From NCBI GenBank assembly GCA_002304445.1, contig NEVA01000001.1:124001-188000 (forward strand): a stretch of DNA of 64,000 bases, read 5' to 3'. A program made the translations under genes and the position numbers. The notes under the pieces were generated by a model, which worked only from the letters and a program-made list of their open reading frames with translations, ran no database searches and was not told the DNA's origin. The DNA is from Opitutia bacterium Tous-C4FEB (GTDB taxonomy: Bacteria; Verrucomicrobiota; Verrucomicrobiia; Opitutales; Opitutaceae). Shown here in pieces: positions 1 to 64,000 of the stretch. Every line of letters begins with the position of its first letter. Within the stretch, counting starts at the first letter, position 1.

Positions 1-1727
1 GCTTCGCCGAACTTCTCTTTGCGGGCCTCAAGCAAGAAGGCTCCGCCGAGCGTGCCGGTAGGCAATTCGAAGAGATCGCCGGAAACTTGGCCGTGCCAGA
101 GATCGAGGGTCGAATACCCGCCCTTTTGCGTAGTCACGCGGAAGCTATCGAGCGTCGACGTTGGGTTGCGATAGTTGGCCCCGCCGAAGATGTTGAGGGC
201 GTCGGGGGTGCTCCGAGCCAAGGACGCGCGAAGGCGACTCTCGGAAATCGCATTGGAGGTCACGTCGACCACCTTGTCATTGTCATAGGAGTAGTAGGTG
301 TCCCAATTCCAGCGACTGCTGATCGTGCCCTTGACGCCAGCAACGAGGCGGTAGGAATCGTTGGTGATGTCGGCCTTACGCGGCCCGATATCGACGGGGC
401 GGAAGTTGAAGTTCAGGTCCACGCCAAAAGGATTCCAGTAATTGGTCTTGGGCAGCAGGAGATTGTTGTCACCCGCAGTCGAGATTGGCGAGGGCGCCAG
501 CTCGATGTGTGATTTATTCTGCTGGAACGCCGTCTCGAGGTAGAGGCTGGTGTTCGTGGTCAGATCGTAGCGGAAGGTGGTGTTGATACCCGTGCGCAAG
601 GTCTCCGGGGTGAGCCAAACAAACTCCTGGAAATTGTAGAGATTGGACGGATTGCCACCGGGCGAAAGCCGCTGAGCTTCATAGGTCGCAGCTGCAGCGG
701 CATTAAACGCGCCACCGGTGCCAATCCTCGAAGGGCTGGTAAAGCTCGGTGTCGCCGAAGCCAAGGTGCCGGCGACGGCCCCACCGGTGCCGGGCAGACG
801 GGTGATCGGAGTCCCCAGAGCCAAACCGGGAATGTTAACTCCATTAACGCCGTTGACTTGGCCAGCGGCGAATCCCGACAGGCTCACCCGAGCTTGAGGA
901 CCGGTGCCAGACCGCAGGTCGAAATAGCCAGCCTGTGAATCAGCGACGTAGTCGCCTCCCAACGCAGCAAATCGAGTGGTCAGATCTGCCGTCTTTGCAA
1001 AAGAGGTGTCAGAGGCCTTGAGCGCTCCGCGCTCGAATACCGAGATGCCTACCGTGGCGCTGGCCTTGCCGCTAGAAGCACCGCCGAAGAAAGAGAAAGA
1101 CTTCTCGCTAACGTCCGTATTAAACGAATTGCCGTAGCTGAGACCAACCTCGGCACCGGTGTAATCCTTACGAAGGATGATGTTAACGACGCCTGAAGTG
1201 GCATCAGCGCCGTAGATGGCAGAGGCACCGTCCTTAAGGACTTCAATGCGCTCAACCATGGCGATCGGGAAACGGTTAAGATCAACAAAGACCGTGCCGC
1301 CCGAGTTGTTGCCGGTCGGGGCGACCCGACGGCCGTTGACGATAATTAAGGTGTTATTCGCACCCAGACCGCGAAGGTCGAGAGCGGTGGAGCCACGAAC
1401 GGCTGCAACTGTGCCTCCCTCGTTGATCCCGATTTGACCAGCCTCGGGCAGATCGCGAAGCAAATCGGTCAAGTTGGTGCGACCAGTGGCGTCGATTTCC
1501 TGACGCGAGATCATTTTGATCGGCGACGGGCCCTCTAGGTCGACACGCTTAATATTCGACCCCGTAACCTCGAATTTCTCGAGTTTTTGGGGACCTGAGT
1601 TAGCGGCGGTGGTAGTCTCCACGACCGGCTTCACCGTCGTTTGCGCGACCAAAAGGCCGGCACCGAGAAGAGAAGCAGTCGTGAGACGCAAGGCCGCAGA
1701 AGCGGCAGCGGACATCGATTTGTTCAT
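1..1727 (-). CDS. TonB-dependent receptor (C-terminus runs off the left edge)
   Basis: Open reverse frame with no stop in the window, absent from the ORF track for that reason. Starts ATG at 1727 (MNKSMSAAASAALRLTTASLLGAGLLVAQTT..). Contains plug-like text EKFEVTGSNIKRVDLEGPSPIKMISRQEIDATGRTNLTDLLRDLPEAG, ALDLRGLGANNTLIIVNGRRV and VERIEVLKDGASAIYGADATSGVVNIILRK. Confidence 0.93.
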   Translation of the reverse strand, partial: MNKSMSAAASAALRLTTASLLGAGLLVAQTTVKPVVETTTAANSGPQKLEKFEVTGSNIKRVDLEGPSPIKMISRQEIDATGRTNLTDLLRDLPEAGQIGINEGGTVAAVRGSTALDLRGLGANNTLIIVNGRRVAPTGNNSGGTVFVDLNRFPIAMVERIEVLKDGASAIYGADATSGVVNIILRKDYTGAEVGLSYGNSFNTDVSEKSFSFFGGASSGKASATVGISVFERGALKASDTSFAKTADLTTRFAALGGDYVADSQAGYFDLRSGTGPQARVSLSGFAAGQVNGVNGVNIPGLALGTPITRLPGTGGAVAGTLASATPSFTSPSRIGTGGAFNAAAAATYEAQRLSPGGNPSNLYNFQEFVWLTPETLRTGINTTFRYDLTTNTSLYLETAFQQNKSHIELAPSPISTAGDNNLLLPKTNYWNPFGVDLNFNFRPVDIGPRKADITNDSYRLVAGVKGTISSRWNWDTYYSYDNDKVVDVTSNAISESRLRASLARSTPDALNIFGGANYRNPTSTLDSFRVTTQKGGYSTLDLWHGQVSGDLFELPTGTLGGAFLLEARKEKFGE

Positions 1728-1873
1728 AGCAGTTGTGTTTGGGTTGTAGCGGTTCCGGAACAGCGGTTGTGACACCATTCCGTTTAGATAACTCTCCAGA
1801 CGTAGGCCCCGCGTCGCATTTTGGCAACGCGAATTTTCAAGAACGTAACCTTCATAACATCTGGCTACCGGGG

Positions 1874-1902
1874 TTGACTCGTCGGGCAAATCCGCCTGAT
1901 TT
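1874..1902 (+). promoter_or_regulatory. possible sigma70-like promoter upstream of the S9 peptidase
   Basis: TTGACT (1874-1879), 17-nt spacer, TGATTT (1897-1902), 17 nt before the ATG at 1920. The -10 match is weak. Confidence 0.2.
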
Positions 1903-1919
1903 CGCGAAAGTATCCGTTC

Positions 1920-4001
1920 ATGAGACCCCCTCGCTTCTTCCTGTTGTTGCTCCTTTCAATCACCGGCCTTCAGGCCGCGCCGGCTCCGCTCATCCCGCTG
2001 GATACTCTCTTCGCCGAGGCCGACATGGCCTCCGTCGCCATCTCCCCCACCGGCCGTTACCTCACCTGGCTCGCGCCAAAAAATCAGCGCATCAACCTCG
2101 CTATCATGGACCGCGAGACCAAGCAGGTCCGTTGGCTCACCAATATGAAAGAGGAGAGCATCACCGCCTACCAATGGGTGAAGAAAGACCGCATCCTTTT
2201 CGCCCAACAATGGGGTGGCCGCGAACAATTCGGCATGTTTGCGTGCGATCCCGACGGCGGGAATCTCGTTGTCATTAACAAACTCGAGCGGGTCGAAGCC
2301 AACGCCGAGGGCGCCGGCCAAGCCGACGCCCCCAGCAGCGAGCGCGACCTGCCCAAGAACCTCATCAGCACGCTGCCAAAAGATCCGGATCACATCCTAA
2401 TGAGCCGCATCCGGGGCAGCTCGTTCCTCGGGGACGTCGTGAAGGTCAACATCCGTAACGGCAAAGAAACCATCGAAGAGCGCAACTACATCAATGCCCG
2501 AGCTTGGATCGCTGACCGGAACGGCGTCGTCCGCGTCGCCATCTGCACCGATTTTGAAGAACCCATCCGCGTCAAATACCGCTCTACCGCCAAGAGCGAG
2601 TGGCGCACCATCGGCGAATTCTCCAAGGAAACGTCTCTCTTCTTGGAGGAAGCCGCTCCGATTGAACCCCACTGGCGCCCCAGCGTTTTCGCGAAGGACA
2701 ACCGCACCCTTTATGTAAAAACCTTTATGGAGCACGACAAGTCCGCGCTCCGCACCCTCGACCCCGAGACCGGAGAATGGGGCCCAGTTATCTTTACCCA
2801 CCCGCGCGTCGAACTCGGCAACCGCCTCGCCAATTACCGCCGCGGAGGCCTCTCCTCTCGAGCCGCCCTCGACGGCCTCATCTTTGACTCCGACGGCGAA
2901 CTCGGTGGCATCGCTTACGAAGACGAATATCCCGAAGTCAAATGGCTCAATCCCAAGCTCGCCAAACTCTCCGCCGAGCTCAACGGGGCCCTCGCAGGTA
3001 CCAACAACTCGATCGACAGCGCCACCGCCGACGGCAACCTCATGGTCGTCCGCGCTTTCAGCGACCGCGACCCCGGCACCTACTACCTCTACGACGCCGT
3101 CAAACAGGAACTCTCAGAAATCGGCCGCGCTCGCAAGGCCATCGACCCGAAGCAGATGAGCGAGATGCGCCCCATCCGCTTCAAAGCCCGCGATGGCTGG
3201 GAAATCCCCGGCTACCTCACCTTCCCTGCCGGCCGTGAGCATAAAAATATGCCCATGCTGGTGGTTCCGCATGGAGGCCCCTACGGCCCCCGCGACTCGT
3301 GGGGCTACAGTGCCGATGTCCAATTCTTCGCCAACCGCGGCTACGCCGTGCTTCAAATCAACTACCGCGGTAGCGGCGGTTACGGTCTTAAGTTCCAACT
3401 TGGCGGCTACAAAGGCTACGGCCGCCAGATGCAAGACGACCTAACCGACGGCGTGCAGTGGTGCATCGAGCAAGGCCTCGCTAATCCGAGTCGTGTTGGC
3501 ATTTACGGCGCTAGCTATGGCGGTTACGCCGTCCTCGCCGGCCTTACCCTCACCCCCGAACTCTATTGCTGCGGCATCAACTACGTCGGCGTCTCCGACA
3601 TCGAGGGCCGCCAAGGCTCCCGCACCTACGCCGGACCGCGCGTGTTTAGGGAGGGGAACGCCATCCGCAACTTAGATCCGGTCAAGGACGTCGCCATCAT
3701 CCGCGCCACCAATCCCGTCGAGCATGTCCCCAACATCCGGGTTCCGCTCTTCTCCGCCTACGGAAAAAACGATCCCCGCGTCCGTTTTGATCAATGGCTG
3801 ACTCTTGAAACCCGCCTCAAACAATACGGCAAAGAATACGAGATTATGGTCGGCGAAAACGAGGGCCATGGGTTCCGTAAACTCGAAAACCGCCTAGAAT
3901 TTTATCGTCGGGTCGAGGACTTCTTGGCCCGCAACATGAACACGCCGGAGGGCCGCGTGAAAGTCGGCACCCCTACCGTCAAGCCGACGAAGAGCGATTG
4001 A
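1920..4001 (+). CDS. S9 family prolyl oligopeptidase-like peptidase
   Basis: Signal peptide, beta-propeller-like N-terminus, catalytic domain with PMLVVPHGGPYGPRDSWGY..FFANRGYAVLQINYRGSGGYG, nucleophile elbow GIYGASYGGYAVLAGL and C-terminal GENEGHGF. Confidence 0.93.
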   Translation: MRPPRFFLLLLLSITGLQAAPAPLIPLDTLFAEADMASVAISPTGRYLTWLAPKNQRINLAIMDRETKQVRWLTNMKEESITAYQWVKKDRILFAQQWGGREQFGMFACDPDGGNLVVINKLERVEANAEGAGQADAPSSERDLPKNLISTLPKDPDHILMSRIRGSSFLGDVVKVNIRNGKETIEERNYINARAWIADRNGVVRVAICTDFEEPIRVKYRSTAKSEWRTIGEFSKETSLFLEEAAPIEPHWRPSVFAKDNRTLYVKTFMEHDKSALRTLDPETGEWGPVIFTHPRVELGNRLANYRRGGLSSRAALDGLIFDSDGELGGIAYEDEYPEVKWLNPKLAKLSAELNGALAGTNNSIDSATADGNLMVVRAFSDRDPGTYYLYDAVKQELSEIGRARKAIDPKQMSEMRPIRFKARDGWEIPGYLTFPAGREHKNMPMLVVPHGGPYGPRDSWGYSADVQFFANRGYAVLQINYRGSGGYGLKFQLGGYKGYGRQMQDDLTDGVQWCIEQGLANPSRVGIYGASYGGYAVLAGLTLTPELYCCGINYVGVSDIEGRQGSRTYAGPRVFREGNAIRNLDPVKDVAIIRATNPVEHVPNIRVPLFSAYGKNDPRVRFDQWLTLETRLKQYGKEYEIMVGENEGHGFRKLENRLEFYRRVEDFLARNMNTPEGRVKVGTPTVKPTKSD

Positions 4002-4035
4002 TCAGCGTAGGCTCCGCCCCGCGCGCCAACTCCCC

Positions 4036-5052
4036 ATGCCTGAGCTGGCTGCCGTCGTCGCCCACCTCGCCGCTCCCGATCGCGGGTCCGCCGTCCTCGC
4101 CACCCTCGTCGCCGTTGCCGGCTCCTCTTACCGGCGCCCCGGCGCCCGTCTCCTCGTCACCGCCGCCGGCGAACGTCTTGGCTCCATCAGCGGCGGCTGT
4201 CTCGAAGAAGATGTCCTCGTTCGCGCCCAACGCGTCGCCACCACCGGCCGGCCGGAGCTCGTCACCTACGACACTTCGGCGGAGAACGACCTCGTTTGGG
4301 GCGTCGGTCTAGGTTGCCACGGCGTCGTCCAAGTCCTGCTCGAGCCGATCCCTTCCCCTGCACCCGCGTGGGTCGCGACCGTCACCGCCAATCTCGCCGC
4401 CCGCCGGCCCACCGAACTCGCCGTCGTCTGGCAACACCCCACGTCCGAGCCACCATTCGCCCTCGGCACTTACCTCGCCGCCGCGCTCCCAGCGGGCTTT
4501 GCCCCGGTCAACGCCGAGATTTTCCGCGAGTCGCTCCGCCCCCCGCCTTCGCTCCTCATCTTCGGTGCCGGCGACGACGCCCAACCCCTCGCCGCGCTCG
4601 CCGGCCAACTGGGTTGGTCCGTCACCGTCGCCGACCCCCGCGCCGCCTTCGCGACCGCCGCCCGCTTCCCCACCGCCGATCATCTCGTCGTCGCGCCCGC
4701 CGCCGCTCTCGTCGCCCGCCTCGCGCCCGAGCCGGCCGCGCTCGCCGTGGTCATGACGCATCACTACGTGCACGACGTGCCCCTGCTCCGTGATCTGCTG
4801 CCGCTCAATCTTACCTACCTCGGGCTCCTCGGCCCTAAGAAACGCGCCGATCGCATCCTCGCCGACCTCGCCCGCGACGGCCTCACTCTAAACTCCGACC
4901 AACTCGCCCGGCTCCACGCCCCCGTCGGTCTCGACCTCGGCGCCGAGCGCCCCGCCGAAGTCGCCCTCGCGATCCTCGCCGAGATGCAGGCCGCTCTCAC
5001 CCGCCGCGACGCCCGCCCCCTCCGCGAACGCACCCGCCCCATCCATGACTGA
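4036..5052 (+). CDS. xdhC: XdhC/CoxI family protein
   Basis: N-terminal VLATLVAVAGSSYRRPGARLLVTAAGERLGSISGGCLEEDV and C-terminal Rossmann-like LLIFGAGDDAQPLAALAGQLGWSVTVADPR; followed by a MobA-like gene. Confidence 0.85.
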   Translation: MPELAAVVAHLAAPDRGSAVLATLVAVAGSSYRRPGARLLVTAAGERLGSISGGCLEEDVLVRAQRVATTGRPELVTYDTSAENDLVWGVGLGCHGVVQVLLEPIPSPAPAWVATVTANLAARRPTELAVVWQHPTSEPPFALGTYLAAALPAGFAPVNAEIFRESLRPPPSLLIFGAGDDAQPLAALAGQLGWSVTVADPRAAFATAARFPTADHLVVAPAAALVARLAPEPAALAVVMTHHYVHDVPLLRDLLPLNLTYLGLLGPKKRADRILADLARDGLTLNSDQLARLHAPVGLDLGAERPAEVALAILAEMQAALTRRDARPLRERTRPIHD

Positions 5053-5659
5053 CGTCGCCCCGCCCGCCCTTCGCTTCGGGGCCATCATCCTCGCAGCCGG
5101 AGCCTCCACGCGCATGGGGTCGCCGAAACAGCTTCTGCTCCTCGATGGGCAACCGCTCGTCGTCCGCGCCGCCACCGCCGCCCTCGACGCCGGTGCTTGG
5201 CCCGTCGTGGTCGTCCTCGGGGCCCACGCCGAAAAGATCCGCCCCGTGCTCTCGCGCTTGCCCGTGCTCGTCGTCGAGAACTCCGCCTGGCCCGAGGGTA
5301 TGGCCGCGTCGATCCGCACCGGTATCACCACGCTTGGCCAATTCTCCCGCACCCTTGATGCCGCCCTGATCGCCCTCTGCGACCAACCCGCGTTCTCCGC
5401 CGCCGTCGTCGCGCAACTGCTCGCCGCCCAAAGCGCCACCGGCCGCAGCATCGTCGCCGCCCGCTACGCTTCGCGCCAAGGAGCACCCGCTCTCTTGCTT
5501 CGCTCCCATTTTCCCGCCCTCGCCGCGCTCACGGGCGAAGCCGGCGCGCGCGAGCTCCTCAACGGCGACCCCGCCCAAGTCACCGCCGTCGAGCTGCCCG
5601 CGCTGGCCCACGACCTCGACACGCCCGCCGACTACGACGCCGTTAAGTCCGCGCCGTAG
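5045..5659 (+). CDS. MobA-like NTP transferase (molybdenum cofactor cytidylyl/guanylyltransferase type)
   Basis: GAIILAAGASTRMGSPKQLLLLDGQPLVVRA motif; 8-bp overlap with xdhC. Confidence 0.88.
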   Translation: MTDVAPPALRFGAIILAAGASTRMGSPKQLLLLDGQPLVVRAATAALDAGAWPVVVVLGAHAEKIRPVLSRLPVLVVENSAWPEGMAASIRTGITTLGQFSRTLDAALIALCDQPAFSAAVVAQLLAAQSATGRSIVAARYASRQGAPALLLRSHFPALAALTGEAGARELLNGDPAQVTAVELPALAHDLDTPADYDAVKSAP

Positions 5660-5738
5660 GAGCCCGCTCGCGGTGGGTTTTCACCAAATAGCCGCAGGTC
5701 CCCGCCATTGGGCCCATCGCTCGCCCGCGAGCTCCTAC
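5656..5738. repeat. inverted REP-like doublet between convergent genes
   Basis: Left arm GTAGGAGCCCGCTCGCGGTGGG starts at 5656. The right arm read on the minus strand from 5738 is GTAGGAGCTCGCGGGCGAGCG. Both TAGs are the stop codons of the flanking genes. Confidence 0.6.
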
Positions 5739-6958
5739 AATCTCGCCTTGAGCTCCCGCGCCCGCGCCAGCGCCGTCTCCACGTCCGCCGCGCGCACCGT
5801 AAAATGCCCCATTTTGCGCGCCCGCCGCGGCTCGCTCTTGCCGTAGAGATGCAACTTCGCCCGCGGCTCCGCGAGCACTGCCGACCAGTTCGGAAAACGT
5901 GGTCGTTCACCCGCGCCCTTCGTATCGCCACGCGCCGCCTCGTTCGCTCCAGCCCCCTCGCCCACCGCCCCGGCGCCGGCTTGATCCACTTCGTCCGCCG
6001 CCGGCGCATACCACGCGTCGCCCAAAATATTTACCATCACCGTCGGCTCGCGCACGGCTACGCCGCCCAACGGCAGCCCGCACACCGCACGCACGTGCTG
6101 CTCAAACTGGCTCGTCTCGCACCCGTCGAGCGACCAGTGCCCGCTATTGTGCGGCCGCGGCGCCAGCTCGTTCACCACCAGTTCGCCCGCCGTCGTCAAA
6201 AACAGCTCCACTGCGAGCAGCCCGACGACCCCGAATTTCTCCGCGATCTGCTCCGCCACGGTCGCCGCGCGCACCGCCACCTCCGCCGTGACCCGCGCCG
6301 GCACGATCGAGAAATCCAAGATGTGCTGCGTGTGGATGTTCTCCGCCACCGGGAACGCCCGCGTCTCCCCCGCCGAGCTCCGCGCCACGATCACCGAAAG
6401 CTCGCACGTAAACTCGCACCACGCCTCCACCACGCAGCGCCGCCCGCGAAAAATCGCCACCGCCTGCTCGAGATCCGCCGCCGTCGTGAGCTTCATCTGG
6501 CCTTTTCCATCGTAGCCAAAATCCGCCGTCTTCACCACGCACGGCAATCCCACTTGTCCGACCGCCGCCGCGATATCCCCGTCGAGCGCCTCCGCGTAGG
6601 CCACATGGGGAAACCCGTTCGCGCGCAACCACGCCTTCTCACGCTGCCGGTTCTGCGTCGTGTGCAACACGTCCGCCCGCGGATGCAGCGGCACCACCGC
6701 CGCGATCCCCGCCAGCGCCGCCGCCGGGATGTTTTCAAATTCATACGTGACGACATCGACCCCGCGCGCGAATTCCAACAACGCGCCGGCATCCTCGTAG
6801 CTCGCGTTTACCTCGCGGTTCGCCACCGCGCCCGCCGGACAACCGGCCTGCGGCTCATACACGTGCACACGATACCCGAGCGACTGCGCAGCCTGCGCGA
6901 ACATGCGCCCGAGCTGCCCGCCGCCCAACACGCCGATCGTTTTTCCCGGAAGAATCAT
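5735..6958 (-). CDS. purK: 5-(carboxyamino)imidazole ribonucleotide synthase
   Basis: ATG at 6958: MILPGKTIGVLGGGQLGRMFAQAAQSLGYRVHVYEP; ATP-grasp segments VVKTADFGYDGKGQ and NELAPRPHNSGHWSLDGCETSQFEQH. Adjacent to purE. Confidence 0.95.
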   Translation of the reverse strand: MILPGKTIGVLGGGQLGRMFAQAAQSLGYRVHVYEPQAGCPAGAVANREVNASYEDAGALLEFARGVDVVTYEFENIPAAALAGIAAVVPLHPRADVLHTTQNRQREKAWLRANGFPHVAYAEALDGDIAAAVGQVGLPCVVKTADFGYDGKGQMKLTTAADLEQAVAIFRGRRCVVEAWCEFTCELSVIVARSSAGETRAFPVAENIHTQHILDFSIVPARVTAEVAVRAATVAEQIAEKFGVVGLLAVELFLTTAGELVVNELAPRPHNSGHWSLDGCETSQFEQHVRAVCGLPLGGVAVREPTVMVNILGDAWYAPAADEVDQAGAGAVGEGAGANEAARGDTKGAGERPRFPNWSAVLAEPRAKLHLYGKSEPRRARKMGHFTVRAADVETALARARELKARL

Positions 6959-6973
6959 GGTCAAAAATTGCGA

Positions 6974-7066
6974 GTTGAGCGTTGAGCGTTGAGAGCGGCA
7001 AGCCCGCGCTCCGGCCCCACCTTTCGCCTCCCCGTTTATTCCGTTCCCTCAACTCTCACCTCTCAC
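6974..7066. repeat. short heptanucleotide tandem repeats in the purE-purK spacer
   Basis: GTTGAGC GTTGAGC GTTGAGA at 6974-6994 and CTCTCAC CTCTCAC at 7053-7066. Confidence 0.6.
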
Positions 7067-7079
7067 CTCGCGTTTGCCC

Positions 7080-7565
7080 TCACGGCAGCCGCGCCTTCAA
7101 CACCTTCGCCGTCTGCGCCGTCCGAAATTTCTTCCACGCCGCGCGCGTGCCCGCATCGCTCTGCGCCAACAACGACGCCGCAAACAGCGCCGCATTGATC
7201 GCCCCCGCCTTCCCGATGGCAAACGTCGCCACCGGCACGCCTCCCGGCATCTGCACGATCGAGAGCAGAGAATCCATCCCCTTTAACGCGTGCGATTCCA
7301 CCGGCACCCCGAGCACCGGGAGCGTCGTCAGCGACGCCGTCATGCCCGGCAAATGCGCCGCGCCGCCCGCGCCCGCGATGATCACCTTGAGCCCGCGTTT
7401 CTCCGCGCCCTCCGCATAGCTCACCATCAACTTCGGCGTGCGATGCGCCGAGACGACGCGCTTCTCATACGGCACACCGAGCGCATCGAGCTGCGCCGCC
7501 GCGTGCTGCATCGTATCCCAATCCGACGTGCTGCCCATGATGATTCCAACGAGAGGTTTTGCCAT
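7080..7565 (-). CDS. purE: 5-(carboxyamino)imidazole ribonucleotide mutase
   Basis: Start chosen at ATG 7565 ([55 protein letters not shown]); the longer ORF to 7730 has a non-conserved, low-complexity extension. Confidence 0.96.
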
Positions 7566-7662
7566 CCGCCGAGGCAAATTCCCCGCCCCGCGCGACGCAA
7601 GGCCGCAACGCGCCCCGCCCCGCCCCGCCGCTTTTCCGACTTGTAGGGGCCGACCTCGCGTC

Positions 7663-7682
7663 CGCCCGCGCCGGCGCGGGCG
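7663..7682. repeat. 20-bp perfect GC palindrome upstream of purE
   Basis: CGCCCGCGCCGGCGCGGGCG equals its own reverse complement; preceded by TTGTAGGGGCCGACCTCGCGTCCGC. Confidence 0.6.
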
Positions 7683-7793
7683 CGCCCCCCCGACCACCTT
7701 GCTCAACCAGCATGTCTCCCGCCCCGCCACCTCCGCTAGCGCGCTAGCCCAAGCCCCTCCGCCAAGCCCCTTGCGCGGGAGCGGGACGCCGGC

Positions 7794-8471
7794 CTAACGA
7801 CTCAACCCCCGGCTCGGCGTAAACAAGCCCAACATATGCCCTTGGTTAACCGCGGCCGGAGCGTTGCGCACCCCGAGCCGTTCATAAATGTGGGCAACGT
7901 GCTCATCGACCGTCGCGTAACTGATCTTCAAACGGTCCGCGATTTCCTTCTTCAGCAATCCTTCGCCCAGCAGCCCGAGGATCTCCCTCTGCCGCTCGGT
8001 CAACAGGCCTTCGGCCGCGCTTTTGGGCAGCCGGGTTTTCAGCGTGTTCAGGATGAAGCGCGCCACCCCGGCGTCCAGCGAGGCGCCGCCCTTCATGACG
8101 GAGCGGATGCCGTCGGTAATCGTGCTGACGGTGGACGACTTCAACAGGTAACCGGAGGCACCCAGGGAAATCGCCCGCAACACATCGGCTTCGCGGTCGG
8201 ACTGAGTCAGAATCAAGACTTTCACCTCAGGTGCGGCGGCCAGAAACTGGGGCAGCGCCTCGAGTCCGCCCATGCCCGGCAGTTGCAGGTCCAGCAGCAC
8301 GAAATCGGGCAAATCCCCGCCCGACCGATCCTTCAAACTGCGTAACGCGATCTCGGCGGTGCCGAATTCGCTGGCGAGCTGGATGTCCGGCTCCTGTTTC
8401 AGCGCGAGGGCAATCACCTCGCGATAGCGGGGATTGTCCTCCACCAGCATGACCCGGATTTTATTTTTCAT
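7794..8471 (-). CDS. NarL/FixJ-type response regulator (REC + LuxR HTH)
   Basis: REC: VMLVEDNPRYREVI..FVLLDLQLPGMGG..VLILTQSD..GYLLKSS. HTH: LLTERQREILGLLGEGLLKKEIADRLKISYATVDEHVAHIYERLGV. Confidence 0.93.
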   Translation of the reverse strand: MKNKIRVMLVEDNPRYREVIALALKQEPDIQLASEFGTAEIALRSLKDRSGGDLPDFVLLDLQLPGMGGLEALPQFLAAAPEVKVLILTQSDREADVLRAISLGASGYLLKSSTVSTITDGIRSVMKGGASLDAGVARFILNTLKTRLPKSAAEGLLTERQREILGLLGEGLLKKEIADRLKISYATVDEHVAHIYERLGVRNAPAAVNQGHMLGLFTPSRGLSR

Positions 8472-10435
8472 GGCAAAAATCCGAATCGGCGACGTTTCAG
8501 CCGCAACACGATGCGAGCGCCTCCTCCCTCCGGCAGACCCGCTTCGACCTCGGCTCCCAGCAGGCGCGCCCGGCGCTTCAATGAAGCCGGCACTCGACCG
8601 TCCAGTCCGCGACCGTTGTCCGTCACCTCAAGCGTGATGGTGCCGTCGACCGCCGTCAGCCGCGTGCGGGCGGAGGTGGCACCCGAGTGACGGATGATAT
8701 TGATGAGGCTTTCCTGATAAAACAGCAGCAGGTCGATTCGCTTGCGGGGATTAAGCCGCCGCAGCTCAGCCTCGCCCTCGAATTCGATGTGATGGTCCAA
8801 ATCCGCCAAGATCCGAGTGGAGGCGCGACGCACGTCATTCACGAGATCGTCGTGAAGGTCCTCAGCTTCGAGCAGGTTGGTGCAATGGCGCGCGGCCCGG
8901 CCGGTGCGCTCGCTGAGCGACCGCATCCGCTGGAGGAGACCGCCCAGCCGCTCGGGAGACGTTCGGGCCGACAGTGCAAGGTCGCTGAGCAGGCCGATGG
9001 CGTGCAGGTCGGCCCCGAGTTCATCATGCAGGTCGGCCGCGATCCGTTTGCGGGTCTCCTCAATCGCGCGTTGTTGGCGACCGCGGTTGACGACGACGAT
9101 GACCACGACACCGCCGGCGAGCACGGCCACCAGCCCGGCCAAGCGCGCCATATTTATTTTCTGACGGGCATAGCGCCGGTTGAGTTCCGCGCTGACCAGC
9201 GGACGCTCGCGCTCCAACTCGTGCCGCTCCGCCAGTTGGTTCAACCATGTACGGACCGGCAAAATCGTGCCGTAAAAATTACGGCCATCCGTCAGACTCG
9301 AGAGGAGGCGGGCGGAATCCTCGGTCTTGAAGTTGGCGACGACCGGTTGATGCAGCGCGACATTGCGGCCGTTAGAAAACAGTTCGATCTCGGCAAAACC
9401 CAGCCGCGGGGCGACCGACGGAAAGTTCGGGTCACGGTTCATCTCAACAGCCACCAGACGCACGTAGCGGCCATCGGCGGCGGGAAACGTCTGCATCAGA
9501 ATCGGCCCCACGTCGTAAAGGGTGTCGCGGCGCAATTCGACCAAGACCCGGGCATCCGAGAAATCGGGCGCGCTCGCCGCCTCGACGCGGAGCACGTGCG
9601 GAATGCCCACATCGCCGGCGAAAGCCTGCGGCACCGTGTCGCTTTGGTCCACGGCATGAAGATGAAGCCGGGAGAGCGGAAAACTCGCGCCCAAATCGAC
9701 GGTCAGGGCCGGCTGATCGCCCAGCTCCGACGAGCTGAGATAGGCCACGCTTTTGTTGCCCGTGGCGGCCACCATCAAATAGGGCAGGAACCCATCCACG
9801 ACCGCCCCATCCGGCCAGCCGGGCGCACTGCTGCGCTCGCGGTTGCCGGGGTAGCGCACGGATTTGTGCAGGGCCACGTTTTCCTCGCCGCTGAAGGCCA
9901 AGATCTCGGAAAACTGGAGGACAAACTTCGCGTCGAATTCCCGCCTGGAAAGGATCGTGGCCTCGATGCGCAGCCAAGAGGCATTTATGCCGTGACAGGG
10001 TATGACCAACGGGGCGATGCGAGGCAGCAGGCCGTCGCGGCCGGTAAATTCGCCGATGATTTTCCCCGTGCGGTCCGCGCCGGTCCCGGCCCGCAAACGA
10101 AAGGACCGGGGGAAGCCGTCCGCTTGGAAGCCGTTAACCCCATCCCGTCGGATCGCGGGCACCAACACGACTTGATCGAGGGTCACCGCGTCGCCCAGTT
10201 CGATTTCGATCCACTCGTCCTGCTCGGCGGTGTCGTAGCCGCTGCTGCGGGAGCCAATGGCCCCGACCCCGCCGCTGAGGTTGTAATTCGCCAACTGCGC
10301 CAACTGCGCGTCGATTTCGTGGACGCGGTGCTCCAACGCGGCCAAAGAGAGATTCTCCAGCGGGGCGGTGGCGGACACCGCGGAAAGCGTCACCGCCAAC
10401 CAACCCATAAACCATCTGGTGACCATTCCGGACAT
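8468..10435 (-). CDS. membrane sensor histidine kinase (HisKA_3/HATPase) with F5/8-type C (discoidin)-like periplasmic regions
   Basis: EWIEIELGDAVTLDQVVLVPAIRRDG..FPRSFRLRAG, NVALHKSVRYPGN and NVALHQPVVANF in the ectodomain; one TM (LAGLVAVLAGGVVVIVVVN); RKRIAADLHDELGADLHAIGLLSDLA; N-box ESLINIIRHSGATSARTRL; DNGRGLD. 4-bp overlap with the response regulator. Confidence 0.85.
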   Translation of the reverse strand: MSGMVTRWFMGWLAVTLSAVSATAPLENLSLAALEHRVHEIDAQLAQLANYNLSGGVGAIGSRSSGYDTAEQDEWIEIELGDAVTLDQVVLVPAIRRDGVNGFQADGFPRSFRLRAGTGADRTGKIIGEFTGRDGLLPRIAPLVIPCHGINASWLRIEATILSRREFDAKFVLQFSEILAFSGEENVALHKSVRYPGNRERSSAPGWPDGAVVDGFLPYLMVAATGNKSVAYLSSSELGDQPALTVDLGASFPLSRLHLHAVDQSDTVPQAFAGDVGIPHVLRVEAASAPDFSDARVLVELRRDTLYDVGPILMQTFPAADGRYVRLVAVEMNRDPNFPSVAPRLGFAEIELFSNGRNVALHQPVVANFKTEDSARLLSSLTDGRNFYGTILPVRTWLNQLAERHELERERPLVSAELNRRYARQKINMARLAGLVAVLAGGVVVIVVVNRGRQQRAIEETRKRIAADLHDELGADLHAIGLLSDLALSARTSPERLGGLLQRMRSLSERTGRAARHCTNLLEAEDLHDDLVNDVRRASTRILADLDHHIEFEGEAELRRLNPRKRIDLLLFYQESLINIIRHSGATSARTRLTAVDGTITLEVTDNGRGLDGRVPASLKRRARLLGAEVEAGLPEGGGARIVLRLKRRRFGFLP

Positions 10436-10563
10436 CCACCCCTGATACGTACGGCCGTCTCGACAGTCTAGCCGATCCTATGGCCAAGGCGTCCACTCCA
10501 TCGGGCGCACCCCGCAAACACAGGGTAGGCGCGCCGCGGTTCCTCGTGTAACATTCCGTGTGG

Positions 10564-10598
10564 ACGGTTTTTCACACGAAAAACTGTTTTCAAGACAG
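10564..10598. promoter_or_regulatory. candidate operator/stem-loop in the divergent sensor-kinase/TBDR intergenic region
   Basis: GTTTTTC-ACAC-GAAAAAC is exact (10-bp arms with one mismatch at 10564-10587), overlapped by CTGTTTT-C-AAGACAG (10584-10598, one mismatch). Confidence 0.4.
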
Positions 10599-10669
10599 CC
10601 TCGTCCAGCTCCCTTCTCCGCTTTCGCGCATAACCAAGCTGTGTTCGCTCCAATCCCCAAACCCCACTC

Positions 10670-13600
10670 ATGAAATTCACTCTACTGCACTTGCGGCTCA
10701 CGCCCCTTATCGCGCTGCTCGGCGCGCCCGCCGCCATCGCCCAAACGACCACCGCCCCCCGTCCCGAGGCAATCGTGCTTACGCCTTTCGAAGTCTCATC
10801 CGCAAGTGACAACGGCTACGCAGCCACCGAGACGCTAGCCGGCACGCGCTTGCGTACGAACCTCCGCGACATCGGTGCTTCACTCAGTATCCTGACGCCC
10901 GAATTCATGCGCGACCTCGGCGTCAATTCCTTCGACCAAGCCTTGCTGTATACCCCGAGCGTCGATGCCAGCGAGGGCGACAACACCGATAACAATCGCG
11001 CCTCTGGCAACCAGATGCGTTTCGGGACCGGTCAGTCCTATTCGATCCGCGGCTTCAACACCAACGCGGGCAATCAGTCCGCTTCGCATGATTTCTTCAC
11101 CGCGCTCGACCCGGCAGACAATTACAATTTAGAGCGCGTCACCCTTTCGCTCGGGCCAAACGCGTTGTTGATCGGCGTGGGCAATCCGCAGGGCACCGCG
11201 GTCACTTCAACCAAACGGGCTATCCTCACACGGAGAAAATTCGATGTGCAGACCCAGTTCGACACCAACGGATCCCGGCGCGCGTCGTTCGACTTCAATC
11301 AGCCACTGATCAAGGATAAGTTAGGCATTCGACTCAACGCGCTGCACGACGAAGCGCGGGATTTCAGGAAATATGAAGGCAAGAACCAGGAGCGGATCAC
11401 TCTCAGTGTCGCGGCCAAGCCTTGGACCAACACCAAACTCACGCTCAACCATGAGAGCTACTCACTGGGCACGAACGCCGCGAGTTTGACCTGGGGCTTC
11501 GACAGTTCGGCCCTGCGTTGGGCGGCCGCCGGAAAGCCAGCCATCACCTTTGTTCCTATTCCGTCATGGACCACCACCGCGACCTACGTCGATGCTGCGG
11601 GTAACCGTATTCCGGTGGCGCGGGGCGTTGCGGACGAAGACGGATTTGTGGATGCCCGCGCCGACTTCGATCCAAACCTCGCTTTGAACCAAAACACCGG
11701 GAACACTCAAACGTGGGTCGTCGGCCTCAATGTGCCCAACCCGATGATGAACCTGCGCTACCAAGCCAACTTGGCCAACGCCACGTTCAGCGGGCAAAAC
11801 AACGCCTTCTACCAATCGAAAGATCCCTGGGCTACCTTTGGCTTGGCCAAGGAAGCCTATCTCTACGGTGGCACTTGGGACGAACCTTCCAACAAGCAGC
11901 ACGGCCGCTGGAGCCAGCTCATGGTCGAGCAAAAGCTGGCTGAGAATCTCTTTCTCGAAATCGGGGGCAACCTCGCACTGCACCATCAGACATTAGATAC
12001 GACCAACTTCATCAACGTCTCGATCGATCCGAACCGTTATCTGCCCGACCGCACCCTTAATCCGGGTTACCTCCAGCCCTTCGCGACCGCCAACGCGCAG
12101 CAGCGCCCGGTGAAGAACCGTTCCGAGGAATACCGCGCCACGCTTTCCTACGAACTCGATTTGACCAAACGCAACCGCTGGTTGGGCCAGCACAACTTCT
12201 CCGGTCTCGGGCAATATACCCGCAATGATGCCGAACAAGAAGTCACCGGCCTAAGCAACCTCGCGAGCGTCAGCCTTCCTGCTACGGCTGCGACCGGTTG
12301 GTCGGGCGATGTCTTGAACGGTGCGAACGCCGTCGGCTTTCGGGCGTATTTTGTGAATGGCAACATGCCCATCCTTCCCGACCTGATTCAGGCCAAGAAC
12401 AATATCCCGCTGCTCAACAGCTACGGCAAGCTCGTGGGCTATAGCGCAAACGAACAGGCGCCGATCAATCTCCGCGCAATGACCAGACTGAATGCGATCA
12501 AGAGCAAATTCCTCGACGATGCGATCTCGCTCGGCTGGCAGGCCCGTTGGTTCGATAACCGCCTCGTCACGGTCGTCGGCTATCGGCAGGACAAAACCAA
12601 AAGTTTCGGCGTGCCGACCGTGCGCAATGTCGTGCATCCCGAGATCCCCGGCTCGGCCACGGATCTGCTGAAGCGGAGCTTCGCCTCAGCTAAAGATATC
12701 TCGTATAACCCCAACCCTTCGATCGTCTCAAGCGGCCTCACGCGCACTTACGGCGGCGTTTATCATGCGTTGTCCTGGCTCTCGCTCACCTACAGCCGTT
12801 CGAGCAATTTCTTGCCGGTAACCAATGCCTCGTTGGTCAACGCCCTGGGCCAGCCCGCCCCCAATTCCTCCGGTCAGACGATCGACTATGGCGTGCGGCT
12901 CTCCCTGCTTCAGGGCAAGTTGGCCATCGGCGTCAGCAAATTTGAGACGTCAGCCGACAACCAAGCCCGCAACGCCAACGCCAGCGTGGGCCCCACCCGC
13001 AGTATCCTTACGCGCCTACGGACCTACAAGCTCGCCGGCGATCCCTACTTCGCCGACCTAGCAGCGGCGGGCGATTATCCCGTCGATACTGGTAACGTCT
13101 CGGACACCTGGAGCTATGTGGCTACGGGCTACGAGATGAATATCGTCTTCAACCCTTCCCGGAACTGGCGCATTTCCCTTTCTGGAAGTGAAAATGAGAA
13201 CGTGCTGGGCGACCATCTGCTCGCCGTGGGCGCCTACCTCTATACCGATTCGAAATATCAGGGTCTGGGCACATGGAAAAAATTCGCGGCGGAGCTCCGC
13301 AAGATCGAGGCCGGCCAGCGCTCCTCGATCTTCTCGCTCAATCCGGCCATCCCGGCCAATGTCACGCTGGCCGCCGCCGACGCGCTTTTCCTCGAACAAC
13401 AGATCGCCGGTCAAGAGGGGTCTTATCTCGATGATCAGGCCCTCAACGGCGTGACGACTTCACGCGCAGGCAAATACGCGTTCAACGGCCTTATCACGCG
13501 GTCCTTTTTTGAGGGACGCCTCAAAGGCTGGAGCACCGGCGTCAACTTCCGCTGGCGCAGTCCCGGCAACATCGGCTACGAGCGGATCAAAAACGCAGCC

Positions 13601-13879
13601 GGCGCTCCCGTCGGCAACCTAGATGTGACCCGCCCGCTAAGCGGGAAAGAGTCCTGGGATGTCGGAGCAATGATCGCCAACACGCGCCGCATTTTTGGCA
13701 ACGTCAACCTGCGGCTGCAGCTCAACATTCAGAATCTGCCTAACTGGCAAACCCCTCAGCTCGTGCGGGTCGGCTACGACACCAATGCCATCTACGGCAC
13801 CACCAACGCGCTGGTCGGGACCAACTGGCAGCTCCGCCGGCCCCGGAACTTCATCCTGACGTCGACCTTCGAATTCTAA
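10670..13879 (+). CDS. TonB-dependent receptor
   Basis: Signal peptide; IVLTPFEVSSASDNGYAATETLAGTRLRTNLRDIGASLSILTPEFMRDLG (plug); ERVTLSLGPNALLIGVGNPQGTAVTSTKRA; C-terminal aromatic residue (..ILTSTFEF). Confidence 0.93.
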   Translation: MKFTLLHLRLTPLIALLGAPAAIAQTTTAPRPEAIVLTPFEVSSASDNGYAATETLAGTRLRTNLRDIGASLSILTPEFMRDLGVNSFDQALLYTPSVDASEGDNTDNNRASGNQMRFGTGQSYSIRGFNTNAGNQSASHDFFTALDPADNYNLERVTLSLGPNALLIGVGNPQGTAVTSTKRAILTRRKFDVQTQFDTNGSRRASFDFNQPLIKDKLGIRLNALHDEARDFRKYEGKNQERITLSVAAKPWTNTKLTLNHESYSLGTNAASLTWGFDSSALRWAAAGKPAITFVPIPSWTTTATYVDAAGNRIPVARGVADEDGFVDARADFDPNLALNQNTGNTQTWVVGLNVPNPMMNLRYQANLANATFSGQNNAFYQSKDPWATFGLAKEAYLYGGTWDEPSNKQHGRWSQLMVEQKLAENLFLEIGGNLALHHQTLDTTNFINVSIDPNRYLPDRTLNPGYLQPFATANAQQRPVKNRSEEYRATLSYELDLTKRNRWLGQHNFSGLGQYTRNDAEQEVTGLSNLASVSLPATAATGWSGDVLNGANAVGFRAYFVNGNMPILPDLIQAKNNIPLLNSYGKLVGYSANEQAPINLRAMTRLNAIKSKFLDDAISLGWQARWFDNRLVTVVGYRQDKTKSFGVPTVRNVVHPEIPGSATDLLKRSFASAKDISYNPNPSIVSSGLTRTYGGVYHALSWLSLTYSRSSNFLPVTNASLVNALGQPAPNSSGQTIDYGVRLSLLQGKLAIGVSKFETSADNQARNANASVGPTRSILTRLRTYKLAGDPYFADLAAAGDYPVDTGNVSDTWSYVATGYEMNIVFNPSRNWRISLSGSENENVLGDHLLAVGAYLYTDSKYQGLGTWKKFAAELRKIEAGQRSSIFSLNPAIPANVTLAAADALFLEQQIAGQEGSYLDDQALNGVTTSRAGKYAFNGLITRSFFEGRLKGWSTGVNFRWRSPGNIGYERIKNAAGAPVGNLDVTRPLSGKESWDVGAMIANTRRIFGNVNLRLQLNIQNLPNWQTPQLVRVGYDTNAIYGTTNALVGTNWQLRRPRNFILTSTFEF

Positions 13880-13959
13880 TTCCTAAGTAGGTCTCGGACT
13901 TGCCCTCCCCCACCCTCGAAGGGCGGGTCCGAGACCCTGCCCTCACTTCAATTCCTCTC

Positions 13960-15579
13960 ATGAAGCTCTTCCCGCGTCTCGCCCACCCCGTTCTCTTTTT
14001 TCTCTCGGCGGTGACGATCGCCGCTGCCACCCCCGCCTCGCGCCCCAACATCATCTTTATCTTCGCCGACGATTGGGGCTGGGGCGATCTCTCCTCGCAC
14101 GGCCATCCGTGGCTGAAGACCCCGCACCTCGACCGGCTCGCCCGCGAGGGCACGGACTTTCATCAGTTCAACGTCCTCAACCCCGTCTGCTCACCGAGCC
14201 GCACGGCCGCGATGACCGGGATGTTTCCGTCTCGCTTCGGCATCTCTCAGCACTTCGCGGCGCCCGCGCAAAATCTGGCCCGCAACATGCCCGACTGGCT
14301 CGACGTCCGCGCGCCCAGCATCGCGCGAATTTTCCAGCAAGCCGGCTACCGCACCGCGCATTTCGGCAAATGGCATCTCACCAATCGCAACACCCACGGC
14401 GCACCGGAACCCACCGCCTACGGCTTCGATGAATTCGCCATCTTCAACGGCGGCGCCGAAACCGCCTCCGCCGATCTGCACGCCACCCCCGACAACGCCG
14501 CGAAGTTTATCGCCGCCAACAAAGACCGCCCGTTCTACCTCAACGTCTGGCTCCACGAGAGCCACCTGCCCCACGTACCCACCAAGGCCTCGCTCGAAAA
14601 ATGGTCGCACCTCGACGAGCAGAAACGCGTCTACGCCGCCGTCATCACCGATGGCGACAATGCCGTCGGTCGCGTGCTCGAAGCCCTCGATTCCGCCGGA
14701 ATTGCCCAAAATACGATCGTGATCTTCTCGAGCGACAACGGTCCCGAGACCACCGCACCCGCCGCGCAGCGCGAGTCCCGCGACAACGACGCGAAGGCCG
14801 CAGGCTACGGCGGCTACTACAGCGTCGGTTCCAGCGGCGGCCTGCGCGGCGAGAAACGCAGTCTCTTTGAAGGCGGCGTGCGCGTGCCCTTCCTCGTGCG
14901 CTGGCCCGGCCGCACGCCCGCCGGCGCGATCAACCACACCACCGCCTTCACTGCCGTCGATCTCCTGCCCACGCTCTGTGCGGCCGCCGGCATTACGCTG
15001 CCATCCGACTACCGCGGCGACGGCGAAAATCTGCTCGCCGCCCTCGCCGGCCAACCCGTCAAGCGCACGCGCCCCATCTTCTGGGACTGGACCGGCAAGG
15101 CCGCCGATCCCCACTGGTGGCCGCGCCTCGCCGTGCGCGATGGCGACTGGAAACTCCTCCTCACCGCCGACGCCCAGCGCGTCGCTTTGCACCGACTCAC
15201 CACCGACCGCGCCGAAGCCGTCGACCTCGCCAAAGATCACCCCGAAATCGTCGCCCGGCTCACGCAACTCGCACTCGCGTGGAAAGCCACCCTCCCCACC
15301 ACCGTCGATCCTTCGTGCATCAGCGTGGCCGACCGCGCCGCCGCCCCCGCGCCTCTCCCCGTCCCCGCTGCACCGCTTGCGCCCGCCAAAAAAACCACGC
15401 CCGACCGCGCCGCCGCCTTCACGCGTATGGACACCAATCGCGACGGCCTCCTCACGCCCGACGAATACGTCGCCGGCCAAAAAGGGGCGGCAAACATCGA
15501 ATCGCGCTTTAAGAATTTCGACCAAAACGGCGACGGGAAACTGAACCGCGAAGAGTTCATCACCCCATCGGGAAGATAA
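13960..15579 (+). CDS. sulfatase with C-terminal EF-hand pair
   Basis: [45 protein letters not shown] motif; HFGKWHL; SSDNG; C-terminal DTNRDGLLTPDEY and DQNGDGKLNREEF. ATG 13960 chosen. Confidence 0.95.
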   Translation: MKLFPRLAHPVLFFLSAVTIAAATPASRPNIIFIFADDWGWGDLSSHGHPWLKTPHLDRLAREGTDFHQFNVLNPVCSPSRTAAMTGMFPSRFGISQHFAAPAQNLARNMPDWLDVRAPSIARIFQQAGYRTAHFGKWHLTNRNTHGAPEPTAYGFDEFAIFNGGAETASADLHATPDNAAKFIAANKDRPFYLNVWLHESHLPHVPTKASLEKWSHLDEQKRVYAAVITDGDNAVGRVLEALDSAGIAQNTIVIFSSDNGPETTAPAAQRESRDNDAKAAGYGGYYSVGSSGGLRGEKRSLFEGGVRVPFLVRWPGRTPAGAINHTTAFTAVDLLPTLCAAAGITLPSDYRGDGENLLAALAGQPVKRTRPIFWDWTGKAADPHWWPRLAVRDGDWKLLLTADAQRVALHRLTTDRAEAVDLAKDHPEIVARLTQLALAWKATLPTTVDPSCISVADRAAAPAPLPVPAAPLAPAKKTTPDRAAAFTRMDTNRDGLLTPDEYVAGQKGAANIESRFKNFDQNGDGKLNREEFITPSGR

Positions 15580-15619
15580 CCGTCCCGCCACCCGTGTTAC
15601 CGTGCCCCGCACCTTTGTC

Positions 15620-17428
15620 ATGATCTCTTCGCGCCCGGTCCGCTCCGCCCTCCTGCTCGCCCTCACCGCGCTCACCGCGACTCCCAGCCACGCCGCCACC
15701 GCTCCCGCCAAAGCCCCCGCTCAATCCGCGGAGTTCTCGATGGACCAGATGTGGGGCGCCACGACGGTCAAGGCGGACCTCTCTTCCACCGATCGCGTCG
15801 CCCTCTTCCGCGACGGCAACTACGGCATGTTTATCCACTGGGGCATCTACTCGCACCTCGGCGGTCAGTGGAAAGGCCAGACCTTTTACGGCATCGGCGA
15901 GTGGATCAAACGGCAGATGAAAATCTCCGAATCCGACTACGTGGCCGAGGCGAAAAACTTCAACCCAAGCGCCTTCGACGCCCGAGAGATCGTCCGCGTG
16001 GCCAAGGCCGCCGGCATGAAATGGATCATCATCACCTCGAAGCACCACGACGGCTTCGCGATGTTCAAGTCCGCCCACCCGTTCAACATCGTCGACGCCT
16101 CCCCGTTTGCCCGCGATCCCATGAAGGAACTCGCCGACGCGACCCGCGAGGCCGGCCTCGGTTTCGGTTTCTATTACTCGCACAACCAAGACTGGACCGC
16201 CCCCGGAGGAAACAACGGCCCCCGGCAAAACGCCGACGGCTCGGCCGCCTCGTTCGACCAATACTTCCGCGAAAAATGTTACCCGCAGGTGAAGGAAATC
16301 TGCACGAACTATGGCCCGTTGAACTACGTGTGGTTCGACACCCCCGACAATATGCCCAAAGAACACGCGGAAAAACTCGCTGCGCTCGTACGCGAGACGC
16401 AGCCCGGCGCGTTGCTCTGCAGTCGCGTCGGTTACGGCCTCGGTGACTACCTCAGCAAGGGCGACATGGAAGTCCCTCCCCGCCGGATGGAGGATCTGTG
16501 GGAGACCTGCGATACCACCAACGATTCGTGGGCCTACGCGTGGTATGACCAAAATTGGAAGGACCGGAAAGAGATCCTCCATCGTCTCGTCTCCACGGTC
16601 GGTCGCGGCGGCACCTACCTGCTCAACGTCGGCCCAGATGGCTCCGGCCGCATTCCTGCGCAGGCGACCAAGTATCTCCTCCAAGCCGGCGAGTGGCTCC
16701 AACGCTACCCGCAGGTCGTCTACTCCGCCGGTCCCTCACCGTGGGACCACGCCCAACCGTGGGGCGATATCACGACGAGCGGCCACACGCTCAACCTCGT
16801 CGTTTTCGATTGGCCGAAAAACGGCCGCCTCATGCTCCCCGGCCTGCAAACCGCCATCGCCGCCGCCGGCCTTGTCTCCGGCGGAAAACTGCTTCCCATC
16901 ACCTGGGAAAAAATCGGCACGTGGACCGAACTTCAGCTCCCGTCTGCTCCGCCCGATCGCCCCGCATCCGTGATCGCGGTCAAGTTGCACGGCGCCCCCA
17001 AGGTAGACCAAACCATCGGCCTGCATCCGAATATTCCGACCCCGCTTTTGCTCGAATTCGCAGAGGTGATCGATGCCACGAAAAAACAAATCCGCTGGAT
17101 GGAGAAATTCGGCGAATGGAAAGCCGCCAACCAGGTCAGCGACTGGAAGCCCGGTGGCCGAGCGATCTGGACCGTCGATGTCGCCGCGGCCGGCGACTAC
17201 CGCCTCGACCTCACCTACAAAGGCGAAGGTAAACTTGTCTGGCGCATCGAAACCGACGAGGGCGTGACGCTCCAAAACCAGCAAAATTCGTCGCCCATTT
17301 ATCACTCGCACCCCTTCGGCTTGCTCACCTTCAAGACCACCGGCCGCCACACCATCGCCGTTTCTCTCATCGACGGCCCGGCCGACAAAGCCAGCCTCCA
17401 AGCAATCCGCCTGAGCCCCGTCGAATGA
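15620..17428 (+). CDS. alpha-L-fucosidase, GH29 family
   Basis: NYGMFIHWGIYSHLGGQWKGQTFYGIGEWIKRQMKI; MKWIIITSKHHDGFAMFKS; FGFYYSHNQDW; YVWFDTPDNM; GRGGTYLLNVGPDGSGRIP. ATG 15620 chosen; a GTG at 15602 is the alternative. Confidence 0.94.
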   Translation: MISSRPVRSALLLALTALTATPSHAATAPAKAPAQSAEFSMDQMWGATTVKADLSSTDRVALFRDGNYGMFIHWGIYSHLGGQWKGQTFYGIGEWIKRQMKISESDYVAEAKNFNPSAFDAREIVRVAKAAGMKWIIITSKHHDGFAMFKSAHPFNIVDASPFARDPMKELADATREAGLGFGFYYSHNQDWTAPGGNNGPRQNADGSAASFDQYFREKCYPQVKEICTNYGPLNYVWFDTPDNMPKEHAEKLAALVRETQPGALLCSRVGYGLGDYLSKGDMEVPPRRMEDLWETCDTTNDSWAYAWYDQNWKDRKEILHRLVSTVGRGGTYLLNVGPDGSGRIPAQATKYLLQAGEWLQRYPQVVYSAGPSPWDHAQPWGDITTSGHTLNLVVFDWPKNGRLMLPGLQTAIAAAGLVSGGKLLPITWEKIGTWTELQLPSAPPDRPASVIAVKLHGAPKVDQTIGLHPNIPTPLLLEFAEVIDATKKQIRWMEKFGEWKAANQVSDWKPGGRAIWTVDVAAAGDYRLDLTYKGEGKLVWRIETDEGVTLQNQQNSSPIYHSHPFGLLTFKTTGRHTIAVSLIDGPADKASLQAIRLSPVE

Positions 17429-19704
17429 AATCCTTCCGAGTTCTTCTGGCCGCGCTCGCCACCACCGCTAGCTACGCGGCCGGAGCGGTCACCGACTTCG
17501 CGCCGCTGCGCGAAAAAATCGCCGGCCTCGGCACGTTGACCTCGCCCCCCGCCGTCCACCCCGCCGAGGGCTTCGCCGCCACCGGCACAATCAAACCTCT
17601 CTTCTTCGAGAGCCTGCCGTATCGGGGAAACTCCACCCGCGTTTTCGCGTGGCTCGGTCTGCCCGCCGGGCGCCCGGCAAAAGTCCCCGGTGTCGTCCTC
17701 GTGCACGGCGGCGGCGGCACGGCGTTCAAGGAATGGGTGCAGAAATGGAACGATCAGGGCTTCGCCGCGATCTCCATCGCGGTCGAAGGCCAAACCGATG
17801 AACGCATCGCCAACGCGCCGCCGGGCGCCCAATGGAAACGCCACGCCGCCGCCGGACCCGTGCGCACCGGCATCTACGGCGACTCCGCCGAGCCGCTCAC
17901 CGATCAGTGGATGTATCACGCTGTCGCCGCCACGGTTCTCGCCAACTCCTTGCTCCGCTCGTTACCCGAAGTGGACGCCACACACGTCGGCATTTGCGGC
18001 ATCTCATGGGGCGGTATCATTACCTCGACCGTCGTCGGGATCGATCCGCGTTTCGCCTTCGGCATCCCGATTTATGGCTGCGGTGCGCTCAATCGCATTC
18101 CCAACCAATACGGCCGCGCGCTCGGCGATCTCGCGCTCTATCGCGAAGTCTGGGAACCATTGATCCGCCTGCCTCGCGCCACGATGCCGCTGCTCTGGCT
18201 CACCGGTCCGCGCGATGCGCACTTCCCCCTCGACGCGCAGCAAACCAGCTACCGTACCGCCTCCGGCCCGCGCCTGGTTTCAATTCCCTTCGACATGAAG
18301 CACGGCCACCCGCCGGGTTGGAATCCGCCCGACAGCTACGCCTTCGCGAAGTCCGTCGTCGAAACCGGCCGCCCTTGGGCCCGCGAGGTGTCGCAGGAAA
18401 GCCATGACGCTACCGCCCGGGTCACCTTCGAAGTCACTCGCCAGGTAAGCGCGGCGACCCTCGTTTTCAAACGCGCGACCGACTGGGAGAAACTCCCGGC
18501 TCAACTCGAAACCGCGTCCGGTCGCGTCACCGCCACCGCGATTGTTCCCGCCGGCGCCACCGCCTACTTCTTCAACCTCAACGCCGACGGCTTAACGCTC
18601 AGCTCCGAACTCCAGACCATCAATCCTGCCGCTCCGCCTCGCGTGACCGCCCCGAACCGCGGTTTCTCTTGGGACCGCGTCCCGCTCAATCTTCATTTCG
18701 GAAAACGCAACGCCAGCCTCACCGACGACGAGATCGATTTCATCGCACGTCGCAGCGCGTTGATCGCCCTCGAGAAAAGCCACGGCGTCACCCCCCACGG
18801 CAGCACCGAGGCCGGCATCGCGGACTCCGCGCGGCGGATCACGCAGCGCAACCCGGACGCCAAAGTTCTCTTCTACCTCAACGCCTTCATCAACTGGCCC
18901 GGCTACGATGCCTTCAAAACCTACCGCCCCGAGTGGACGCTCCGCACCGCGGGCGGCGAGATCGTGACCCACCCCTCCGGCACGCCGCGCCCCGATCCCT
19001 CCAACGCCGAATTCCGCGAGTGGTGGTCCGAAGTGGTGGCCACGGCCAACCGCTCCGCCCCGCTGGGCGGCGTCTTTGTCGATGCGCTGCCGCAGGCACT
19101 TTCTCCCGGCCTCGCCAAACAGGTCGGCGATGCCAAAGCCCGCGCCATCGTCGCCGGCCTGCGCGAGATGCTCGCGCTCACGAAACGCAAACTCGGCCCC
19201 GACCGCCTTGTCCTCGCGAACGGACTGCGCACGACGGATTTTCGCGAGATCCTCGATTGGGAGGGCATCGACGGCGTGATGATCGAACACTTCGGCGCGT
19301 TCAAAACCGACTCGCCCACCGACATCAAAGCCGATCTCGAGTCCATCGCGCTCGCCGCCGCCAAAGGAAAGTTCGTCGTGATCAAGGGCTGGCCCGGTTT
19401 CAACTGGCTGGACAAAGAAATGATGCAGCGCCCCTACGCCGAACTCCTCCAACTCGCGCGCGAGCGCCTCACGTTTCCACTCGCCTGCTTCCTCGTCGCC
19501 GCGCAGCCCGGCTCGCAGTTTTGCTACTCGTGGGGCTACCGCGAAGAGCACGGGATGCTCGATGCCTACCCCGAATTCGACCGCCCGCTTGGCCCGCCCC
19601 AAGCCGACGCAAAATGGGTCGGCCTCACCGCCACCCGCGAATTCGCCCACGCCTCCGTCTGGGTCGACCTCACGACCAAGCAAGCCCGCATCGACTGGCG
19701 CTGA
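17425..19704 (+). CDS. bimodular protein: alpha/beta-hydrolase (acetyl-xylan-esterase/dienelactone-hydrolase-like) plus putative TIM-barrel glycoside hydrolase (hypothetical GH15/DUF-type)
   Basis: N-terminal half: VPGVVLVHGGGGTAFKEW..GICGISWGGIITSTVVG..GPRDAHFPLDAQQ. C-terminal half: RGFSWDRVPLNLHFGKRNASLTDDEIDFIARRSALIALEKSHG..GVFVDALPQ..GIDGVMIEHFG. 4-bp overlap (ATGA) with GH29. Confidence 0.8.
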   Translation: MKSFRVLLAALATTASYAAGAVTDFAPLREKIAGLGTLTSPPAVHPAEGFAATGTIKPLFFESLPYRGNSTRVFAWLGLPAGRPAKVPGVVLVHGGGGTAFKEWVQKWNDQGFAAISIAVEGQTDERIANAPPGAQWKRHAAAGPVRTGIYGDSAEPLTDQWMYHAVAATVLANSLLRSLPEVDATHVGICGISWGGIITSTVVGIDPRFAFGIPIYGCGALNRIPNQYGRALGDLALYREVWEPLIRLPRATMPLLWLTGPRDAHFPLDAQQTSYRTASGPRLVSIPFDMKHGHPPGWNPPDSYAFAKSVVETGRPWAREVSQESHDATARVTFEVTRQVSAATLVFKRATDWEKLPAQLETASGRVTATAIVPAGATAYFFNLNADGLTLSSELQTINPAAPPRVTAPNRGFSWDRVPLNLHFGKRNASLTDDEIDFIARRSALIALEKSHGVTPHGSTEAGIADSARRITQRNPDAKVLFYLNAFINWPGYDAFKTYRPEWTLRTAGGEIVTHPSGTPRPDPSNAEFREWWSEVVATANRSAPLGGVFVDALPQALSPGLAKQVGDAKARAIVAGLREMLALTKRKLGPDRLVLANGLRTTDFREILDWEGIDGVMIEHFGAFKTDSPTDIKADLESIALAAAKGKFVVIKGWPGFNWLDKEMMQRPYAELLQLARERLTFPLACFLVAAQPGSQFCYSWGYREEHGMLDAYPEFDRPLGPPQADAKWVGLTATREFAHASVWVDLTTKQARIDWR

Positions 19705-19726
19705 TCGCCTGTTACCGCTGTTTTCT

Positions 19727-21268
19727 ATGTTCCCCATTCGCCCACTGTTTTTTACCTTCCTCTCTCTCGTTCTCTTACTCCCCGCCGCTACGGCGGAATC
19801 ACGCCGGCCCAACATTCTCTTCATCATCGTCGACGACCAGTCGCCGTTCGACCTAAAGGCCTATAATCCGGAGTCGGCGCTGCGCTCCCCCAACCTCGAT
19901 CGCCTCGCCGCCCAGGGCATAGTGCTCGACGGTGCGTATCACATGGGTTCGTTCGTAGGCGGCGTTTGCACGCCGTCGCGCCACATGATCATGAGCGGTC
20001 GCTCCGTCTGGCACCTGCCGATCGGTCCGGGCGCCGATGCCCATTGCCCGCCCAACCTCGAACAGAGCACGATGCCCGCCGTCTTCAACCGCGCCGGTTA
20101 CGACACCATGCGCACGTGCAAGATGGGCAACAGCTACGAGGCGGCCAACAAGCTCTTCACCATCCGCAAGGACGCCACCAAGCGCGGTGGCACCGACGAG
20201 ACCGGCAGCGCCTGGCACGGCGAACAGGTTCTCGCCTATCTCCAGAACCGCGAAGCCACACAGGACCGCGATCCCTTCCTCATCTTTTTTGGCTTCTCCC
20301 ACCCGCACGACACCCGCGACGGCAAGCCCGACCTCCTCGCGAACTACGGTGCAACGAACCACACGGACAAAACCCAGCCGCCGCCCGCGCACCCGAAGCA
20401 GCCGGCGCTGCCCGAAAACTACCTGCCCGCGCATCCCTTTCAACACGGCCATCCCGGTCTCCGTGACGAGGTGGCGGTGAGCGGCGTCTGGGAGCGCCGC
20501 GACGAGCGCACGATCCGCAACGAAATCGGCCGCCAGTTCGCCTGCTCTGAAGCCATCGACACCGAGATCGGCCGCGTCCTCGCAAAGCTCGAAGCCATTG
20601 GTGAGCTCGACAACACCTACATCATCTACACCGCCGACCACGGCATGGCGATCGGCCGCCACGGCCTGCAGGGAAAACAAAATCTCTACGAGCACACCTG
20701 GCGCGTCCCCTTCATCGCCAAAGGTCCAGGCATCAAACCCGGCACGCGCGCCGCCGGCAACGCCTACCTGCTCGACGTACTCGCCACCCTTTGCGATTTC
20801 GCCGGCATCACCGCGCCCGCGAGCAACGAAGGCCTGAGTCTCCGACCCGTGCTCGAGAGCAAGAAACCCGTCGTGCGCGAGACGCTCTACGGCGTCTACA
20901 ACGGCGGCACCAAGCCCGGCATGCGCAGCGTAAAGTACGGCGACTGGAAGCTGGTGAAGTTCGACGTGATGGACGGCAGCGTGCGCGAAACCCAGCTCTT
21001 CAATCTCCGGGAAAATCCGCACGAATTTCTCGAGCAGCACCACGACCCCGCGGTCGTCGCGCTCACCGGCGTCAAACCCGCCGCGCACCAGCGCAACCTC
21101 GCCGCCGACCCGCGCCACGCCGCGAAGCTCGCTGAGCTGGAGGCCTTGCTCCTCGCCGAGATGCGCCGCCTCGACGACCCGTGGCGCCTCTGGAACCAAC
21201 CCCAAGACGGCCTGACCCCACCACGTCAGGCCCCTGCTTCCCAGGGGAAGAAAAGCGCGCCAAACTGA
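19727..21268 (+). CDS. sulfatase
   Basis: RPNILFIIVDDQSPFDLKAYNPESALRSPNLDRLAAQG; CTPSR; TADHGMAIGRHGLQGKQNLYEHTWRVPFIAKGPG. ATG 19727 follows the end of the upstream gene; C-terminal tail QGKKSAPN. Confidence 0.94.
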   Translation: MFPIRPLFFTFLSLVLLLPAATAESRRPNILFIIVDDQSPFDLKAYNPESALRSPNLDRLAAQGIVLDGAYHMGSFVGGVCTPSRHMIMSGRSVWHLPIGPGADAHCPPNLEQSTMPAVFNRAGYDTMRTCKMGNSYEAANKLFTIRKDATKRGGTDETGSAWHGEQVLAYLQNREATQDRDPFLIFFGFSHPHDTRDGKPDLLANYGATNHTDKTQPPPAHPKQPALPENYLPAHPFQHGHPGLRDEVAVSGVWERRDERTIRNEIGRQFACSEAIDTEIGRVLAKLEAIGELDNTYIIYTADHGMAIGRHGLQGKQNLYEHTWRVPFIAKGPGIKPGTRAAGNAYLLDVLATLCDFAGITAPASNEGLSLRPVLESKKPVVRETLYGVYNGGTKPGMRSVKYGDWKLVKFDVMDGSVRETQLFNLRENPHEFLEQHHDPAVVALTGVKPAAHQRNLAADPRHAAKLAELEALLLAEMRRLDDPWRLWNQPQDGLTPPRQAPASQGKKSAPN

Positions 21269-21315
21269 TTCTCGCAGGCGTCCTCGCTCCGGCCTCAACC
21301 TTCCCACCCTCCCCC

Positions 21316-24300
21316 ATGCCCCTACCGCGCCCTCTTCGCTCCCTCTCTCTTTCCCTCCTGCTCTCCTTCTCAGCCGTCGCCGCGACCGTCTCCGTCGGCT
21401 CGGCGCAGACCTCCGCCAACGCCACCGGCTCGATCTCCGGTCGGGTCTTGGCTGCTGGCACGGATAGTTTCCTGAAACGCGTCCGCGTCACCGTCGAAGG
21501 TACCTCGCTCGAAACCTTCACCGATGCCGCGGGTGCCTACCGCATCGAAAGCGTTCCCGTCGGCACGGCGCGGGTAAAATTGTTCTACACCGGCATGACG
21601 CCCGTCACCGCTTCCGTCGCCGTCGCCGCCGGGCAATCCGCCCTCCACGACGTCACGCTCACAGCCGTCGGACAGAGCGACCCCACAGCGGACCGCGTGA
21701 AGCTCGCTATATTCCTCGTATCCACCTCCAAGGAAATGGAGGCCTCCGCCATCGCCATCAACGAGCAGCGTTTCGCCTCCAACCTAAAGACCGTCGTGGC
21801 CACCGATGAGTTCGGCACCGTCGCCGAAGGGCACGTGGGCGAATTTTTGAAATTCCTGCCCGGCGTCACGATGGACTACGCCGGAGGCAACGCCCGCGAG
21901 ATCTCCATCAACGGCGCGCCCGCCGACAACGTCCCCGTGACGCTCGACGGCTTCAGCCTCGCTACCGCGATCAGCGGCATTTCCCGCGCCTCCGCCGTCG
22001 ACATGGTTTCCATCAACGGCATCTCGCGCGTCGAGGTTTCCTTCTCGCCGACCCCCGACACCTCCGGCGCAGCCCTCGCAGGCTCGGTAAACATGATTCC
22101 ACGCAGCGCCTTCGAGCGCTCGCGACCCGTCTTCAACGGCAGCATCTACGCGATGATGCGCGACCATCGCAAGGAGCTCCACGCCACCCCCGGTCCGCGC
22201 GAGGATCGCCGGACCAAGGCGCCCCCAGGCTTCGACTTCTCGTGGGTGGTGCCGATAAACAAGCGCTTCGGCTTCACGCTTTCAGGTGGCCGCACGAGCC
22301 AGTTCGCTGGCCAAGACCAGGTCACCAACACGTGGCGCGGCGCCGGGACGGTCACCAATGGCACCGCCTTTCCTCACACCACACCCGATCAACCCTACCT
22401 GTCCACCTTCGCCGTGCGCGGTGGCCTCAAGGAAACCACGCGCCACTCCCTCGCCGCCACGCTCGATTTCAAATTCGCTCGCTCCGACACGCTTTCGCTC
22501 TCGGTCCAAGCGTCGCGCTTCGAGGAGGATTATCTGAGCCAGACCCTCACCTTCAACGTCGGCGGCGTGCTGCCCGGAAACTTCACGCCCTTCTCGACCC
22601 GCGGCACCACGGCCTTGGGCGATCTCGTCAGTGGCAACGCCGGCGGCTACCGCAAAAACCAAACCTACATGCCCACGCTCCGCTGGCGGCACGACGGACC
22701 GGTGTGGAAAGCCGAGGCCGGCGCCGGCTATTCTCGCGCCCGCTACAACGGCGGCGACCTCGAGCGTGGCTACTTCGCCAACACCAGCGCGCGGCGCACG
22801 GGCGTGACCGTGGCCTTCGACGATATTTTCTACCTGCGGCCCAACAGCATCACCGTGACCGATAGCGCGACCGGCACCCCGCTCGATCCGTACAGCCTCA
22901 ACCACTACGCGGTGACGGGCGCCGGCAGCGGCCAACCCGAAAACAACGACCAGCAGCGCACCCTCTTCGCCAACGTGCAGCGCGACTTCCCGTGGCGCGT
23001 GCCCCTCACCCTCAAGGCCGGGCTCGACCACCGCGAAGGCGTGCGTGATCTCCGCGCGGACGACAACCGCACCTACAGTTTCGTCGGCGGAGACGGCCGC
23101 GCCAGCACCACCCCCATCGGCAGCGATGACGCGGCGGCGCCGTTCTGGGTGCCCGAGTTGTCCGAGCGCGCCCATCCTTACGGTTTCCCGCGCATCCAAT
23201 GGGTCGGCACCAACCGTCTGCTCGACTACTATCGCGCCAACCCCACCCATCTCACTTTCAACGAAAACGCCCGCTACCGCGCCGCCGTCACCAACTCCAA
23301 GCACACCAAGGAGGCCGTCTCGTCCGCGTTCCTGCGGGGTGACGTCGCATTGGTCGAGCGCCGCCTCAAACTCGTCGGTGGCCTCCGCGCCGAGCAGACC
23401 AACATCGAGGCCGACGGTCCGCTCACCGACGCCACGCGCAACTATCAGCGCGACGCCAGCGGACGAGTGCTCCGAGCCGCCAACGGCACGCCGCTTCTCC
23501 TTTTCCCCACGACGAACGCCCTCGCCGTCTCCCAGCTCACGTTTCTTGAGCGCGGCACTCAGGTCGAAAAAGAATACCTCCGCCTCTTTCCCAGCCTCAA
23601 CGCCTCCTTCAACCTCCGGGAAAATCTCATCGTCCGTGCCGCGCGTTATTCATCCGTCGGCCGGCCCAACCTGAACCAATACGCCGGCGGCCTCACCCTC
23701 CCCGACCCCGACAGCGATGCGTCCAATCCCGCCAACCGCATCGTCGTCAACAACGCTGGCATCAAGGCGTGGAGCGCGGAGACCACCAACGCGCGCTTCG
23801 AGTATTATCTCGCGGGCGTCGGCCAGATTTCCGTCGGCGGTTTTCGCCGCGACATCACGAATTTCTTCGGCGGTACCGTCTTCGACGCGACCCCCGAGTT
23901 TCTCGCCCTCTACGGCCTCGATCCCGCGATCTACGAAAAATTTGATGTCACGACCCAGTATAATCTACCCGGCAAAGTCCGCCTCACCGGCGTCGACTTC
24001 AGCTACAAACAGGCGCTCACCGGTCTGCCGTCGTGGGCGCGCGGCGTACAGGTCTTCGCCAACGCCAGTGCGCAACGCGTGACCGGCGATGACACCGCAA
24101 CCGCCAATTTCGCCGGCTACATTCCGCGCAGCGGCAGTTGGGGGGTGAGCCTCACGCGGCCAAACTACAATCTCCGCATCAACTGGAACTATCGCGGCCG
24201 CCAGCGCCGAGGCATCGTCGCCACCGGTCCGAGCATCGAACCGGGCACCTACAATTGGGGCTCCAAGCGCCTCTACATCGACGTCTCCGCCGAATACTCG

Positions 24301-24459
24301 CTCACGCGGCGAATCGCGCTCTTCACTAATCTGCGCAACATCGGCGACGCCACCGAAGACACCGAGATTCACGGCCCAAACACGCCCGCGCACGCGCAGT
24401 TCCGCTCACGCCTCGACTTCGGGTCACTGTGGACTTTCGGCCTCAAAGGCACGTTCTGA
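21316..24459 (+). CDS. TonB-dependent receptor with N-terminal carboxypeptidase-regulatory-like domain
   Basis: GSISGRVLAAGTDSFLKRVRVTVEGTSLETFTDAAGAYRIESVPVG; VATDEFGTVAEGHVGEFLKFLPGVTMDYAGGNAREISINGAPADNVPVTLDGF; beta-barrel with C-terminal LWTFGLKGTF. Confidence 0.93.
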   Translation: MPLPRPLRSLSLSLLLSFSAVAATVSVGSAQTSANATGSISGRVLAAGTDSFLKRVRVTVEGTSLETFTDAAGAYRIESVPVGTARVKLFYTGMTPVTASVAVAAGQSALHDVTLTAVGQSDPTADRVKLAIFLVSTSKEMEASAIAINEQRFASNLKTVVATDEFGTVAEGHVGEFLKFLPGVTMDYAGGNAREISINGAPADNVPVTLDGFSLATAISGISRASAVDMVSINGISRVEVSFSPTPDTSGAALAGSVNMIPRSAFERSRPVFNGSIYAMMRDHRKELHATPGPREDRRTKAPPGFDFSWVVPINKRFGFTLSGGRTSQFAGQDQVTNTWRGAGTVTNGTAFPHTTPDQPYLSTFAVRGGLKETTRHSLAATLDFKFARSDTLSLSVQASRFEEDYLSQTLTFNVGGVLPGNFTPFSTRGTTALGDLVSGNAGGYRKNQTYMPTLRWRHDGPVWKAEAGAGYSRARYNGGDLERGYFANTSARRTGVTVAFDDIFYLRPNSITVTDSATGTPLDPYSLNHYAVTGAGSGQPENNDQQRTLFANVQRDFPWRVPLTLKAGLDHREGVRDLRADDNRTYSFVGGDGRASTTPIGSDDAAAPFWVPELSERAHPYGFPRIQWVGTNRLLDYYRANPTHLTFNENARYRAAVTNSKHTKEAVSSAFLRGDVALVERRLKLVGGLRAEQTNIEADGPLTDATRNYQRDASGRVLRAANGTPLLLFPTTNALAVSQLTFLERGTQVEKEYLRLFPSLNASFNLRENLIVRAARYSSVGRPNLNQYAGGLTLPDPDSDASNPANRIVVNNAGIKAWSAETTNARFEYYLAGVGQISVGGFRRDITNFFGGTVFDATPEFLALYGLDPAIYEKFDVTTQYNLPGKVRLTGVDFSYKQALTGLPSWARGVQVFANASAQRVTGDDTATANFAGYIPRSGSWGVSLTRPNYNLRINWNYRGRQRRGIVATGPSIEPGTYNWGSKRLYIDVSAEYSLTRRIALFTNLRNIGDATEDTEIHGPNTPAHAQFRSRLDFGSLWTFGLKGTF

Positions 24460-24521
24460 GTATTCCGTCGCCCGTCGGCTTATCCCACCAATCGCCCCTG
24501 CCTCTTCATCTCACCCCACTC

Positions 24522-26048
24522 ATGAAACACCTTGTCCTCCTAGCCTCCCTGCTCGCCTGCGCCGTCACCATCCGCGCCGCCGCACCCGCCAAACCGATCG
24601 CCGGCGCCCAGCCGAACATTATTTTCATCCTCACGGACGATCAGGGGTACGGCGACATCTCAGCCCACGGAAATCCCGTCCTGAAGACGCCACACCTCGA
24701 CCGGCTCCGCGCCGAGGGCGTGCGCTTCACCGATTTTCACGTTAGCCCCACGTGCTCCCCGACCCGCAGCGCCCTTTTCACCGGCCGCCATGAATTCAAA
24801 AACGGCGTCACTCACACGGTCCTCGAGCGCGAGCGCATGACCCTCGCCGCGACCACGCTGCCGCAGGTGCTGCAGTCGGCCGGTTACACCACGGGGATTT
24901 TCGGCAAATGGCATCTCGGCGACGAAGCGGAGTATCGACCCGAGAGCCGCGGCTTCGACGAGGTCTACATCCACGGCGGCGGTGGCATCGGCCAGACCTT
25001 CCCCGGCTCCTGCGGCGATGCGCCCGGCAACACGTATTTTGATCCCGCGCTCCTCCACAACGGAAAGTTCGAGAAAACGCGGGGCTACTGCACCGACCTC
25101 TTCTACGGCCAGGCTACGCAGTGGATCGACGTCCAGCGCCGTGCAAAAAAACCCTTCTTTGCCTACATCCCGTCGAACACTCCCCACGGCCCCTACATTG
25201 CCCGCCCGGAGGACCGCGCGCTCTACGAGGGCAAGGGCCTCGAGCCCGCGACCGAAAACTTCTTCGGCATGATCCACAATATCGACCAAAACATCGGCCG
25301 GCTCCTCGCGAAACTCGACGAGTGGGGCATCGCCCAAAACACCCTCGTCATCTTCATGAACGACAACGGCGGCACCGCCGGCGTGAAGGTGTTCAACGCC
25401 GACATGCGCGGGCAAAAGGGCACCGCCTGGATCGGGGGCACGCGCGCGAATGCGTTCTGGCGCTGGCCCGGCACGCTCCAACCCGCCGATTGCGGCGTGC
25501 TCTCCGCCCACATCGATTTTTTCCCCACGCTCGCCGCGATCGCCGGAGCCAAAGTGCCGGCCGCCGTCGCGCAGTCCCAGATTGAGGGCCGTAGCCTCGT
25601 GCCCGTGCTCCAAAATCCCGCCGCGAAATTGCCCGACCGTTACCAGTTCACCCACCAGGGCCGCTGGCCGAAACTCGGCGATCCCAACGAAGCCAAATTC
25701 AAGGTCGCCGCCGTGCGCAACACGCGCTGGGCGATGGTCAGCGAGAACGGCGGCCGCACGCCCAATTGGCAGCTCTTCGACCTCAGCGTCGACTACGGTC
25801 AAAAAAACAACGTCATCGCACAGCACCCCGAAGTGGCGAAGGAGCTCGGCGCCGCGTTCGACCAGTGGTGGTCCGAGTGTCTGCCGCTCATGGTGAACGA
25901 AAAAGCGATGGGACCCGCGATCAATCCCTTCCAGGAAATCTACTACCGCCAGTTCGGCGGCAGCCCGACACCCGAAGCCCTCGCAAAGATGGACCCCAAG
26001 GGAGCTCTCACGTTTGGCCTGCCGAAAGCCGGTAAGAAAAAGAACTAA
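24522..26048 (+). CDS. sulfatase
   Basis: QPNIIFILTDDQGYGDISAHGNPVLKTPHLDRLRAEGVRFTDFHVSPTCSPTRSALFTGRHEFKNGVTHT; IFGKWHLGDE; MNDNGG. Close paralogue at 58051-59568. Confidence 0.95.
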   Translation: MKHLVLLASLLACAVTIRAAAPAKPIAGAQPNIIFILTDDQGYGDISAHGNPVLKTPHLDRLRAEGVRFTDFHVSPTCSPTRSALFTGRHEFKNGVTHTVLERERMTLAATTLPQVLQSAGYTTGIFGKWHLGDEAEYRPESRGFDEVYIHGGGGIGQTFPGSCGDAPGNTYFDPALLHNGKFEKTRGYCTDLFYGQATQWIDVQRRAKKPFFAYIPSNTPHGPYIARPEDRALYEGKGLEPATENFFGMIHNIDQNIGRLLAKLDEWGIAQNTLVIFMNDNGGTAGVKVFNADMRGQKGTAWIGGTRANAFWRWPGTLQPADCGVLSAHIDFFPTLAAIAGAKVPAAVAQSQIEGRSLVPVLQNPAAKLPDRYQFTHQGRWPKLGDPNEAKFKVAAVRNTRWAMVSENGGRTPNWQLFDLSVDYGQKNNVIAQHPEVAKELGAAFDQWWSECLPLMVNEKAMGPAINPFQEIYYRQFGGSPTPEALAKMDPKGALTFGLPKAGKKKN

Positions 26049-26094
26049 ACCGCCCCGGCCGAAAGCGCGAACACCCGTTGCTCCCATTTTCCCC

Positions 26095-27975
26095 ATGCCC
26101 CACCTCCGCTCCCTTCTTCCTCTCACCCTGTCCGTCCTTCTCGCCCTATCCGCCGCCGCAGCCACGGCCGCGCCTACGACCAAACCCAACATCGTCTTCG
26201 TCATCACCGACGATCAGGGCTACGGCGATCTCGGCTTCACGGGCAATCCCATCGTCAAGACGCCGCACCTTGACCGGCTTTCCACCGAATCCTCGCAACT
26301 GAAAGACTACCATGTCGCGCCCACTTGCTCGCCCACGCGCGCCGCGCTGCTCACCGGCCATTGGACCAACCGCACCGGCGTGTGGCACACCGTCAACGGC
26401 CGCTCGATGCTGCGCGAAAACGAGATCACCGTCGGCCAGTTGCTCAAAGCCCACGGCTACGCCACCGGCATGTTCGGCAAGTGGCACCTCGGCGACAACT
26501 ACCCCTACCGCCCGCAGGACCGCGGTTTCACCGAGGTCTATTACCACGGCGGCGGCGGGGTCGGCCAGACGCCCGATCTCTGGGACAACTCCTACTTCGA
26601 CGGCAGCTATTTTCACAACAACCGCATCGTCGCCGCCAAGGGTTTTTGCACCGACGTGTTTTTCGCCGAGGCCCACCGCTTCATCCGCGAGCAAGCCGCC
26701 GCCAAAAAACCTTTCCTCGCCTACATCTCGCTCAACGCCCCGCACAGCCCGTTTCACGCCCCGCAAAACTACCTCGACCTCTACCCGCAGCAGCCGCCCG
26801 AACTCGCGTCGTTCTTCGGCATGATCACCAACATCGACGACAACGTCGGCACCACTCGCGCGCTCCTGCGTGAGCTCGGTATCGCCGACAACACGCTCTT
26901 CATTTTCACCACCGACAACGGCACCGCCACCGGCGAAAAAATCTTCAACGCCGGTATGCGCGGCAAAAAAGGCAGCGAATACGAGGGCGGCCACCGCGTG
27001 CCCCTCCTCGCCCACTGGCCCGCCGCCGGTTGGACGAAACCGCACGTCAACGACACGCTCAGCCACGCCGTCGACATCGTGCCCACGCTCCTCGACGTCA
27101 CCGGCGCGCCCACTCCCGCCGGCCTCAAGTTCGACGGCCGTTCCATTCGTCCGCTCCTCGATCCCGTCGCGGACACCGCCTCGTGGCCGCACGAGCGCAT
27201 GCTCGTCACTGATTCCCAGCGCGAGCGCGATCCGGTGAAGTGGAAACAGTCCGCCGTCATGTCCGGCCCGTGGCGGCTCATCAACGGCCAGGAACTTTAC
27301 GAAATCAAAGCCGATCCCGGCCAGCAGCGGAACCTCTTCGCCGAACAACCCGCGCGCGCCGCCAAAATGCGTGCGTTCTACGAGGCGTGGTGGGCCGAGC
27401 TGGAGCCGACCTTCGCGCAGACCACCGAGATTTACCTCGGCCATCCCGAGCATCCCGTCGTGAGTCTCACCGGCCACGACTGGATCCAGGAGGCCCTCCC
27501 GCCGTGGAACCAGCAGCACATCCGCGTCGCCGATGGATTCGCTCCCGCACGCCCCAACGCCGTCAAAGGCAAAAACGCGAAAGCTGCCGCCGCGCCCGCC
27601 GCGCCCGCCGAAAAATCCGTCCACGCCGGCCACTGGGCCGTGAAAGTCGTCACCGCCGGCCGCTACGAAATCAGCGTGCGCCGCTGGCCCGTCGAGGCGA
27701 ACCACCCGATCACCGCCGCGTTGCCCCCGGGTGAAAAAGTCCCCGGCGCCAGCGTCGCCTTCCGCGCCCGCCCCGGCGTCGCGATCCCCGCGACCACCGC
27801 CACGCTGCGCATCGGCGGACGCGACCTCGCTTCGTCGCCCGTGCGTGCCACCGACACTGCCATCGCCTTCACGACCACGCTCACCGCCGGTTCCCACCAA
27901 CTCGCCCCGGTCTTCACCACCGCCGACGGCCACGAAGTCGGCGCCTACTACGCGGTCGTCACGAAACTTCCCTGA
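26095..27975 (+). CDS. sulfatase with C-terminal beta-sandwich-like extension
   Basis: KPNIVFVITDDQGYGDLGFTGNPIVKTPHLDRL; CSPTR; MFGKWHLGDNYPYRPQDRGFTEVYYHGGGG; C-terminal HWAVKVVTAGRYEISVRRWP. Confidence 0.95.
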   Translation: MPHLRSLLPLTLSVLLALSAAAATAAPTTKPNIVFVITDDQGYGDLGFTGNPIVKTPHLDRLSTESSQLKDYHVAPTCSPTRAALLTGHWTNRTGVWHTVNGRSMLRENEITVGQLLKAHGYATGMFGKWHLGDNYPYRPQDRGFTEVYYHGGGGVGQTPDLWDNSYFDGSYFHNNRIVAAKGFCTDVFFAEAHRFIREQAAAKKPFLAYISLNAPHSPFHAPQNYLDLYPQQPPELASFFGMITNIDDNVGTTRALLRELGIADNTLFIFTTDNGTATGEKIFNAGMRGKKGSEYEGGHRVPLLAHWPAAGWTKPHVNDTLSHAVDIVPTLLDVTGAPTPAGLKFDGRSIRPLLDPVADTASWPHERMLVTDSQRERDPVKWKQSAVMSGPWRLINGQELYEIKADPGQQRNLFAEQPARAAKMRAFYEAWWAELEPTFAQTTEIYLGHPEHPVVSLTGHDWIQEALPPWNQQHIRVADGFAPARPNAVKGKNAKAAAAPAAPAEKSVHAGHWAVKVVTAGRYEISVRRWPVEANHPITAALPPGEKVPGASVAFRARPGVAIPATTATLRIGGRDLASSPVRATDTAIAFTTTLTAGSHQLAPVFTTADGHEVGAYYAVVTKLP

Positions 27976-28064
27976 GGCCTGCCTCGGAACGGGGACGTCC
28001 GCCAATCAAAACCAATCCGCCGCTTTTTCGGCGGTGAGACGTTTCGGGGCAGGAACGTCTCACC
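27974..28064. terminator. cluster of hairpins between a sulfatase and mqo (possible terminator or intergenic palindromic element)
   Basis: GAGGC-CT-GCCTC, CCGCCG-CTTTTT-CGGCGG, and the 11-bp stem GGTGAGACGTT..AACGTCTCACC (28033-28064). Confidence 0.5.
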
Positions 28065-28193
28065 TGCGATTCAGTGCTGGAGCGATTCCGGACTCGGTCA
28101 GAACGCGGACCCACCGCGATCACCCCGAATTCGCCCTTGCCCTTCGTCACTTGGCCCTAGGCAGTGGCCGTGGCTATCTTCGCCCTGCCTCCC

Positions 28194-29690
28194 ATGCCTC
28201 GCTCTGACGCGCACCCCGACATCATCCTCATCGGCAGCGGCATCATGTCCGCGCATGTCGGCACGATGCTCAAGCGGCTCGACCCCCGCCTCTCGATTCA
28301 CGTTTACGAGGGGGCCGACGCCTTCGCCCGCGAAAGCTCCGACGGCTGGGCCAACGCCGGCACCGGCCACGCCGGCCTCTGCGAACTCAACTATACGCCG
28401 CCGCCCATCACGCCCGGCGCGCCCGTCGACGTCACCAAAGCCGTCGAAATCTTCACGCGCTTCGACCAATCCCTTCAGTTCTGGAGCTACGCGGTCGCCC
28501 ACGGGCTCGCCCCGCGGCCGGCCGACTTTATCCGCGCCGTCCCGCACCTCAGCTTTGTTCGCGGCGCAGCACCCATCGCCTATCTGCGCGCCCGTCATAC
28601 CGCGCTGTCGGCGCATCCGTTCTTCCGCACCATGGAGTTCAGCACCGATCGCGCTTTGATCCGCCGGTGGGCTCCGCTCCTCGTCGACGGCCGCGACGCC
28701 GAACCCATCGCCGTCACCAAAATCGACGCCGGCACCGATGTGAATTTCGGCGAACTCGCCCGCCAACTCCTCGCCTGGCTCGGCGCGCAGGAAGGCTGCC
28801 GCGTCGTCGCGGGCCACCGCGTCACGCGCCTGAACCGCGCCGATGCCGACTGGGAACTCACCGTCCGCGACCCCGCCTCGGGCAGATCGCACTCCGCCCG
28901 CGCCCGCTTCGTTTTCATCGGTGCCGGCGGCGGCACGTTGCAACTCCTCCAATCCAGCGGCCTGCCTGTCGCCCACGGTCTCGCCGCCTTTCCCATCGCC
29001 GGCCAATGGCTGGTCTGCGAAAACCCCGCCGTCGTCGCCCGCCACTTGGCCAAGGTCTACGGCTCGCCTCCGCCCGACTCCGGCGCCCTCGGTGGCCCCC
29101 ACCTCGACGTCCGCCATCTCGACGGCAAACGCGCACTGCTCTTCGGACCCTTCGCCACGTGGACGACCAAGTTCCTCCAACGCACCGGGAACCTCATCGA
29201 CCTGCCGGCTTCGCTCCGCACGCACAACCTCGCGACCCTCCTCCGCACCGGCCTGCACCAGCGCGTTCTCGTCCGCTTTCTCGCGCAACAAGCCACCCAG
29301 AGCATGGCCGCCCGCCTGCGCGCCCTCCGCGTGTTCTACCCCGGGGCTGATCCCGCCGATTGGCGCCTCGTCGACGCCGGCATCCGCGTGCAGGCGTTGA
29401 AGAAATCCGACGCCGGCCGGCTCTCCTTCGGCACCGAGGTCGTCACCGCCCCCGACGGCTCTCTCGCCGCGCTGCTTGGTGCTTCCCCCGGCGCTTCCGT
29501 CGCCGCGAACATCGCGCTGCAAATCATCCAAACTTGTTTCCTCGACCGCCTGCACACGCCCGATGGCCACGCCCGCATGAAAGCGATGGTTCCGACCTTC
29601 GACCTCGATCTAACGGCGCCGGGGACCAGCCTCGACTACGCCCGCCTCTCCACCCAAATTGACGATCTCCTCCGCCTGCGTCCCGCCTGA
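28194..29690 (+). CDS. mqo: malate:quinone oxidoreductase
   Basis: DIILIGSGIMSAHVGTMLKRLDPRLSIHVYEGADAFARESSDGWANAGTGHAGLCELNYTP; FVRGAAPIAYLRARHTALSAHPFFRTMEFS; GASPGASVAANIALQII. Confidence 0.94.
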   Translation: MPRSDAHPDIILIGSGIMSAHVGTMLKRLDPRLSIHVYEGADAFARESSDGWANAGTGHAGLCELNYTPPPITPGAPVDVTKAVEIFTRFDQSLQFWSYAVAHGLAPRPADFIRAVPHLSFVRGAAPIAYLRARHTALSAHPFFRTMEFSTDRALIRRWAPLLVDGRDAEPIAVTKIDAGTDVNFGELARQLLAWLGAQEGCRVVAGHRVTRLNRADADWELTVRDPASGRSHSARARFVFIGAGGGTLQLLQSSGLPVAHGLAAFPIAGQWLVCENPAVVARHLAKVYGSPPPDSGALGGPHLDVRHLDGKRALLFGPFATWTTKFLQRTGNLIDLPASLRTHNLATLLRTGLHQRVLVRFLAQQATQSMAARLRALRVFYPGADPADWRLVDAGIRVQALKKSDAGRLSFGTEVVTAPDGSLAALLGASPGASVAANIALQIIQTCFLDRLHTPDGHARMKAMVPTFDLDLTAPGTSLDYARLSTQIDDLLRLRPA

Positions 29691-29823
29691 CTGCTCCGAG
29701 CCCCACGTGCGCTAACCCCGCCTTTCCGACCATCCCGCTTGACCGACCCGAAATCTCCCGGCACGCCGCTCTTCTTCCGCTTTGTTGCAACCTCCACCCA
29801 CCCCGCCCGTCTCGCCCCTACCG

Positions 29824-31737
29824 ATGCCTTCCCTCCTATTTTCCGCCCCAGCCCGCCTGCTCGCGCTCTCACTTGCACTCCTGATTTCCCTCTCCGCCTC
29901 GGCCGCCGACCGCCCCAACATTCTCTGGCTCACGAGCGAAGACCACGGACCCGAGATGGGTTGCTACGGCGACGCCAACGCCCGCACGCCCAATATCGAT
30001 GCGCTCGCCGCACAGGGCATGATTTTCAAAAAAGCTTGGTCCAACCACCCTGTGTGCGCTCCCGCCCGCACCACCATCGCCACCGGCTTCTACGGCGAGA
30101 GTTCCGGCGCGATTCACATGCGCTCCATGGTGCCGCTCGCCAACGGCGCGAAGCTCTACCCGGACTACCTTCGCGAGGCCGGCTACTACACCACCAACAA
30201 CGCCAAAGAGGATTACAACGTCCCCAAATCCGCCCAGACGTGGCACGTTTCCTCCAAACAAGCGCACTGGAGAGATCGTGCCGCCGGCCAGCCGTTCTTC
30301 GCCGTGTTCAACTCCGAGAAAAGCCACGAGAGCCAGATTCGCACCCGGCCTCACAACGCCATCGCCGATCCGGCGAAGATGCGGATCCCCGCCTACCATC
30401 CTGATCTGCCCGAGGTCCGCCAAGATTGGGCGCAATATTACGACAAGGTCTCCGCCGCCGACGCCGACGCCGGGGTCCGCCTCAAAGAACTCGCCGCCGC
30501 CGGCCTCGCCGAGGATACGATCGTCTTTTACTACGGCGACCACGGCAGCGGCATGCCCCGCAGCAAACGCTGGCCCTCCAACTCTGGCCTGCACGTCCCC
30601 ATGGTCGTCTACTTCCCGCAAAAGTGGCGGCACCTCGCCCCAAAAGAGTATCAACCCGGCGGCAAGTCCGACCGCCTCGTCAGCTTCGTCGATCTCGCAC
30701 CCACCGTGCTGAGCCTCGCGGGGATCAAGCCGCCCGCCGCGATGCAGGGCCACGCTTTCGCCGGCCCGTTTCAGACCGAGCCCCAGCCCTACCTTTACGG
30801 CGCCCGCGGCCGTATGGATGAGCGCCAAGATTTTGTCCGCTCCATCACCGACGGCCGCTACGTTTACCTGCGGAATTTCTTCCCCCACGTCTCGCCGGCC
30901 CAACGAGTCGCGTATCAATTCGAGACGCCCACGACCCGCGTGTGGCGCGCCGCTTTCGACGCCGGCAAAACCAACGACGCGCAGTCCATCTTCTGGCGCA
31001 CGCCCAAGGCTCCCGAAGAACTCTACGATCTCGCCACCGACCGCGACGAAGTCATCAACCTCGCCGCCTCGCCCGCCCACCGCGCGGTCCTTGAAAAACT
31101 CCGCGCCGCCCAACGCGCCCACCTCACCCGCGTGCGCGACCTCGGCTTTCTCCCCGAGGGCGAGATGCACGCCCGCGCCGCCGGGCTCGCGCCCTACGAC
31201 CTCGCACGCGATGAAAAGAAATACCCTTTCTCGCGCCTCTACGCCGCCGCCGATCTCGCCTCCGGCCTTGATCCCGCCGCCGTCCCGCAGTTGCGCACCC
31301 TGGCGACCGATCCCGATGCAGCCGCGCGCTATTGGGGCGTGATCGGCTTGCTCATGCGCGGCACGTCGGCCGTCTCGGGCGATCTTCCGCTGCTCCGCCG
31401 CGCCCTCGGCGACTCGTCGCCGCTCGTCCGCATCGTCGCCGCCGAAGCGCTCGGCACCTACGGCCCACCCGCCGATCTTTCGCCGGTCCTCACCGTCCTC
31501 GGCGAACTCGCCGCGCCCGATAAAAACGGCGTCTTCACCGCCATGGCCGCCCTCAGCGCGATCGAAGCCCTCGGCCCCAAAGCCGCTCCGCTTCTGCCCC
31601 TCCTGCGCGGACTCAAAGGCGAAGCCGGTTCGCCTGATCCTCGTTTCGCCTCCTACGTCCCGCGCCTCATCGTGAATCTCACCGGCGACACCTCCGCCGC
31701 CAAAACCAAGAACAAGAAAAAATCCTCCACCCCATGA
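29824..31737 (+). CDS. sulfatase with C-terminal HEAT-like repeats
   Basis: RPNILWLTSEDHGPEMGCYGDANARTPNIDALAAQG; CAPAR; YGDHGSGMPRSKRW; C-terminal LRRALGDSSPLVRIVAAEALGTYG; Lys-rich tail KTKNKKKSSTP. Confidence 0.93.
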   Translation: MPSLLFSAPARLLALSLALLISLSASAADRPNILWLTSEDHGPEMGCYGDANARTPNIDALAAQGMIFKKAWSNHPVCAPARTTIATGFYGESSGAIHMRSMVPLANGAKLYPDYLREAGYYTTNNAKEDYNVPKSAQTWHVSSKQAHWRDRAAGQPFFAVFNSEKSHESQIRTRPHNAIADPAKMRIPAYHPDLPEVRQDWAQYYDKVSAADADAGVRLKELAAAGLAEDTIVFYYGDHGSGMPRSKRWPSNSGLHVPMVVYFPQKWRHLAPKEYQPGGKSDRLVSFVDLAPTVLSLAGIKPPAAMQGHAFAGPFQTEPQPYLYGARGRMDERQDFVRSITDGRYVYLRNFFPHVSPAQRVAYQFETPTTRVWRAAFDAGKTNDAQSIFWRTPKAPEELYDLATDRDEVINLAASPAHRAVLEKLRAAQRAHLTRVRDLGFLPEGEMHARAAGLAPYDLARDEKKYPFSRLYAAADLASGLDPAAVPQLRTLATDPDAAARYWGVIGLLMRGTSAVSGDLPLLRRALGDSSPLVRIVAAEALGTYGPPADLSPVLTVLGELAAPDKNGVFTAMAALSAIEALGPKAAPLLPLLRGLKGEAGSPDPRFASYVPRLIVNLTGDTSAAKTKNKKKSSTP

Positions 31738-33263
31738 GCACCTTGCGCCCTCTCTCATTCTCTCCGTCCCTCCTTCTCTCCCTCTCTCTTTCTCTCCTCT
31801 TCGCCCTTTCCGCCTCCGCCGCCAGCTCACCCGCCGCGCCCAAGCGCCCCAACGTCCTCTTCATCGCCGTCGACGACCTGCGCAACGACCTCGGCGCTCT
31901 CGGCGCGGCCCACGCCCGCACCCCGCAACTCGACGCCTTCGCCGCCACCGCGCGCATTTTTTCGCATCACTACGTCCAGGTGCCCACCTGCGGCGCCTCG
32001 CGCACCGCCCTGCTGCGGGGTCGCTATCCTTCCGAGGCCGCCCACGTCGGCAACGGCGGCATCGCCACCACCCACTCCACGTGGGGCGACGCGAATCTTC
32101 CCGCGTGGTTTCTTCGCAACGGCTACCGCACCTACGCGCTCGGTAAAATCACCCATCACCCCGGCGGCCGCACCGGCAAGCTCTGGCACGACGGCCCCGA
32201 AGAACTCCCCGGCGCCTGGACGCGCTCATGGATTCCGCAAACCCCGTGGAACGAAGCCGAGAACATCATGCACGGTTACGCCAACGGTGTCCCACGCACC
32301 CCCGGCAAAACCCCGCCCCTCGAGGCCCACGCCGGTCCTGACTCCGCTTTTCCCGACGCTTGGATTGCAGACGAGGCCGTAAAAAATCTCCGCGACCTCT
32401 CCGCTTCCTCCGAGCCTTGGTTTTTTGCCGTCGGCTTCTTCAAGCCACATCTTCCGTTCGCCGCGCCGAAACGATATTTCGACCTGCACGATCCCGAGAA
32501 AATTCCCGCCCTTGATCCCGCCGCCGCCGCCAAACCCGCCTGGCCTTCGACGTGGCACGCCAGCAACGAATTTCGAAAAAACTACGGCCACGCCGGCCGC
32601 GACCCCGACACCGATCCCGCCTACACCCGCGAGGTTCGCCGGGCCTACGCCGCCGCCACCAGCTACGTCGATGCCCAGATCGGCCGCGTGCTCGAAGCGC
32701 TAAAAACCCTCGATCCCGCCGGCAACACCATCGTCGTCGTCTGGAGCGACCACGGTCTCCTCCTCGGCGAACACGGCATCTGGGGCAAACACTGCCTCTA
32801 CGAGCACTCCTTGCGTTCCCCGCTCATGATTCGCGCTCCCGGCCTCGCCCAACCCGGCGTGACCAGCGCCGCCCTCGTCGAGACCATCGACATCTTTCCC
32901 ACCCTCGCCGATCTCTGCGGCCTGAGTGCGCCCGCCGCCCTCGACGGCCGCAGCCTCCGCCCCCAACTCGACCGCCCCGCCACCCCCGCCGCGAAACCCG
33001 CCCGCGGTTTCTGGACCGACGGCCAACGCACGATTCGCACCGAGCGTTGGCGTCTCATCGCCGCCCGCGCCGCCGACGGCTCCCCGCAGTTCGAGCTCTT
33101 CGATTACGCGAACGACCCGCTCGAGACGCGCAACGTCGCCGCCGCCCACCCCGCTGTCATCCGCGACCTTCTCGCCCAGCTCGCGCGCTTGCCCGAGATT
33201 CCGGCGCCCGCCACCAAAGCGTCCAAGAAATCGAAGACGTCCGCGGCCCCCTCGCCTCTTTGA
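31734..33263 (+). CDS. sulfatase, iduronate-2-sulfatase-like
   Basis: RPNVLFIAVDDLRNDLGALGAAHARTPQLDAFAA; CGASR (C-x-A-x-R); VVWSDHGLLLGEHGIWGKHCLYEHSLRSPLMI; ATGA overlap with the previous sulfatase. Confidence 0.94.
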   Translation: MSTLRPLSFSPSLLLSLSLSLLFALSASAASSPAAPKRPNVLFIAVDDLRNDLGALGAAHARTPQLDAFAATARIFSHHYVQVPTCGASRTALLRGRYPSEAAHVGNGGIATTHSTWGDANLPAWFLRNGYRTYALGKITHHPGGRTGKLWHDGPEELPGAWTRSWIPQTPWNEAENIMHGYANGVPRTPGKTPPLEAHAGPDSAFPDAWIADEAVKNLRDLSASSEPWFFAVGFFKPHLPFAAPKRYFDLHDPEKIPALDPAAAAKPAWPSTWHASNEFRKNYGHAGRDPDTDPAYTREVRRAYAAATSYVDAQIGRVLEALKTLDPAGNTIVVVWSDHGLLLGEHGIWGKHCLYEHSLRSPLMIRAPGLAQPGVTSAALVETIDIFPTLADLCGLSAPAALDGRSLRPQLDRPATPAAKPARGFWTDGQRTIRTERWRLIAARAADGSPQFELFDYANDPLETRNVAAAHPAVIRDLLAQLARLPEIPAPATKASKKSKTSAAPSPL

Positions 33264-34744
33264 AACTGCTCCTAGTCTTCACCCTGCCGGCACTGGTCCT
33301 TGCATCCGTCGGGCTGACCCTAGCCGCCCGCGCCGCCCCGGCTCCGCCCGCCAAGCCCAACATCGTCTACATCCTTGCCGACGACCTCGGCTGGACCGAC
33401 CTCGCCTGCCAGGGCTCCAACTACTACGCGACGCCCCACCTTGACCGGCTCGCCGCCCAGGGCGTGCGCATGCTGCGCTATTACAACTCACAGAACTGCG
33501 CCCCCACCCGCGCCGCGTTGATGAGCGGTCAATACGCCCCCCGCACCGGCATCTACACGGTCGGCACCCTCGAACGCGGCGAGGCTGCCGACCGCCGCAT
33601 GAAGGTACCGGCCAACGTCAACCAGCTCCCGCTCGACAAATTTATTTTACCGCAGGCGCTCAAGGCCGCCGGTTATGCCACGGGCATGTTCGGCAAATGG
33701 CATCTCGGCAACGCCGGCGACTACCATCCGAGCCGTCGCGGCTTCGACGAAGCGCTCGTCTCCGACAACAAACATTTCAATTTCACCACCATCCCGCCCG
33801 CCGACTATCCGGCCGGTCAGTATTTCGCCGACTTCGTCACCGACCGCGCCGTGGACTTCATCGGTCGCCACCGCGACCGGCCTTTTTTCCTCTACGTGCC
33901 GCATTTCGCCGTGCACACGCCGATTCAGGCGAAGCCCGACTACATCGCCGCGTGGGAAAAGAAGCGGCCCCAGGGCACGCATTGGAATCCCACCTACGCC
34001 GCCATGATTCAGAGCGTCGACGAAAGCGTCGGCCGCATCGTGGCGCGCCTCGAAGAACTCAAACTCACCGACAACACCATCATCATTTTCTCCTCCGACA
34101 ACGGCGGCCTCGGCGGTTACCAAAGCACCGAAGCGCCATCCGAGAAAAAGGGATTCACCGACAATTCTCCGCTCCGTGGCGGCAAGGGCACCCTCTACGA
34201 AGGCGGCACGCGTGTCCCGTTTATCGTCCGCTGGCCCGGCGTCGTGCCCGCCGGCCGCACGAGCGACGTCCCGGTGGCGCACGTCGACGTGTATCCGACG
34301 TTGCTGGACCTCGTCGGCGGCACTCCGCGCGCCGGCTACACGCTCGACGGCGTGAGCTTCGCCCCCGTGCTGCGCGACCCGTCGGCCACGCTTCCACGCG
34401 AGGCGCTCTACTGGCATTTCCCCGGCTACCTCGAATCCTATGTCCACCCGCGCGGTTGGCGCACCTCGCCCGTCGGCGCGATTCACGCCGGCGAGTTTAA
34501 GTTGCTCGAATTTTTCGAGACCGGCACCGTCGAACTCTACAACCTTCGCGACGACATCGGTGAGAGCCGCAACCTCGCCGCCAAGGCCCCCGCCAAAGTC
34601 CAGGAGCTGCGCGCCAAGCTGGCCGCATGGCGCACCCAAATCGGCGCCGCCATGCCCACAATGAAAACCGCCGCCGAGCTCGCCGCCACCCCCGCCGCGT
34701 CGTCAACCGGCAAACAGGGCAAAAATAAAAAGAATCAAAACTAA
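33260..34744 (+). CDS. sulfatase (TTG start, 4-bp overlap with upstream gene)
   Basis: Frame from TTG 33260 gives LKLLLVFTLPALVLASVGLTLAARA signal then KPNIVYILADDLGWTDLACQGSNYYATPHLDRLAAQGVRM; CAPTR; MFGKWHLGNAGDYHPSRRGFDE; SSDNGG. Confidence 0.92.
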   Translation: MKLLLVFTLPALVLASVGLTLAARAAPAPPAKPNIVYILADDLGWTDLACQGSNYYATPHLDRLAAQGVRMLRYYNSQNCAPTRAALMSGQYAPRTGIYTVGTLERGEAADRRMKVPANVNQLPLDKFILPQALKAAGYATGMFGKWHLGNAGDYHPSRRGFDEALVSDNKHFNFTTIPPADYPAGQYFADFVTDRAVDFIGRHRDRPFFLYVPHFAVHTPIQAKPDYIAAWEKKRPQGTHWNPTYAAMIQSVDESVGRIVARLEELKLTDNTIIIFSSDNGGLGGYQSTEAPSEKKGFTDNSPLRGGKGTLYEGGTRVPFIVRWPGVVPAGRTSDVPVAHVDVYPTLLDLVGGTPRAGYTLDGVSFAPVLRDPSATLPREALYWHFPGYLESYVHPRGWRTSPVGAIHAGEFKLLEFFETGTVELYNLRDDIGESRNLAAKAPAKVQELRAKLAAWRTQIGAAMPTMKTAAELAATPAASSTGKQGKNKKNQN

Positions 34745-34774
34745 CCACCGCGAAATCGCATTTCCCACCTTCTT

Positions 34775-36340
34775 ATGCACCGCACCACTCCGCTCCGTTT
34801 CCGCCTGTTCATACTTTTCGTGACCCTCGCCGGGCTCCTCACCGCTCCAGCGGGCGCGCACGCCGCCGCGCCCAAGAAAAACGTCCTCTTCCTTATCGCC
34901 GACGACCTCAACACCATGCTCGGCGCCTACGGCGATCCACTCGCGCGCACGCCGAACATCGACACGCTCGCCGCCCGCGGCGTCCGCTTCGACCGCGCCT
35001 ACTGCACCTACCCTCTCTGCGGCCCCAGTCGCAATTCGATGCTCACCGGCCTTCACGCCAACAGCACCGGTATCCACAACAATTCGCAGATCTTCCGTGA
35101 AACCATCCCCAATCAACTGAGCCTCCCCCAAGCTTTCCGCCAACAGGGCTACTTCGCCGGCCGCATCGGCAAACTTTACCACTACAACGTCCCCAACTCC
35201 GTCGGGACGTCCGGCCATGACGATCCCGCCTCCTGGGAACTCCAACTCAACCCGGCCGGCGTGGACCGCACCGAGGAACACCCGAAGATCACCACCCTCA
35301 CTCCCGGCCAATTCGGCGGCACACTCAGTTGGTATGCTTCGCCGAAAAGCGACGAGCATCACACCGACGCGATGCTAGCCGCCGACGCCGAATGGGTGCT
35401 CGAGCGCAGCGCCAAACCCAACCAACGCCCCTTCTTTCTCGCCGTCGGCTTCTTCCGCCCACACACGCCCTACGTCGCGCCCAAAGATCCCTACTTCGGC
35501 TACTACCCGCGCGAGAAAATGCGCATCGTGCCCGACATCAAAGCCGATCAAGCCGACATCCCCGCCGCCGGCCTCGCCAGCTACAAACGCGAGCAGGACA
35601 ACATGACAGACGACCAGCGCCGCGAGGCCCTGCAAGCTTACTACGCGAGCATCACCTTCATGGACGCCCAAGTCGGCCGCGTCATCGATGCCCTCGACCG
35701 CCTCGGCCTCGCCGAGAGCACCATCATCGTCTTCACCAGCGACCACGGCTACCTCACCGGCGAGCACGGCCTCTGGCAGAAACAAAGCCTTTTTGAAGAA
35801 AGCGCGCGCGTGCCGCTCCTCATCGTCGCTCCCGGCGTGTCCAAAGCCAAAACCGCCGCCGCGTCGCCCGTGAGCCAACTCGACCTCTTCCCCACCCTCG
35901 CCGAACTCGCCGGCATCAAGGCCCCCGCCAACCTCCAAGGCCAAAGCCTCGTGCCGATGTTGCGTGATCCGTCCGTCACGGGTCGCGGCTGGGCGCTCAC
36001 CCAAATGATGCGCGGCGGCGGTGGCGGAGCCGGCAAGGGCAAAGCCAAGGCCGCGACGGCAAAGGCCGAGTCCGGTGGCGGCCGTTTCTCCGGCTACAGC
36101 CTGCGCACGCCCCGCTGGCGCTACACGGAATGGGACGAAGGCAAACAAGGCCGCGAACTCTACGACCACGACACCGACCCGCGCGAACTCACCAATCTCG
36201 CGACCTTGCCCGCGCACACCGCCACCGTCGCGGCGCTTTCGACCCAGCTCCAAGCCGCCGTGAAAACCACCTTCCCCCCGTCCGGCAAAGCCCCCGAGTT
36301 CATCAACAGCACCTGGCCACCGATCCTCGTGGCTCCGTGA
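34775..36340 (+). CDS. sulfatase, iduronate-2-sulfatase-like
   Basis: KKNVLFLIADDLNTMLGAYGDPLARTPNIDTLAARGVRFDRAYCTYPLCGPSR; FTSDHGYLTGEHGLWQKQSLFEESARVPLLI; Gly/Lys-rich internal insert. Confidence 0.95.
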   Translation: MHRTTPLRFRLFILFVTLAGLLTAPAGAHAAAPKKNVLFLIADDLNTMLGAYGDPLARTPNIDTLAARGVRFDRAYCTYPLCGPSRNSMLTGLHANSTGIHNNSQIFRETIPNQLSLPQAFRQQGYFAGRIGKLYHYNVPNSVGTSGHDDPASWELQLNPAGVDRTEEHPKITTLTPGQFGGTLSWYASPKSDEHHTDAMLAADAEWVLERSAKPNQRPFFLAVGFFRPHTPYVAPKDPYFGYYPREKMRIVPDIKADQADIPAAGLASYKREQDNMTDDQRREALQAYYASITFMDAQVGRVIDALDRLGLAESTIIVFTSDHGYLTGEHGLWQKQSLFEESARVPLLIVAPGVSKAKTAAASPVSQLDLFPTLAELAGIKAPANLQGQSLVPMLRDPSVTGRGWALTQMMRGGGGGAGKGKAKAATAKAESGGGRFSGYSLRTPRWRYTEWDEGKQGRELYDHDTDPRELTNLATLPAHTATVAALSTQLQAAVKTTFPPSGKAPEFINSTWPPILVAP

Positions 36341-36386
36341 ACCTCACCTGTCGGTCCAACGAACCTCCCCTCCGGTAGCCGCGAGC

Positions 36387-36424
36387 GTGAGCGAGTGGGC
36401 AACCGTCGAAAACCCTTCGCTCAC
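36387..36424. repeat. short inverted repeat within GTAGCCGCGAGCGTGAGCGAGTGGG-type intergenic sequence
   Basis: GTGAGCGA (36387-36394) and TCGCTCAC (36417-36424), 22-nt loop, between two sulfatase genes. Confidence 0.4.
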
Positions 36425-36482
36425 ACCCGCCGCCGAGCCAGTCACCCTCTCGCCCCGTCAAAAACGACCACGCCCTTCGCCC

Positions 36483-37832
36483 ATGAATCGCCCCCTCCGC
36501 CGTCGCCCCTTCGTCGCCGTTCTCTGCACCTTCGCGCTCATGCTTTCCGCCGCGGCCTCCGCCGCCGAGCGCAGACCCAACGTCGTCCTTATCATGGCCG
36601 ACGACTTCGGCTTCGAATGCGTCACGGCCAACGGTGGCCAGTCCTACCAAACGCCGCACCTCGACCGGCTCGCCGCCACCGGCGTGCGCTTCGAGCACTG
36701 CTACGTGCAGCCGCTCTGCACGCCGACCCGCGTGCAGCTCATGACCGGCATCTACAATGTCCGGAATTACCTCAAATTCGGCGTGCTTGATCCCGCGGCC
36801 GTCACGTTTAGCCAGCTGCTCAAATCGGCCGGATACACCACCGGCATCACCGGCAAGTGGCAGCTGCAGTTGGACAAAACCAAAGGCCTGCCGCAGCACT
36901 TCGGCTTCGACGAATCGTTTCTCTGGCAACAGACCCGTCGCCCCCCGCGCTACGCGAATCCCGGCCTCGAACTCAACAGCGAGGAGATCGACTACACGAA
37001 AGGCGAATACGGCCCGAAACTCATCAACGACTTCGCGCTCGATTTCATCACCCGCCACCGCGAGCGGCCGTTTCTCCTCTACTACCCGATGATCCTCACG
37101 CACGACCCGTTTCAGCCGACGCCCGATAGCCCGGAATGGGCCCCGACGACGACCGGCGAACTGGCCAAGCGCGACGTGAAGCACTTCGCCGACATGGTCG
37201 CCTACATGGACAAAATGATCGGCCGGCTCGTCGCCAAGCTCGACGAACTCGGCCTGCGCGAGAACACCCTCATCCTCTTCACCGGCGACAACGGCACGCA
37301 CCCGACCGTGACCTCGCGCTTCAAAGGCGCCGACTACCCCGGCGGCAAAGGCACCGGCACCGTGCGCGGCAACCATGTGCCCTTGATCGCGCGCTGGCCC
37401 GCGAAAATTCCCACCGGCCGCGTCAACGCCGACCTGATCTCCAGCGTGGATTTCTTCCCGACGCTCTGCGACGTCGCCGGCGCCAAACTCCCGGCCGCGC
37501 TCGAAATCGACGGCCGCAGTTTCCTCCCGCAACTGCTCGGCCAACGCGGCGCGCCCCGCGGGGCCCACTACGTCTGGTATGCCCGCAACGGCGGCCCAAC
37601 CGCGACCCACGAATACGCCCAGACCACCACCCACAAACTGCACCGCGACGGAAAGTTTTACGACCTCACCACGGACCGTTTTGAGCAAAAGCCCCTCCCG
37701 CTGGTGACGCTCACCGGCCCGGCCGCCGAGACGGCCAAAAAACTCCAGACCGTGCTCGACCGCTACGCCCAAGCGCGTCCGAAAGAAGTGGCAGATCAAG
37801 GCACCCAAAATCCCGGCAAAAAAGGCGACTAG
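36483..37832 (+). CDS. sulfatase
   Basis: RPNVVLIMADDFGFECVTANGGQSYQTPHLDRLAATGVRFEHCYVQPLCTPTRVQLMTG; GKWQLQ; FTGDNGTHPTV. ATG 36483 chosen. Confidence 0.94.
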   Translation: MNRPLRRRPFVAVLCTFALMLSAAASAAERRPNVVLIMADDFGFECVTANGGQSYQTPHLDRLAATGVRFEHCYVQPLCTPTRVQLMTGIYNVRNYLKFGVLDPAAVTFSQLLKSAGYTTGITGKWQLQLDKTKGLPQHFGFDESFLWQQTRRPPRYANPGLELNSEEIDYTKGEYGPKLINDFALDFITRHRERPFLLYYPMILTHDPFQPTPDSPEWAPTTTGELAKRDVKHFADMVAYMDKMIGRLVAKLDELGLRENTLILFTGDNGTHPTVTSRFKGADYPGGKGTGTVRGNHVPLIARWPAKIPTGRVNADLISSVDFFPTLCDVAGAKLPAALEIDGRSFLPQLLGQRGAPRGAHYVWYARNGGPTATHEYAQTTTHKLHRDGKFYDLTTDRFEQKPLPLVTLTGPAAETAKKLQTVLDRYAQARPKEVADQGTQNPGKKGD

Positions 37833-37977
37833 GAAGACCCGGCCGCCGAAGCGTGACGTTCCCTGCCCAAAGCAGAACGCGGGAGCTGCGACGCCCTCGT
37901 CACCTTCCGCAAAGCCCCGCCACGCCCCATGCGTTCGTCCGCTTGCTCTGCGGCACGCGGTTTGCATTGCTCGCGCT

Positions 37978-38817
37978 GTGACGCGCCTCTCCGTCTTCCC
38001 TCAGCTTCGCTTCGTTCCGCTGCTCGCCGCCGGCTTGCTTGCCGCGTGCGCTCCGCGTCCCGGCGCTGAATCAGCCCCGGCCGGCAACGCCTCCACTCCG
38101 CCGACGTCCGCGCGCAACGTTACCTTCGCCGTCGAGAACGGCTACGTGCCCTTCAACTTTATCCGCACCGACACCCGCGACGCCGAGGGTTGGGACTACG
38201 ATGTCGCCGCCGAGCTCGGCCGCCGCCTCGGCTTCACCCCGGTCTTCCGCGAGATCGCGTGGGATTCCATGATCCAAGGCATCGCCACCGGCCAATTCGA
38301 TCTCGCCGGCAACGGCATCACCATCACCGACGAGCGTGCCCGCGTCGTCGATTTCTCCGACGGCTACATGACCGTGAACCAGCGCCTGCTCGTGCGCCGC
38401 GACGAGACCCGTTTCACGTCGCTCGCCACTTTCGCCGCCTCCGCCGCCGCCCGCGTCGGCGCGCAAAAGGGCAACACCAACTACACCAAGGCCGAGAAAC
38501 TCGTCGGCCCCGCCCGCGTCGTCGCCTTCGACAGCTTCGGCGAACTCATCCAAGCCCTTCTCAACCGCGACCTCGACGCCGTCCTCATCGACGACGTCGG
38601 CGGCCAGGGCTACGTCGGCACGCACCGCGAGAAACTGAAACTGCTCGAAGGCGGGCTCCCCGGCCAGGACCTCGGTTTCATTTTCCCGAAAAACTCCCCG
38701 CTGCGCCCCGAGATCAACCTCGCCCTCGCCGCCATGCGCGCCGACGGCACCCTCGCCCGCATCAACGGCAAATGGTTCGCCCCCAACTTTATCCCCGCCG
38801 GCGCACCCGCGCACTGA
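37978..38817 (+). CDS. amino-acid ABC transporter substrate-binding lipoprotein (SBP family 3)
   Basis: GTG start; lipobox LLAAC; VTFAVENGYVPFNFIRTDTRDAEGWDYDVAAELGRRLGFTPVFREIAWDSMIQGIATGQFDLAGNGITITDERA. Confidence 0.92.
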   Translation: MTRLSVFPQLRFVPLLAAGLLAACAPRPGAESAPAGNASTPPTSARNVTFAVENGYVPFNFIRTDTRDAEGWDYDVAAELGRRLGFTPVFREIAWDSMIQGIATGQFDLAGNGITITDERARVVDFSDGYMTVNQRLLVRRDETRFTSLATFAASAAARVGAQKGNTNYTKAEKLVGPARVVAFDSFGELIQALLNRDLDAVLIDDVGGQGYVGTHREKLKLLEGGLPGQDLGFIFPKNSPLRPEINLALAAMRADGTLARINGKWFAPNFIPAGAPAH

Positions 38818-38824
38818 CGTCCCC

Positions 38825-39628
38825 ATGATCGGTCCCGACGGCGCCCTCGCCCCCGAACGTCCCTCGCTGCTCGCCCGCGCACCGTGGTGGCTGCTCGCCC
38901 TCGCCCTCGCCGCCGTGCTTATCGGCTGGCGCGTCGCCACCGATACGCTCTGGCGCGACATCGCCTCACGCCTGCTCGACGGCCTCGGCCTCACACTCGT
39001 CGTCACCGCCATCGCCTTCCCGCTCGCGCTCGCCCTCGGCCTCGTCTCCACCCTCGGCCTCGTTTCGACCAAAGGGTGGTGGCGGCAAATCGCCACGCTC
39101 TACGTCCAGGTCGTGCGCGGCCTGCCCGTGCTTGTGCAGATTTTCCTCGTGGCCTTTGTGCTCGTCCCACTCGGCGTCGAAGCCGCCAACGCCCTCGGCG
39201 CCCAACTCACCGCGCAAGATGTCCCCATGGTCGCGCGCGTGACCGCCGCCCTCGCCTTCGCGTATGGCGCCTTCGAGGCCGAGACCCTCCGCGGCGGCCT
39301 CACCTCCCTTCCGCGCGGCCAGGCCGAAGCCGCCCGCGCCCTCGGCCTCTCCCGCGGCCAGACGCTCCGCAACGTGCTGCTTCCGCAGACATTTCGCCGT
39401 GTGCTCCCGACGCTCGGCAACGATCTCATCTGCCTGCTCAAAGACTCCGCCCTCGTCTCCGTGCTCGGCGTGCGCGATATCACGCAGGAGGCCCGACTCT
39501 ACCAGAGCGCCACCTTTCGCTACACCGAGAGCCTCGTCCTTCTCGCGTTTTTCTACCTCGCTCTCACCTTGCTGGTCGCGCTGGCCGTCCGCGCGTTGGA
39601 AAACCGCTACCGCCGCCATGCCGCCTGA
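38825..39628 (+). CDS. amino-acid ABC transporter permease
   Basis: GLGLTLVVTAIAFPLALALGL; VVRGLPVLVQIFLVAF; EAARALGLSRGQTLRNVLLPQTFRRVLPTLGNDLICLLKDSALVSVLGVRDI. Confidence 0.94.
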   Translation: MIGPDGALAPERPSLLARAPWWLLALALAAVLIGWRVATDTLWRDIASRLLDGLGLTLVVTAIAFPLALALGLVSTLGLVSTKGWWRQIATLYVQVVRGLPVLVQIFLVAFVLVPLGVEAANALGAQLTAQDVPMVARVTAALAFAYGAFEAETLRGGLTSLPRGQAEAARALGLSRGQTLRNVLLPQTFRRVLPTLGNDLICLLKDSALVSVLGVRDITQEARLYQSATFRYTESLVLLAFFYLALTLLVALAVRALENRYRRHAA

Positions 39629-40388
39629 GCCCGCCAGCGCCGCGCCCGCCCCGTTGCTCGAAGCCCGCGCCCTCACCAAGCGCTTCGACGCCCTCGTCGC
39701 CCTCGACGCCGTCTCGCTCGCCGTTGCCTCCGGCACCGTCACCGCCATCCTCGGTCCCAGCGGCTCCGGCAAATCCACGCTGCTCCGTTGCCTCAACTTT
39801 CTCGTTCTGCCCGACACCGGCGAGGTCCGCTGCGACGGCGCCGTCATCGACCCGCGTCACGACTCCGCGCTCAACGCCCACCGCGCCCGCGTCGGCATGG
39901 TCTTCCAGCAGTTCAACCTCTTCCCCCACCTGCGCGTCTGGGAGAATCTTGCGCTCGCCGCCCGCCTCGTCCGCCGGCTGTCGGCCGACGCCGCCCGCGA
40001 CCGTGCGCTCGCCTTGCTCGACCGCGTCGGCCTCGCCGACAAAGCCGATGCCCACCCCACCCAGCTCTCCGGCGGCCAACAACAACGCGCCGCCATCGCC
40101 CGCGCCCTCGCCGTCGAGCCCGCCGTCCTGCTTTTTGATGAACCCACAAGCGCGCTCGACCCCGAGCTCACCGGCGAAGTCCTCGCCTTCATGCGCCAGC
40201 TCGCCGCCGACCGCACGACGATGGTCGTGGTGACGCACGACGTGGAATTCGCCCGCCAGGCCGCCACCGAGATCGTCTTCATGGACGCCGGCCGCGTGAT
40301 CGAAAGCGGCCCGCCCGCGCTAGTCATCTCCGCCCCCAAGACCGACCGCGCCCGCCGCTTTTTCCACCCGGCCAACGGGCCGGCGTGA
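39618..40388 (+). CDS. amino-acid ABC transporter ATP-binding protein
   Basis: Walker A GPSGSGKST; signature LSGGQQQRAAIARAL; Walker B VLLFDEPTSALDPE; VVVTHDVEFAR. ATG 39618 chosen, 11-bp overlap with the permease. Confidence 0.95.
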   Translation: MPPEPASAAPAPLLEARALTKRFDALVALDAVSLAVASGTVTAILGPSGSGKSTLLRCLNFLVLPDTGEVRCDGAVIDPRHDSALNAHRARVGMVFQQFNLFPHLRVWENLALAARLVRRLSADAARDRALALLDRVGLADKADAHPTQLSGGQQQRAAIARALAVEPAVLLFDEPTSALDPELTGEVLAFMRQLAADRTTMVVVTHDVEFARQAATEIVFMDAGRVIESGPPALVISAPKTDRARRFFHPANGPA

Positions 40389-40561
40389 CCATTCGGGCTC
40401 GCGCCCCGCAAAACAGAGCGCTTCTCGACGTGCGCCCAGCGGAGAATTCACCGATCCACCAGACTCCAGCGTTGAGTCGCGCCCCCCGAATCTCTGCGCT
40501 ACCGCCACTCCACCGCCTACCCCGGTCCCTCGGCAATCCCCTCCCTTCCCGCTCACTCCCC

Positions 40562-42391
40562 ATGCGCTTCCTTCCATTCTTCGCCGCTCTCTTTTTCTCC
40601 CTTTCTCTGCCCCTCCTTCTTTCGGCCTCTCTCGCCGCCGCCACGATCCCGACCCGCCCGCCCAACGTCGTCATCTTCCTAGCCGACGACGCCGGCTGGG
40701 GTGACTACAGTTTCAACGGCAACACCTCCGTCCGCACGCCGCACATCGACTCCATCGCCACGGGCGGCGTCAGCTTCGACCGCTTTTTTGTCCAACCCGT
40801 CTGCGCTCCCACCCGCGCCGAATTCCTCACCGGCCGCTACCACCCCCGCACCGGCGTGCGCGGCGTCTCCACTGGCCTCGAGCGTCTCGACCTCGACGAA
40901 AAAACCCTCGCCGACGCCTTCAAAGCCGCCGGCTACGCCACCGGCGCTTTCGGCAAATGGCACAACGGCAGCCAATGGCCCTACCACCCGAAGGCCCGCG
41001 GCTTCGACGAATACTTCGGCCACTCGTCCGGCCATTGGGGCGAATACTTCGACGCGCCCCTCGAGGAAAACGGACGCATGGTCCGCACCTCCGGCTACAT
41101 CGTCGATGTCTGCACCGACCGCGCCCTCGACTTCATCCAGCGCCATCGCGCGAAACCGTTTCTCTGCTACGTGCCCTTCACCACGCCCCACTCTCCGTGG
41201 GCCGCGCCCGCCGCCGACTGGGCGCGCTTCAAGGATAAACCCATTGCCCAGACCGCCACCGACCCCACCCGCGAAAAGCTCGATGAAACCCGTTGCGCCC
41301 TTGCCATGGTAGAAAACCAAGACGCCAACGTCGGCCGCATCCTCCGCCGCCTCGACGAACTCGGCGTCGCCGAAAACACCATCGTCGTCTACTTCACCGA
41401 CAACGGCCCCAATTCTTTCCGCTACAACGGCGGCATGAAAAACCGCAAAGCCTCCACCGACGAAGGCGGCGTGCGTTCCCCGCTTTGGATCCGCTGGCCC
41501 GCCAAACTTCCCGCCGGCCACACGATCCCCGAGATCGCCGGCGCCATCGACCTGCTCCCGACCCTCACGTCTCTCGCCGGCATTCCCCGCGTCGGCGCCA
41601 AACCGCTCGACGGCCGCGATCTCTCCCCGTTGCTCCTGAAACAAAATCGTCCGTGGCCCGAGCGCATGATCTTCAATGCCTGGAACGGCAACGTCAGCGT
41701 GCGCACCCAACGCCACCGCCTCGACGCCCAGGGCCAGCTCTACGATCTCGTCGCCGATCCCGGCCAGACCACGCCGCTCAACACCCGCGAGACCGCCCTC
41801 GCCGCCGACCTCACTGCGGCCGTCCAGACTTTCCGTCGCGACGTCCTCGCCGAGCTCCCCACGCCCCCCGGCGCCCGCCCGCGCACACGCGCCGCCGCCA
41901 ACGCCGTCGATCCGCGGCCGCTCCACGTCGGCTACCGCGAGTTCCCCATCACGATGCTCCCCGCCCGCGACGGCGAGCCGCAGGGAGGCGTCAAACGTAG
42001 CTCCAACGCGCCCAACAGTTCCTATTTCGTAAACTGGAAATCCCGCGACGACCGCATGGTCTGGAACGTCGAGGTCGTCACGGCCGGCCGCTACACCGTC
42101 GCGATCGACTACACCTGCCCGCTCCCCGACGCCGGCGCGACCGTCGAACTCTCCCTCCACGCCGCCCGCCTCACCGGCAAGGTCGCGCCCGGCTGGGACC
42201 CTCCGCTCTACACCAATCAAGACACCCTCCCGCGCCCGCCCGGTGAATCGCAGATGAAGGAATTCCGCACGCTCGACCTTGGCGAAATCACCCTCCCGGC
42301 CGGAGTGGGCCCCCTCGTCCTCCGCGCCCTCGAAATCCCCGGTCAATCCGTGATGGACGTCCGCCGTGTCACTCTGACGCTCTTACCCTGA
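40562..42391 (+). CDS. sulfatase with C-terminal beta-sandwich-like extension
   Basis: PPNVVIFLADDAGWGDYSFNGNTSVRTPHIDSIA; CAPTR; GAFGKWHNGSQWPYHPKARGFDEYFGHSSGHW; FTDNGPNSFRYNGGMKNRKASTDEGGVRSPL; C-terminal MVWNVEVVTAGRYTVAIDY. Confidence 0.95.
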   Translation: MRFLPFFAALFFSLSLPLLLSASLAAATIPTRPPNVVIFLADDAGWGDYSFNGNTSVRTPHIDSIATGGVSFDRFFVQPVCAPTRAEFLTGRYHPRTGVRGVSTGLERLDLDEKTLADAFKAAGYATGAFGKWHNGSQWPYHPKARGFDEYFGHSSGHWGEYFDAPLEENGRMVRTSGYIVDVCTDRALDFIQRHRAKPFLCYVPFTTPHSPWAAPAADWARFKDKPIAQTATDPTREKLDETRCALAMVENQDANVGRILRRLDELGVAENTIVVYFTDNGPNSFRYNGGMKNRKASTDEGGVRSPLWIRWPAKLPAGHTIPEIAGAIDLLPTLTSLAGIPRVGAKPLDGRDLSPLLLKQNRPWPERMIFNAWNGNVSVRTQRHRLDAQGQLYDLVADPGQTTPLNTRETALAADLTAAVQTFRRDVLAELPTPPGARPRTRAAANAVDPRPLHVGYREFPITMLPARDGEPQGGVKRSSNAPNSSYFVNWKSRDDRMVWNVEVVTAGRYTVAIDYTCPLPDAGATVELSLHAARLTGKVAPGWDPPLYTNQDTLPRPPGESQMKEFRTLDLGEITLPAGVGPLVLRALEIPGQSVMDVRRVTLTLLP

Positions 42392-42436
42392 CCACACCAA
42401 GAGAGTTGAGCGACCTCCACCGGAGGTCTCCTGCCC

Positions 42437-43627
42437 ATGAAAAATAAACGCACCCCGGCCAAACGAACCGCTGTCGCAAAAACGAAACCCGGCAATCTTG
42501 CCGCGCTCATCGTCGAAGTCCGCGACCTCATCCACTCCGCCCGGCGTGGCGTGGCCTCGGTGGTGGATACGCTTCAGGTGATGACCAATTTCGAAATCGG
42601 CCGCCGCATCGTCGAGCACGAGCAAAAAGGCGCGAAGCGGGCCGCGTATGGTGCGGAGCTGCTGGGCGAGGTGTCCGCACGGCTGACACAGGAATTCGGC
42701 AAGGGCTTCTCCCGGTCCAATCTCGAATACATGCGGAAATTTTTCCTCCTGTGGCGGGATCGGGTTGCCTCGATTTCCCAGCAGCCTGCTGGGAAATTGC
42801 CCCTTCCTCGGATTCAACCGAAGCCGTTGGTAAAGTCGGCGATCAAGATTTCCCAGCAGCCTGCTGGGAAATTCAGCCAGCCCTTCACCCTCAGTTGGAC
42901 TCACTACGTCGAGCTGCTCTCGATCAAAGACCCGAACGAACGCAGCTTCTACGAGATCGAGACCACCAACTCCAACTGGTCGGTGCCGGAACTTCGCCGT
43001 CAAAAAGCCTCCTGCCTCTACGAACGCCTCGCCCTCAGCCGCGACCAGGCGGGCATCAAGCGCCTTGCCCGCGAAGGCCAACTCATCACGAAGCCCGAAG
43101 ATCTATTCAAAGAGCCGCTCGTCCTCGAATTTCTCGGCCTGAAAGTTCGAACCCGTTTTTCGGAATCCGACCTAGAATCCGCACTCATCAGCCACCTCGA
43201 AAAATTCCTCCTCGAACTCGGCAAGGGCTTTCTCTTCGAGGCCCGGCAGAAGCGTTTCACCTTCGATGGCGACCACTACTTCCTTGATCTCGTTTTCTAC
43301 AACCGGCTCTTGCGCTGCTACGTCGTCATCGACCTCAAACTCGACAAGCTCACCCATCAGGACCTCGGCCAGATGCAGATGTATGTGAACTACTATGATC
43401 GTGAGGTGAAACTACCGGGCGAAAATCCCACCATCGGCCTGCTGCTGTGCAAAGAAAAGAAGGACGCCATCGTGAAGCTCACCCTACCTAAGGACGCCAA
43501 CATCCAAGCCAAAGACTACCAACGCTATCTGCCCTCCAAAGAAATTCTCCGCCAAAAACTGCTCGATTGGGCCGACGAGGCCGAGATCTCCGAAAAAACT
43601 CCCAGCCGAAAAAATTCCGTCCGATGA
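42437..43627 (+). CDS. YhcG/DUF1016-type PDDEXK nuclease-fold protein
   Basis: FEIGRRIVEHEQKGAKRAAYGAELLGEVSARLTQEFGKGFSRSNLEYMRKFFLLW; FTLSWTHYVELLSIKDPNERSFYEIE; LGKGFLFEARQKRFTFDGDHYFLDLVFYNRLLRCYVVIDLKLDKLTHQDLGQMQMYVNYYDREVK. Confidence 0.93.
   Translation: MKNKRTPAKRTAVAKTKPGNLAALIVEVRDLIHSARRGVASVVDTLQVMTNFEIGRRIVEHEQKGAKRAAYGAELLGEVSARLTQEFGKGFSRSNLEYMRKFFLLWRDRVASISQQPAGKLPLPRIQPKPLVKSAIKISQQPAGKFSQPFTLSWTHYVELLSIKDPNERSFYEIETTNSNWSVPELRRQKASCLYERLALSRDQAGIKRLAREGQLITKPEDLFKEPLVLEFLGLKVRTRFSESDLESALISHLEKFLLELGKGFLFEARQKRFTFDGDHYFLDLVFYNRLLRCYVVIDLKLDKLTHQDLGQMQMYVNYYDREVKLPGENPTIGLLLCKEKKDAIVKLTLPKDANIQAKDYQRYLPSKEILRQKLLDWADEAEISEKTPSRKNSVR
42773..42797. repeat. 25-bp palindrome, copy 1, inside the YhcG-like CDS (encodes ISQQPAGK)
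   Basis: ATTTCCCAGCAG-C-CTGCTGGGAAAT: 12-bp perfect arms around a single base. Confidence 0.95.
42848..42872. repeat. 25-bp palindrome, copy 2, identical and in the same reading frame
   Basis: Same 25-nt sequence exactly 75 nt downstream of copy 1. Confidence 0.95.
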
Positions 43628-45030
43628 ACTCTCGCTCCGCCCCGCTATCCGCCGCCCTCCTGCTCGCCCTCTTTTTTCTTCCCTCATTCTCCGCGATCGC
43701 CGCCGCGCCCTCCGCGGTCGCCAGCCGCCCACCCAACATCATCTATCTCCTCGCCGACGATCTCGGCTACGGTGACCTCGGCAGCTACGGCCAGAAACTC
43801 ATCCGCACGCCCCGCCTCGATCGCATGGCGCAGGAGGGCATCCGCTTCACCCAACACTACGCCGGCGCGCCCTCGTGCCAGCCTTCACGCACGGTCCTCT
43901 TCACCGGCCTGCACGGCGGCCACGCTCCCATCCGCGCCAACAGCAAACTTCCCCTGCGCGCCACCGACCGCACGTTCCCCTCCGCCCTCAAGGCCGCCGG
44001 CTACGCCACCGGGGCCGTCGGCAAGTGGGGCCTCGGCGAACTCGGCAGCACGGGCGCACCCGCCGCCCAAGGCATCGACGAATTCTTTGGCTACATCGAC
44101 CAGACTCACGCCCACACCCACTACCCCGATCACCTTTGGAAAAACGGTCAACGCATCGAAATCCCGGAAAACAAAAACGGCGGTCGGGCGGTCTACGCCC
44201 AAGACCTGTTCATCCGCGAAACGCTCGATTTCGTCCGCCGCCATCGGGATCGCCCGTTCTTCTTTTTCGGCGCCTTCACCGCGCCGCACGCCGAGGTTGC
44301 GGTTCCCGCCGATTCGCTCGCCGAGTATCGCGACCGCTGGCCCGAGCCCAAACCGTTTGCCGGAGGTAAAACTTACGCCCCCCAGCGCGAACCCCGCGCC
44401 GTCCGCGCCGCGATGATCACCCGCCTCGACCGCGACATCGGCCACCTGCTCGACCTGCTCGACGAACTTAAACTCTCCGAAAACACCCTCATCATCTTCA
44501 CCAGCGACAACGGCCCGATCACCGCCGGCGGCCAAGACCCCGAATTTTTTCAAAGCGCCGGCCCGTTGCGGGGCCTCAAGTTCACCCTCTACGAAGGCGG
44601 CATCCGCGTGCCCTTCATCGCGCGCTGGCCCGGTCGCATCGCTCCCGGGAGCACCTCCGATCTTGTCTCGGATTTTGCCGACATGGCGCCGACTTTTGCC
44701 GAACTCTCCCGCGCCGATCAACCCACTGCCATCGACGGCGTTTCGCTTGTTCCCACGCTGCTCGGCAGGTCTGCCCGGCAGATTCGGCGCAGCCACCACT
44801 ACTGGGAAGCCGCCCCCCAACAAGCCGTCCGCGAGGGCGACTGGAAACTCTACCGCGCCGCCGCCAACCGGCCGGTTGAACTCTACCAGCTCCGCGACGA
44901 TATCGGCGAAAAAGAAAACCTCGCCTCCGCCCAACCCGAGCTCACGGCCCGCCTCACCGCCCTCCTTTCTTCCGCCCGCACCGAAAACCCCGATTTCCCG
45001 CTCGCCCCACGCCGCCCCGACCGCGACTAA
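43624..45030 (+). CDS. sulfatase
   Basis: PPNIIYLLADDLGYGDLGSYGQKLIRTPRLDRMAQEGIRFTQHYAGAPSCQPSRTVLFTG; GKWGLGELG; FTSDNGPITAGG. ATG 43624 overlaps the upstream TGA (ATGA). Confidence 0.95.
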   Translation: MNSRSAPLSAALLLALFFLPSFSAIAAAPSAVASRPPNIIYLLADDLGYGDLGSYGQKLIRTPRLDRMAQEGIRFTQHYAGAPSCQPSRTVLFTGLHGGHAPIRANSKLPLRATDRTFPSALKAAGYATGAVGKWGLGELGSTGAPAAQGIDEFFGYIDQTHAHTHYPDHLWKNGQRIEIPENKNGGRAVYAQDLFIRETLDFVRRHRDRPFFFFGAFTAPHAEVAVPADSLAEYRDRWPEPKPFAGGKTYAPQREPRAVRAAMITRLDRDIGHLLDLLDELKLSENTLIIFTSDNGPITAGGQDPEFFQSAGPLRGLKFTLYEGGIRVPFIARWPGRIAPGSTSDLVSDFADMAPTFAELSRADQPTAIDGVSLVPTLLGRSARQIRRSHHYWEAAPQQAVREGDWKLYRAAANRPVELYQLRDDIGEKENLASAQPELTARLTALLSSARTENPDFPLAPRRPDRD

Positions 45031-45110
45031 ACCAACCCGCCGTTGCCCCGATCCTCGGCGCCGGCGATCACCCTGTCTTCGCCCCAAGCTTCCCCAAAAC
45101 CTCTTTCGCT

Positions 45111-46619
45111 ATGAACCGTCTTCTGCGCATCCCGGCTACGCCTCTTTTCTTTGCCGTCGCAACCGCCTGTGCACCCGCGGCCGAACGTCCCAACATCGTC
45201 ATCCTCTACGCCGACGACATGGGCTACGGCGACCTCGGTATTCAAAATCCCGGTTCGAAGATCCCCACCCCAAATCTCGACCGCCTCGCGCGCGAGGGCA
45301 TGCGTTTCACCGACGCGCACAGTTCCTCGGGCATCTGCACCCCGAGCCGCTACACGCTCCTGACCGGGCGGTTTCACTGGCGTAAGTTTCACGGCATCGT
45401 GAATTCCTTCGGCCCGCCGGCCCTCGACGCCGCCGAGATCACCCTGCCCGAAATTCTTAAGCAGCGGGGCTACCGCACGGCGTGCGTCGGCAAATGGCAT
45501 TTGGGCTGGAATTGGAACGACATCCTGAGGCCCGGCGCGAAACCAAAGGCCGCCGAAAAGGGTCCGGACAAAATCTACGCGCCCGAGGATTTTGACTGGT
45601 CCAAACCCATCTCCGGCGGACCGCTCTCGCACGGCTTCGACTATTACTTCGGCGACGATGTCCCGAACTTCCCACCCTACGCTTGGTTTGAAAACGACCG
45701 CGTCATCACGCACCCCAGCGTCCCGCTAAAAATCACGCCCCAGACCGCGGAGGGCAATTGGGAGGCGCGGCCCGGACCGATGACGCCGGGTTGGGACTTT
45801 TACGCTGTCGTCCCGCATATCACCGGGAAGGCCGTCGATTGGATCGCCGCGCAAAAGGGCCGGAGCGAGCCGTTCTTCCTCTACGCTCCCTTCAACTCAC
45901 CGCACGCCCCGATCGTCCCGACCGAGGAGTATCGCGGCAAGTCGCAGGCGGGCGGCTACGGGGATTTCATGGTGCAGACGGACGCCGAAGTCGGCCGGAT
46001 TCTGCGCGCGCTGGAGGAGCACGGGTTCGCGCAGAACACGATCGTCATTTTCTCCGCCGACAACGGCGCCGAGCACTACGCCTACGAGCGCGTCCGCGCG
46101 TACCAACACCGCAGTTCCGGCCCGTTGCGCGGGCTCAAACGCGACATCTACGAGGGCGGACATCGCGTGCCGTTCATCGTGAAATGGCCCGGGGTCGTGC
46201 CGGCGGCCAGCGTGAGTCATGCTCTGGTCGGTCAGGTGGACCTCTTGGCCACGCTCGCTGCCGCAGCAGGAGCCGACGTGCCCGCCGGGGCCGCGTCCGA
46301 CAGCTACAACCTGCTGCCGGTCTGGAAAGTCAATGCACCCAGCCCCCGCCGCACGATCGTGCACAACACCTTCAAAGATGCCTATGCGATCCGGCACGAA
46401 AACTGGGTCCTGATCGCCGCGAAATCCGGCGCCCATTCCCGCGTGCCCGATTGGGTGAACGAAGAAAACGGCTACGCGAAAAACGAACACCCCGGTGAAC
46501 TCTACGACCTCGCCCGCGACCTCGGTCAGAAAAACAATCTCTACGCGAGCCACCCCGACAAGGTCGCGGAATTGACCCGCCTCTTGGCGCAGGTCCGCGA
46601 GCAAGGCCAGGTTCGTTGA
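45111..46619 (+). CDS. sulfatase
   Basis: [89 protein letters not shown]. Confidence 0.95.
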
Positions 46620-46648
46620 GCCGCCGCCCATCACGTTCACCACTTCCC

Positions 46649-48142
46649 ATGAGCCCCATCCGATCACTCCTCTGCGTTCTCGCCGTATCCCTCGCCGCCA
46701 GCGCTTTCGCCGCCGCAGCCCGCCCGCCCAATATTCTCTTCATCCTGACCGACGACCAGCGCTGGGACGCGCTCGGCCTCGCCGGCAACAAGCACCTCAA
46801 AACTCCGCACATCGATCGTCTCGGGCGGGAAGGCGTGCATTTTAAAAACGCGTTTTGCACGACGTCGCTCTGCTCGCCGAGCCGCGCGAGCATCCTGAGC
46901 GGGCTCTACGCCCACGCTCATGGCGTGACCAATAACTTCACTGAGTATCCCGCCGAGCTGAAAAGCTTCCCGGCAGTGCTGCAGGCCGCCGGGTATGACA
47001 CCGCCTATTTTGGCAAATGGCACATGGGTGAGAACAATGACGATCCGCGCCCCGGCTTCAACTGGTTCGTGACCCACAAAGGGCAGGGAAAATACTTCGA
47101 CACCGAATTCAATTTCCACGGCCAGAAGCGCGAGGTCGTTAAAGGCTACTACACCACCGTCGTCACCGACATGGCGGAGGAGTGGCTCTCCCGGCCGCGG
47201 GACGGCAAGCCCTGGCTCATGATGATCGGCCACAAAGCACCACACAGTTTCTACCTCCCCGAGCCGAAATACGAAAAGGCCTTCGACTCCGTCCGCGTGC
47301 CCTATCCGGAGACCGCGTTCATGCTCGATGACAAACCCTCCTGGATCCGCGAGCGGCTCAACACCTGGCACGGCATCTACGGGCCGCTCTTCGATTGGCG
47401 GAAGAAATTTCCCGACGACTCGCCCGCCGCAGTGAAGGACTTCGAAGCGATGACGCGCGCCTATTGGGGCACGATTCTCTCGGTCGATGACAGCGTGGGC
47501 CGCCTCTACGAACGGCTCCGCGCGCGCGGCGAACTGGACAACACCATCATCGTTTTCATGAGCGACAACGGCATCCTCAACGGCGAGCACGGCATGGTGG
47601 ACAAGCGCACCGCGCACGAGCCCAGCATCCGCATCGTGCAGATCGTGCGTTTCCCCGGCCTGACGCCCGTCGCCTCCCCGAAAATCGTCGAACAGCAGGT
47701 GCTCACCGTCGACGTCGCCCCGAGCCTGCTCGAACTCGCCCGCGCGCCCGCGCTCACCGGCATCCACGGGCGGTCGTGGAAAAAGCTGGTGCAACAAGGC
47801 GACGACACGTGGCGAAAATCCTGGCTCTACCATTACAACTACGAAAAGCAGTTCCCCTACACCCCCAACGTCCGCAGCGTGCGCACCGAATCATGGAAAT
47901 ACACACGCTCACCTCACGGCGACGGCGGCCCCGACCGCCACAAGGCCGAGCTCTACAACATCGAATTCGATCCCGAGGAGCGGCACAACCTGATCGACCG
48001 GCCACGCTACGCCGCGGTTGTGCGCGACCTGCAAGCGGAACTCGTTAAGGTGATGCTCGAAGTCGGACTCCCGTCGCAGAACGATCGGATGCCGCTTGAT
48101 GCCGGCATCAAACAGGAGTTGCCCGACCAAAAAATCCGCTGA
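46649..48142 (+). CDS. sulfatase (heparan/mucin-desulfating-like family)
   Basis: [92 protein letters not shown] 46649 preferred over TTG 46616. Confidence 0.95.
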
Positions 48143-48212
48143 CCACGTTCCTGTTTCCCGCGCACCGCTTCCTTCAAATCGCCTCGGCTGTCCCCTTCTA
48201 ACCATCTCCCCC

Positions 48213-49709
48213 ATGCCCCGTTCCTCCCACTTTCTAACCTTCGCTCTTTCTCTCTTTCTTGCTTGTTCCGCCACGACCGCTCGCGCCGCCGAGCCCGCTC
48301 CGCCCAACGTCATTCTCATCGTCGTCGACGACATGGGCTACGCCGACATGGGCACGCAGGGCGCCCGGGGCTTCAAGACCCCGCACCTCGACCGCATGGC
48401 CGCCGAGGGCACGCGTTTCACCCAGCACTATGTCGCCCAAGCCGTGTGCACCGCCTCGCGCGCCGCACTCATGACCGGCGTCTACCCCAACCGACTCGGC
48501 ATGCAGGGCGCCTACAACCACACCAGCCGCGACGGCATCGCCGATGCCGAGTGGACCATGCCCGAGATGTTCAAGGCCCGCGGTTACACCACCCTCGGCG
48601 TCGGCAAATGGCACCTCGGCACGCGCCTCAAGTTTCACCCGCTACGCCACGGCTTCGACGAATGGCTCGGCATCCCCTACTCCAACGACAACTCCAAATA
48701 CCACCCGTCGCTCGCGCCGGAAATGCCGCCGCTCCCGCTCTACGACGGTGAAAAAATCATCGAGCTCGATCCCGACCAATCGCAGTTCACCGCCCGCAGC
48801 ACCGCCCGCGCGATCACCTTCATCGAGCGCAACGCCGCCCGACCGTTCTTTGTCTATTTGCCCTACGTGATGCCCCACGTCCCGATCTTCGCCTCGGAAA
48901 AATTCAAGGGCCGCTCCGGCGCCGGTCTCTACGGCGATGTCATGGAAGAACTCGATGCCGCCGTCGGCGATCTGTTCGCCACGCTCAAGCGCCTCGGCCT
49001 CGACGAGAAAACGCTCGTGGTGTTCATCTCCGACAACGGCCCGTTCCTCTCCTACGGCGAACATGCCGGTTCCGCGCTGCCGCTGCGCGAGGGTAAGCTC
49101 ACCGTCTTCGAGGGCGGCGTCCGCGTGCCATGCCTCGCGCGCTGGCCGGGGCGCGTGCCGGCGGGTCGCGTCTCTGCGACGCCCTTCATGGCGCTCGATT
49201 GGTTGCCGACGTTCACCGAGCTCATCGGTGGCAAAGTACCGACGCTCAAGACCGATGGACGCTCGGCCAAAGCCCTGCTCCTCGGCGAGCCCGGCGCCCG
49301 CGCTCCGCACGACGCGATGTTCTTCTACTCCGGCACCGCGTTGCACGCGGTGCGCAGCGGCCCGTGGAAATTGCACTTCGCGCATCCCTACATCACCGTC
49401 GCCGCCGAGCCCGGCCGCGCCGGCAAGCCGTCCAATTTCGGCAAGCTCGCGCCCACCTCCATCACGCAATCTGGAGTCGAAGGCATCGCCACCCGCCACG
49501 GTTACCGCGTCGAACAACTCCCGCTCTCGCTCTACAACCTCGACACCGATCCCAGTGAATCGAAAGACCTCGCCGCCGCTCACCCCGAGGTCGTCGCCCG
49601 CCTGACCGCCGCCGCCGCCGCAATCCGCGTTGAACTCGGCGACTCACTCCAAAAAATCACCGGCACCGCCCTCCGCGCCCCCGGCCTCGATGCCTCCGCC
49701 GGCCCCTAA
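48213..49709 (+). CDS. sulfatase
   Basis: PPNVILIVVDDMGYADMGTQGARGFKTPHLDRMAAEGTRFTQHYVAQAVCTASRAALMTGVYPNRLG (C-x-A-x-R); GVGKWHLG; ISDNGPFLSYGEH. Confidence 0.95.
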   Translation: MPRSSHFLTFALSLFLACSATTARAAEPAPPNVILIVVDDMGYADMGTQGARGFKTPHLDRMAAEGTRFTQHYVAQAVCTASRAALMTGVYPNRLGMQGAYNHTSRDGIADAEWTMPEMFKARGYTTLGVGKWHLGTRLKFHPLRHGFDEWLGIPYSNDNSKYHPSLAPEMPPLPLYDGEKIIELDPDQSQFTARSTARAITFIERNAARPFFVYLPYVMPHVPIFASEKFKGRSGAGLYGDVMEELDAAVGDLFATLKRLGLDEKTLVVFISDNGPFLSYGEHAGSALPLREGKLTVFEGGVRVPCLARWPGRVPAGRVSATPFMALDWLPTFTELIGGKVPTLKTDGRSAKALLLGEPGARAPHDAMFFYSGTALHAVRSGPWKLHFAHPYITVAAEPGRAGKPSNFGKLAPTSITQSGVEGIATRHGYRVEQLPLSLYNLDTDPSESKDLAAAHPEVVARLTAAAAAIRVELGDSLQKITGTALRAPGLDASAGP

Positions 49710-49726
49710 CCTCATTCCCCAAAAAA

Positions 49727-51160
49727 ATGAACCGTCTCTCCGTCGCTCTTTCTCTCCTTCTCCCCTTCTCCGCCTTATTCACCGTCCCGCTCCGCGCCGC
49801 CGCGGCCACTCCGCCCAACATCGTCTTCATCATCTCCGACGACCACGGCTGGACCGATTACGGTTTCATGGGGCATCCCCAGATCGAGACGCCCCACCTC
49901 GATAAACTCGCCGCCCGCAGCGCCGCGTTTCCCCGTGGCTACGTTCCCACCGCGCTTTGCCGCCCGTCGCTCGCGACGTTTCTCAACGGCCTCTACGCCC
50001 ACCAAAATCTCATCACCGGCAACGACCCCGCTCCCCTCGCCGAACCCGCCGCCCCGGCCCCTCCGCCCGCGCCCGGCGCCAAGAAAGCCGGACCCCGCCC
50101 CGAATCCGAAGCCTACCGCGCGCTCCGCGAAAAACTGATCTCAAACTTCTACCGCACGCCCAACCTCGCCCAACTCCTCGCCGCCCGCGGCTACCTCAGC
50201 CACCAATCCGGCAAATGGTGGGAAGGCAGCTATCAACGCGCCGGCTTCACCCACGGCATGACCCGCGGCTTTCCGCAGCCCGGCGGTCGCCACGGCGACG
50301 ACGGTCTCGCCATCGGGCGCGAGGGCCTGAAACCAATTTTTGATTTCATCGATCACGCCACCGCCGAGAAGAAACCGTTCTTCGTCTGGTATGCACCGTT
50401 CCTGCCCCACACGCCGCACACCCCGCCCGAACGCCTGTTTGCGAAATACAAAGCCAAGGGCATCACCTCCGATCCCATCGCCCGCTACTACGCGATGGTC
50501 GAGTGGTTCGATGAAACCTGCGGCCAACTGCTCGAACAGCTCGATGCTCAGGGGCTCTCCAAAAATACCCTCGTCGTCTACGTCGGCGATAACGGCTGGA
50601 TCCAACAACCCAACGGCAACGGTTACGCCCCCCGCTCCAAACAAACCGCCAACGAGGGCGGCGTCCGCCAGCCCACGCTCTTTTCCTGGCCCGGTACGAT
50701 TCAACCCGGCAATCGCGGCGAACAACTCTGCTCCAGCATCGACATTGTCCCGACCGCCCTCGCCGCCGCCGGCCTGCCCGTTCCTAAAAATCTTCCCGGC
50801 ATCAATTTGCTCCCCGTCCTAAAAACCGGCCGCCCCACCCCGCGCGACACGGTCTTCGGCGAGACCTTCGCCCACGACATCCCCAACCTCGACCGTCCCG
50901 CCGACGGTCTCGTCTATCGCTGGGTCATCGAAGGGAAATGGAAACTGCTCCTCACCTACGACGGCCTCGTGAGCGCGCGCTACGCCTCGTCGAATCCCCG
51001 CGACGAAAAGCGTCCGCAGCTCTTCGATCTTCTCGCCGATCCGCACGAAGATAAAAACCTCGCCGCGCAAAATCCCGCCGTCGTCGCCGCCCTCGCCGCC
51101 AAGCTCGACGCGTGGTGGCGTCCCGAGGGCCGCACCGCGCAGACGGTCTGGAAAGAATAA
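49727..51160 (+). CDS. sulfatase-family protein with non-canonical CRPSL motif
   Basis: PPNIVFIISDDHGWTDYGFMGHPQIETPHLDKLAARSAAFPRGYVPTALCRPSLATFLNGLYAHQN; SGKWWEGSYQRAGFTHGMTRG; VGDNGW. Arg of C-x-P-x-R replaced by Leu. Confidence 0.92.
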   Translation: MNRLSVALSLLLPFSALFTVPLRAAAATPPNIVFIISDDHGWTDYGFMGHPQIETPHLDKLAARSAAFPRGYVPTALCRPSLATFLNGLYAHQNLITGNDPAPLAEPAAPAPPPAPGAKKAGPRPESEAYRALREKLISNFYRTPNLAQLLAARGYLSHQSGKWWEGSYQRAGFTHGMTRGFPQPGGRHGDDGLAIGREGLKPIFDFIDHATAEKKPFFVWYAPFLPHTPHTPPERLFAKYKAKGITSDPIARYYAMVEWFDETCGQLLEQLDAQGLSKNTLVVYVGDNGWIQQPNGNGYAPRSKQTANEGGVRQPTLFSWPGTIQPGNRGEQLCSSIDIVPTALAAAGLPVPKNLPGINLLPVLKTGRPTPRDTVFGETFAHDIPNLDRPADGLVYRWVIEGKWKLLLTYDGLVSARYASSNPRDEKRPQLFDLLADPHEDKNLAAQNPAVVAALAAKLDAWWRPEGRTAQTVWKE

Positions 51161-51172
51161 CTCCCCTCTCGA

Positions 51173-52717
51173 ATGAAGTCCTCCTCCCTCTCTCTTTCTC
51201 TCCTTCTCGCCCTCTCGGTCTCCCTCCCCGCCCTCGCCGCCGAAAAACCCAACGTTATCGTCATCATGGCCGACGATCTCGGCTTCGGCGACGTGTCGGC
51301 TTACGGCGGGACCGCTTTTCCGACGCCTAATCTTGACCGCCTTGCCGCCGAGGGCCGGCGATTCACCAGCGGCTACACCACCGCCTCAACCTGCACGCCC
51401 ACGCGCTATTCGTTCCTCACCGGCAACTACGCCTTCCGCCGCAAGGGCACCGGGATCGCCCCGCCCAACGGGCACATGGTCGTCCCGCCCGACGCCGTCA
51501 CCATCGCCGACCTCGCCAAAACCGCCGGCTACACCACCGCCGTCATCGGCAAATGGCACCTCGGCCTCGGCGCCGAGGGCAAGGGCCCCAATTGGAACGG
51601 CGCCATCGCTCCCGGCCCGCGCGAGATCGGCTTCGATTACAACTTTCTCCTGCCCACCACCAACGACCGCGTTCCGCAGGTCTACGTCGAAAACGACCGC
51701 GTGCTGAACCTCGACCCCAAAGACCCGCTCTGGGTCGGCGACAAGGCTCCGGCCGGCGATCACCCCACCGGCATCACCCACCGCTCCACGCTGAGAATGG
51801 ACTGGTCCCACGGCCACAACGCCACGATCCACAACGGCATTTCCCGCATCGGATTCTACACCGGCGGCCACACCGCGCGCTTCCGGGATGAGGATCTCGC
51901 CGACAAATGGGCCGAGAAATCCAACACGTGGATCGAGGCCAACCGCGCCGCGCCCTTCTTTCTGTTCCTCGCGTCGCATGATCCCCACGTGCCCCGCATG
52001 CCGCACGAGCGTTTTCAGGGCAAAAGCGGCCTCGGCTTCCGGGCCGATGCGATCCTCCAGTTCGACTGGCAGGTGGGCGAGGTCATGAAAACCCTCGACC
52101 GCCTCGGTCTGGCCGAAAAGACCCTCGTCATCGTCTGCTCCGACAACGGCCCCGTGATGGACGACGGTTATCAGGACTCCGCCCTCGAAAAACTCGGCAG
52201 CCACCGCGCCGGCGGACCATTTCGCGGCGGCAAGTATTCCGTCTTCGAGGGCGGCACGCGCACACCGTTCATCGCGCGCTGGAAGGGCACGATCCAGCCC
52301 GCCGTGTCGGACGAGATCGTCAGCACCATCGATCTCGCGGCGAGCTTCGCGGCGTTGACCGGCACGCCGTTGCCCGAGGGCGCGTGTCTCGACAGCATCG
52401 ATGTCTCCGGCGCGCTGCTCGGTCGTTCCGGTGCCCGCGGCCGCGACCAGCTCGTGCAGCAGGACAACGGTGGCACCGGCAACTACGGCTTCCGCGTCGG
52501 CTCGTGGAAACTCGTCCGCTACGACACCAAATCTGCCCGTAACGTCGTCATCGAAAAGACGCTCGCCAACACCCCCGTGCCCCAATTCCAACTCTTCGAT
52601 CTCGCAACTGATCCCGGCGAAAAGCACGACCTCGCTGCCGCACAACCCGAGCGCCTCGAACAACTGAAGTCCCGCCTCACCGCCCTCATCGCCGCCGGCC
52701 GCACCCGCTCCCCATGA
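51173..52717 (+). CDS. sulfatase
   Basis: [85 protein letters not shown]. Confidence 0.95.
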   Translation: MKSSSLSLSLLLALSVSLPALAAEKPNVIVIMADDLGFGDVSAYGGTAFPTPNLDRLAAEGRRFTSGYTTASTCTPTRYSFLTGNYAFRRKGTGIAPPNGHMVVPPDAVTIADLAKTAGYTTAVIGKWHLGLGAEGKGPNWNGAIAPGPREIGFDYNFLLPTTNDRVPQVYVENDRVLNLDPKDPLWVGDKAPAGDHPTGITHRSTLRMDWSHGHNATIHNGISRIGFYTGGHTARFRDEDLADKWAEKSNTWIEANRAAPFFLFLASHDPHVPRMPHERFQGKSGLGFRADAILQFDWQVGEVMKTLDRLGLAEKTLVIVCSDNGPVMDDGYQDSALEKLGSHRAGGPFRGGKYSVFEGGTRTPFIARWKGTIQPAVSDEIVSTIDLAASFAALTGTPLPEGACLDSIDVSGALLGRSGARGRDQLVQQDNGGTGNYGFRVGSWKLVRYDTKSARNVVIEKTLANTPVPQFQLFDLATDPGEKHDLAAAQPERLEQLKSRLTALIAAGRTRSP

Positions 52718-54201
52718 CGCCCCGCTCTTCTTTTTCCCGTCTCGCCGTCTCTCTTTCCCTGCTTCTCCCCGTCTTCGTTTCCGTCTCCGCCACCCGCGCC
52801 GCCCCGCCTCCGCCACACATCATTTTCGTCATGGCCGACGACATGGGCTGGGGCCAGACCGGCTATCGCGGCCACCCGATCCTCAAAACGCCGCACCTCG
52901 ATGCGATGGCGGCAAACGGTCTGCGCCTTGAGCGCTTCTACGCCGGCGGACCGGTGTGCTCACCCACCCGTGCCGCCGTGCTCACCGGCCGCTCCCCCGA
53001 TCGCACCGGCGTGTTGCAGCACGGATACGCCCTCCGCCTGCAGGAGAAAACCATCGCCCAAGCGCTCAAGGGCGCGGGCTACGTCACGGGGCATTTTGGC
53101 AAGTGGCACCTCAACGGTCATCGCGGTCCCGGGGTCCCGATTCTTGCCGGCGACGACTACCATCCGGGTAAATTCGGCTTCGACGAGTGGGTCTCGGTTT
53201 CAAATTTTTTCGACCTCAATCCCCTGCTGAGTCGCAGGGGCAAAATCGAGGCGTTCAAGGGCGACTCCTCCGAAATCGCTATCACCGAGGCCGTCAAATT
53301 CTTGGAACAGCATCGCGCCGGCGGACGCCCGATGTTTGCCGTCATCTGGTCCGGCTCGCCGCATAGTCCCTTCAAAGCCGCCCCCGCCGACAAGGCGGCA
53401 TTCGTCGGGCTCGACGAGAATTCCGCCAATCACCACGGCGAACTCGTCGCGCTGGACCGCAGCCTCGGCACGCTGCGTCAAAAACTCCGCGACCTCGGTC
53501 TCGCGGAAAACACGCTCCTTGTTTTTTGCAGCGACAACGGCGGTCTGCCCGCGATCAAACCTTCCACCGTCGGCAATCTCCGCGGCTTCAAAGGCAGTCT
53601 CTTCGAAGGCGGTCTTCGCGTGCCCGGTGTCATCGAGTGGCCCGCCGTCATCCGGCCTCGCGTGACCGACACGCCCGCGTCCGTCATGGACTTGTTTCCC
53701 ACCATCGCCGACATCGTCGGCCTGCCCGCCCGCACATTGATCCAACCTTCCGATGGTCACAGCCTCCGGCCGCTCTTCGCGCGCGAGACCGGGGCGCGCA
53801 ACCGCCCCATCGGATTCCGTTTCGAAAAGAAACGGGCGTTCATCGACGACCGCTTCAAGTTGTCTACCGAGAATCTTGAGTCCGGGAAATTTGAACTGTT
53901 CGACCTCATCGCCGACCCCCGGGAAACCCGCGATGTCACCGCCGAAAACCCCGCCGTCGCGCAACGCCTCCGCGAACAATTTCTCGCTTGGAACGCCGGC
54001 GTAGACGCCAGCTTTGCCGGCAAGGATTACCCCGAGGGCCGGTTGGTCCCGGCCGATCCCACGCCGATCGCGTGGAACCGCGTCCCCGCCTACCAGCCCT
54101 ACTTGGCCACCTGGAAAGACCGCTGGGAATACGCGGGCGTGCTCAAGGCCGCCCCCAAGACCGACCTAGCCCAACCAAGCCCCAGCCCCTCGACCCCATA
54201 A
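52714..54201 (+). CDS. sulfatase
   Basis: PPHIIFVMADDMGWGQTGYRGHPILKTPHLDAMAANGLRLERFYAGGPVCSPTRAAVLTGRSPDR; HFGKWHLNG; SDNGGLPAI. ATGA overlap with the previous gene. Confidence 0.95.
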   Translation: MTPRSSFSRLAVSLSLLLPVFVSVSATRAAPPPPHIIFVMADDMGWGQTGYRGHPILKTPHLDAMAANGLRLERFYAGGPVCSPTRAAVLTGRSPDRTGVLQHGYALRLQEKTIAQALKGAGYVTGHFGKWHLNGHRGPGVPILAGDDYHPGKFGFDEWVSVSNFFDLNPLLSRRGKIEAFKGDSSEIAITEAVKFLEQHRAGGRPMFAVIWSGSPHSPFKAAPADKAAFVGLDENSANHHGELVALDRSLGTLRQKLRDLGLAENTLLVFCSDNGGLPAIKPSTVGNLRGFKGSLFEGGLRVPGVIEWPAVIRPRVTDTPASVMDLFPTIADIVGLPARTLIQPSDGHSLRPLFARETGARNRPIGFRFEKKRAFIDDRFKLSTENLESGKFELFDLIADPRETRDVTAENPAVAQRLREQFLAWNAGVDASFAGKDYPEGRLVPADPTPIAWNRVPAYQPYLATWKDRWEYAGVLKAAPKTDLAQPSPSPSTP

Positions 54202-54273
54202 ATCGCCTTCGACTTGCGTTCGCCCGTTCAGTCGCCTGCTGCCGACTCGTCCGCGCACCGCTACTTCCAGCCC

Positions 54274-55680
54274 ATGAGGTTTCTCCTCCTTCGCTCTATT
54301 GCTCTCGGCTTGTGCCTCTGGGTCCCTCGCGCGCTCGCCGAAACGGCAAAGCCCAACCTCATCATCATCCTCGCCGACGATCTTGGCTGGGCCGATCTCA
54401 GTTGTTACGGGAACACTTTTAACGAAACGCCCCACCTCGACCGCCTAGCGCGCGAGGGCCTCCGCTTCACACAATTCTACGCCGGTCCCGTCTGCTCGCC
54501 GACGCGCACGAATCTTCAGAGCGGCCAGGACCAAGCGCGCTTCGGCATCACGCAACACATACCCGGCCATCGCCGGCCATATGCGCGACTCACCGATCCG
54601 GTTGTGCCCGGCCAGCTCCCGCTCGAGGTCGAGACCTTGGCCGAGCGCCTCGGCGCGTCCGGCTACCGCACCGGTTACTTTGGCAAATGGCATCTCGGCG
54701 GCGCCGGCTTCAGCCCCGCGCAACAAGGTTGGCAAACTGTGCACGAAACTCAGGGCCACACCCAGTCCGCCACGGCCGACCGTCCCGCGCCACAACGCAC
54801 TGCGGAATACCTCACCGACCGCGCCGTCAATTTCATCGCCCAACGAAGCACTCAACCTTTTCTCCTTCAGGTCTCCCACTACGCCGTCCACATCCCGCTC
54901 TCCACGACGCCCGAGTTAGAGAGAAAATTCTCCGCCAAGTCCAAAATGCCCGGCTACCCTTGCAACCCGCTCTACGCCGGCCTCCTCGCCGAACTCGACG
55001 CCTCGGTCGGCCGTATAGCTGCCGCCGTCGACGCGGCCGGCCTCGCCGAGAACACGCTCATCGTTTTCCTCTCCGACAACGGCGGCCTCGAGACCGAACA
55101 GAGCGGCCGTATCGTCACCTCAAACCGACCTCTCCGCGGCGAAAAAGGCTCACTCTACGAGGGCGGCATCCGCATTCCCGCGATCGCACGCTGGCCCGGC
55201 ACCATCCCCGCCGGACGCGAATCCGCCACGCCCGCGATCACTACCGATGTCTACCCGACCTTCGTCGAAATCGGCCGCGCCACGTTGCCAACTACGCAAC
55301 CGCAGGACGGCGTGAGTCTCGCCGCCGTGCTGCGCGATCCCACCACGCCACTCGCCCGCGACACGCTGCACTGGCACCTGCCGCACTACCACCACAGCAC
55401 ACCCGCCAGCTCAATCCGCCGCGGCGATTGGAAGCTCATCGAATTCTTCGAGGACGGTGTCCTCGAACTCTACGACCTAGCCGCTGACCCGTCGGAGCGC
55501 ACCAACCTCGCAACTCGAGAGCCCGCCCGCGCCCGCGAACTCCGCGCAGCCCTCGCCGCATGGCGCACCCGCGTCGGCGCCCGTCTGCCCCAACCCAATC
55601 CCCTTTACGACCCCGCTCGCGCGACCGAGCTCGCCGGAGCCCGCACGGGAGAACAGAAAACGAAAGCCCAGCAGCCTTAG
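54274..55680 (+). CDS. sulfatase
   Basis: [86 protein letters not shown]. Confidence 0.95.
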   Translation: MRFLLLRSIALGLCLWVPRALAETAKPNLIIILADDLGWADLSCYGNTFNETPHLDRLAREGLRFTQFYAGPVCSPTRTNLQSGQDQARFGITQHIPGHRRPYARLTDPVVPGQLPLEVETLAERLGASGYRTGYFGKWHLGGAGFSPAQQGWQTVHETQGHTQSATADRPAPQRTAEYLTDRAVNFIAQRSTQPFLLQVSHYAVHIPLSTTPELERKFSAKSKMPGYPCNPLYAGLLAELDASVGRIAAAVDAAGLAENTLIVFLSDNGGLETEQSGRIVTSNRPLRGEKGSLYEGGIRIPAIARWPGTIPAGRESATPAITTDVYPTFVEIGRATLPTTQPQDGVSLAAVLRDPTTPLARDTLHWHLPHYHHSTPASSIRRGDWKLIEFFEDGVLELYDLAADPSERTNLATREPARARELRAALAAWRTRVGARLPQPNPLYDPARATELAGARTGEQKTKAQQP

Positions 55681-55699
55681 GCCTCCACCCTCTACCGCA

Positions 55700-56518
55700 A
55701 TGACTCGCCTCAGTCTCTCCTCCTTCCTGTCCTTCGCTCGATCCCTTTCGCTTTCTCTTTCCCTCCTTCCCTCCGTCGTCACATCCGCCGCCGCGGAAAA
55801 AATTCCCCCACTTCCCGGCGAGACGTTTTCCGTCTCCGGTCGCCCCGCTTTCCTCATCGCCGCCCCGGCCGGCCCCACCCCCACCGCGCCACGCCCGTGG
55901 GTCTGGTATGCGCCGACCCTTGAAAAATATCCGGGCAAGGAAGAGCTCTGGCTGATCTCCCAACTTCTCACCGCCGGCATTTCCATCGCCGGAATCGACG
56001 TCGGCGAATCCTTCGGGAGTCCCGCCGGCCGCGCGTTGTTCACCGCCCTCCACACCGAGCTCACGCGCACGCGCGGTTACTCCAACAAACCGCTCCTGCT
56101 CGGTCGCAGTCGCGGCGGCCTCATGTTGCTGGCGTGGGCGGCCGAGCACCCTGAAAAAGTCGGGGCCTTCGCCGGCATCTATCCCGTGGTCAACCTCACG
56201 AGTTACCCCGGGCTTGACCAAGCCGCGCCGGCCTACGCGTTGACCGCGGCCGAACTCGCTGCGCAGCTCACCGCGCACAACCCCGTCGATCGCCTCGCCT
56301 CACTCGCCGCCGCCCATATCCCGCTCTTCGCGATTCACGGCGACCGCGACACCTTGGTGCCCATCGACGCCAACTCGGCTCTTCTTAAGTCCCGCTACAC
56401 CGCGCTCGGCGGCGACATGAAACTCATCATCGCCGAGGGTCAGGGCCACAACCTCTGGCCCGGCTTCTTCGAAAACCCCGCCCTGCTCGCCTTCCTTATC
56501 GCCCACGCGCGCCCGTAA
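55700..56518 (+). CDS. secreted alpha/beta-hydrolase (esterase-like)
   Basis: Signal peptide; nucleophile-elbow-like LLLGRSRGGLMLLAWAAEHPEKVGAFAGIYPVV; acid loop IHGDRDTLVP; His in EGQGHNLW. Confidence 0.8.
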   Translation: MTRLSLSSFLSFARSLSLSLSLLPSVVTSAAAEKIPPLPGETFSVSGRPAFLIAAPAGPTPTAPRPWVWYAPTLEKYPGKEELWLISQLLTAGISIAGIDVGESFGSPAGRALFTALHTELTRTRGYSNKPLLLGRSRGGLMLLAWAAEHPEKVGAFAGIYPVVNLTSYPGLDQAAPAYALTAAELAAQLTAHNPVDRLASLAAAHIPLFAIHGDRDTLVPIDANSALLKSRYTALGGDMKLIIAEGQGHNLWPGFFENPALLAFLIAHARP

Positions 56519-56530
56519 CTCTTCTTCCCC

Positions 56531-58030
56531 ATGCACCGTCGCCCTCCTCTCGCCTTCGTTCTTTCCCTGCTTCTCTCCCTCTCCGCCTTTGCCGCCGCCA
56601 CTGTTGGGACCCCGAACATCGTCCTCCTCATGGGCGACGACCACGGCTGGGATGAAACCGGCTACAACGGCCACCCCTACTTGAAGACACCCGTACTCGA
56701 CGAGATGGCGCGCACCGGCCTCCGGCTCGACCGCTTCTACTCCGGCGGCGCGAGTTGTTCACCCACTCGGGCCACCGTCATGAACGGCCGCCACCACCAC
56801 CGCTCCGGCACCTTTGCCCCCGGCTGGTCAACGCGGCCGCAGGAAATCACGGTCGCCCAACTCCTGCGCGACGCCGGTTACGCCACCGGGCATTTCGGCA
56901 AATGGCATCTCGGCCCCGTAAAGGCCTCATCGCCGACCAACCCCGGCACCATGGGCTTCGACACGTGGCTCTCGCACGATAACTTTTTCGAACTCGATCC
57001 CTCCTTCTCCCGCAACGGCGGCCCGCCCCAAGTCATCAAGGGCGAGAGCTCCGAGATCATTATCGCCGAAGCGATTCGTCACATCGACGCCTCCCGCCGC
57101 GCCGGTAAACCGTTCTTCATCGTCGTGTGGTTCGGTTCACCGCACGAACCGTATCAAGCGCTCCCCAAAGATCTCGCGCTCTACGACGATCTCCCCGCGA
57201 CCTTTGGAAACCGTCAGGTAAAGCTCACCTCCAACACCACAGGTCGCAACACCACGCGCCTCCAGCGCGATGTGCTCCGCGAGCGTTTCGCCGAGATCAC
57301 CGCGATGGACCGTTCCATCGGCCAACTCCGCGACCATCTCGGCCGCACCGGCCTCCGCGCCAACACGTTGCTTTGGTATTGCGGCGACAACGGCACCCCC
57401 GAAGAAGCCGTCGCCACCGTCCCGTTCCGCGCCCAAAAAGGCTCCCTTTACGAGGGCGGCATTCGCGTCCCCGGCGTGATCGAGTGGCCGGAAAAAATCT
57501 CCCGTGGCCGCATCACCGAGGTCAACGCCGTCACCAGTGACATCTTGCCCACGCTCTGTGACCTCGCCGGCCGCCCGCTCCCTCAGCGCCCCCTCGACGG
57601 CCTGTCCCTCCGCGCGCTCCTCGACGGCACCATCACCGAACGCGCCGCGCCGATCTGTTTTTGGGATGATCCGATCGCGCGCCATCCCGGCGCGAAACCC
57701 TACCTCGATCCCGAGCTGCAAAAAGGCACCACCCCGCTGGTGAAACTCGACCGCGGCGGCTCTGCCACCCGCGATTTCCAAAACTTCCAGCACCGCGAAA
57801 TCCTCCCGCAAGACTTCGCCGGTCCACGCGCCGTCGTGGACAACCGCTACAAACTCGTCGTCGACGGCACCAAAGACAGCGGCCGCGAGCTCTTCGATCT
57901 CCGCGCCGATCCCGCCGAGAAAAATAACATCATCGCAGCACACCCGGCCGAAGCCGAAAAACTCGCCGCCATCCTGCAAACGTGGCAGCGCTCCGTCCTC
58001 GAAAGCCTCACTGGCGCCGACTACCGCTGA
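56531..58030 (+). CDS. sulfatase (same subfamily as the 52714-54201 gene)
   Basis: TPNIVLLMGDDHGWDETGYNGHPYLKTPVLDEMARTGLRLDRFYSGGASCSPTRATVMNGRHHHRSG; HFGKWHLG; CGDNGTPEE. Confidence 0.95.
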   Translation: MHRRPPLAFVLSLLLSLSAFAAATVGTPNIVLLMGDDHGWDETGYNGHPYLKTPVLDEMARTGLRLDRFYSGGASCSPTRATVMNGRHHHRSGTFAPGWSTRPQEITVAQLLRDAGYATGHFGKWHLGPVKASSPTNPGTMGFDTWLSHDNFFELDPSFSRNGGPPQVIKGESSEIIIAEAIRHIDASRRAGKPFFIVVWFGSPHEPYQALPKDLALYDDLPATFGNRQVKLTSNTTGRNTTRLQRDVLRERFAEITAMDRSIGQLRDHLGRTGLRANTLLWYCGDNGTPEEAVATVPFRAQKGSLYEGGIRVPGVIEWPEKISRGRITEVNAVTSDILPTLCDLAGRPLPQRPLDGLSLRALLDGTITERAAPICFWDDPIARHPGAKPYLDPELQKGTTPLVKLDRGGSATRDFQNFQHREILPQDFAGPRAVVDNRYKLVVDGTKDSGRELFDLRADPAEKNNIIAAHPAEAEKLAAILQTWQRSVLESLTGADYR

Positions 58031-58050
58031 CCACTCCCGCCGCATTTCCC

Positions 58051-59568
58051 ATGCACCTCCGCGCACTTCTCGCCCTCGCTCTTTCCCTTCTTCTCCCTCT
58101 CGCCGCGCTCTCCGCCGCTCCCGAGCGTCCCAACATCCTTTTCATCCTCACCGACGATCAGGGCTACGGCGATTTTTCCGCCCACGGAAATCCCATCCTG
58201 AAAACGCCTCACCTCGACGCTCTCCGCGCCCAAAGCGTGCGCTTCACAGATTTCCACGTCAGCCCCACCTGTTCGCCCACGCGCTCCGCCCTCTTCACCG
58301 GCCGCCATGAATTCAAAAACGGCGTCACCCACACCATCCTCGAGCGCGAACGCCTCACCCTCGATGTCACCACGCTCGCCCAGGTCCTGAAAACCGCCGG
58401 CTACACCACGGGTATTTTCGGCAAGTGGCACCTCGGCGACGAGCCCGCCTACCAACCCGGTGCCCGCGGCTTCGACGAGGTCTTCATCCACGGCGGCGGC
58501 GGCCTCGGCCAGTCTTATCCCGGCTCCTGCGGCGATGTCCCGGGCAACACTTACTTTGATCCCGTCATCCGCCACAACGGCACCTTCAAGAAAACCACCG
58601 GCTTCTGCACCGATGTCTTTTTCTCCCAAGCCACCCGCTGGATCGAATCGGCCAAAAAACCCGGCCGCCCGTTTTTTGCTTACATCGCGACCAACGCCCC
58701 GCACTCGCCCTACACGGCCCGCCCCGAGGACGCCGCGCTCTACCGGGGCAAAGTCGGCACCGGCCCCGACGCCGAATCCGTCGCCAACTTTTTCGGCATG
58801 ATCCACAACATCGACGAAAACGTCGGCCGTCTGCTCGCGTTTCTCGACGCGCAAGATCTCACCCGCGACACGCTCGTCATTTACATGAACGACAACGGCA
58901 CCGCCGCCGGGGCCAAAATCTTCAACGCCGGGATGCGCGCCCAAAAAGGCACCCCGTGGCTCGGCGGCACCCGCGCCTCCTCGTTCTGGCGCTGGCCCGG
59001 TCACTTCACGCCCGGCAACGTCGCCGCACTCACCGCGCATCTCGACTTTTTTCCCACGCTCGCCGAACTCGCCGGTGCCTCCCTCGCCCCCGCCGTGCGC
59101 GCCCAGATCGAAGGCCGCAGCCTCGTTCCGCTCCTCAAGAAAGCCTTGGCGCCTTGGCCCGACCGCACGCTCTTCACCCATCTCGGCCGCTGGCCCAAGG
59201 GCAGCGATCCCGCCCTCGCAAAATTCAAAAACTGCGCCGTGCGCGACCCGCGCTGGCACCTTGTCTCGATCACCGGCGGCACCACCCCCGCGTGGCAGCT
59301 CTTCGATCTCGCCGCCGATCCCGGCGAGCAACGCGACGTCGCCGCCGACCATCCCGCCGAGGTCCGCCGCCTGGCCGACGCCTACGACGCGTGGTGGCTC
59401 TCCGTGCAGCCCGGCCTCGTCAACGAAACCGCCGTCGGCCCGCGCCTGAATCCTTTTGCGGAAAGCTACTGGCAACAATTCGGCGGCGGCCCCACTCCCG
59501 AGCAACTCCGCCGGATGGACCCGACGCGCGAGTTAACACCGCCGGGCAAAAAATCAAAGCAGCCGTAA
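58051..59568 (+). CDS. sulfatase, close paralogue of the 24522-26048 gene
   Basis: [86 protein letters not shown]; basic tail PPGKKSKQP. Confidence 0.95.
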   Translation: MHLRALLALALSLLLPLAALSAAPERPNILFILTDDQGYGDFSAHGNPILKTPHLDALRAQSVRFTDFHVSPTCSPTRSALFTGRHEFKNGVTHTILERERLTLDVTTLAQVLKTAGYTTGIFGKWHLGDEPAYQPGARGFDEVFIHGGGGLGQSYPGSCGDVPGNTYFDPVIRHNGTFKKTTGFCTDVFFSQATRWIESAKKPGRPFFAYIATNAPHSPYTARPEDAALYRGKVGTGPDAESVANFFGMIHNIDENVGRLLAFLDAQDLTRDTLVIYMNDNGTAAGAKIFNAGMRAQKGTPWLGGTRASSFWRWPGHFTPGNVAALTAHLDFFPTLAELAGASLAPAVRAQIEGRSLVPLLKKALAPWPDRTLFTHLGRWPKGSDPALAKFKNCAVRDPRWHLVSITGGTTPAWQLFDLAADPGEQRDVAADHPAEVRRLADAYDAWWLSVQPGLVNETAVGPRLNPFAESYWQQFGGGPTPEQLRRMDPTRELTPPGKKSKQP

Positions 59569-59604
59569 CGCCGTGAGCCTCCCCCCGCCCCGACCAAGCG
59601 CCAC

Positions 59605-60963
59605 CTACCGCGCAGTGGCCGCAGGCGGTTGCCAAGGCGTCGCCCCGCCGCGCTGGATATGCCGCCGCAAGGCGACCTGCATTTCCCGGGCAACTTTTTG
59701 CTGGGAGGCGAAGACGTCGTTCTTTTCCTGAGGATCATCCTTCAAGTTGTAGAGTTCGAGGGGCGCGTAGGGGCTGTTCTGGAGCAGCTTCCAGTCGCCC
59801 CGGATGAGTGCCTCGTAGCTTTTTCCCCCATAGATCGCTCCGCCTTCGCGACGGACGAAATACAGCTCGCGCGGTTCGGCCGGCGCCGGCTCCCCGCGCA
59901 GTGCGGGCATCAAGCTCACCGCGTCGGTCGCGGCCGGTCGCGCCACGCCCGCGACTTCAAGCGCCGTGGCAAAAATATCAAAGGTCAGACCGGCGTAGTC
60001 GCTCGTCGTGCCGGGCGCGACGTGGCCCGGCCAACGCACCACAAATGGCACCCGCAATCCGCCGTCGTAGTGGCTCTGCTTCCCGTCGCGCCACGGATCG
60101 TTGTTTTGCGCGTGCGCCAGCGAGCCGCCGTTGTCGGACGTGACCACCACCAGCGTTGTCCGATCAAGTCCGGTCTCCTTCAACGCGGCGAGGACTTGGC
60201 CCAAACCGTCATCAAAGTGTTCGATCATCGCCACGCTCAGGGCGCGCTTCTCATCGATGCCGGGTTCGCGTTGCTTCACTTTCGCCAGCCACTCCGCCGG
60301 CGGCTGCATCGGAAAATGCGGAGCGTTGTAGGCCAGATAGAGAAAGAACGGCGATGGGGCCTTCGCGCGCTCCCGTAGATAATCGCGCGTCCAACCGGTG
60401 AAAATTTCCGTGGCGTGGCCGACCGGCGTAATGACCTCGCGGTCGCGGCGCATGTAGTTGCGACCCTGCCGCAGGTGAGTCGTGTAGCTGTCCATCATGT
60501 CGTCGAGGAAGCCATGGAAAAAATCGAAGCCGCGGTCGTTCGGCGTCGCGGGCGCCGTGAGGCCGAGGTTCCACTTGCCGATGAGCGCCGTGTGATAGCC
60601 CGCCGTCCGCAAGTGATCGGCGAGTGTGGGCACCGCGGGATCGAAGTAGCCCCAAGTGTTGTCGGAGTCGGTGCGGATGAGACCGGGCACGCCCACTCGG
60701 TCGGCGTAGCGGCCGCTCATCAGCGCCGCGCGCGTGGGCGAGCACACCGTGGCGTTGGCGCGCATCCGGGTGAAACGCATCCCTTCGGTGGCGAGCCGAT
60801 CGAGGTGGGGCGTGCGCACGTCGGCCCCGGCCCGGTAGGCGGAGACATCACCGATGCCGAGATCATCGGTGAGAATCACCAAAACATTGGGTCGAGACGC
60901 TTGAGTCGCGGCCAGCGCACCGCCGGAGACAGCGAGGATGAAACCGAGGAGGCGAAGCAGCAT
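59605..60963 (-). CDS. sulfatase
   Basis: RPNVLVILTDDLGIGDVSAYRAGADVRTPHLDRLATEGMRFTRMRANATVCSPTRAALMSGRYADRVG; IGKWNLG; TSDNGGS. Confidence 0.95.
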   Translation of the reverse strand: MLLRLLGFILAVSGGALAATQASRPNVLVILTDDLGIGDVSAYRAGADVRTPHLDRLATEGMRFTRMRANATVCSPTRAALMSGRYADRVGVPGLIRTDSDNTWGYFDPAVPTLADHLRTAGYHTALIGKWNLGLTAPATPNDRGFDFFHGFLDDMMDSYTTHLRQGRNYMRRDREVITPVGHATEIFTGWTRDYLRERAKAPSPFFLYLAYNAPHFPMQPPAEWLAKVKQREPGIDEKRALSVAMIEHFDDGLGQVLAALKETGLDRTTLVVVTSDNGGSLAHAQNNDPWRDGKQSHYDGGLRVPFVVRWPGHVAPGTTSDYAGLTFDIFATALEVAGVARPAATDAVSLMPALRGEPAPAEPRELYFVRREGGAIYGGKSYEALIRGDWKLLQNSPYAPLELYNLKDDPQEKNDVFASQQKVAREMQVALRRHIQRGGATPWQPPAATAR

Positions 60964-60990
60964 GAGGAAGGAAGACCGCGCTTCAGAAAA

Positions 60991-62442
60991 CTAGTCACGA
61001 CTGAAACCTTGGGCACGGTGCAGGCGCAGCGTCGCCGCCAGCCGGGCCGCGATTTCGGGGTGCGCGGCGGTGACATCGTTTATCTCGGCGGGGTCATCGA
61101 CGAGATTCACGAGGCGGGGCCGGAATTGGTCGGCTTTCGGACCCGTGGCGGCGGGTGCTTTCTTTCCCTGAGGAGCAAGCGGGACGCCCTCGATCCATTT
61201 CCACGGACCGCTGCGGATGGCATACACGCCGTTCGCGCTTTGCAGAATCAGGTCGCGGCGGAGCGGTTGGGCGGACGATTGGCCGAGAAACGCTGGGAGC
61301 ACGTTGACGCTGTCGGGCCCAGTGGTGGTGCGGTCGAGCTGCGTTTCACCCACGACCGCGGTGATCGTCGCAAAAACATCCACGACGCCGATCATCTCGT
61401 TGCTCGTGGTCGCCGCCGGAACCCGGCCGGGCCAGCGCACGAGGAAGGGCACCTTGAAGCCCCCTTCCCAGATGTCGTGTTTGCCGCCACGCAAGGCGCC
61501 GTTGATTTTCAAACCGGCCTGCATCGCGATCTTGTTGGTTCCGGTTTTGCCACCGGGGTTGACGACGCCGCCGTTGTCGCTGGTGAAGATGATCAACGTG
61601 TTTTCAAGCGCGTTTTGTTTTTCGAGCGCGGCCAAGATTCGCCCGACGCTGCGATCCAAGTCGTGGATAAAATCGCCGTACGGTCCGGCCTTGCTGGTGC
61701 CTTGGGTCTCGACGGAGGGCGTGACCAGCTCGTGCACGGCGACCGGGGCAAAATAGAGCAAAAACGGTGCGGGCTTGCCGGCCCGTTGCACGAGCCAGTC
61801 AACCGCCCGCTGGGTAAGATCGCCCATCGTCTTCGGATCGTCACGCTCGGGCGCATCGAGGCCGAGCTTGCCGGGCACGGGCGTGAGCTTCGCCGAGCGC
61901 ATACCGAAGACGCGGTGATTCTCAACAAAGACCCGGGTGATGTCGTTGTGGTTTTGCGGGACCGCGAACTGGTAATCGAAGCCGAGTTCGAGCGGGCCGG
62001 GTTTGAGTTCCTTGGTGTAATCGACGCGCCGCTCGGTGCCGTAGCCGAGATGCCATTTACCGACGAAGCCGGTGGCGTAGCCGTGCTTCTTCAGAAGCGA
62101 GGCGATCGTGGGGCGCGTGGTCTCGATGAGGAGCGGGTCGAGGGTGTTGGCGACGCCACCGTGATTGAGCGACGTGCGCCAACAGTAGCGACCGGTCAGA
62201 AGCGCATAACGCGTCGGTGTGCAGACGGAGGACGGCGTGTAGGCTTCGGTGAAGCGCCGGCCCTCGCGCGCGAGCCGGTCAAGGTGAGGCGTGCGAATGA
62301 GCGCGGAGTCGGCGCCGTAGGCACCGAGACTGCCGTAGCCATAGTCATCGGCGAGGATCACGACGATGTTGGGCGCGGGCGGAGCGGCCATCAGGCCGAG
62401 GGCGAAGCAAACAAGGGAGAACGCGGCTAAATTTCGAATCAT
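60991..62442 (-). CDS. sulfatase
   Basis: [89 protein letters not shown]. Confidence 0.95.
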   Translation of the reverse strand: MIRNLAAFSLVCFALGLMAAPPAPNIVVILADDYGYGSLGAYGADSALIRTPHLDRLAREGRRFTEAYTPSSVCTPTRYALLTGRYCWRTSLNHGGVANTLDPLLIETTRPTIASLLKKHGYATGFVGKWHLGYGTERRVDYTKELKPGPLELGFDYQFAVPQNHNDITRVFVENHRVFGMRSAKLTPVPGKLGLDAPERDDPKTMGDLTQRAVDWLVQRAGKPAPFLLYFAPVAVHELVTPSVETQGTSKAGPYGDFIHDLDRSVGRILAALEKQNALENTLIIFTSDNGGVVNPGGKTGTNKIAMQAGLKINGALRGGKHDIWEGGFKVPFLVRWPGRVPAATTSNEMIGVVDVFATITAVVGETQLDRTTTGPDSVNVLPAFLGQSSAQPLRRDLILQSANGVYAIRSGPWKWIEGVPLAPQGKKAPAATGPKADQFRPRLVNLVDDPAEINDVTAAHPEIAARLAATLRLHRAQGFSRD

Positions 62443-63737
62443 GGTCGGATGGGAAGCGGGAACGGCAGTTCATCGCCGGCAACGGCGTGTTCGCCGCGGA
62501 TAACCTTCCCCGCGAAGCTGGTCAGCCGCAGGTAGTGGTCGCTGGGCAGTCCCTCGTAGGTGACGAATTGCACGCCAGGGCCGGGACCGACGGGCGGGGC
62601 GTTCGTCACCTTGAAAACCGCGGTGGCTTCATCGACTTCGTCAAACATCGCCACGTAGAGCATGTCGGCGCCCGCGCGTTTCGCGGCGGTGACCTGCGAC
62701 CAAAAAAAGCGGCCTTGGAGACGAGGAATATCGTTGAGCGGCGCCCCGGGCTTCATGTTGTGCCAACTGAAACCGGGGAAAGCGACGGGCAGAAAATCGA
62801 TCCGACGCTCACGGCACCACGCGATGTCCGGTTGCCAATAGGTCGTGGCGTGCGTCGCGGCAGTCTCGGGCGTGCGGTAGCGGCCGGGCGTCCACGGGGA
62901 AATCACGTCGGCGAGTTGGACCAGTTCGAGCAGCACGGGCTCGGGGACACTGTCGCGGGTTTGCGTGCGCCAGCCACTCGGCACGCCGAGCATGATCGCG
63001 AGTCCCCCGCTCTCTTCGTCGTTTTTCAGGAAGGTGATAATCTTGCGCCAGTCCTCGAGCGACGGCCGGGGTTTATCATCGGATTTGAACCCGCAGCCCC
63101 AGAGCGCGAGGAGCGGTTTGCCCCGATGACGCAAGTAGGCGGGGTCGCTCGTAAGCCGGGTGTCACGGAGCAGTTTCTTCCAATCGTCGATCAGCACGTC
63201 GGCCTGCCCGGGGGCGAGGCTGCTCAGATCATACATGAGCGCGTAAACCCGGCCGTGTTCGCGGGCGCCGGCGCGGACATTTTCCAGCACGGCATTATTG
63301 GCGGCGAGGGAATTGCCGCGCTTAAGGGAGTTGATGAAACGCTGGAGGAATACGCCGTCGATGCCGTGTTCTTCCATCCACGCGAAGTGGCGCACCACCG
63401 TAGGCCGGAGATAGGAGCTGAACACTTCGGCGCGCGTGCCGTCGGCGTGCACGAAGCCGGTCGGAAAACGCTCGGCCGCGGGAAACTCCGAAAGATCCGG
63501 CCACATATCGACGCGGACATTTCCTGGCGCCGGCATCACGTTGCCGCGGGTCCAGTGATTATAGCCGCGTTTGGCGCCGTCACCCTCGGCGTTGAACCAA
63601 CCTTGATAGCCGACCATCACTTTGCCGGTGAGGGTGGAGGAATTGACGGGCAACGTCGGCGGTCCCACGCAGCTCGCGAGCAGGACGGCGACGAGCAGGC
63701 CGGCAGCGACTGACGTTAACTTTCGGATGAGAGTCAT
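62439..63737 (-). CDS. GH71/99-like glycoside hydrolase lipoprotein
   Basis: ATG 63737: MTLIRKLTSVAAGLLVAVLLASC (lipobox); KVMVGYQGWFNAEGDGAKRGYNHW; FAWMEEHGIDGVFLQRF; VYALMYDLSS; AGADMLYVAMFDEVDEATAVFK. 4-bp overlap with the downstream sulfatase. Confidence 0.82.
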   Translation of the reverse strand: MTLIRKLTSVAAGLLVAVLLASCVGPPTLPVNSSTLTGKVMVGYQGWFNAEGDGAKRGYNHWTRGNVMPAPGNVRVDMWPDLSEFPAAERFPTGFVHADGTRAEVFSSYLRPTVVRHFAWMEEHGIDGVFLQRFINSLKRGNSLAANNAVLENVRAGAREHGRVYALMYDLSSLAPGQADVLIDDWKKLLRDTRLTSDPAYLRHRGKPLLALWGCGFKSDDKPRPSLEDWRKIITFLKNDEESGGLAIMLGVPSGWRTQTRDSVPEPVLLELVQLADVISPWTPGRYRTPETAATHATTYWQPDIAWCRERRIDFLPVAFPGFSWHNMKPGAPLNDIPRLQGRFFWSQVTAAKRAGADMLYVAMFDEVDEATAVFKVTNAPPVGPGPGVQFVTYEGLPSDHYLRLTSFAGKVIRGEHAVAGDELPFPLPIRP

Positions 63738-63769
63738 AGCTGGAGAAGGATTATGTGGGAAAACGCGGT

Positions 63770-63793
63770 TCACGGCGACTTCGGTCGCCGTGA
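63770..63793 (-). terminator. perfect 10-bp-stem hairpin overlapping a sulfatase stop codon
   Basis: TCACGGCGAC-TTCG-GTCGCCGTGA; on the minus strand followed by ACCGCGTTTTCCC. Confidence 0.45.
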
Positions 63794-64000
63794 CTCCGAC
63801 GATGCCTTGATAAACTCGGCGGAAAGCGCGCGCAGACGAGCCACGATTTCGGGGTGGGCGCCGGCCACGTCGTGTTGCTCGCCCGGATCGGCTTGGAGGT
63901 CGAAGAGCGCGCCGGCACGCAGCGGATCGCCGGTATTGAGGCCGGGATATTGACTGGGGTGCGCTTGCCCGACCGGGGCGAGGATCGTGACGCCATCGGG
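63770..64000 (-). CDS. sulfatase, C-terminal fragment (5' end beyond the right edge)
   Basis: Minus-strand frame open to the edge: ..[56 protein letters not shown]. The LFDLxxDPxE..[12 protein letters not shown] pattern matches the sulfatase C-termini here. Not in the ORF track because its start is off-window. Confidence 0.8.

Follow-up and report, generated by a model that had tools for sequence, protein, structure and literature searches.

A sulfatase array around an esterase-GH168 core module in Opitutaceae, probably a utilisation locus for sulfated fucose polysaccharide

Introduction

Sulfated fucans are regarded as marine, slowly degraded carbon. GHL15/GH168 is a family of endo-fucanases, Fun168A is an endo-1,3-fucanase, and the SulfAtlas S1 subfamilies used on fucan are S1_15, S1_16, S1_17, S1_22, and S1_25.

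In marine Bacteroidota, the fucoidan clusters of Muricauda eckloniae and Wenyingzhuangia fucanilytica bring together GH168, other fucanases, fucosidases, and several sulfatases (PMC12210190, PMC10778895). The Opitutaceae locus analyzed here likewise holds GH168 and sulfatases, but the marine Muricauda locus has approximately 25 proteins in all, whereas ours has 30 sulfatases with one GH168 and one GH29, and its GH168 is fused to an esterase-like domain. Within the same phylum, Lentimonas, Ca. Fucivorax, and marine Akkermansiaceae are proposed users of fucose-containing sulfated polysaccharide (FCSP), and in the aquatic Verrucomicrobiota that have been described, using fucose goes together with microcompartments (BMCs) (PMC8857213, PMC13174399). 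These lineages carry GH29 near many diverse sulfatases, as here, and have BMCs, whereas in our 96% complete genome we found no match to the shell domain (PF00936) of BMCs, which would handle lactaldehyde, in a search whose control was positive. Among Akkermansiaceae, GH168 and the other algal-FCSP enzymes are confined to macroalgae-associated genomes, while our locus belongs to Opitutaceae with mainly lake or pond relatives. Freshwater Verrucomicrobia MAGs are likewise rich in pfam00884 and GH29/GH95, with TonB-receptor CUT loci that include ones for fucose-containing polymers; the available portion of that paper reports BMCs in seven MAGs, unlike here, and neither an endo-fucanase nor such a large sulfatase array (He et al. 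2017, PMC5615132). Pontiella desulfatans and P. sulfatireligans are Verrucomicrobiota that have extreme sulfatase numbers and grow on fucoidan, but they are marine anaerobes with 480-521 sulfatases per genome (PMC7356697), so the approximately 80 found here are no record.

Results

Extent and integrity of the sulfatase array

We found that the window, meaning the whole stretch of 64,000 nucleotides analyzed, contains 22 complete PF00884 sulfatases, with ORFs spanning 13900 to 62442 and Pfam E-values of 1e-34 to 1e-62; all 22 score 119-211 bits against a cut-off of 25. A preliminary description had counted 22 complete and one truncated sulfatase in a locus of about 50 kb. The count holds, PF00884 confirming every member, and the 23rd sulfatase, S23 (minus strand, C1:187770-189182), whose C-terminus takes up the final ~230 bases (63770 onward), is cut by the window edge alone and is complete in the assembly. 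The locus is also real, but its extent had been underestimated, since the array runs on for 25.6 kb past the window, to C1:213624, and totals 30 sulfatases in 49 genes; it is interrupted by genes for a malate:quinone oxidoreductase, an amino-acid-type ABC transporter, and a YhcG-type nuclease. One further sulfatase lies upstream (C1:117724-119259), and the genome holds about 80 (~82). Chance clustering is excluded (hypergeometric ~1e-38 for 30 sulfatases in 49 genes versus ~82 genome-wide, with genome gene number assumed as ~3400). Genes were called with a custom hexamer ORF caller, so gene starts are approximate; the median gap between co-directional array genes is 22 bp. The window features are as follows (start..end, strand).

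7794..8471, -, LuxR-type response regulator (RR); Pfam Response_reg and GerE; divergent from TBDT_A
8468..10435, -, HisKA_3 sensor kinase (HK); N-terminal F5/8-type C-like match below cut-off
10670..13879, +, TonB-dependent receptor A (TBDT_A); Pfam Plug; conserved upstream of S01/GH29 in relatives
13900..15579, +, S01 sulfatase, core module; PF00884 3.7e-53; C-terminal EF-hand motif; likely start 13963
15602..17428, +, GH29 alpha-L-fucosidase; PF01120; PDB 9rzy
17425..19704, +, AXE1-like esterase and GHL15/GH168 fusion; Pfam; PDB 9nhf, 8ya6
19727..21268, +, S02 sulfatase, core module; PF00884
21316..24459, +, TonB-dependent receptor B (TBDT_B); N-terminal CarboxypepD_reg; TIGR01782 below cut-off
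24522..26048, +, S03 sulfatase; PF00884; distantly S1_19-like
26095..27975, +, S04 sulfatase; PF00884
28164..29690, +, malate:quinone oxidoreductase (Mqo), interrupting gene
29824..31737, +, S05 sulfatase; C-terminal HEAT repeats
31734..33263, +, S06 sulfatase; PF00884
33260..34744, +, S07 sulfatase; S1_16-like, PDB 9fo1
34775..36340, +, S08 sulfatase; closest solved structure 6hhm
36483..37832, +, S09 sulfatase; PF00884
37978..40388, +, amino-acid-type ABC transporter (binding protein, permease, ATPase), interrupting genes
40562..42391, +, S10 sulfatase; PF00884
42437..43627, +, YhcG/DUF1016 PDDEXK nuclease, interrupting gene; in both species
43624..45030, +, S11 sulfatase; PF00884
45111..46619, +, S12 sulfatase; S1_15-like, PDB 9bas
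46649..48142, +, S13 sulfatase; PF00884
48213..49709, +, S14 sulfatase; Sulfatase_C type, nearest GALNS/ARSA
49727..51160, +, S15 sulfatase; atypical CRPSL motif
51173..52717, +, S16 sulfatase; PF00884
52714..54201, +, S17 sulfatase; without close solved relative
54214..55680, +, S18 sulfatase; groups with S07 in the tree
55700..56518, +, Peptidase_S9-like alpha/beta hydrolase
56531..58030, +, S19 sulfatase; groups with S17 in the tree
58051..59568, +, S20 sulfatase; 66% identical to S03
59605..60963, -, S21 sulfatase; PF00884
60991..62442, -, S22 sulfatase; PF00884
62439..63737, -, GH99-like protein; sub-threshold Pfam Glyco_hydro_99
63770..64000, -, C-terminal part of the S23 sulfatase, which extends to C1:189182

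The sulfatases had been recognised by their motifs, and our alignment of the 30 array members and the upstream one (n=31) agrees with this. All 31 retain the cysteine of the FGly motif (C-x-P/A-x-R), the catalytic lysine, and, in the D-N/H pair, the Asp that binds metal. The arginine of the motif is found in 30; S15 (49727) and its ortholog have CRPSL instead. A tRNA-Lys call within S15 (50999-51087) was rejected as spurious, being an overlap with a conserved gene and absent from the relative's corresponding sequence. The genome also encodes the sulfatase maturation enzyme FGE, a PF03781 protein (2e-84) with the motif SYLCHASYCNRYR, at C6:91553.

GH168, GH29, and other carbohydrate enzymes

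The product of 17425-19704 is an AXE1-like esterase (aa ~1-400) fused to a C-terminal GHL15/GH168 domain (aa ~413-759), with Pfam matches to GHL15 (7.8e-30) and AXE1. In the PDB this domain matches 9nhf (MeGH168; E 2e-92, 43.5% identity) and 8ya6 (Fun168A; 1.3e-39). Its catalytic Asp and Glu align in 35 of 35 sequences with Asp167 and Glu237 of MeGH168, the nucleophile and acid/base, respectively (PMC12210190), and it keeps the E-K, Y, N, D, N, and E residues reported to be conserved even in distant homologs. We therefore predict that this single-copy domain is an endo-fucanase, the enzyme missing from the earlier reading; that reading had suggested a search for GH107, GH168, GH95, and GH141 just outside the window. 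Two GH95 genes do exist elsewhere in the genome, but GH168 lies inside the window, in the C-terminal half of one of the esterase-like hydrolases. The GH29 assignment stands (PF01120 6.9e-74, 249.8 bits; PDB 9rzy, E 9e-229). This gene, the only full-length PF01120 match in the genome, is directly upstream of the esterase/GH168 gene with a 4-bp overlap, and GH168, GH29, and the sulfatases belong to one tandem gene run. A fucose-isomerase-type gene (PF02952) is also present in the genome. By contrast, the GH71/99-like enzyme of the preliminary description is a sub-threshold assignment: the protein at 62439-63737 scores 25.6 bits for Glyco_hydro_99 (PF16317) against a curated cut-off of 33, and a single-sequence structure prediction was uninformative (pLDDT 39). 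It is 93% identical in the relative G008, with a dN/dS of 0.076.

GH168 had no match in a plasmid collection, and a plasmid origin was set aside on this ground. Between Planctomycetota and Verrucomicrobiota GH168 identity is 77-83%. We considered a clean transfer between these phyla; the tree is weakly supported and the planctomycete loci share little else with the locus here.

Sulfatase diversity

Pairwise identity among the sulfatases has a median of 28.6%, only two pairs exceed 50%, and the tree scatters them over many deep lineages, which agrees with the earlier view that these are not recent copies of one gene. Recent duplication is ruled out as the source of the array because of this low median and because the closest pair, S03/S20, is only 66% identical. 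As a proxy for SulfAtlas subfamily assignment we compared seven sulfatases (S01, S03, S07, S08, S12, S14, and S17) with solved structures in the PDB. Two of the seven have a clear solved subfamily neighbour: S07 (9fo1, 'k-carrageenan sulfatase S1_16', E 1e-115) and S12 (9bas, 'S1_15A sulfatase', E 1.3e-71). Among the solved relatives of these two are a carrageenan sulfatase and enzymes with GalNAc in their names. The others are distant, S03 being remotely S1_19-like, S08 matching 6hhm and next iduronate-2-sulfatase, and S14, of Sulfatase_C type, lying nearest GALNS/ARSA; S01 and S17 had no close relative among solved structures. Among nine sulfatases checked in NCBIfam, none reached the cut-off of a sulfatase equivalog.

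Comparison with other Opitutaceae

In the close relative G008 (~90% identical) the orthologs are collinear and co-directional with 87-97% identity (97% for TBDT_B). All sulfatases with a G008 ortholog have a dN/dS of 0.08-0.24 (S01, 0.165), indicating purifying selection and ruling out pseudogene decay. G008 also carries a block of five extra sulfatases between S14 and S15, a restriction-type (RM) island that replaces S20 except for a 52-residue C-terminal remnant, at most a short remnant with no intact Mqo at the Mqo site, and an ABC transporter reduced to a remnant. Many Opitutaceae loci repeat all or part of the order S01-GH29-EST/GH168-S02-TBDT_B-S03/S04. HK/RR and TBDT_A accompany this core in relatives, with HK and RR adjoining it in loci L003, L008, L012, L031, and L033, while S05-S30 are mostly absent or patchy in distant relatives. 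Judged from these gene orders, the conserved unit is a small core module, and the remaining sulfatases form an array that varies between species. GC and third-position GC of the array match its flanks, so composition gives no support to a recent foreign origin of the entire array.

The named relatives are mostly lake or pond Opitutaceae MAGs, not marine. With this and the lack of a BMC shell domain match, the marine, Lentimonas-like setting first suggested is not supported.

Discussion

Our data indicate that this is probably an Opitutaceae polysaccharide-utilisation locus for a sulfated alpha-L-fucose polysaccharide. The prediction draws on what the sequence shows: the enzyme families with their catalytic residues, genes packed closely in one direction, a core that relatives retain, and purifying selection wherever a sulfatase is shared with G008. 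The HisKA_3/LuxR pair beside the first receptor would sense the glycan or its products, and the secreted esterase-GH168 fusion would strip acyl groups and cut the fucan backbone internally. The two TonB-dependent receptors would bring oligomers into the periplasm, where approximately 30 signal-peptide-bearing formylglycine sulfatases, activated by FGE, may desulfate different positions or contexts. The GH29 exo-fucosidase would then free fucose, perhaps aided by the two GH95 enzymes encoded elsewhere.

The preliminary description had envisaged one dedicated pathway. Sulfatases of multiple specificities in a fucan-type pathway fit our results; a single pathway is less certain, with only a small core conserved and much of the array variable. 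Since accessory sulfatases differ between close relatives, they need not all serve the same polymer, and the core alone (RR/HK, TBDT_A, S01, GH29, EST-GH168, S02, TBDT_B, and S03/S04) might target fucan while the other sulfatases serve other sulfated glycans and have gathered in the same hot spot. The core-only sharing with distant relatives, the varied nearest solved relatives (S1_16, S1_15, S1_19-like, ARSA/GALNS-like), and the five extra sulfatases and RM island of G008 are consistent with such an island, but the collinear, co-directional G008 orthologs and the lack of any other clear polysaccharide-cleaving enzyme (the annotated genes of the window array include no lyase, carrageenase, or ulvan enzyme) make us doubt it.

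Another target, such as a sulfated galactan or rhamnan with fucose side chains on which GH168 and GH29 act, is in our view improbable. Certain GH168 enzymes were inactive on all fucans and fucoidans assayed, and it has been proposed that they act on other sugars (PMC10778895); the neighbours of S07 and S12 include kappa-carrageenan and S1_15 enzymes. Nevertheless, GH168 here retains both its catalytic residues and those conserved in distant homologs, GH29 adjoins it, and, the weak GH99-like protein aside, the window array encodes nothing expected to cleave a backbone of that kind. We consider it very improbable that the sulfatases work mainly to obtain sulfur from sulfate, with sulfur amino acids taken up by the ABC transporter. 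Cystine systems do occur in the amino-acid family of this transporter, but its best matches fall far below every equivalog cut-off, it is only a remnant in G008, and thirty sulfatases with TonB receptors, GH29, and GH168 better match carbon use.

Returning to the sulfated-fucose reading, the comparison of two species shows how the array changes, with a stable small core and a shifting sulfatase periphery, and the locus, a small natural collection of sulfatases that have diverged from one another and of which only a few resemble solved enzymes, is useful for mapping specificity. A variable array would widen the range of sulfation patterns unlocked. Because an endo-fucanase, an exo-fucosidase, and approximately 30 selected-for sulfatases are predicted in a mainly lake-dwelling lineage, sulfated fucans or close analogues may occur there. 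We tentatively raise the possibility, unlikely on present data, of a widespread sulfated-fucan-like polymer of freshwater lakes, probably from phytoplankton or cyanobacteria, that a lineage of Opitutaceae degrades by means of a conserved core of esterase and endo-fucanase, an array of 30 fast-evolving sulfatase genes, and microcompartment-free fucose catabolism. Overall, the locus suggests that this bacterium lives on a polysaccharide that is rich in fucose, heavily sulfated, and of a kind known mainly from the sea.

An esterase-GH168 fusion within a conserved core module

The central result concerns a single gene (17425-19704), which encodes an AXE1-type esterase domain (EST) joined to a GHL15 domain as defined by Pfam. 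GHL15 corresponds to glycoside hydrolase family GH168, as the protein titled a GHL15 protein in PDB entry 9nhf is MeGH168 (PMC12210190); PDB entries 8ya6 and 8ya7, which are Fun168A, likewise link GHL15 to GH168. The GH168 domain of the fusion shares 43.5% identity with MeGH168, and both the nucleophile Asp and the acid/base Glu are kept. The preliminary description had placed the search for GH168 and GH95 genes outside the window; GH168 lies instead inside it, in this gene, directly downstream of a GH29 gene, while GH95 is present as two genes in the genome. Both GH168 and full-length PF01120 occur once in the genome. GH168 is uncommon in the family, scoring over the cut-off in 6 of 61 genomes, two of which belong to this genus. 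The fusion protein is present, whole or in part, in several congeners. Among the loci that we fetched, a single EST-GH168 open reading frame was found only in L001-L005, and the two domains are encoded by separate genes elsewhere.

The fusion belongs to a core module consisting of a response regulator, a sensor kinase and a TonB-dependent receptor (TBDT_A), followed by S01-GH29-EST/GH168-S02-TBDT_B-S03-S04, where TBDT_B is a second TonB-dependent receptor and sulfatases are numbered in gene order. We found the core, entire or partial, in the fetched loci of relatives; from S05 onward the array is variable. Same-strand genes are closely packed (median gap of 22 bp), a spacing that is consistent with long co-transcription but is not proof of it. 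The core-module sulfatase S01 (13900-15579) carries an EF-hand motif at its C-terminal end.

Extent of the sulfatase array

The genome surveyed comprises 3.76 Mb in 39 contigs and is 96% complete, with the window at C1:124001-188000. Within the window, Pfam identified 22 complete PF00884 sulfatases spanning 13900-62442, and a 23rd is represented by its C-terminal end (63770-64000). This confirms the earlier count of 22 complete sulfatases and one truncated sulfatase, the latter being cut by the window edge and whole in the contig. Seven more sulfatases lie beyond the 23rd, and the array, which ends at C1:213624, contains 49 genes over 76 kb, 30 of them sulfatases. One further sulfatase is located upstream of the array (C1:117724-119259), and a second sulfatase group begins near C1:352000. 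Next to a sulfatase that precedes the locus, and again in the second group, there are gene pairs encoding PSCyt1-PSCyt2-PSD1 and DUF1501 proteins (L055:8897-13500 and L065:7398-11696), a sulfatase neighbourhood that has been reported for freshwater Verrucomicrobia (PMC5615132).

Genome-wide we obtained 85 PF00884 matches, which amount to about 80 sulfatases because some matches are fragments of a single gene. At E<=1e-30, this genome contains 75 sulfatase matches and G008, a relative with approximately 90% identity, contains 78, compared to 1-44 in eleven congeners, several of which are less complete. Sulfatase number is lineage-specific.

The G008 array is collinear with the array described here. 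In G008, five additional sulfatases are found between S14 and S15, GSDH/epimerase genes occupy the ABC-transporter site, and most of S20 is replaced by a restriction-modification-type island (L076-L080 contig, reverse-complement positions 58945-67307) encoding a ResIII/DUF3427 helicase, an AAA protein, a PDDEXK nuclease and a C5 methylase. No intact malate:quinone oxidoreductase (Mqo) or ABC transporter was found in the G008 array. The Mqo gene (28164-29690) lies between S04 and S05 and is missing at the matching site in G008; a relative of it with 81% identity is found near GH29/esterase genes in another species (L030). A YhcG/DUF1016 nuclease gene (42437-43627) sits within the sulfatase run of both species and, at 88% identity, is more diverged than most of its neighbours.

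Integrity and diversity of the sulfatases

From their sequences, the sulfatases look functional. The cysteine that becomes formylglycine, the catalytic lysine and the metal ligands are kept in 31 of 31 aligned sulfatases. Full-length G008 orthologs exist for 21 of the 22 window sulfatases, and dN/dS values against G008 range from 0.08 to 0.24 for shared window sulfatases and for those found beyond the window. The genome encodes a formylglycine-generating enzyme motif of the canonical aerobic type, and N-terminal hydrophobic stretches, crudely assessed, suggest that the sulfatases are exported. S15 (49727-51160) carries CRPSL in place of CxP/AxR; the motif is identical in the relative's ortholog, and the gene is under purifying selection. 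A tRNA-Lys call within S15 (50999-51087, minus strand) was judged spurious.

The proposal that these genes are diverse rather than recent copies holds, with a median pairwise identity of 28.6% and a tree containing many deep lineages. The closest solved structures place S07 with S1_16 and S12 with S1_15, the solved neighbours of S03, S08 and S14 are distant, and comparison with the structure database returned no close solved relative of S01 or S17. Since solved neighbours differ in this way, the array likely covers many specificities.

Substrate and fucose catabolism

The presence of GH168 together with GH29 makes sulfated fucan the best reading of the substrate. We infer this rather than assert it because some GH168 members are reported in the literature to be inactive on the fucans tested. 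In addition to GH95, the genome contains a fucose-isomerase-type gene. A domain search of the 96% complete genome found no microcompartment (BMC) shell domain (PF00936).

Relatives and known systems

The named relatives are Opitutaceae MAGs, with Baikal and a pond explicit in their titles; among the remaining sample codes, most seem to denote lakes, a reading that we draw from the codes. The same GH168 domain is found in Planctomycetota at 77-83% identity, for example in the marine genera Rhodopirellula and Stieleria. GH168-bearing planctomycetotal loci (L014, L017, L020, L025, L027 and L051) mostly have few or different sulfatases nearby. Horizontal transfer of GH168 across phyla is possible.

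Earlier work has described freshwater Verrucomicrobia that are rich in sulfatases (PMC5615132) as well as marine specialists on fucose (PMC8857213, PMC13174399), and Pontiella contains far more sulfatases than this genome (PMC7356697). Limited literature searches returned no paper on this locus, which does not prove that none exists. The apparent novelty lies in how these features are combined: a genome from a lake-associated lineage carries one esterase-fused GH168, one GH29 and about 30 sulfatases in a 76-kb array, and has no BMC.
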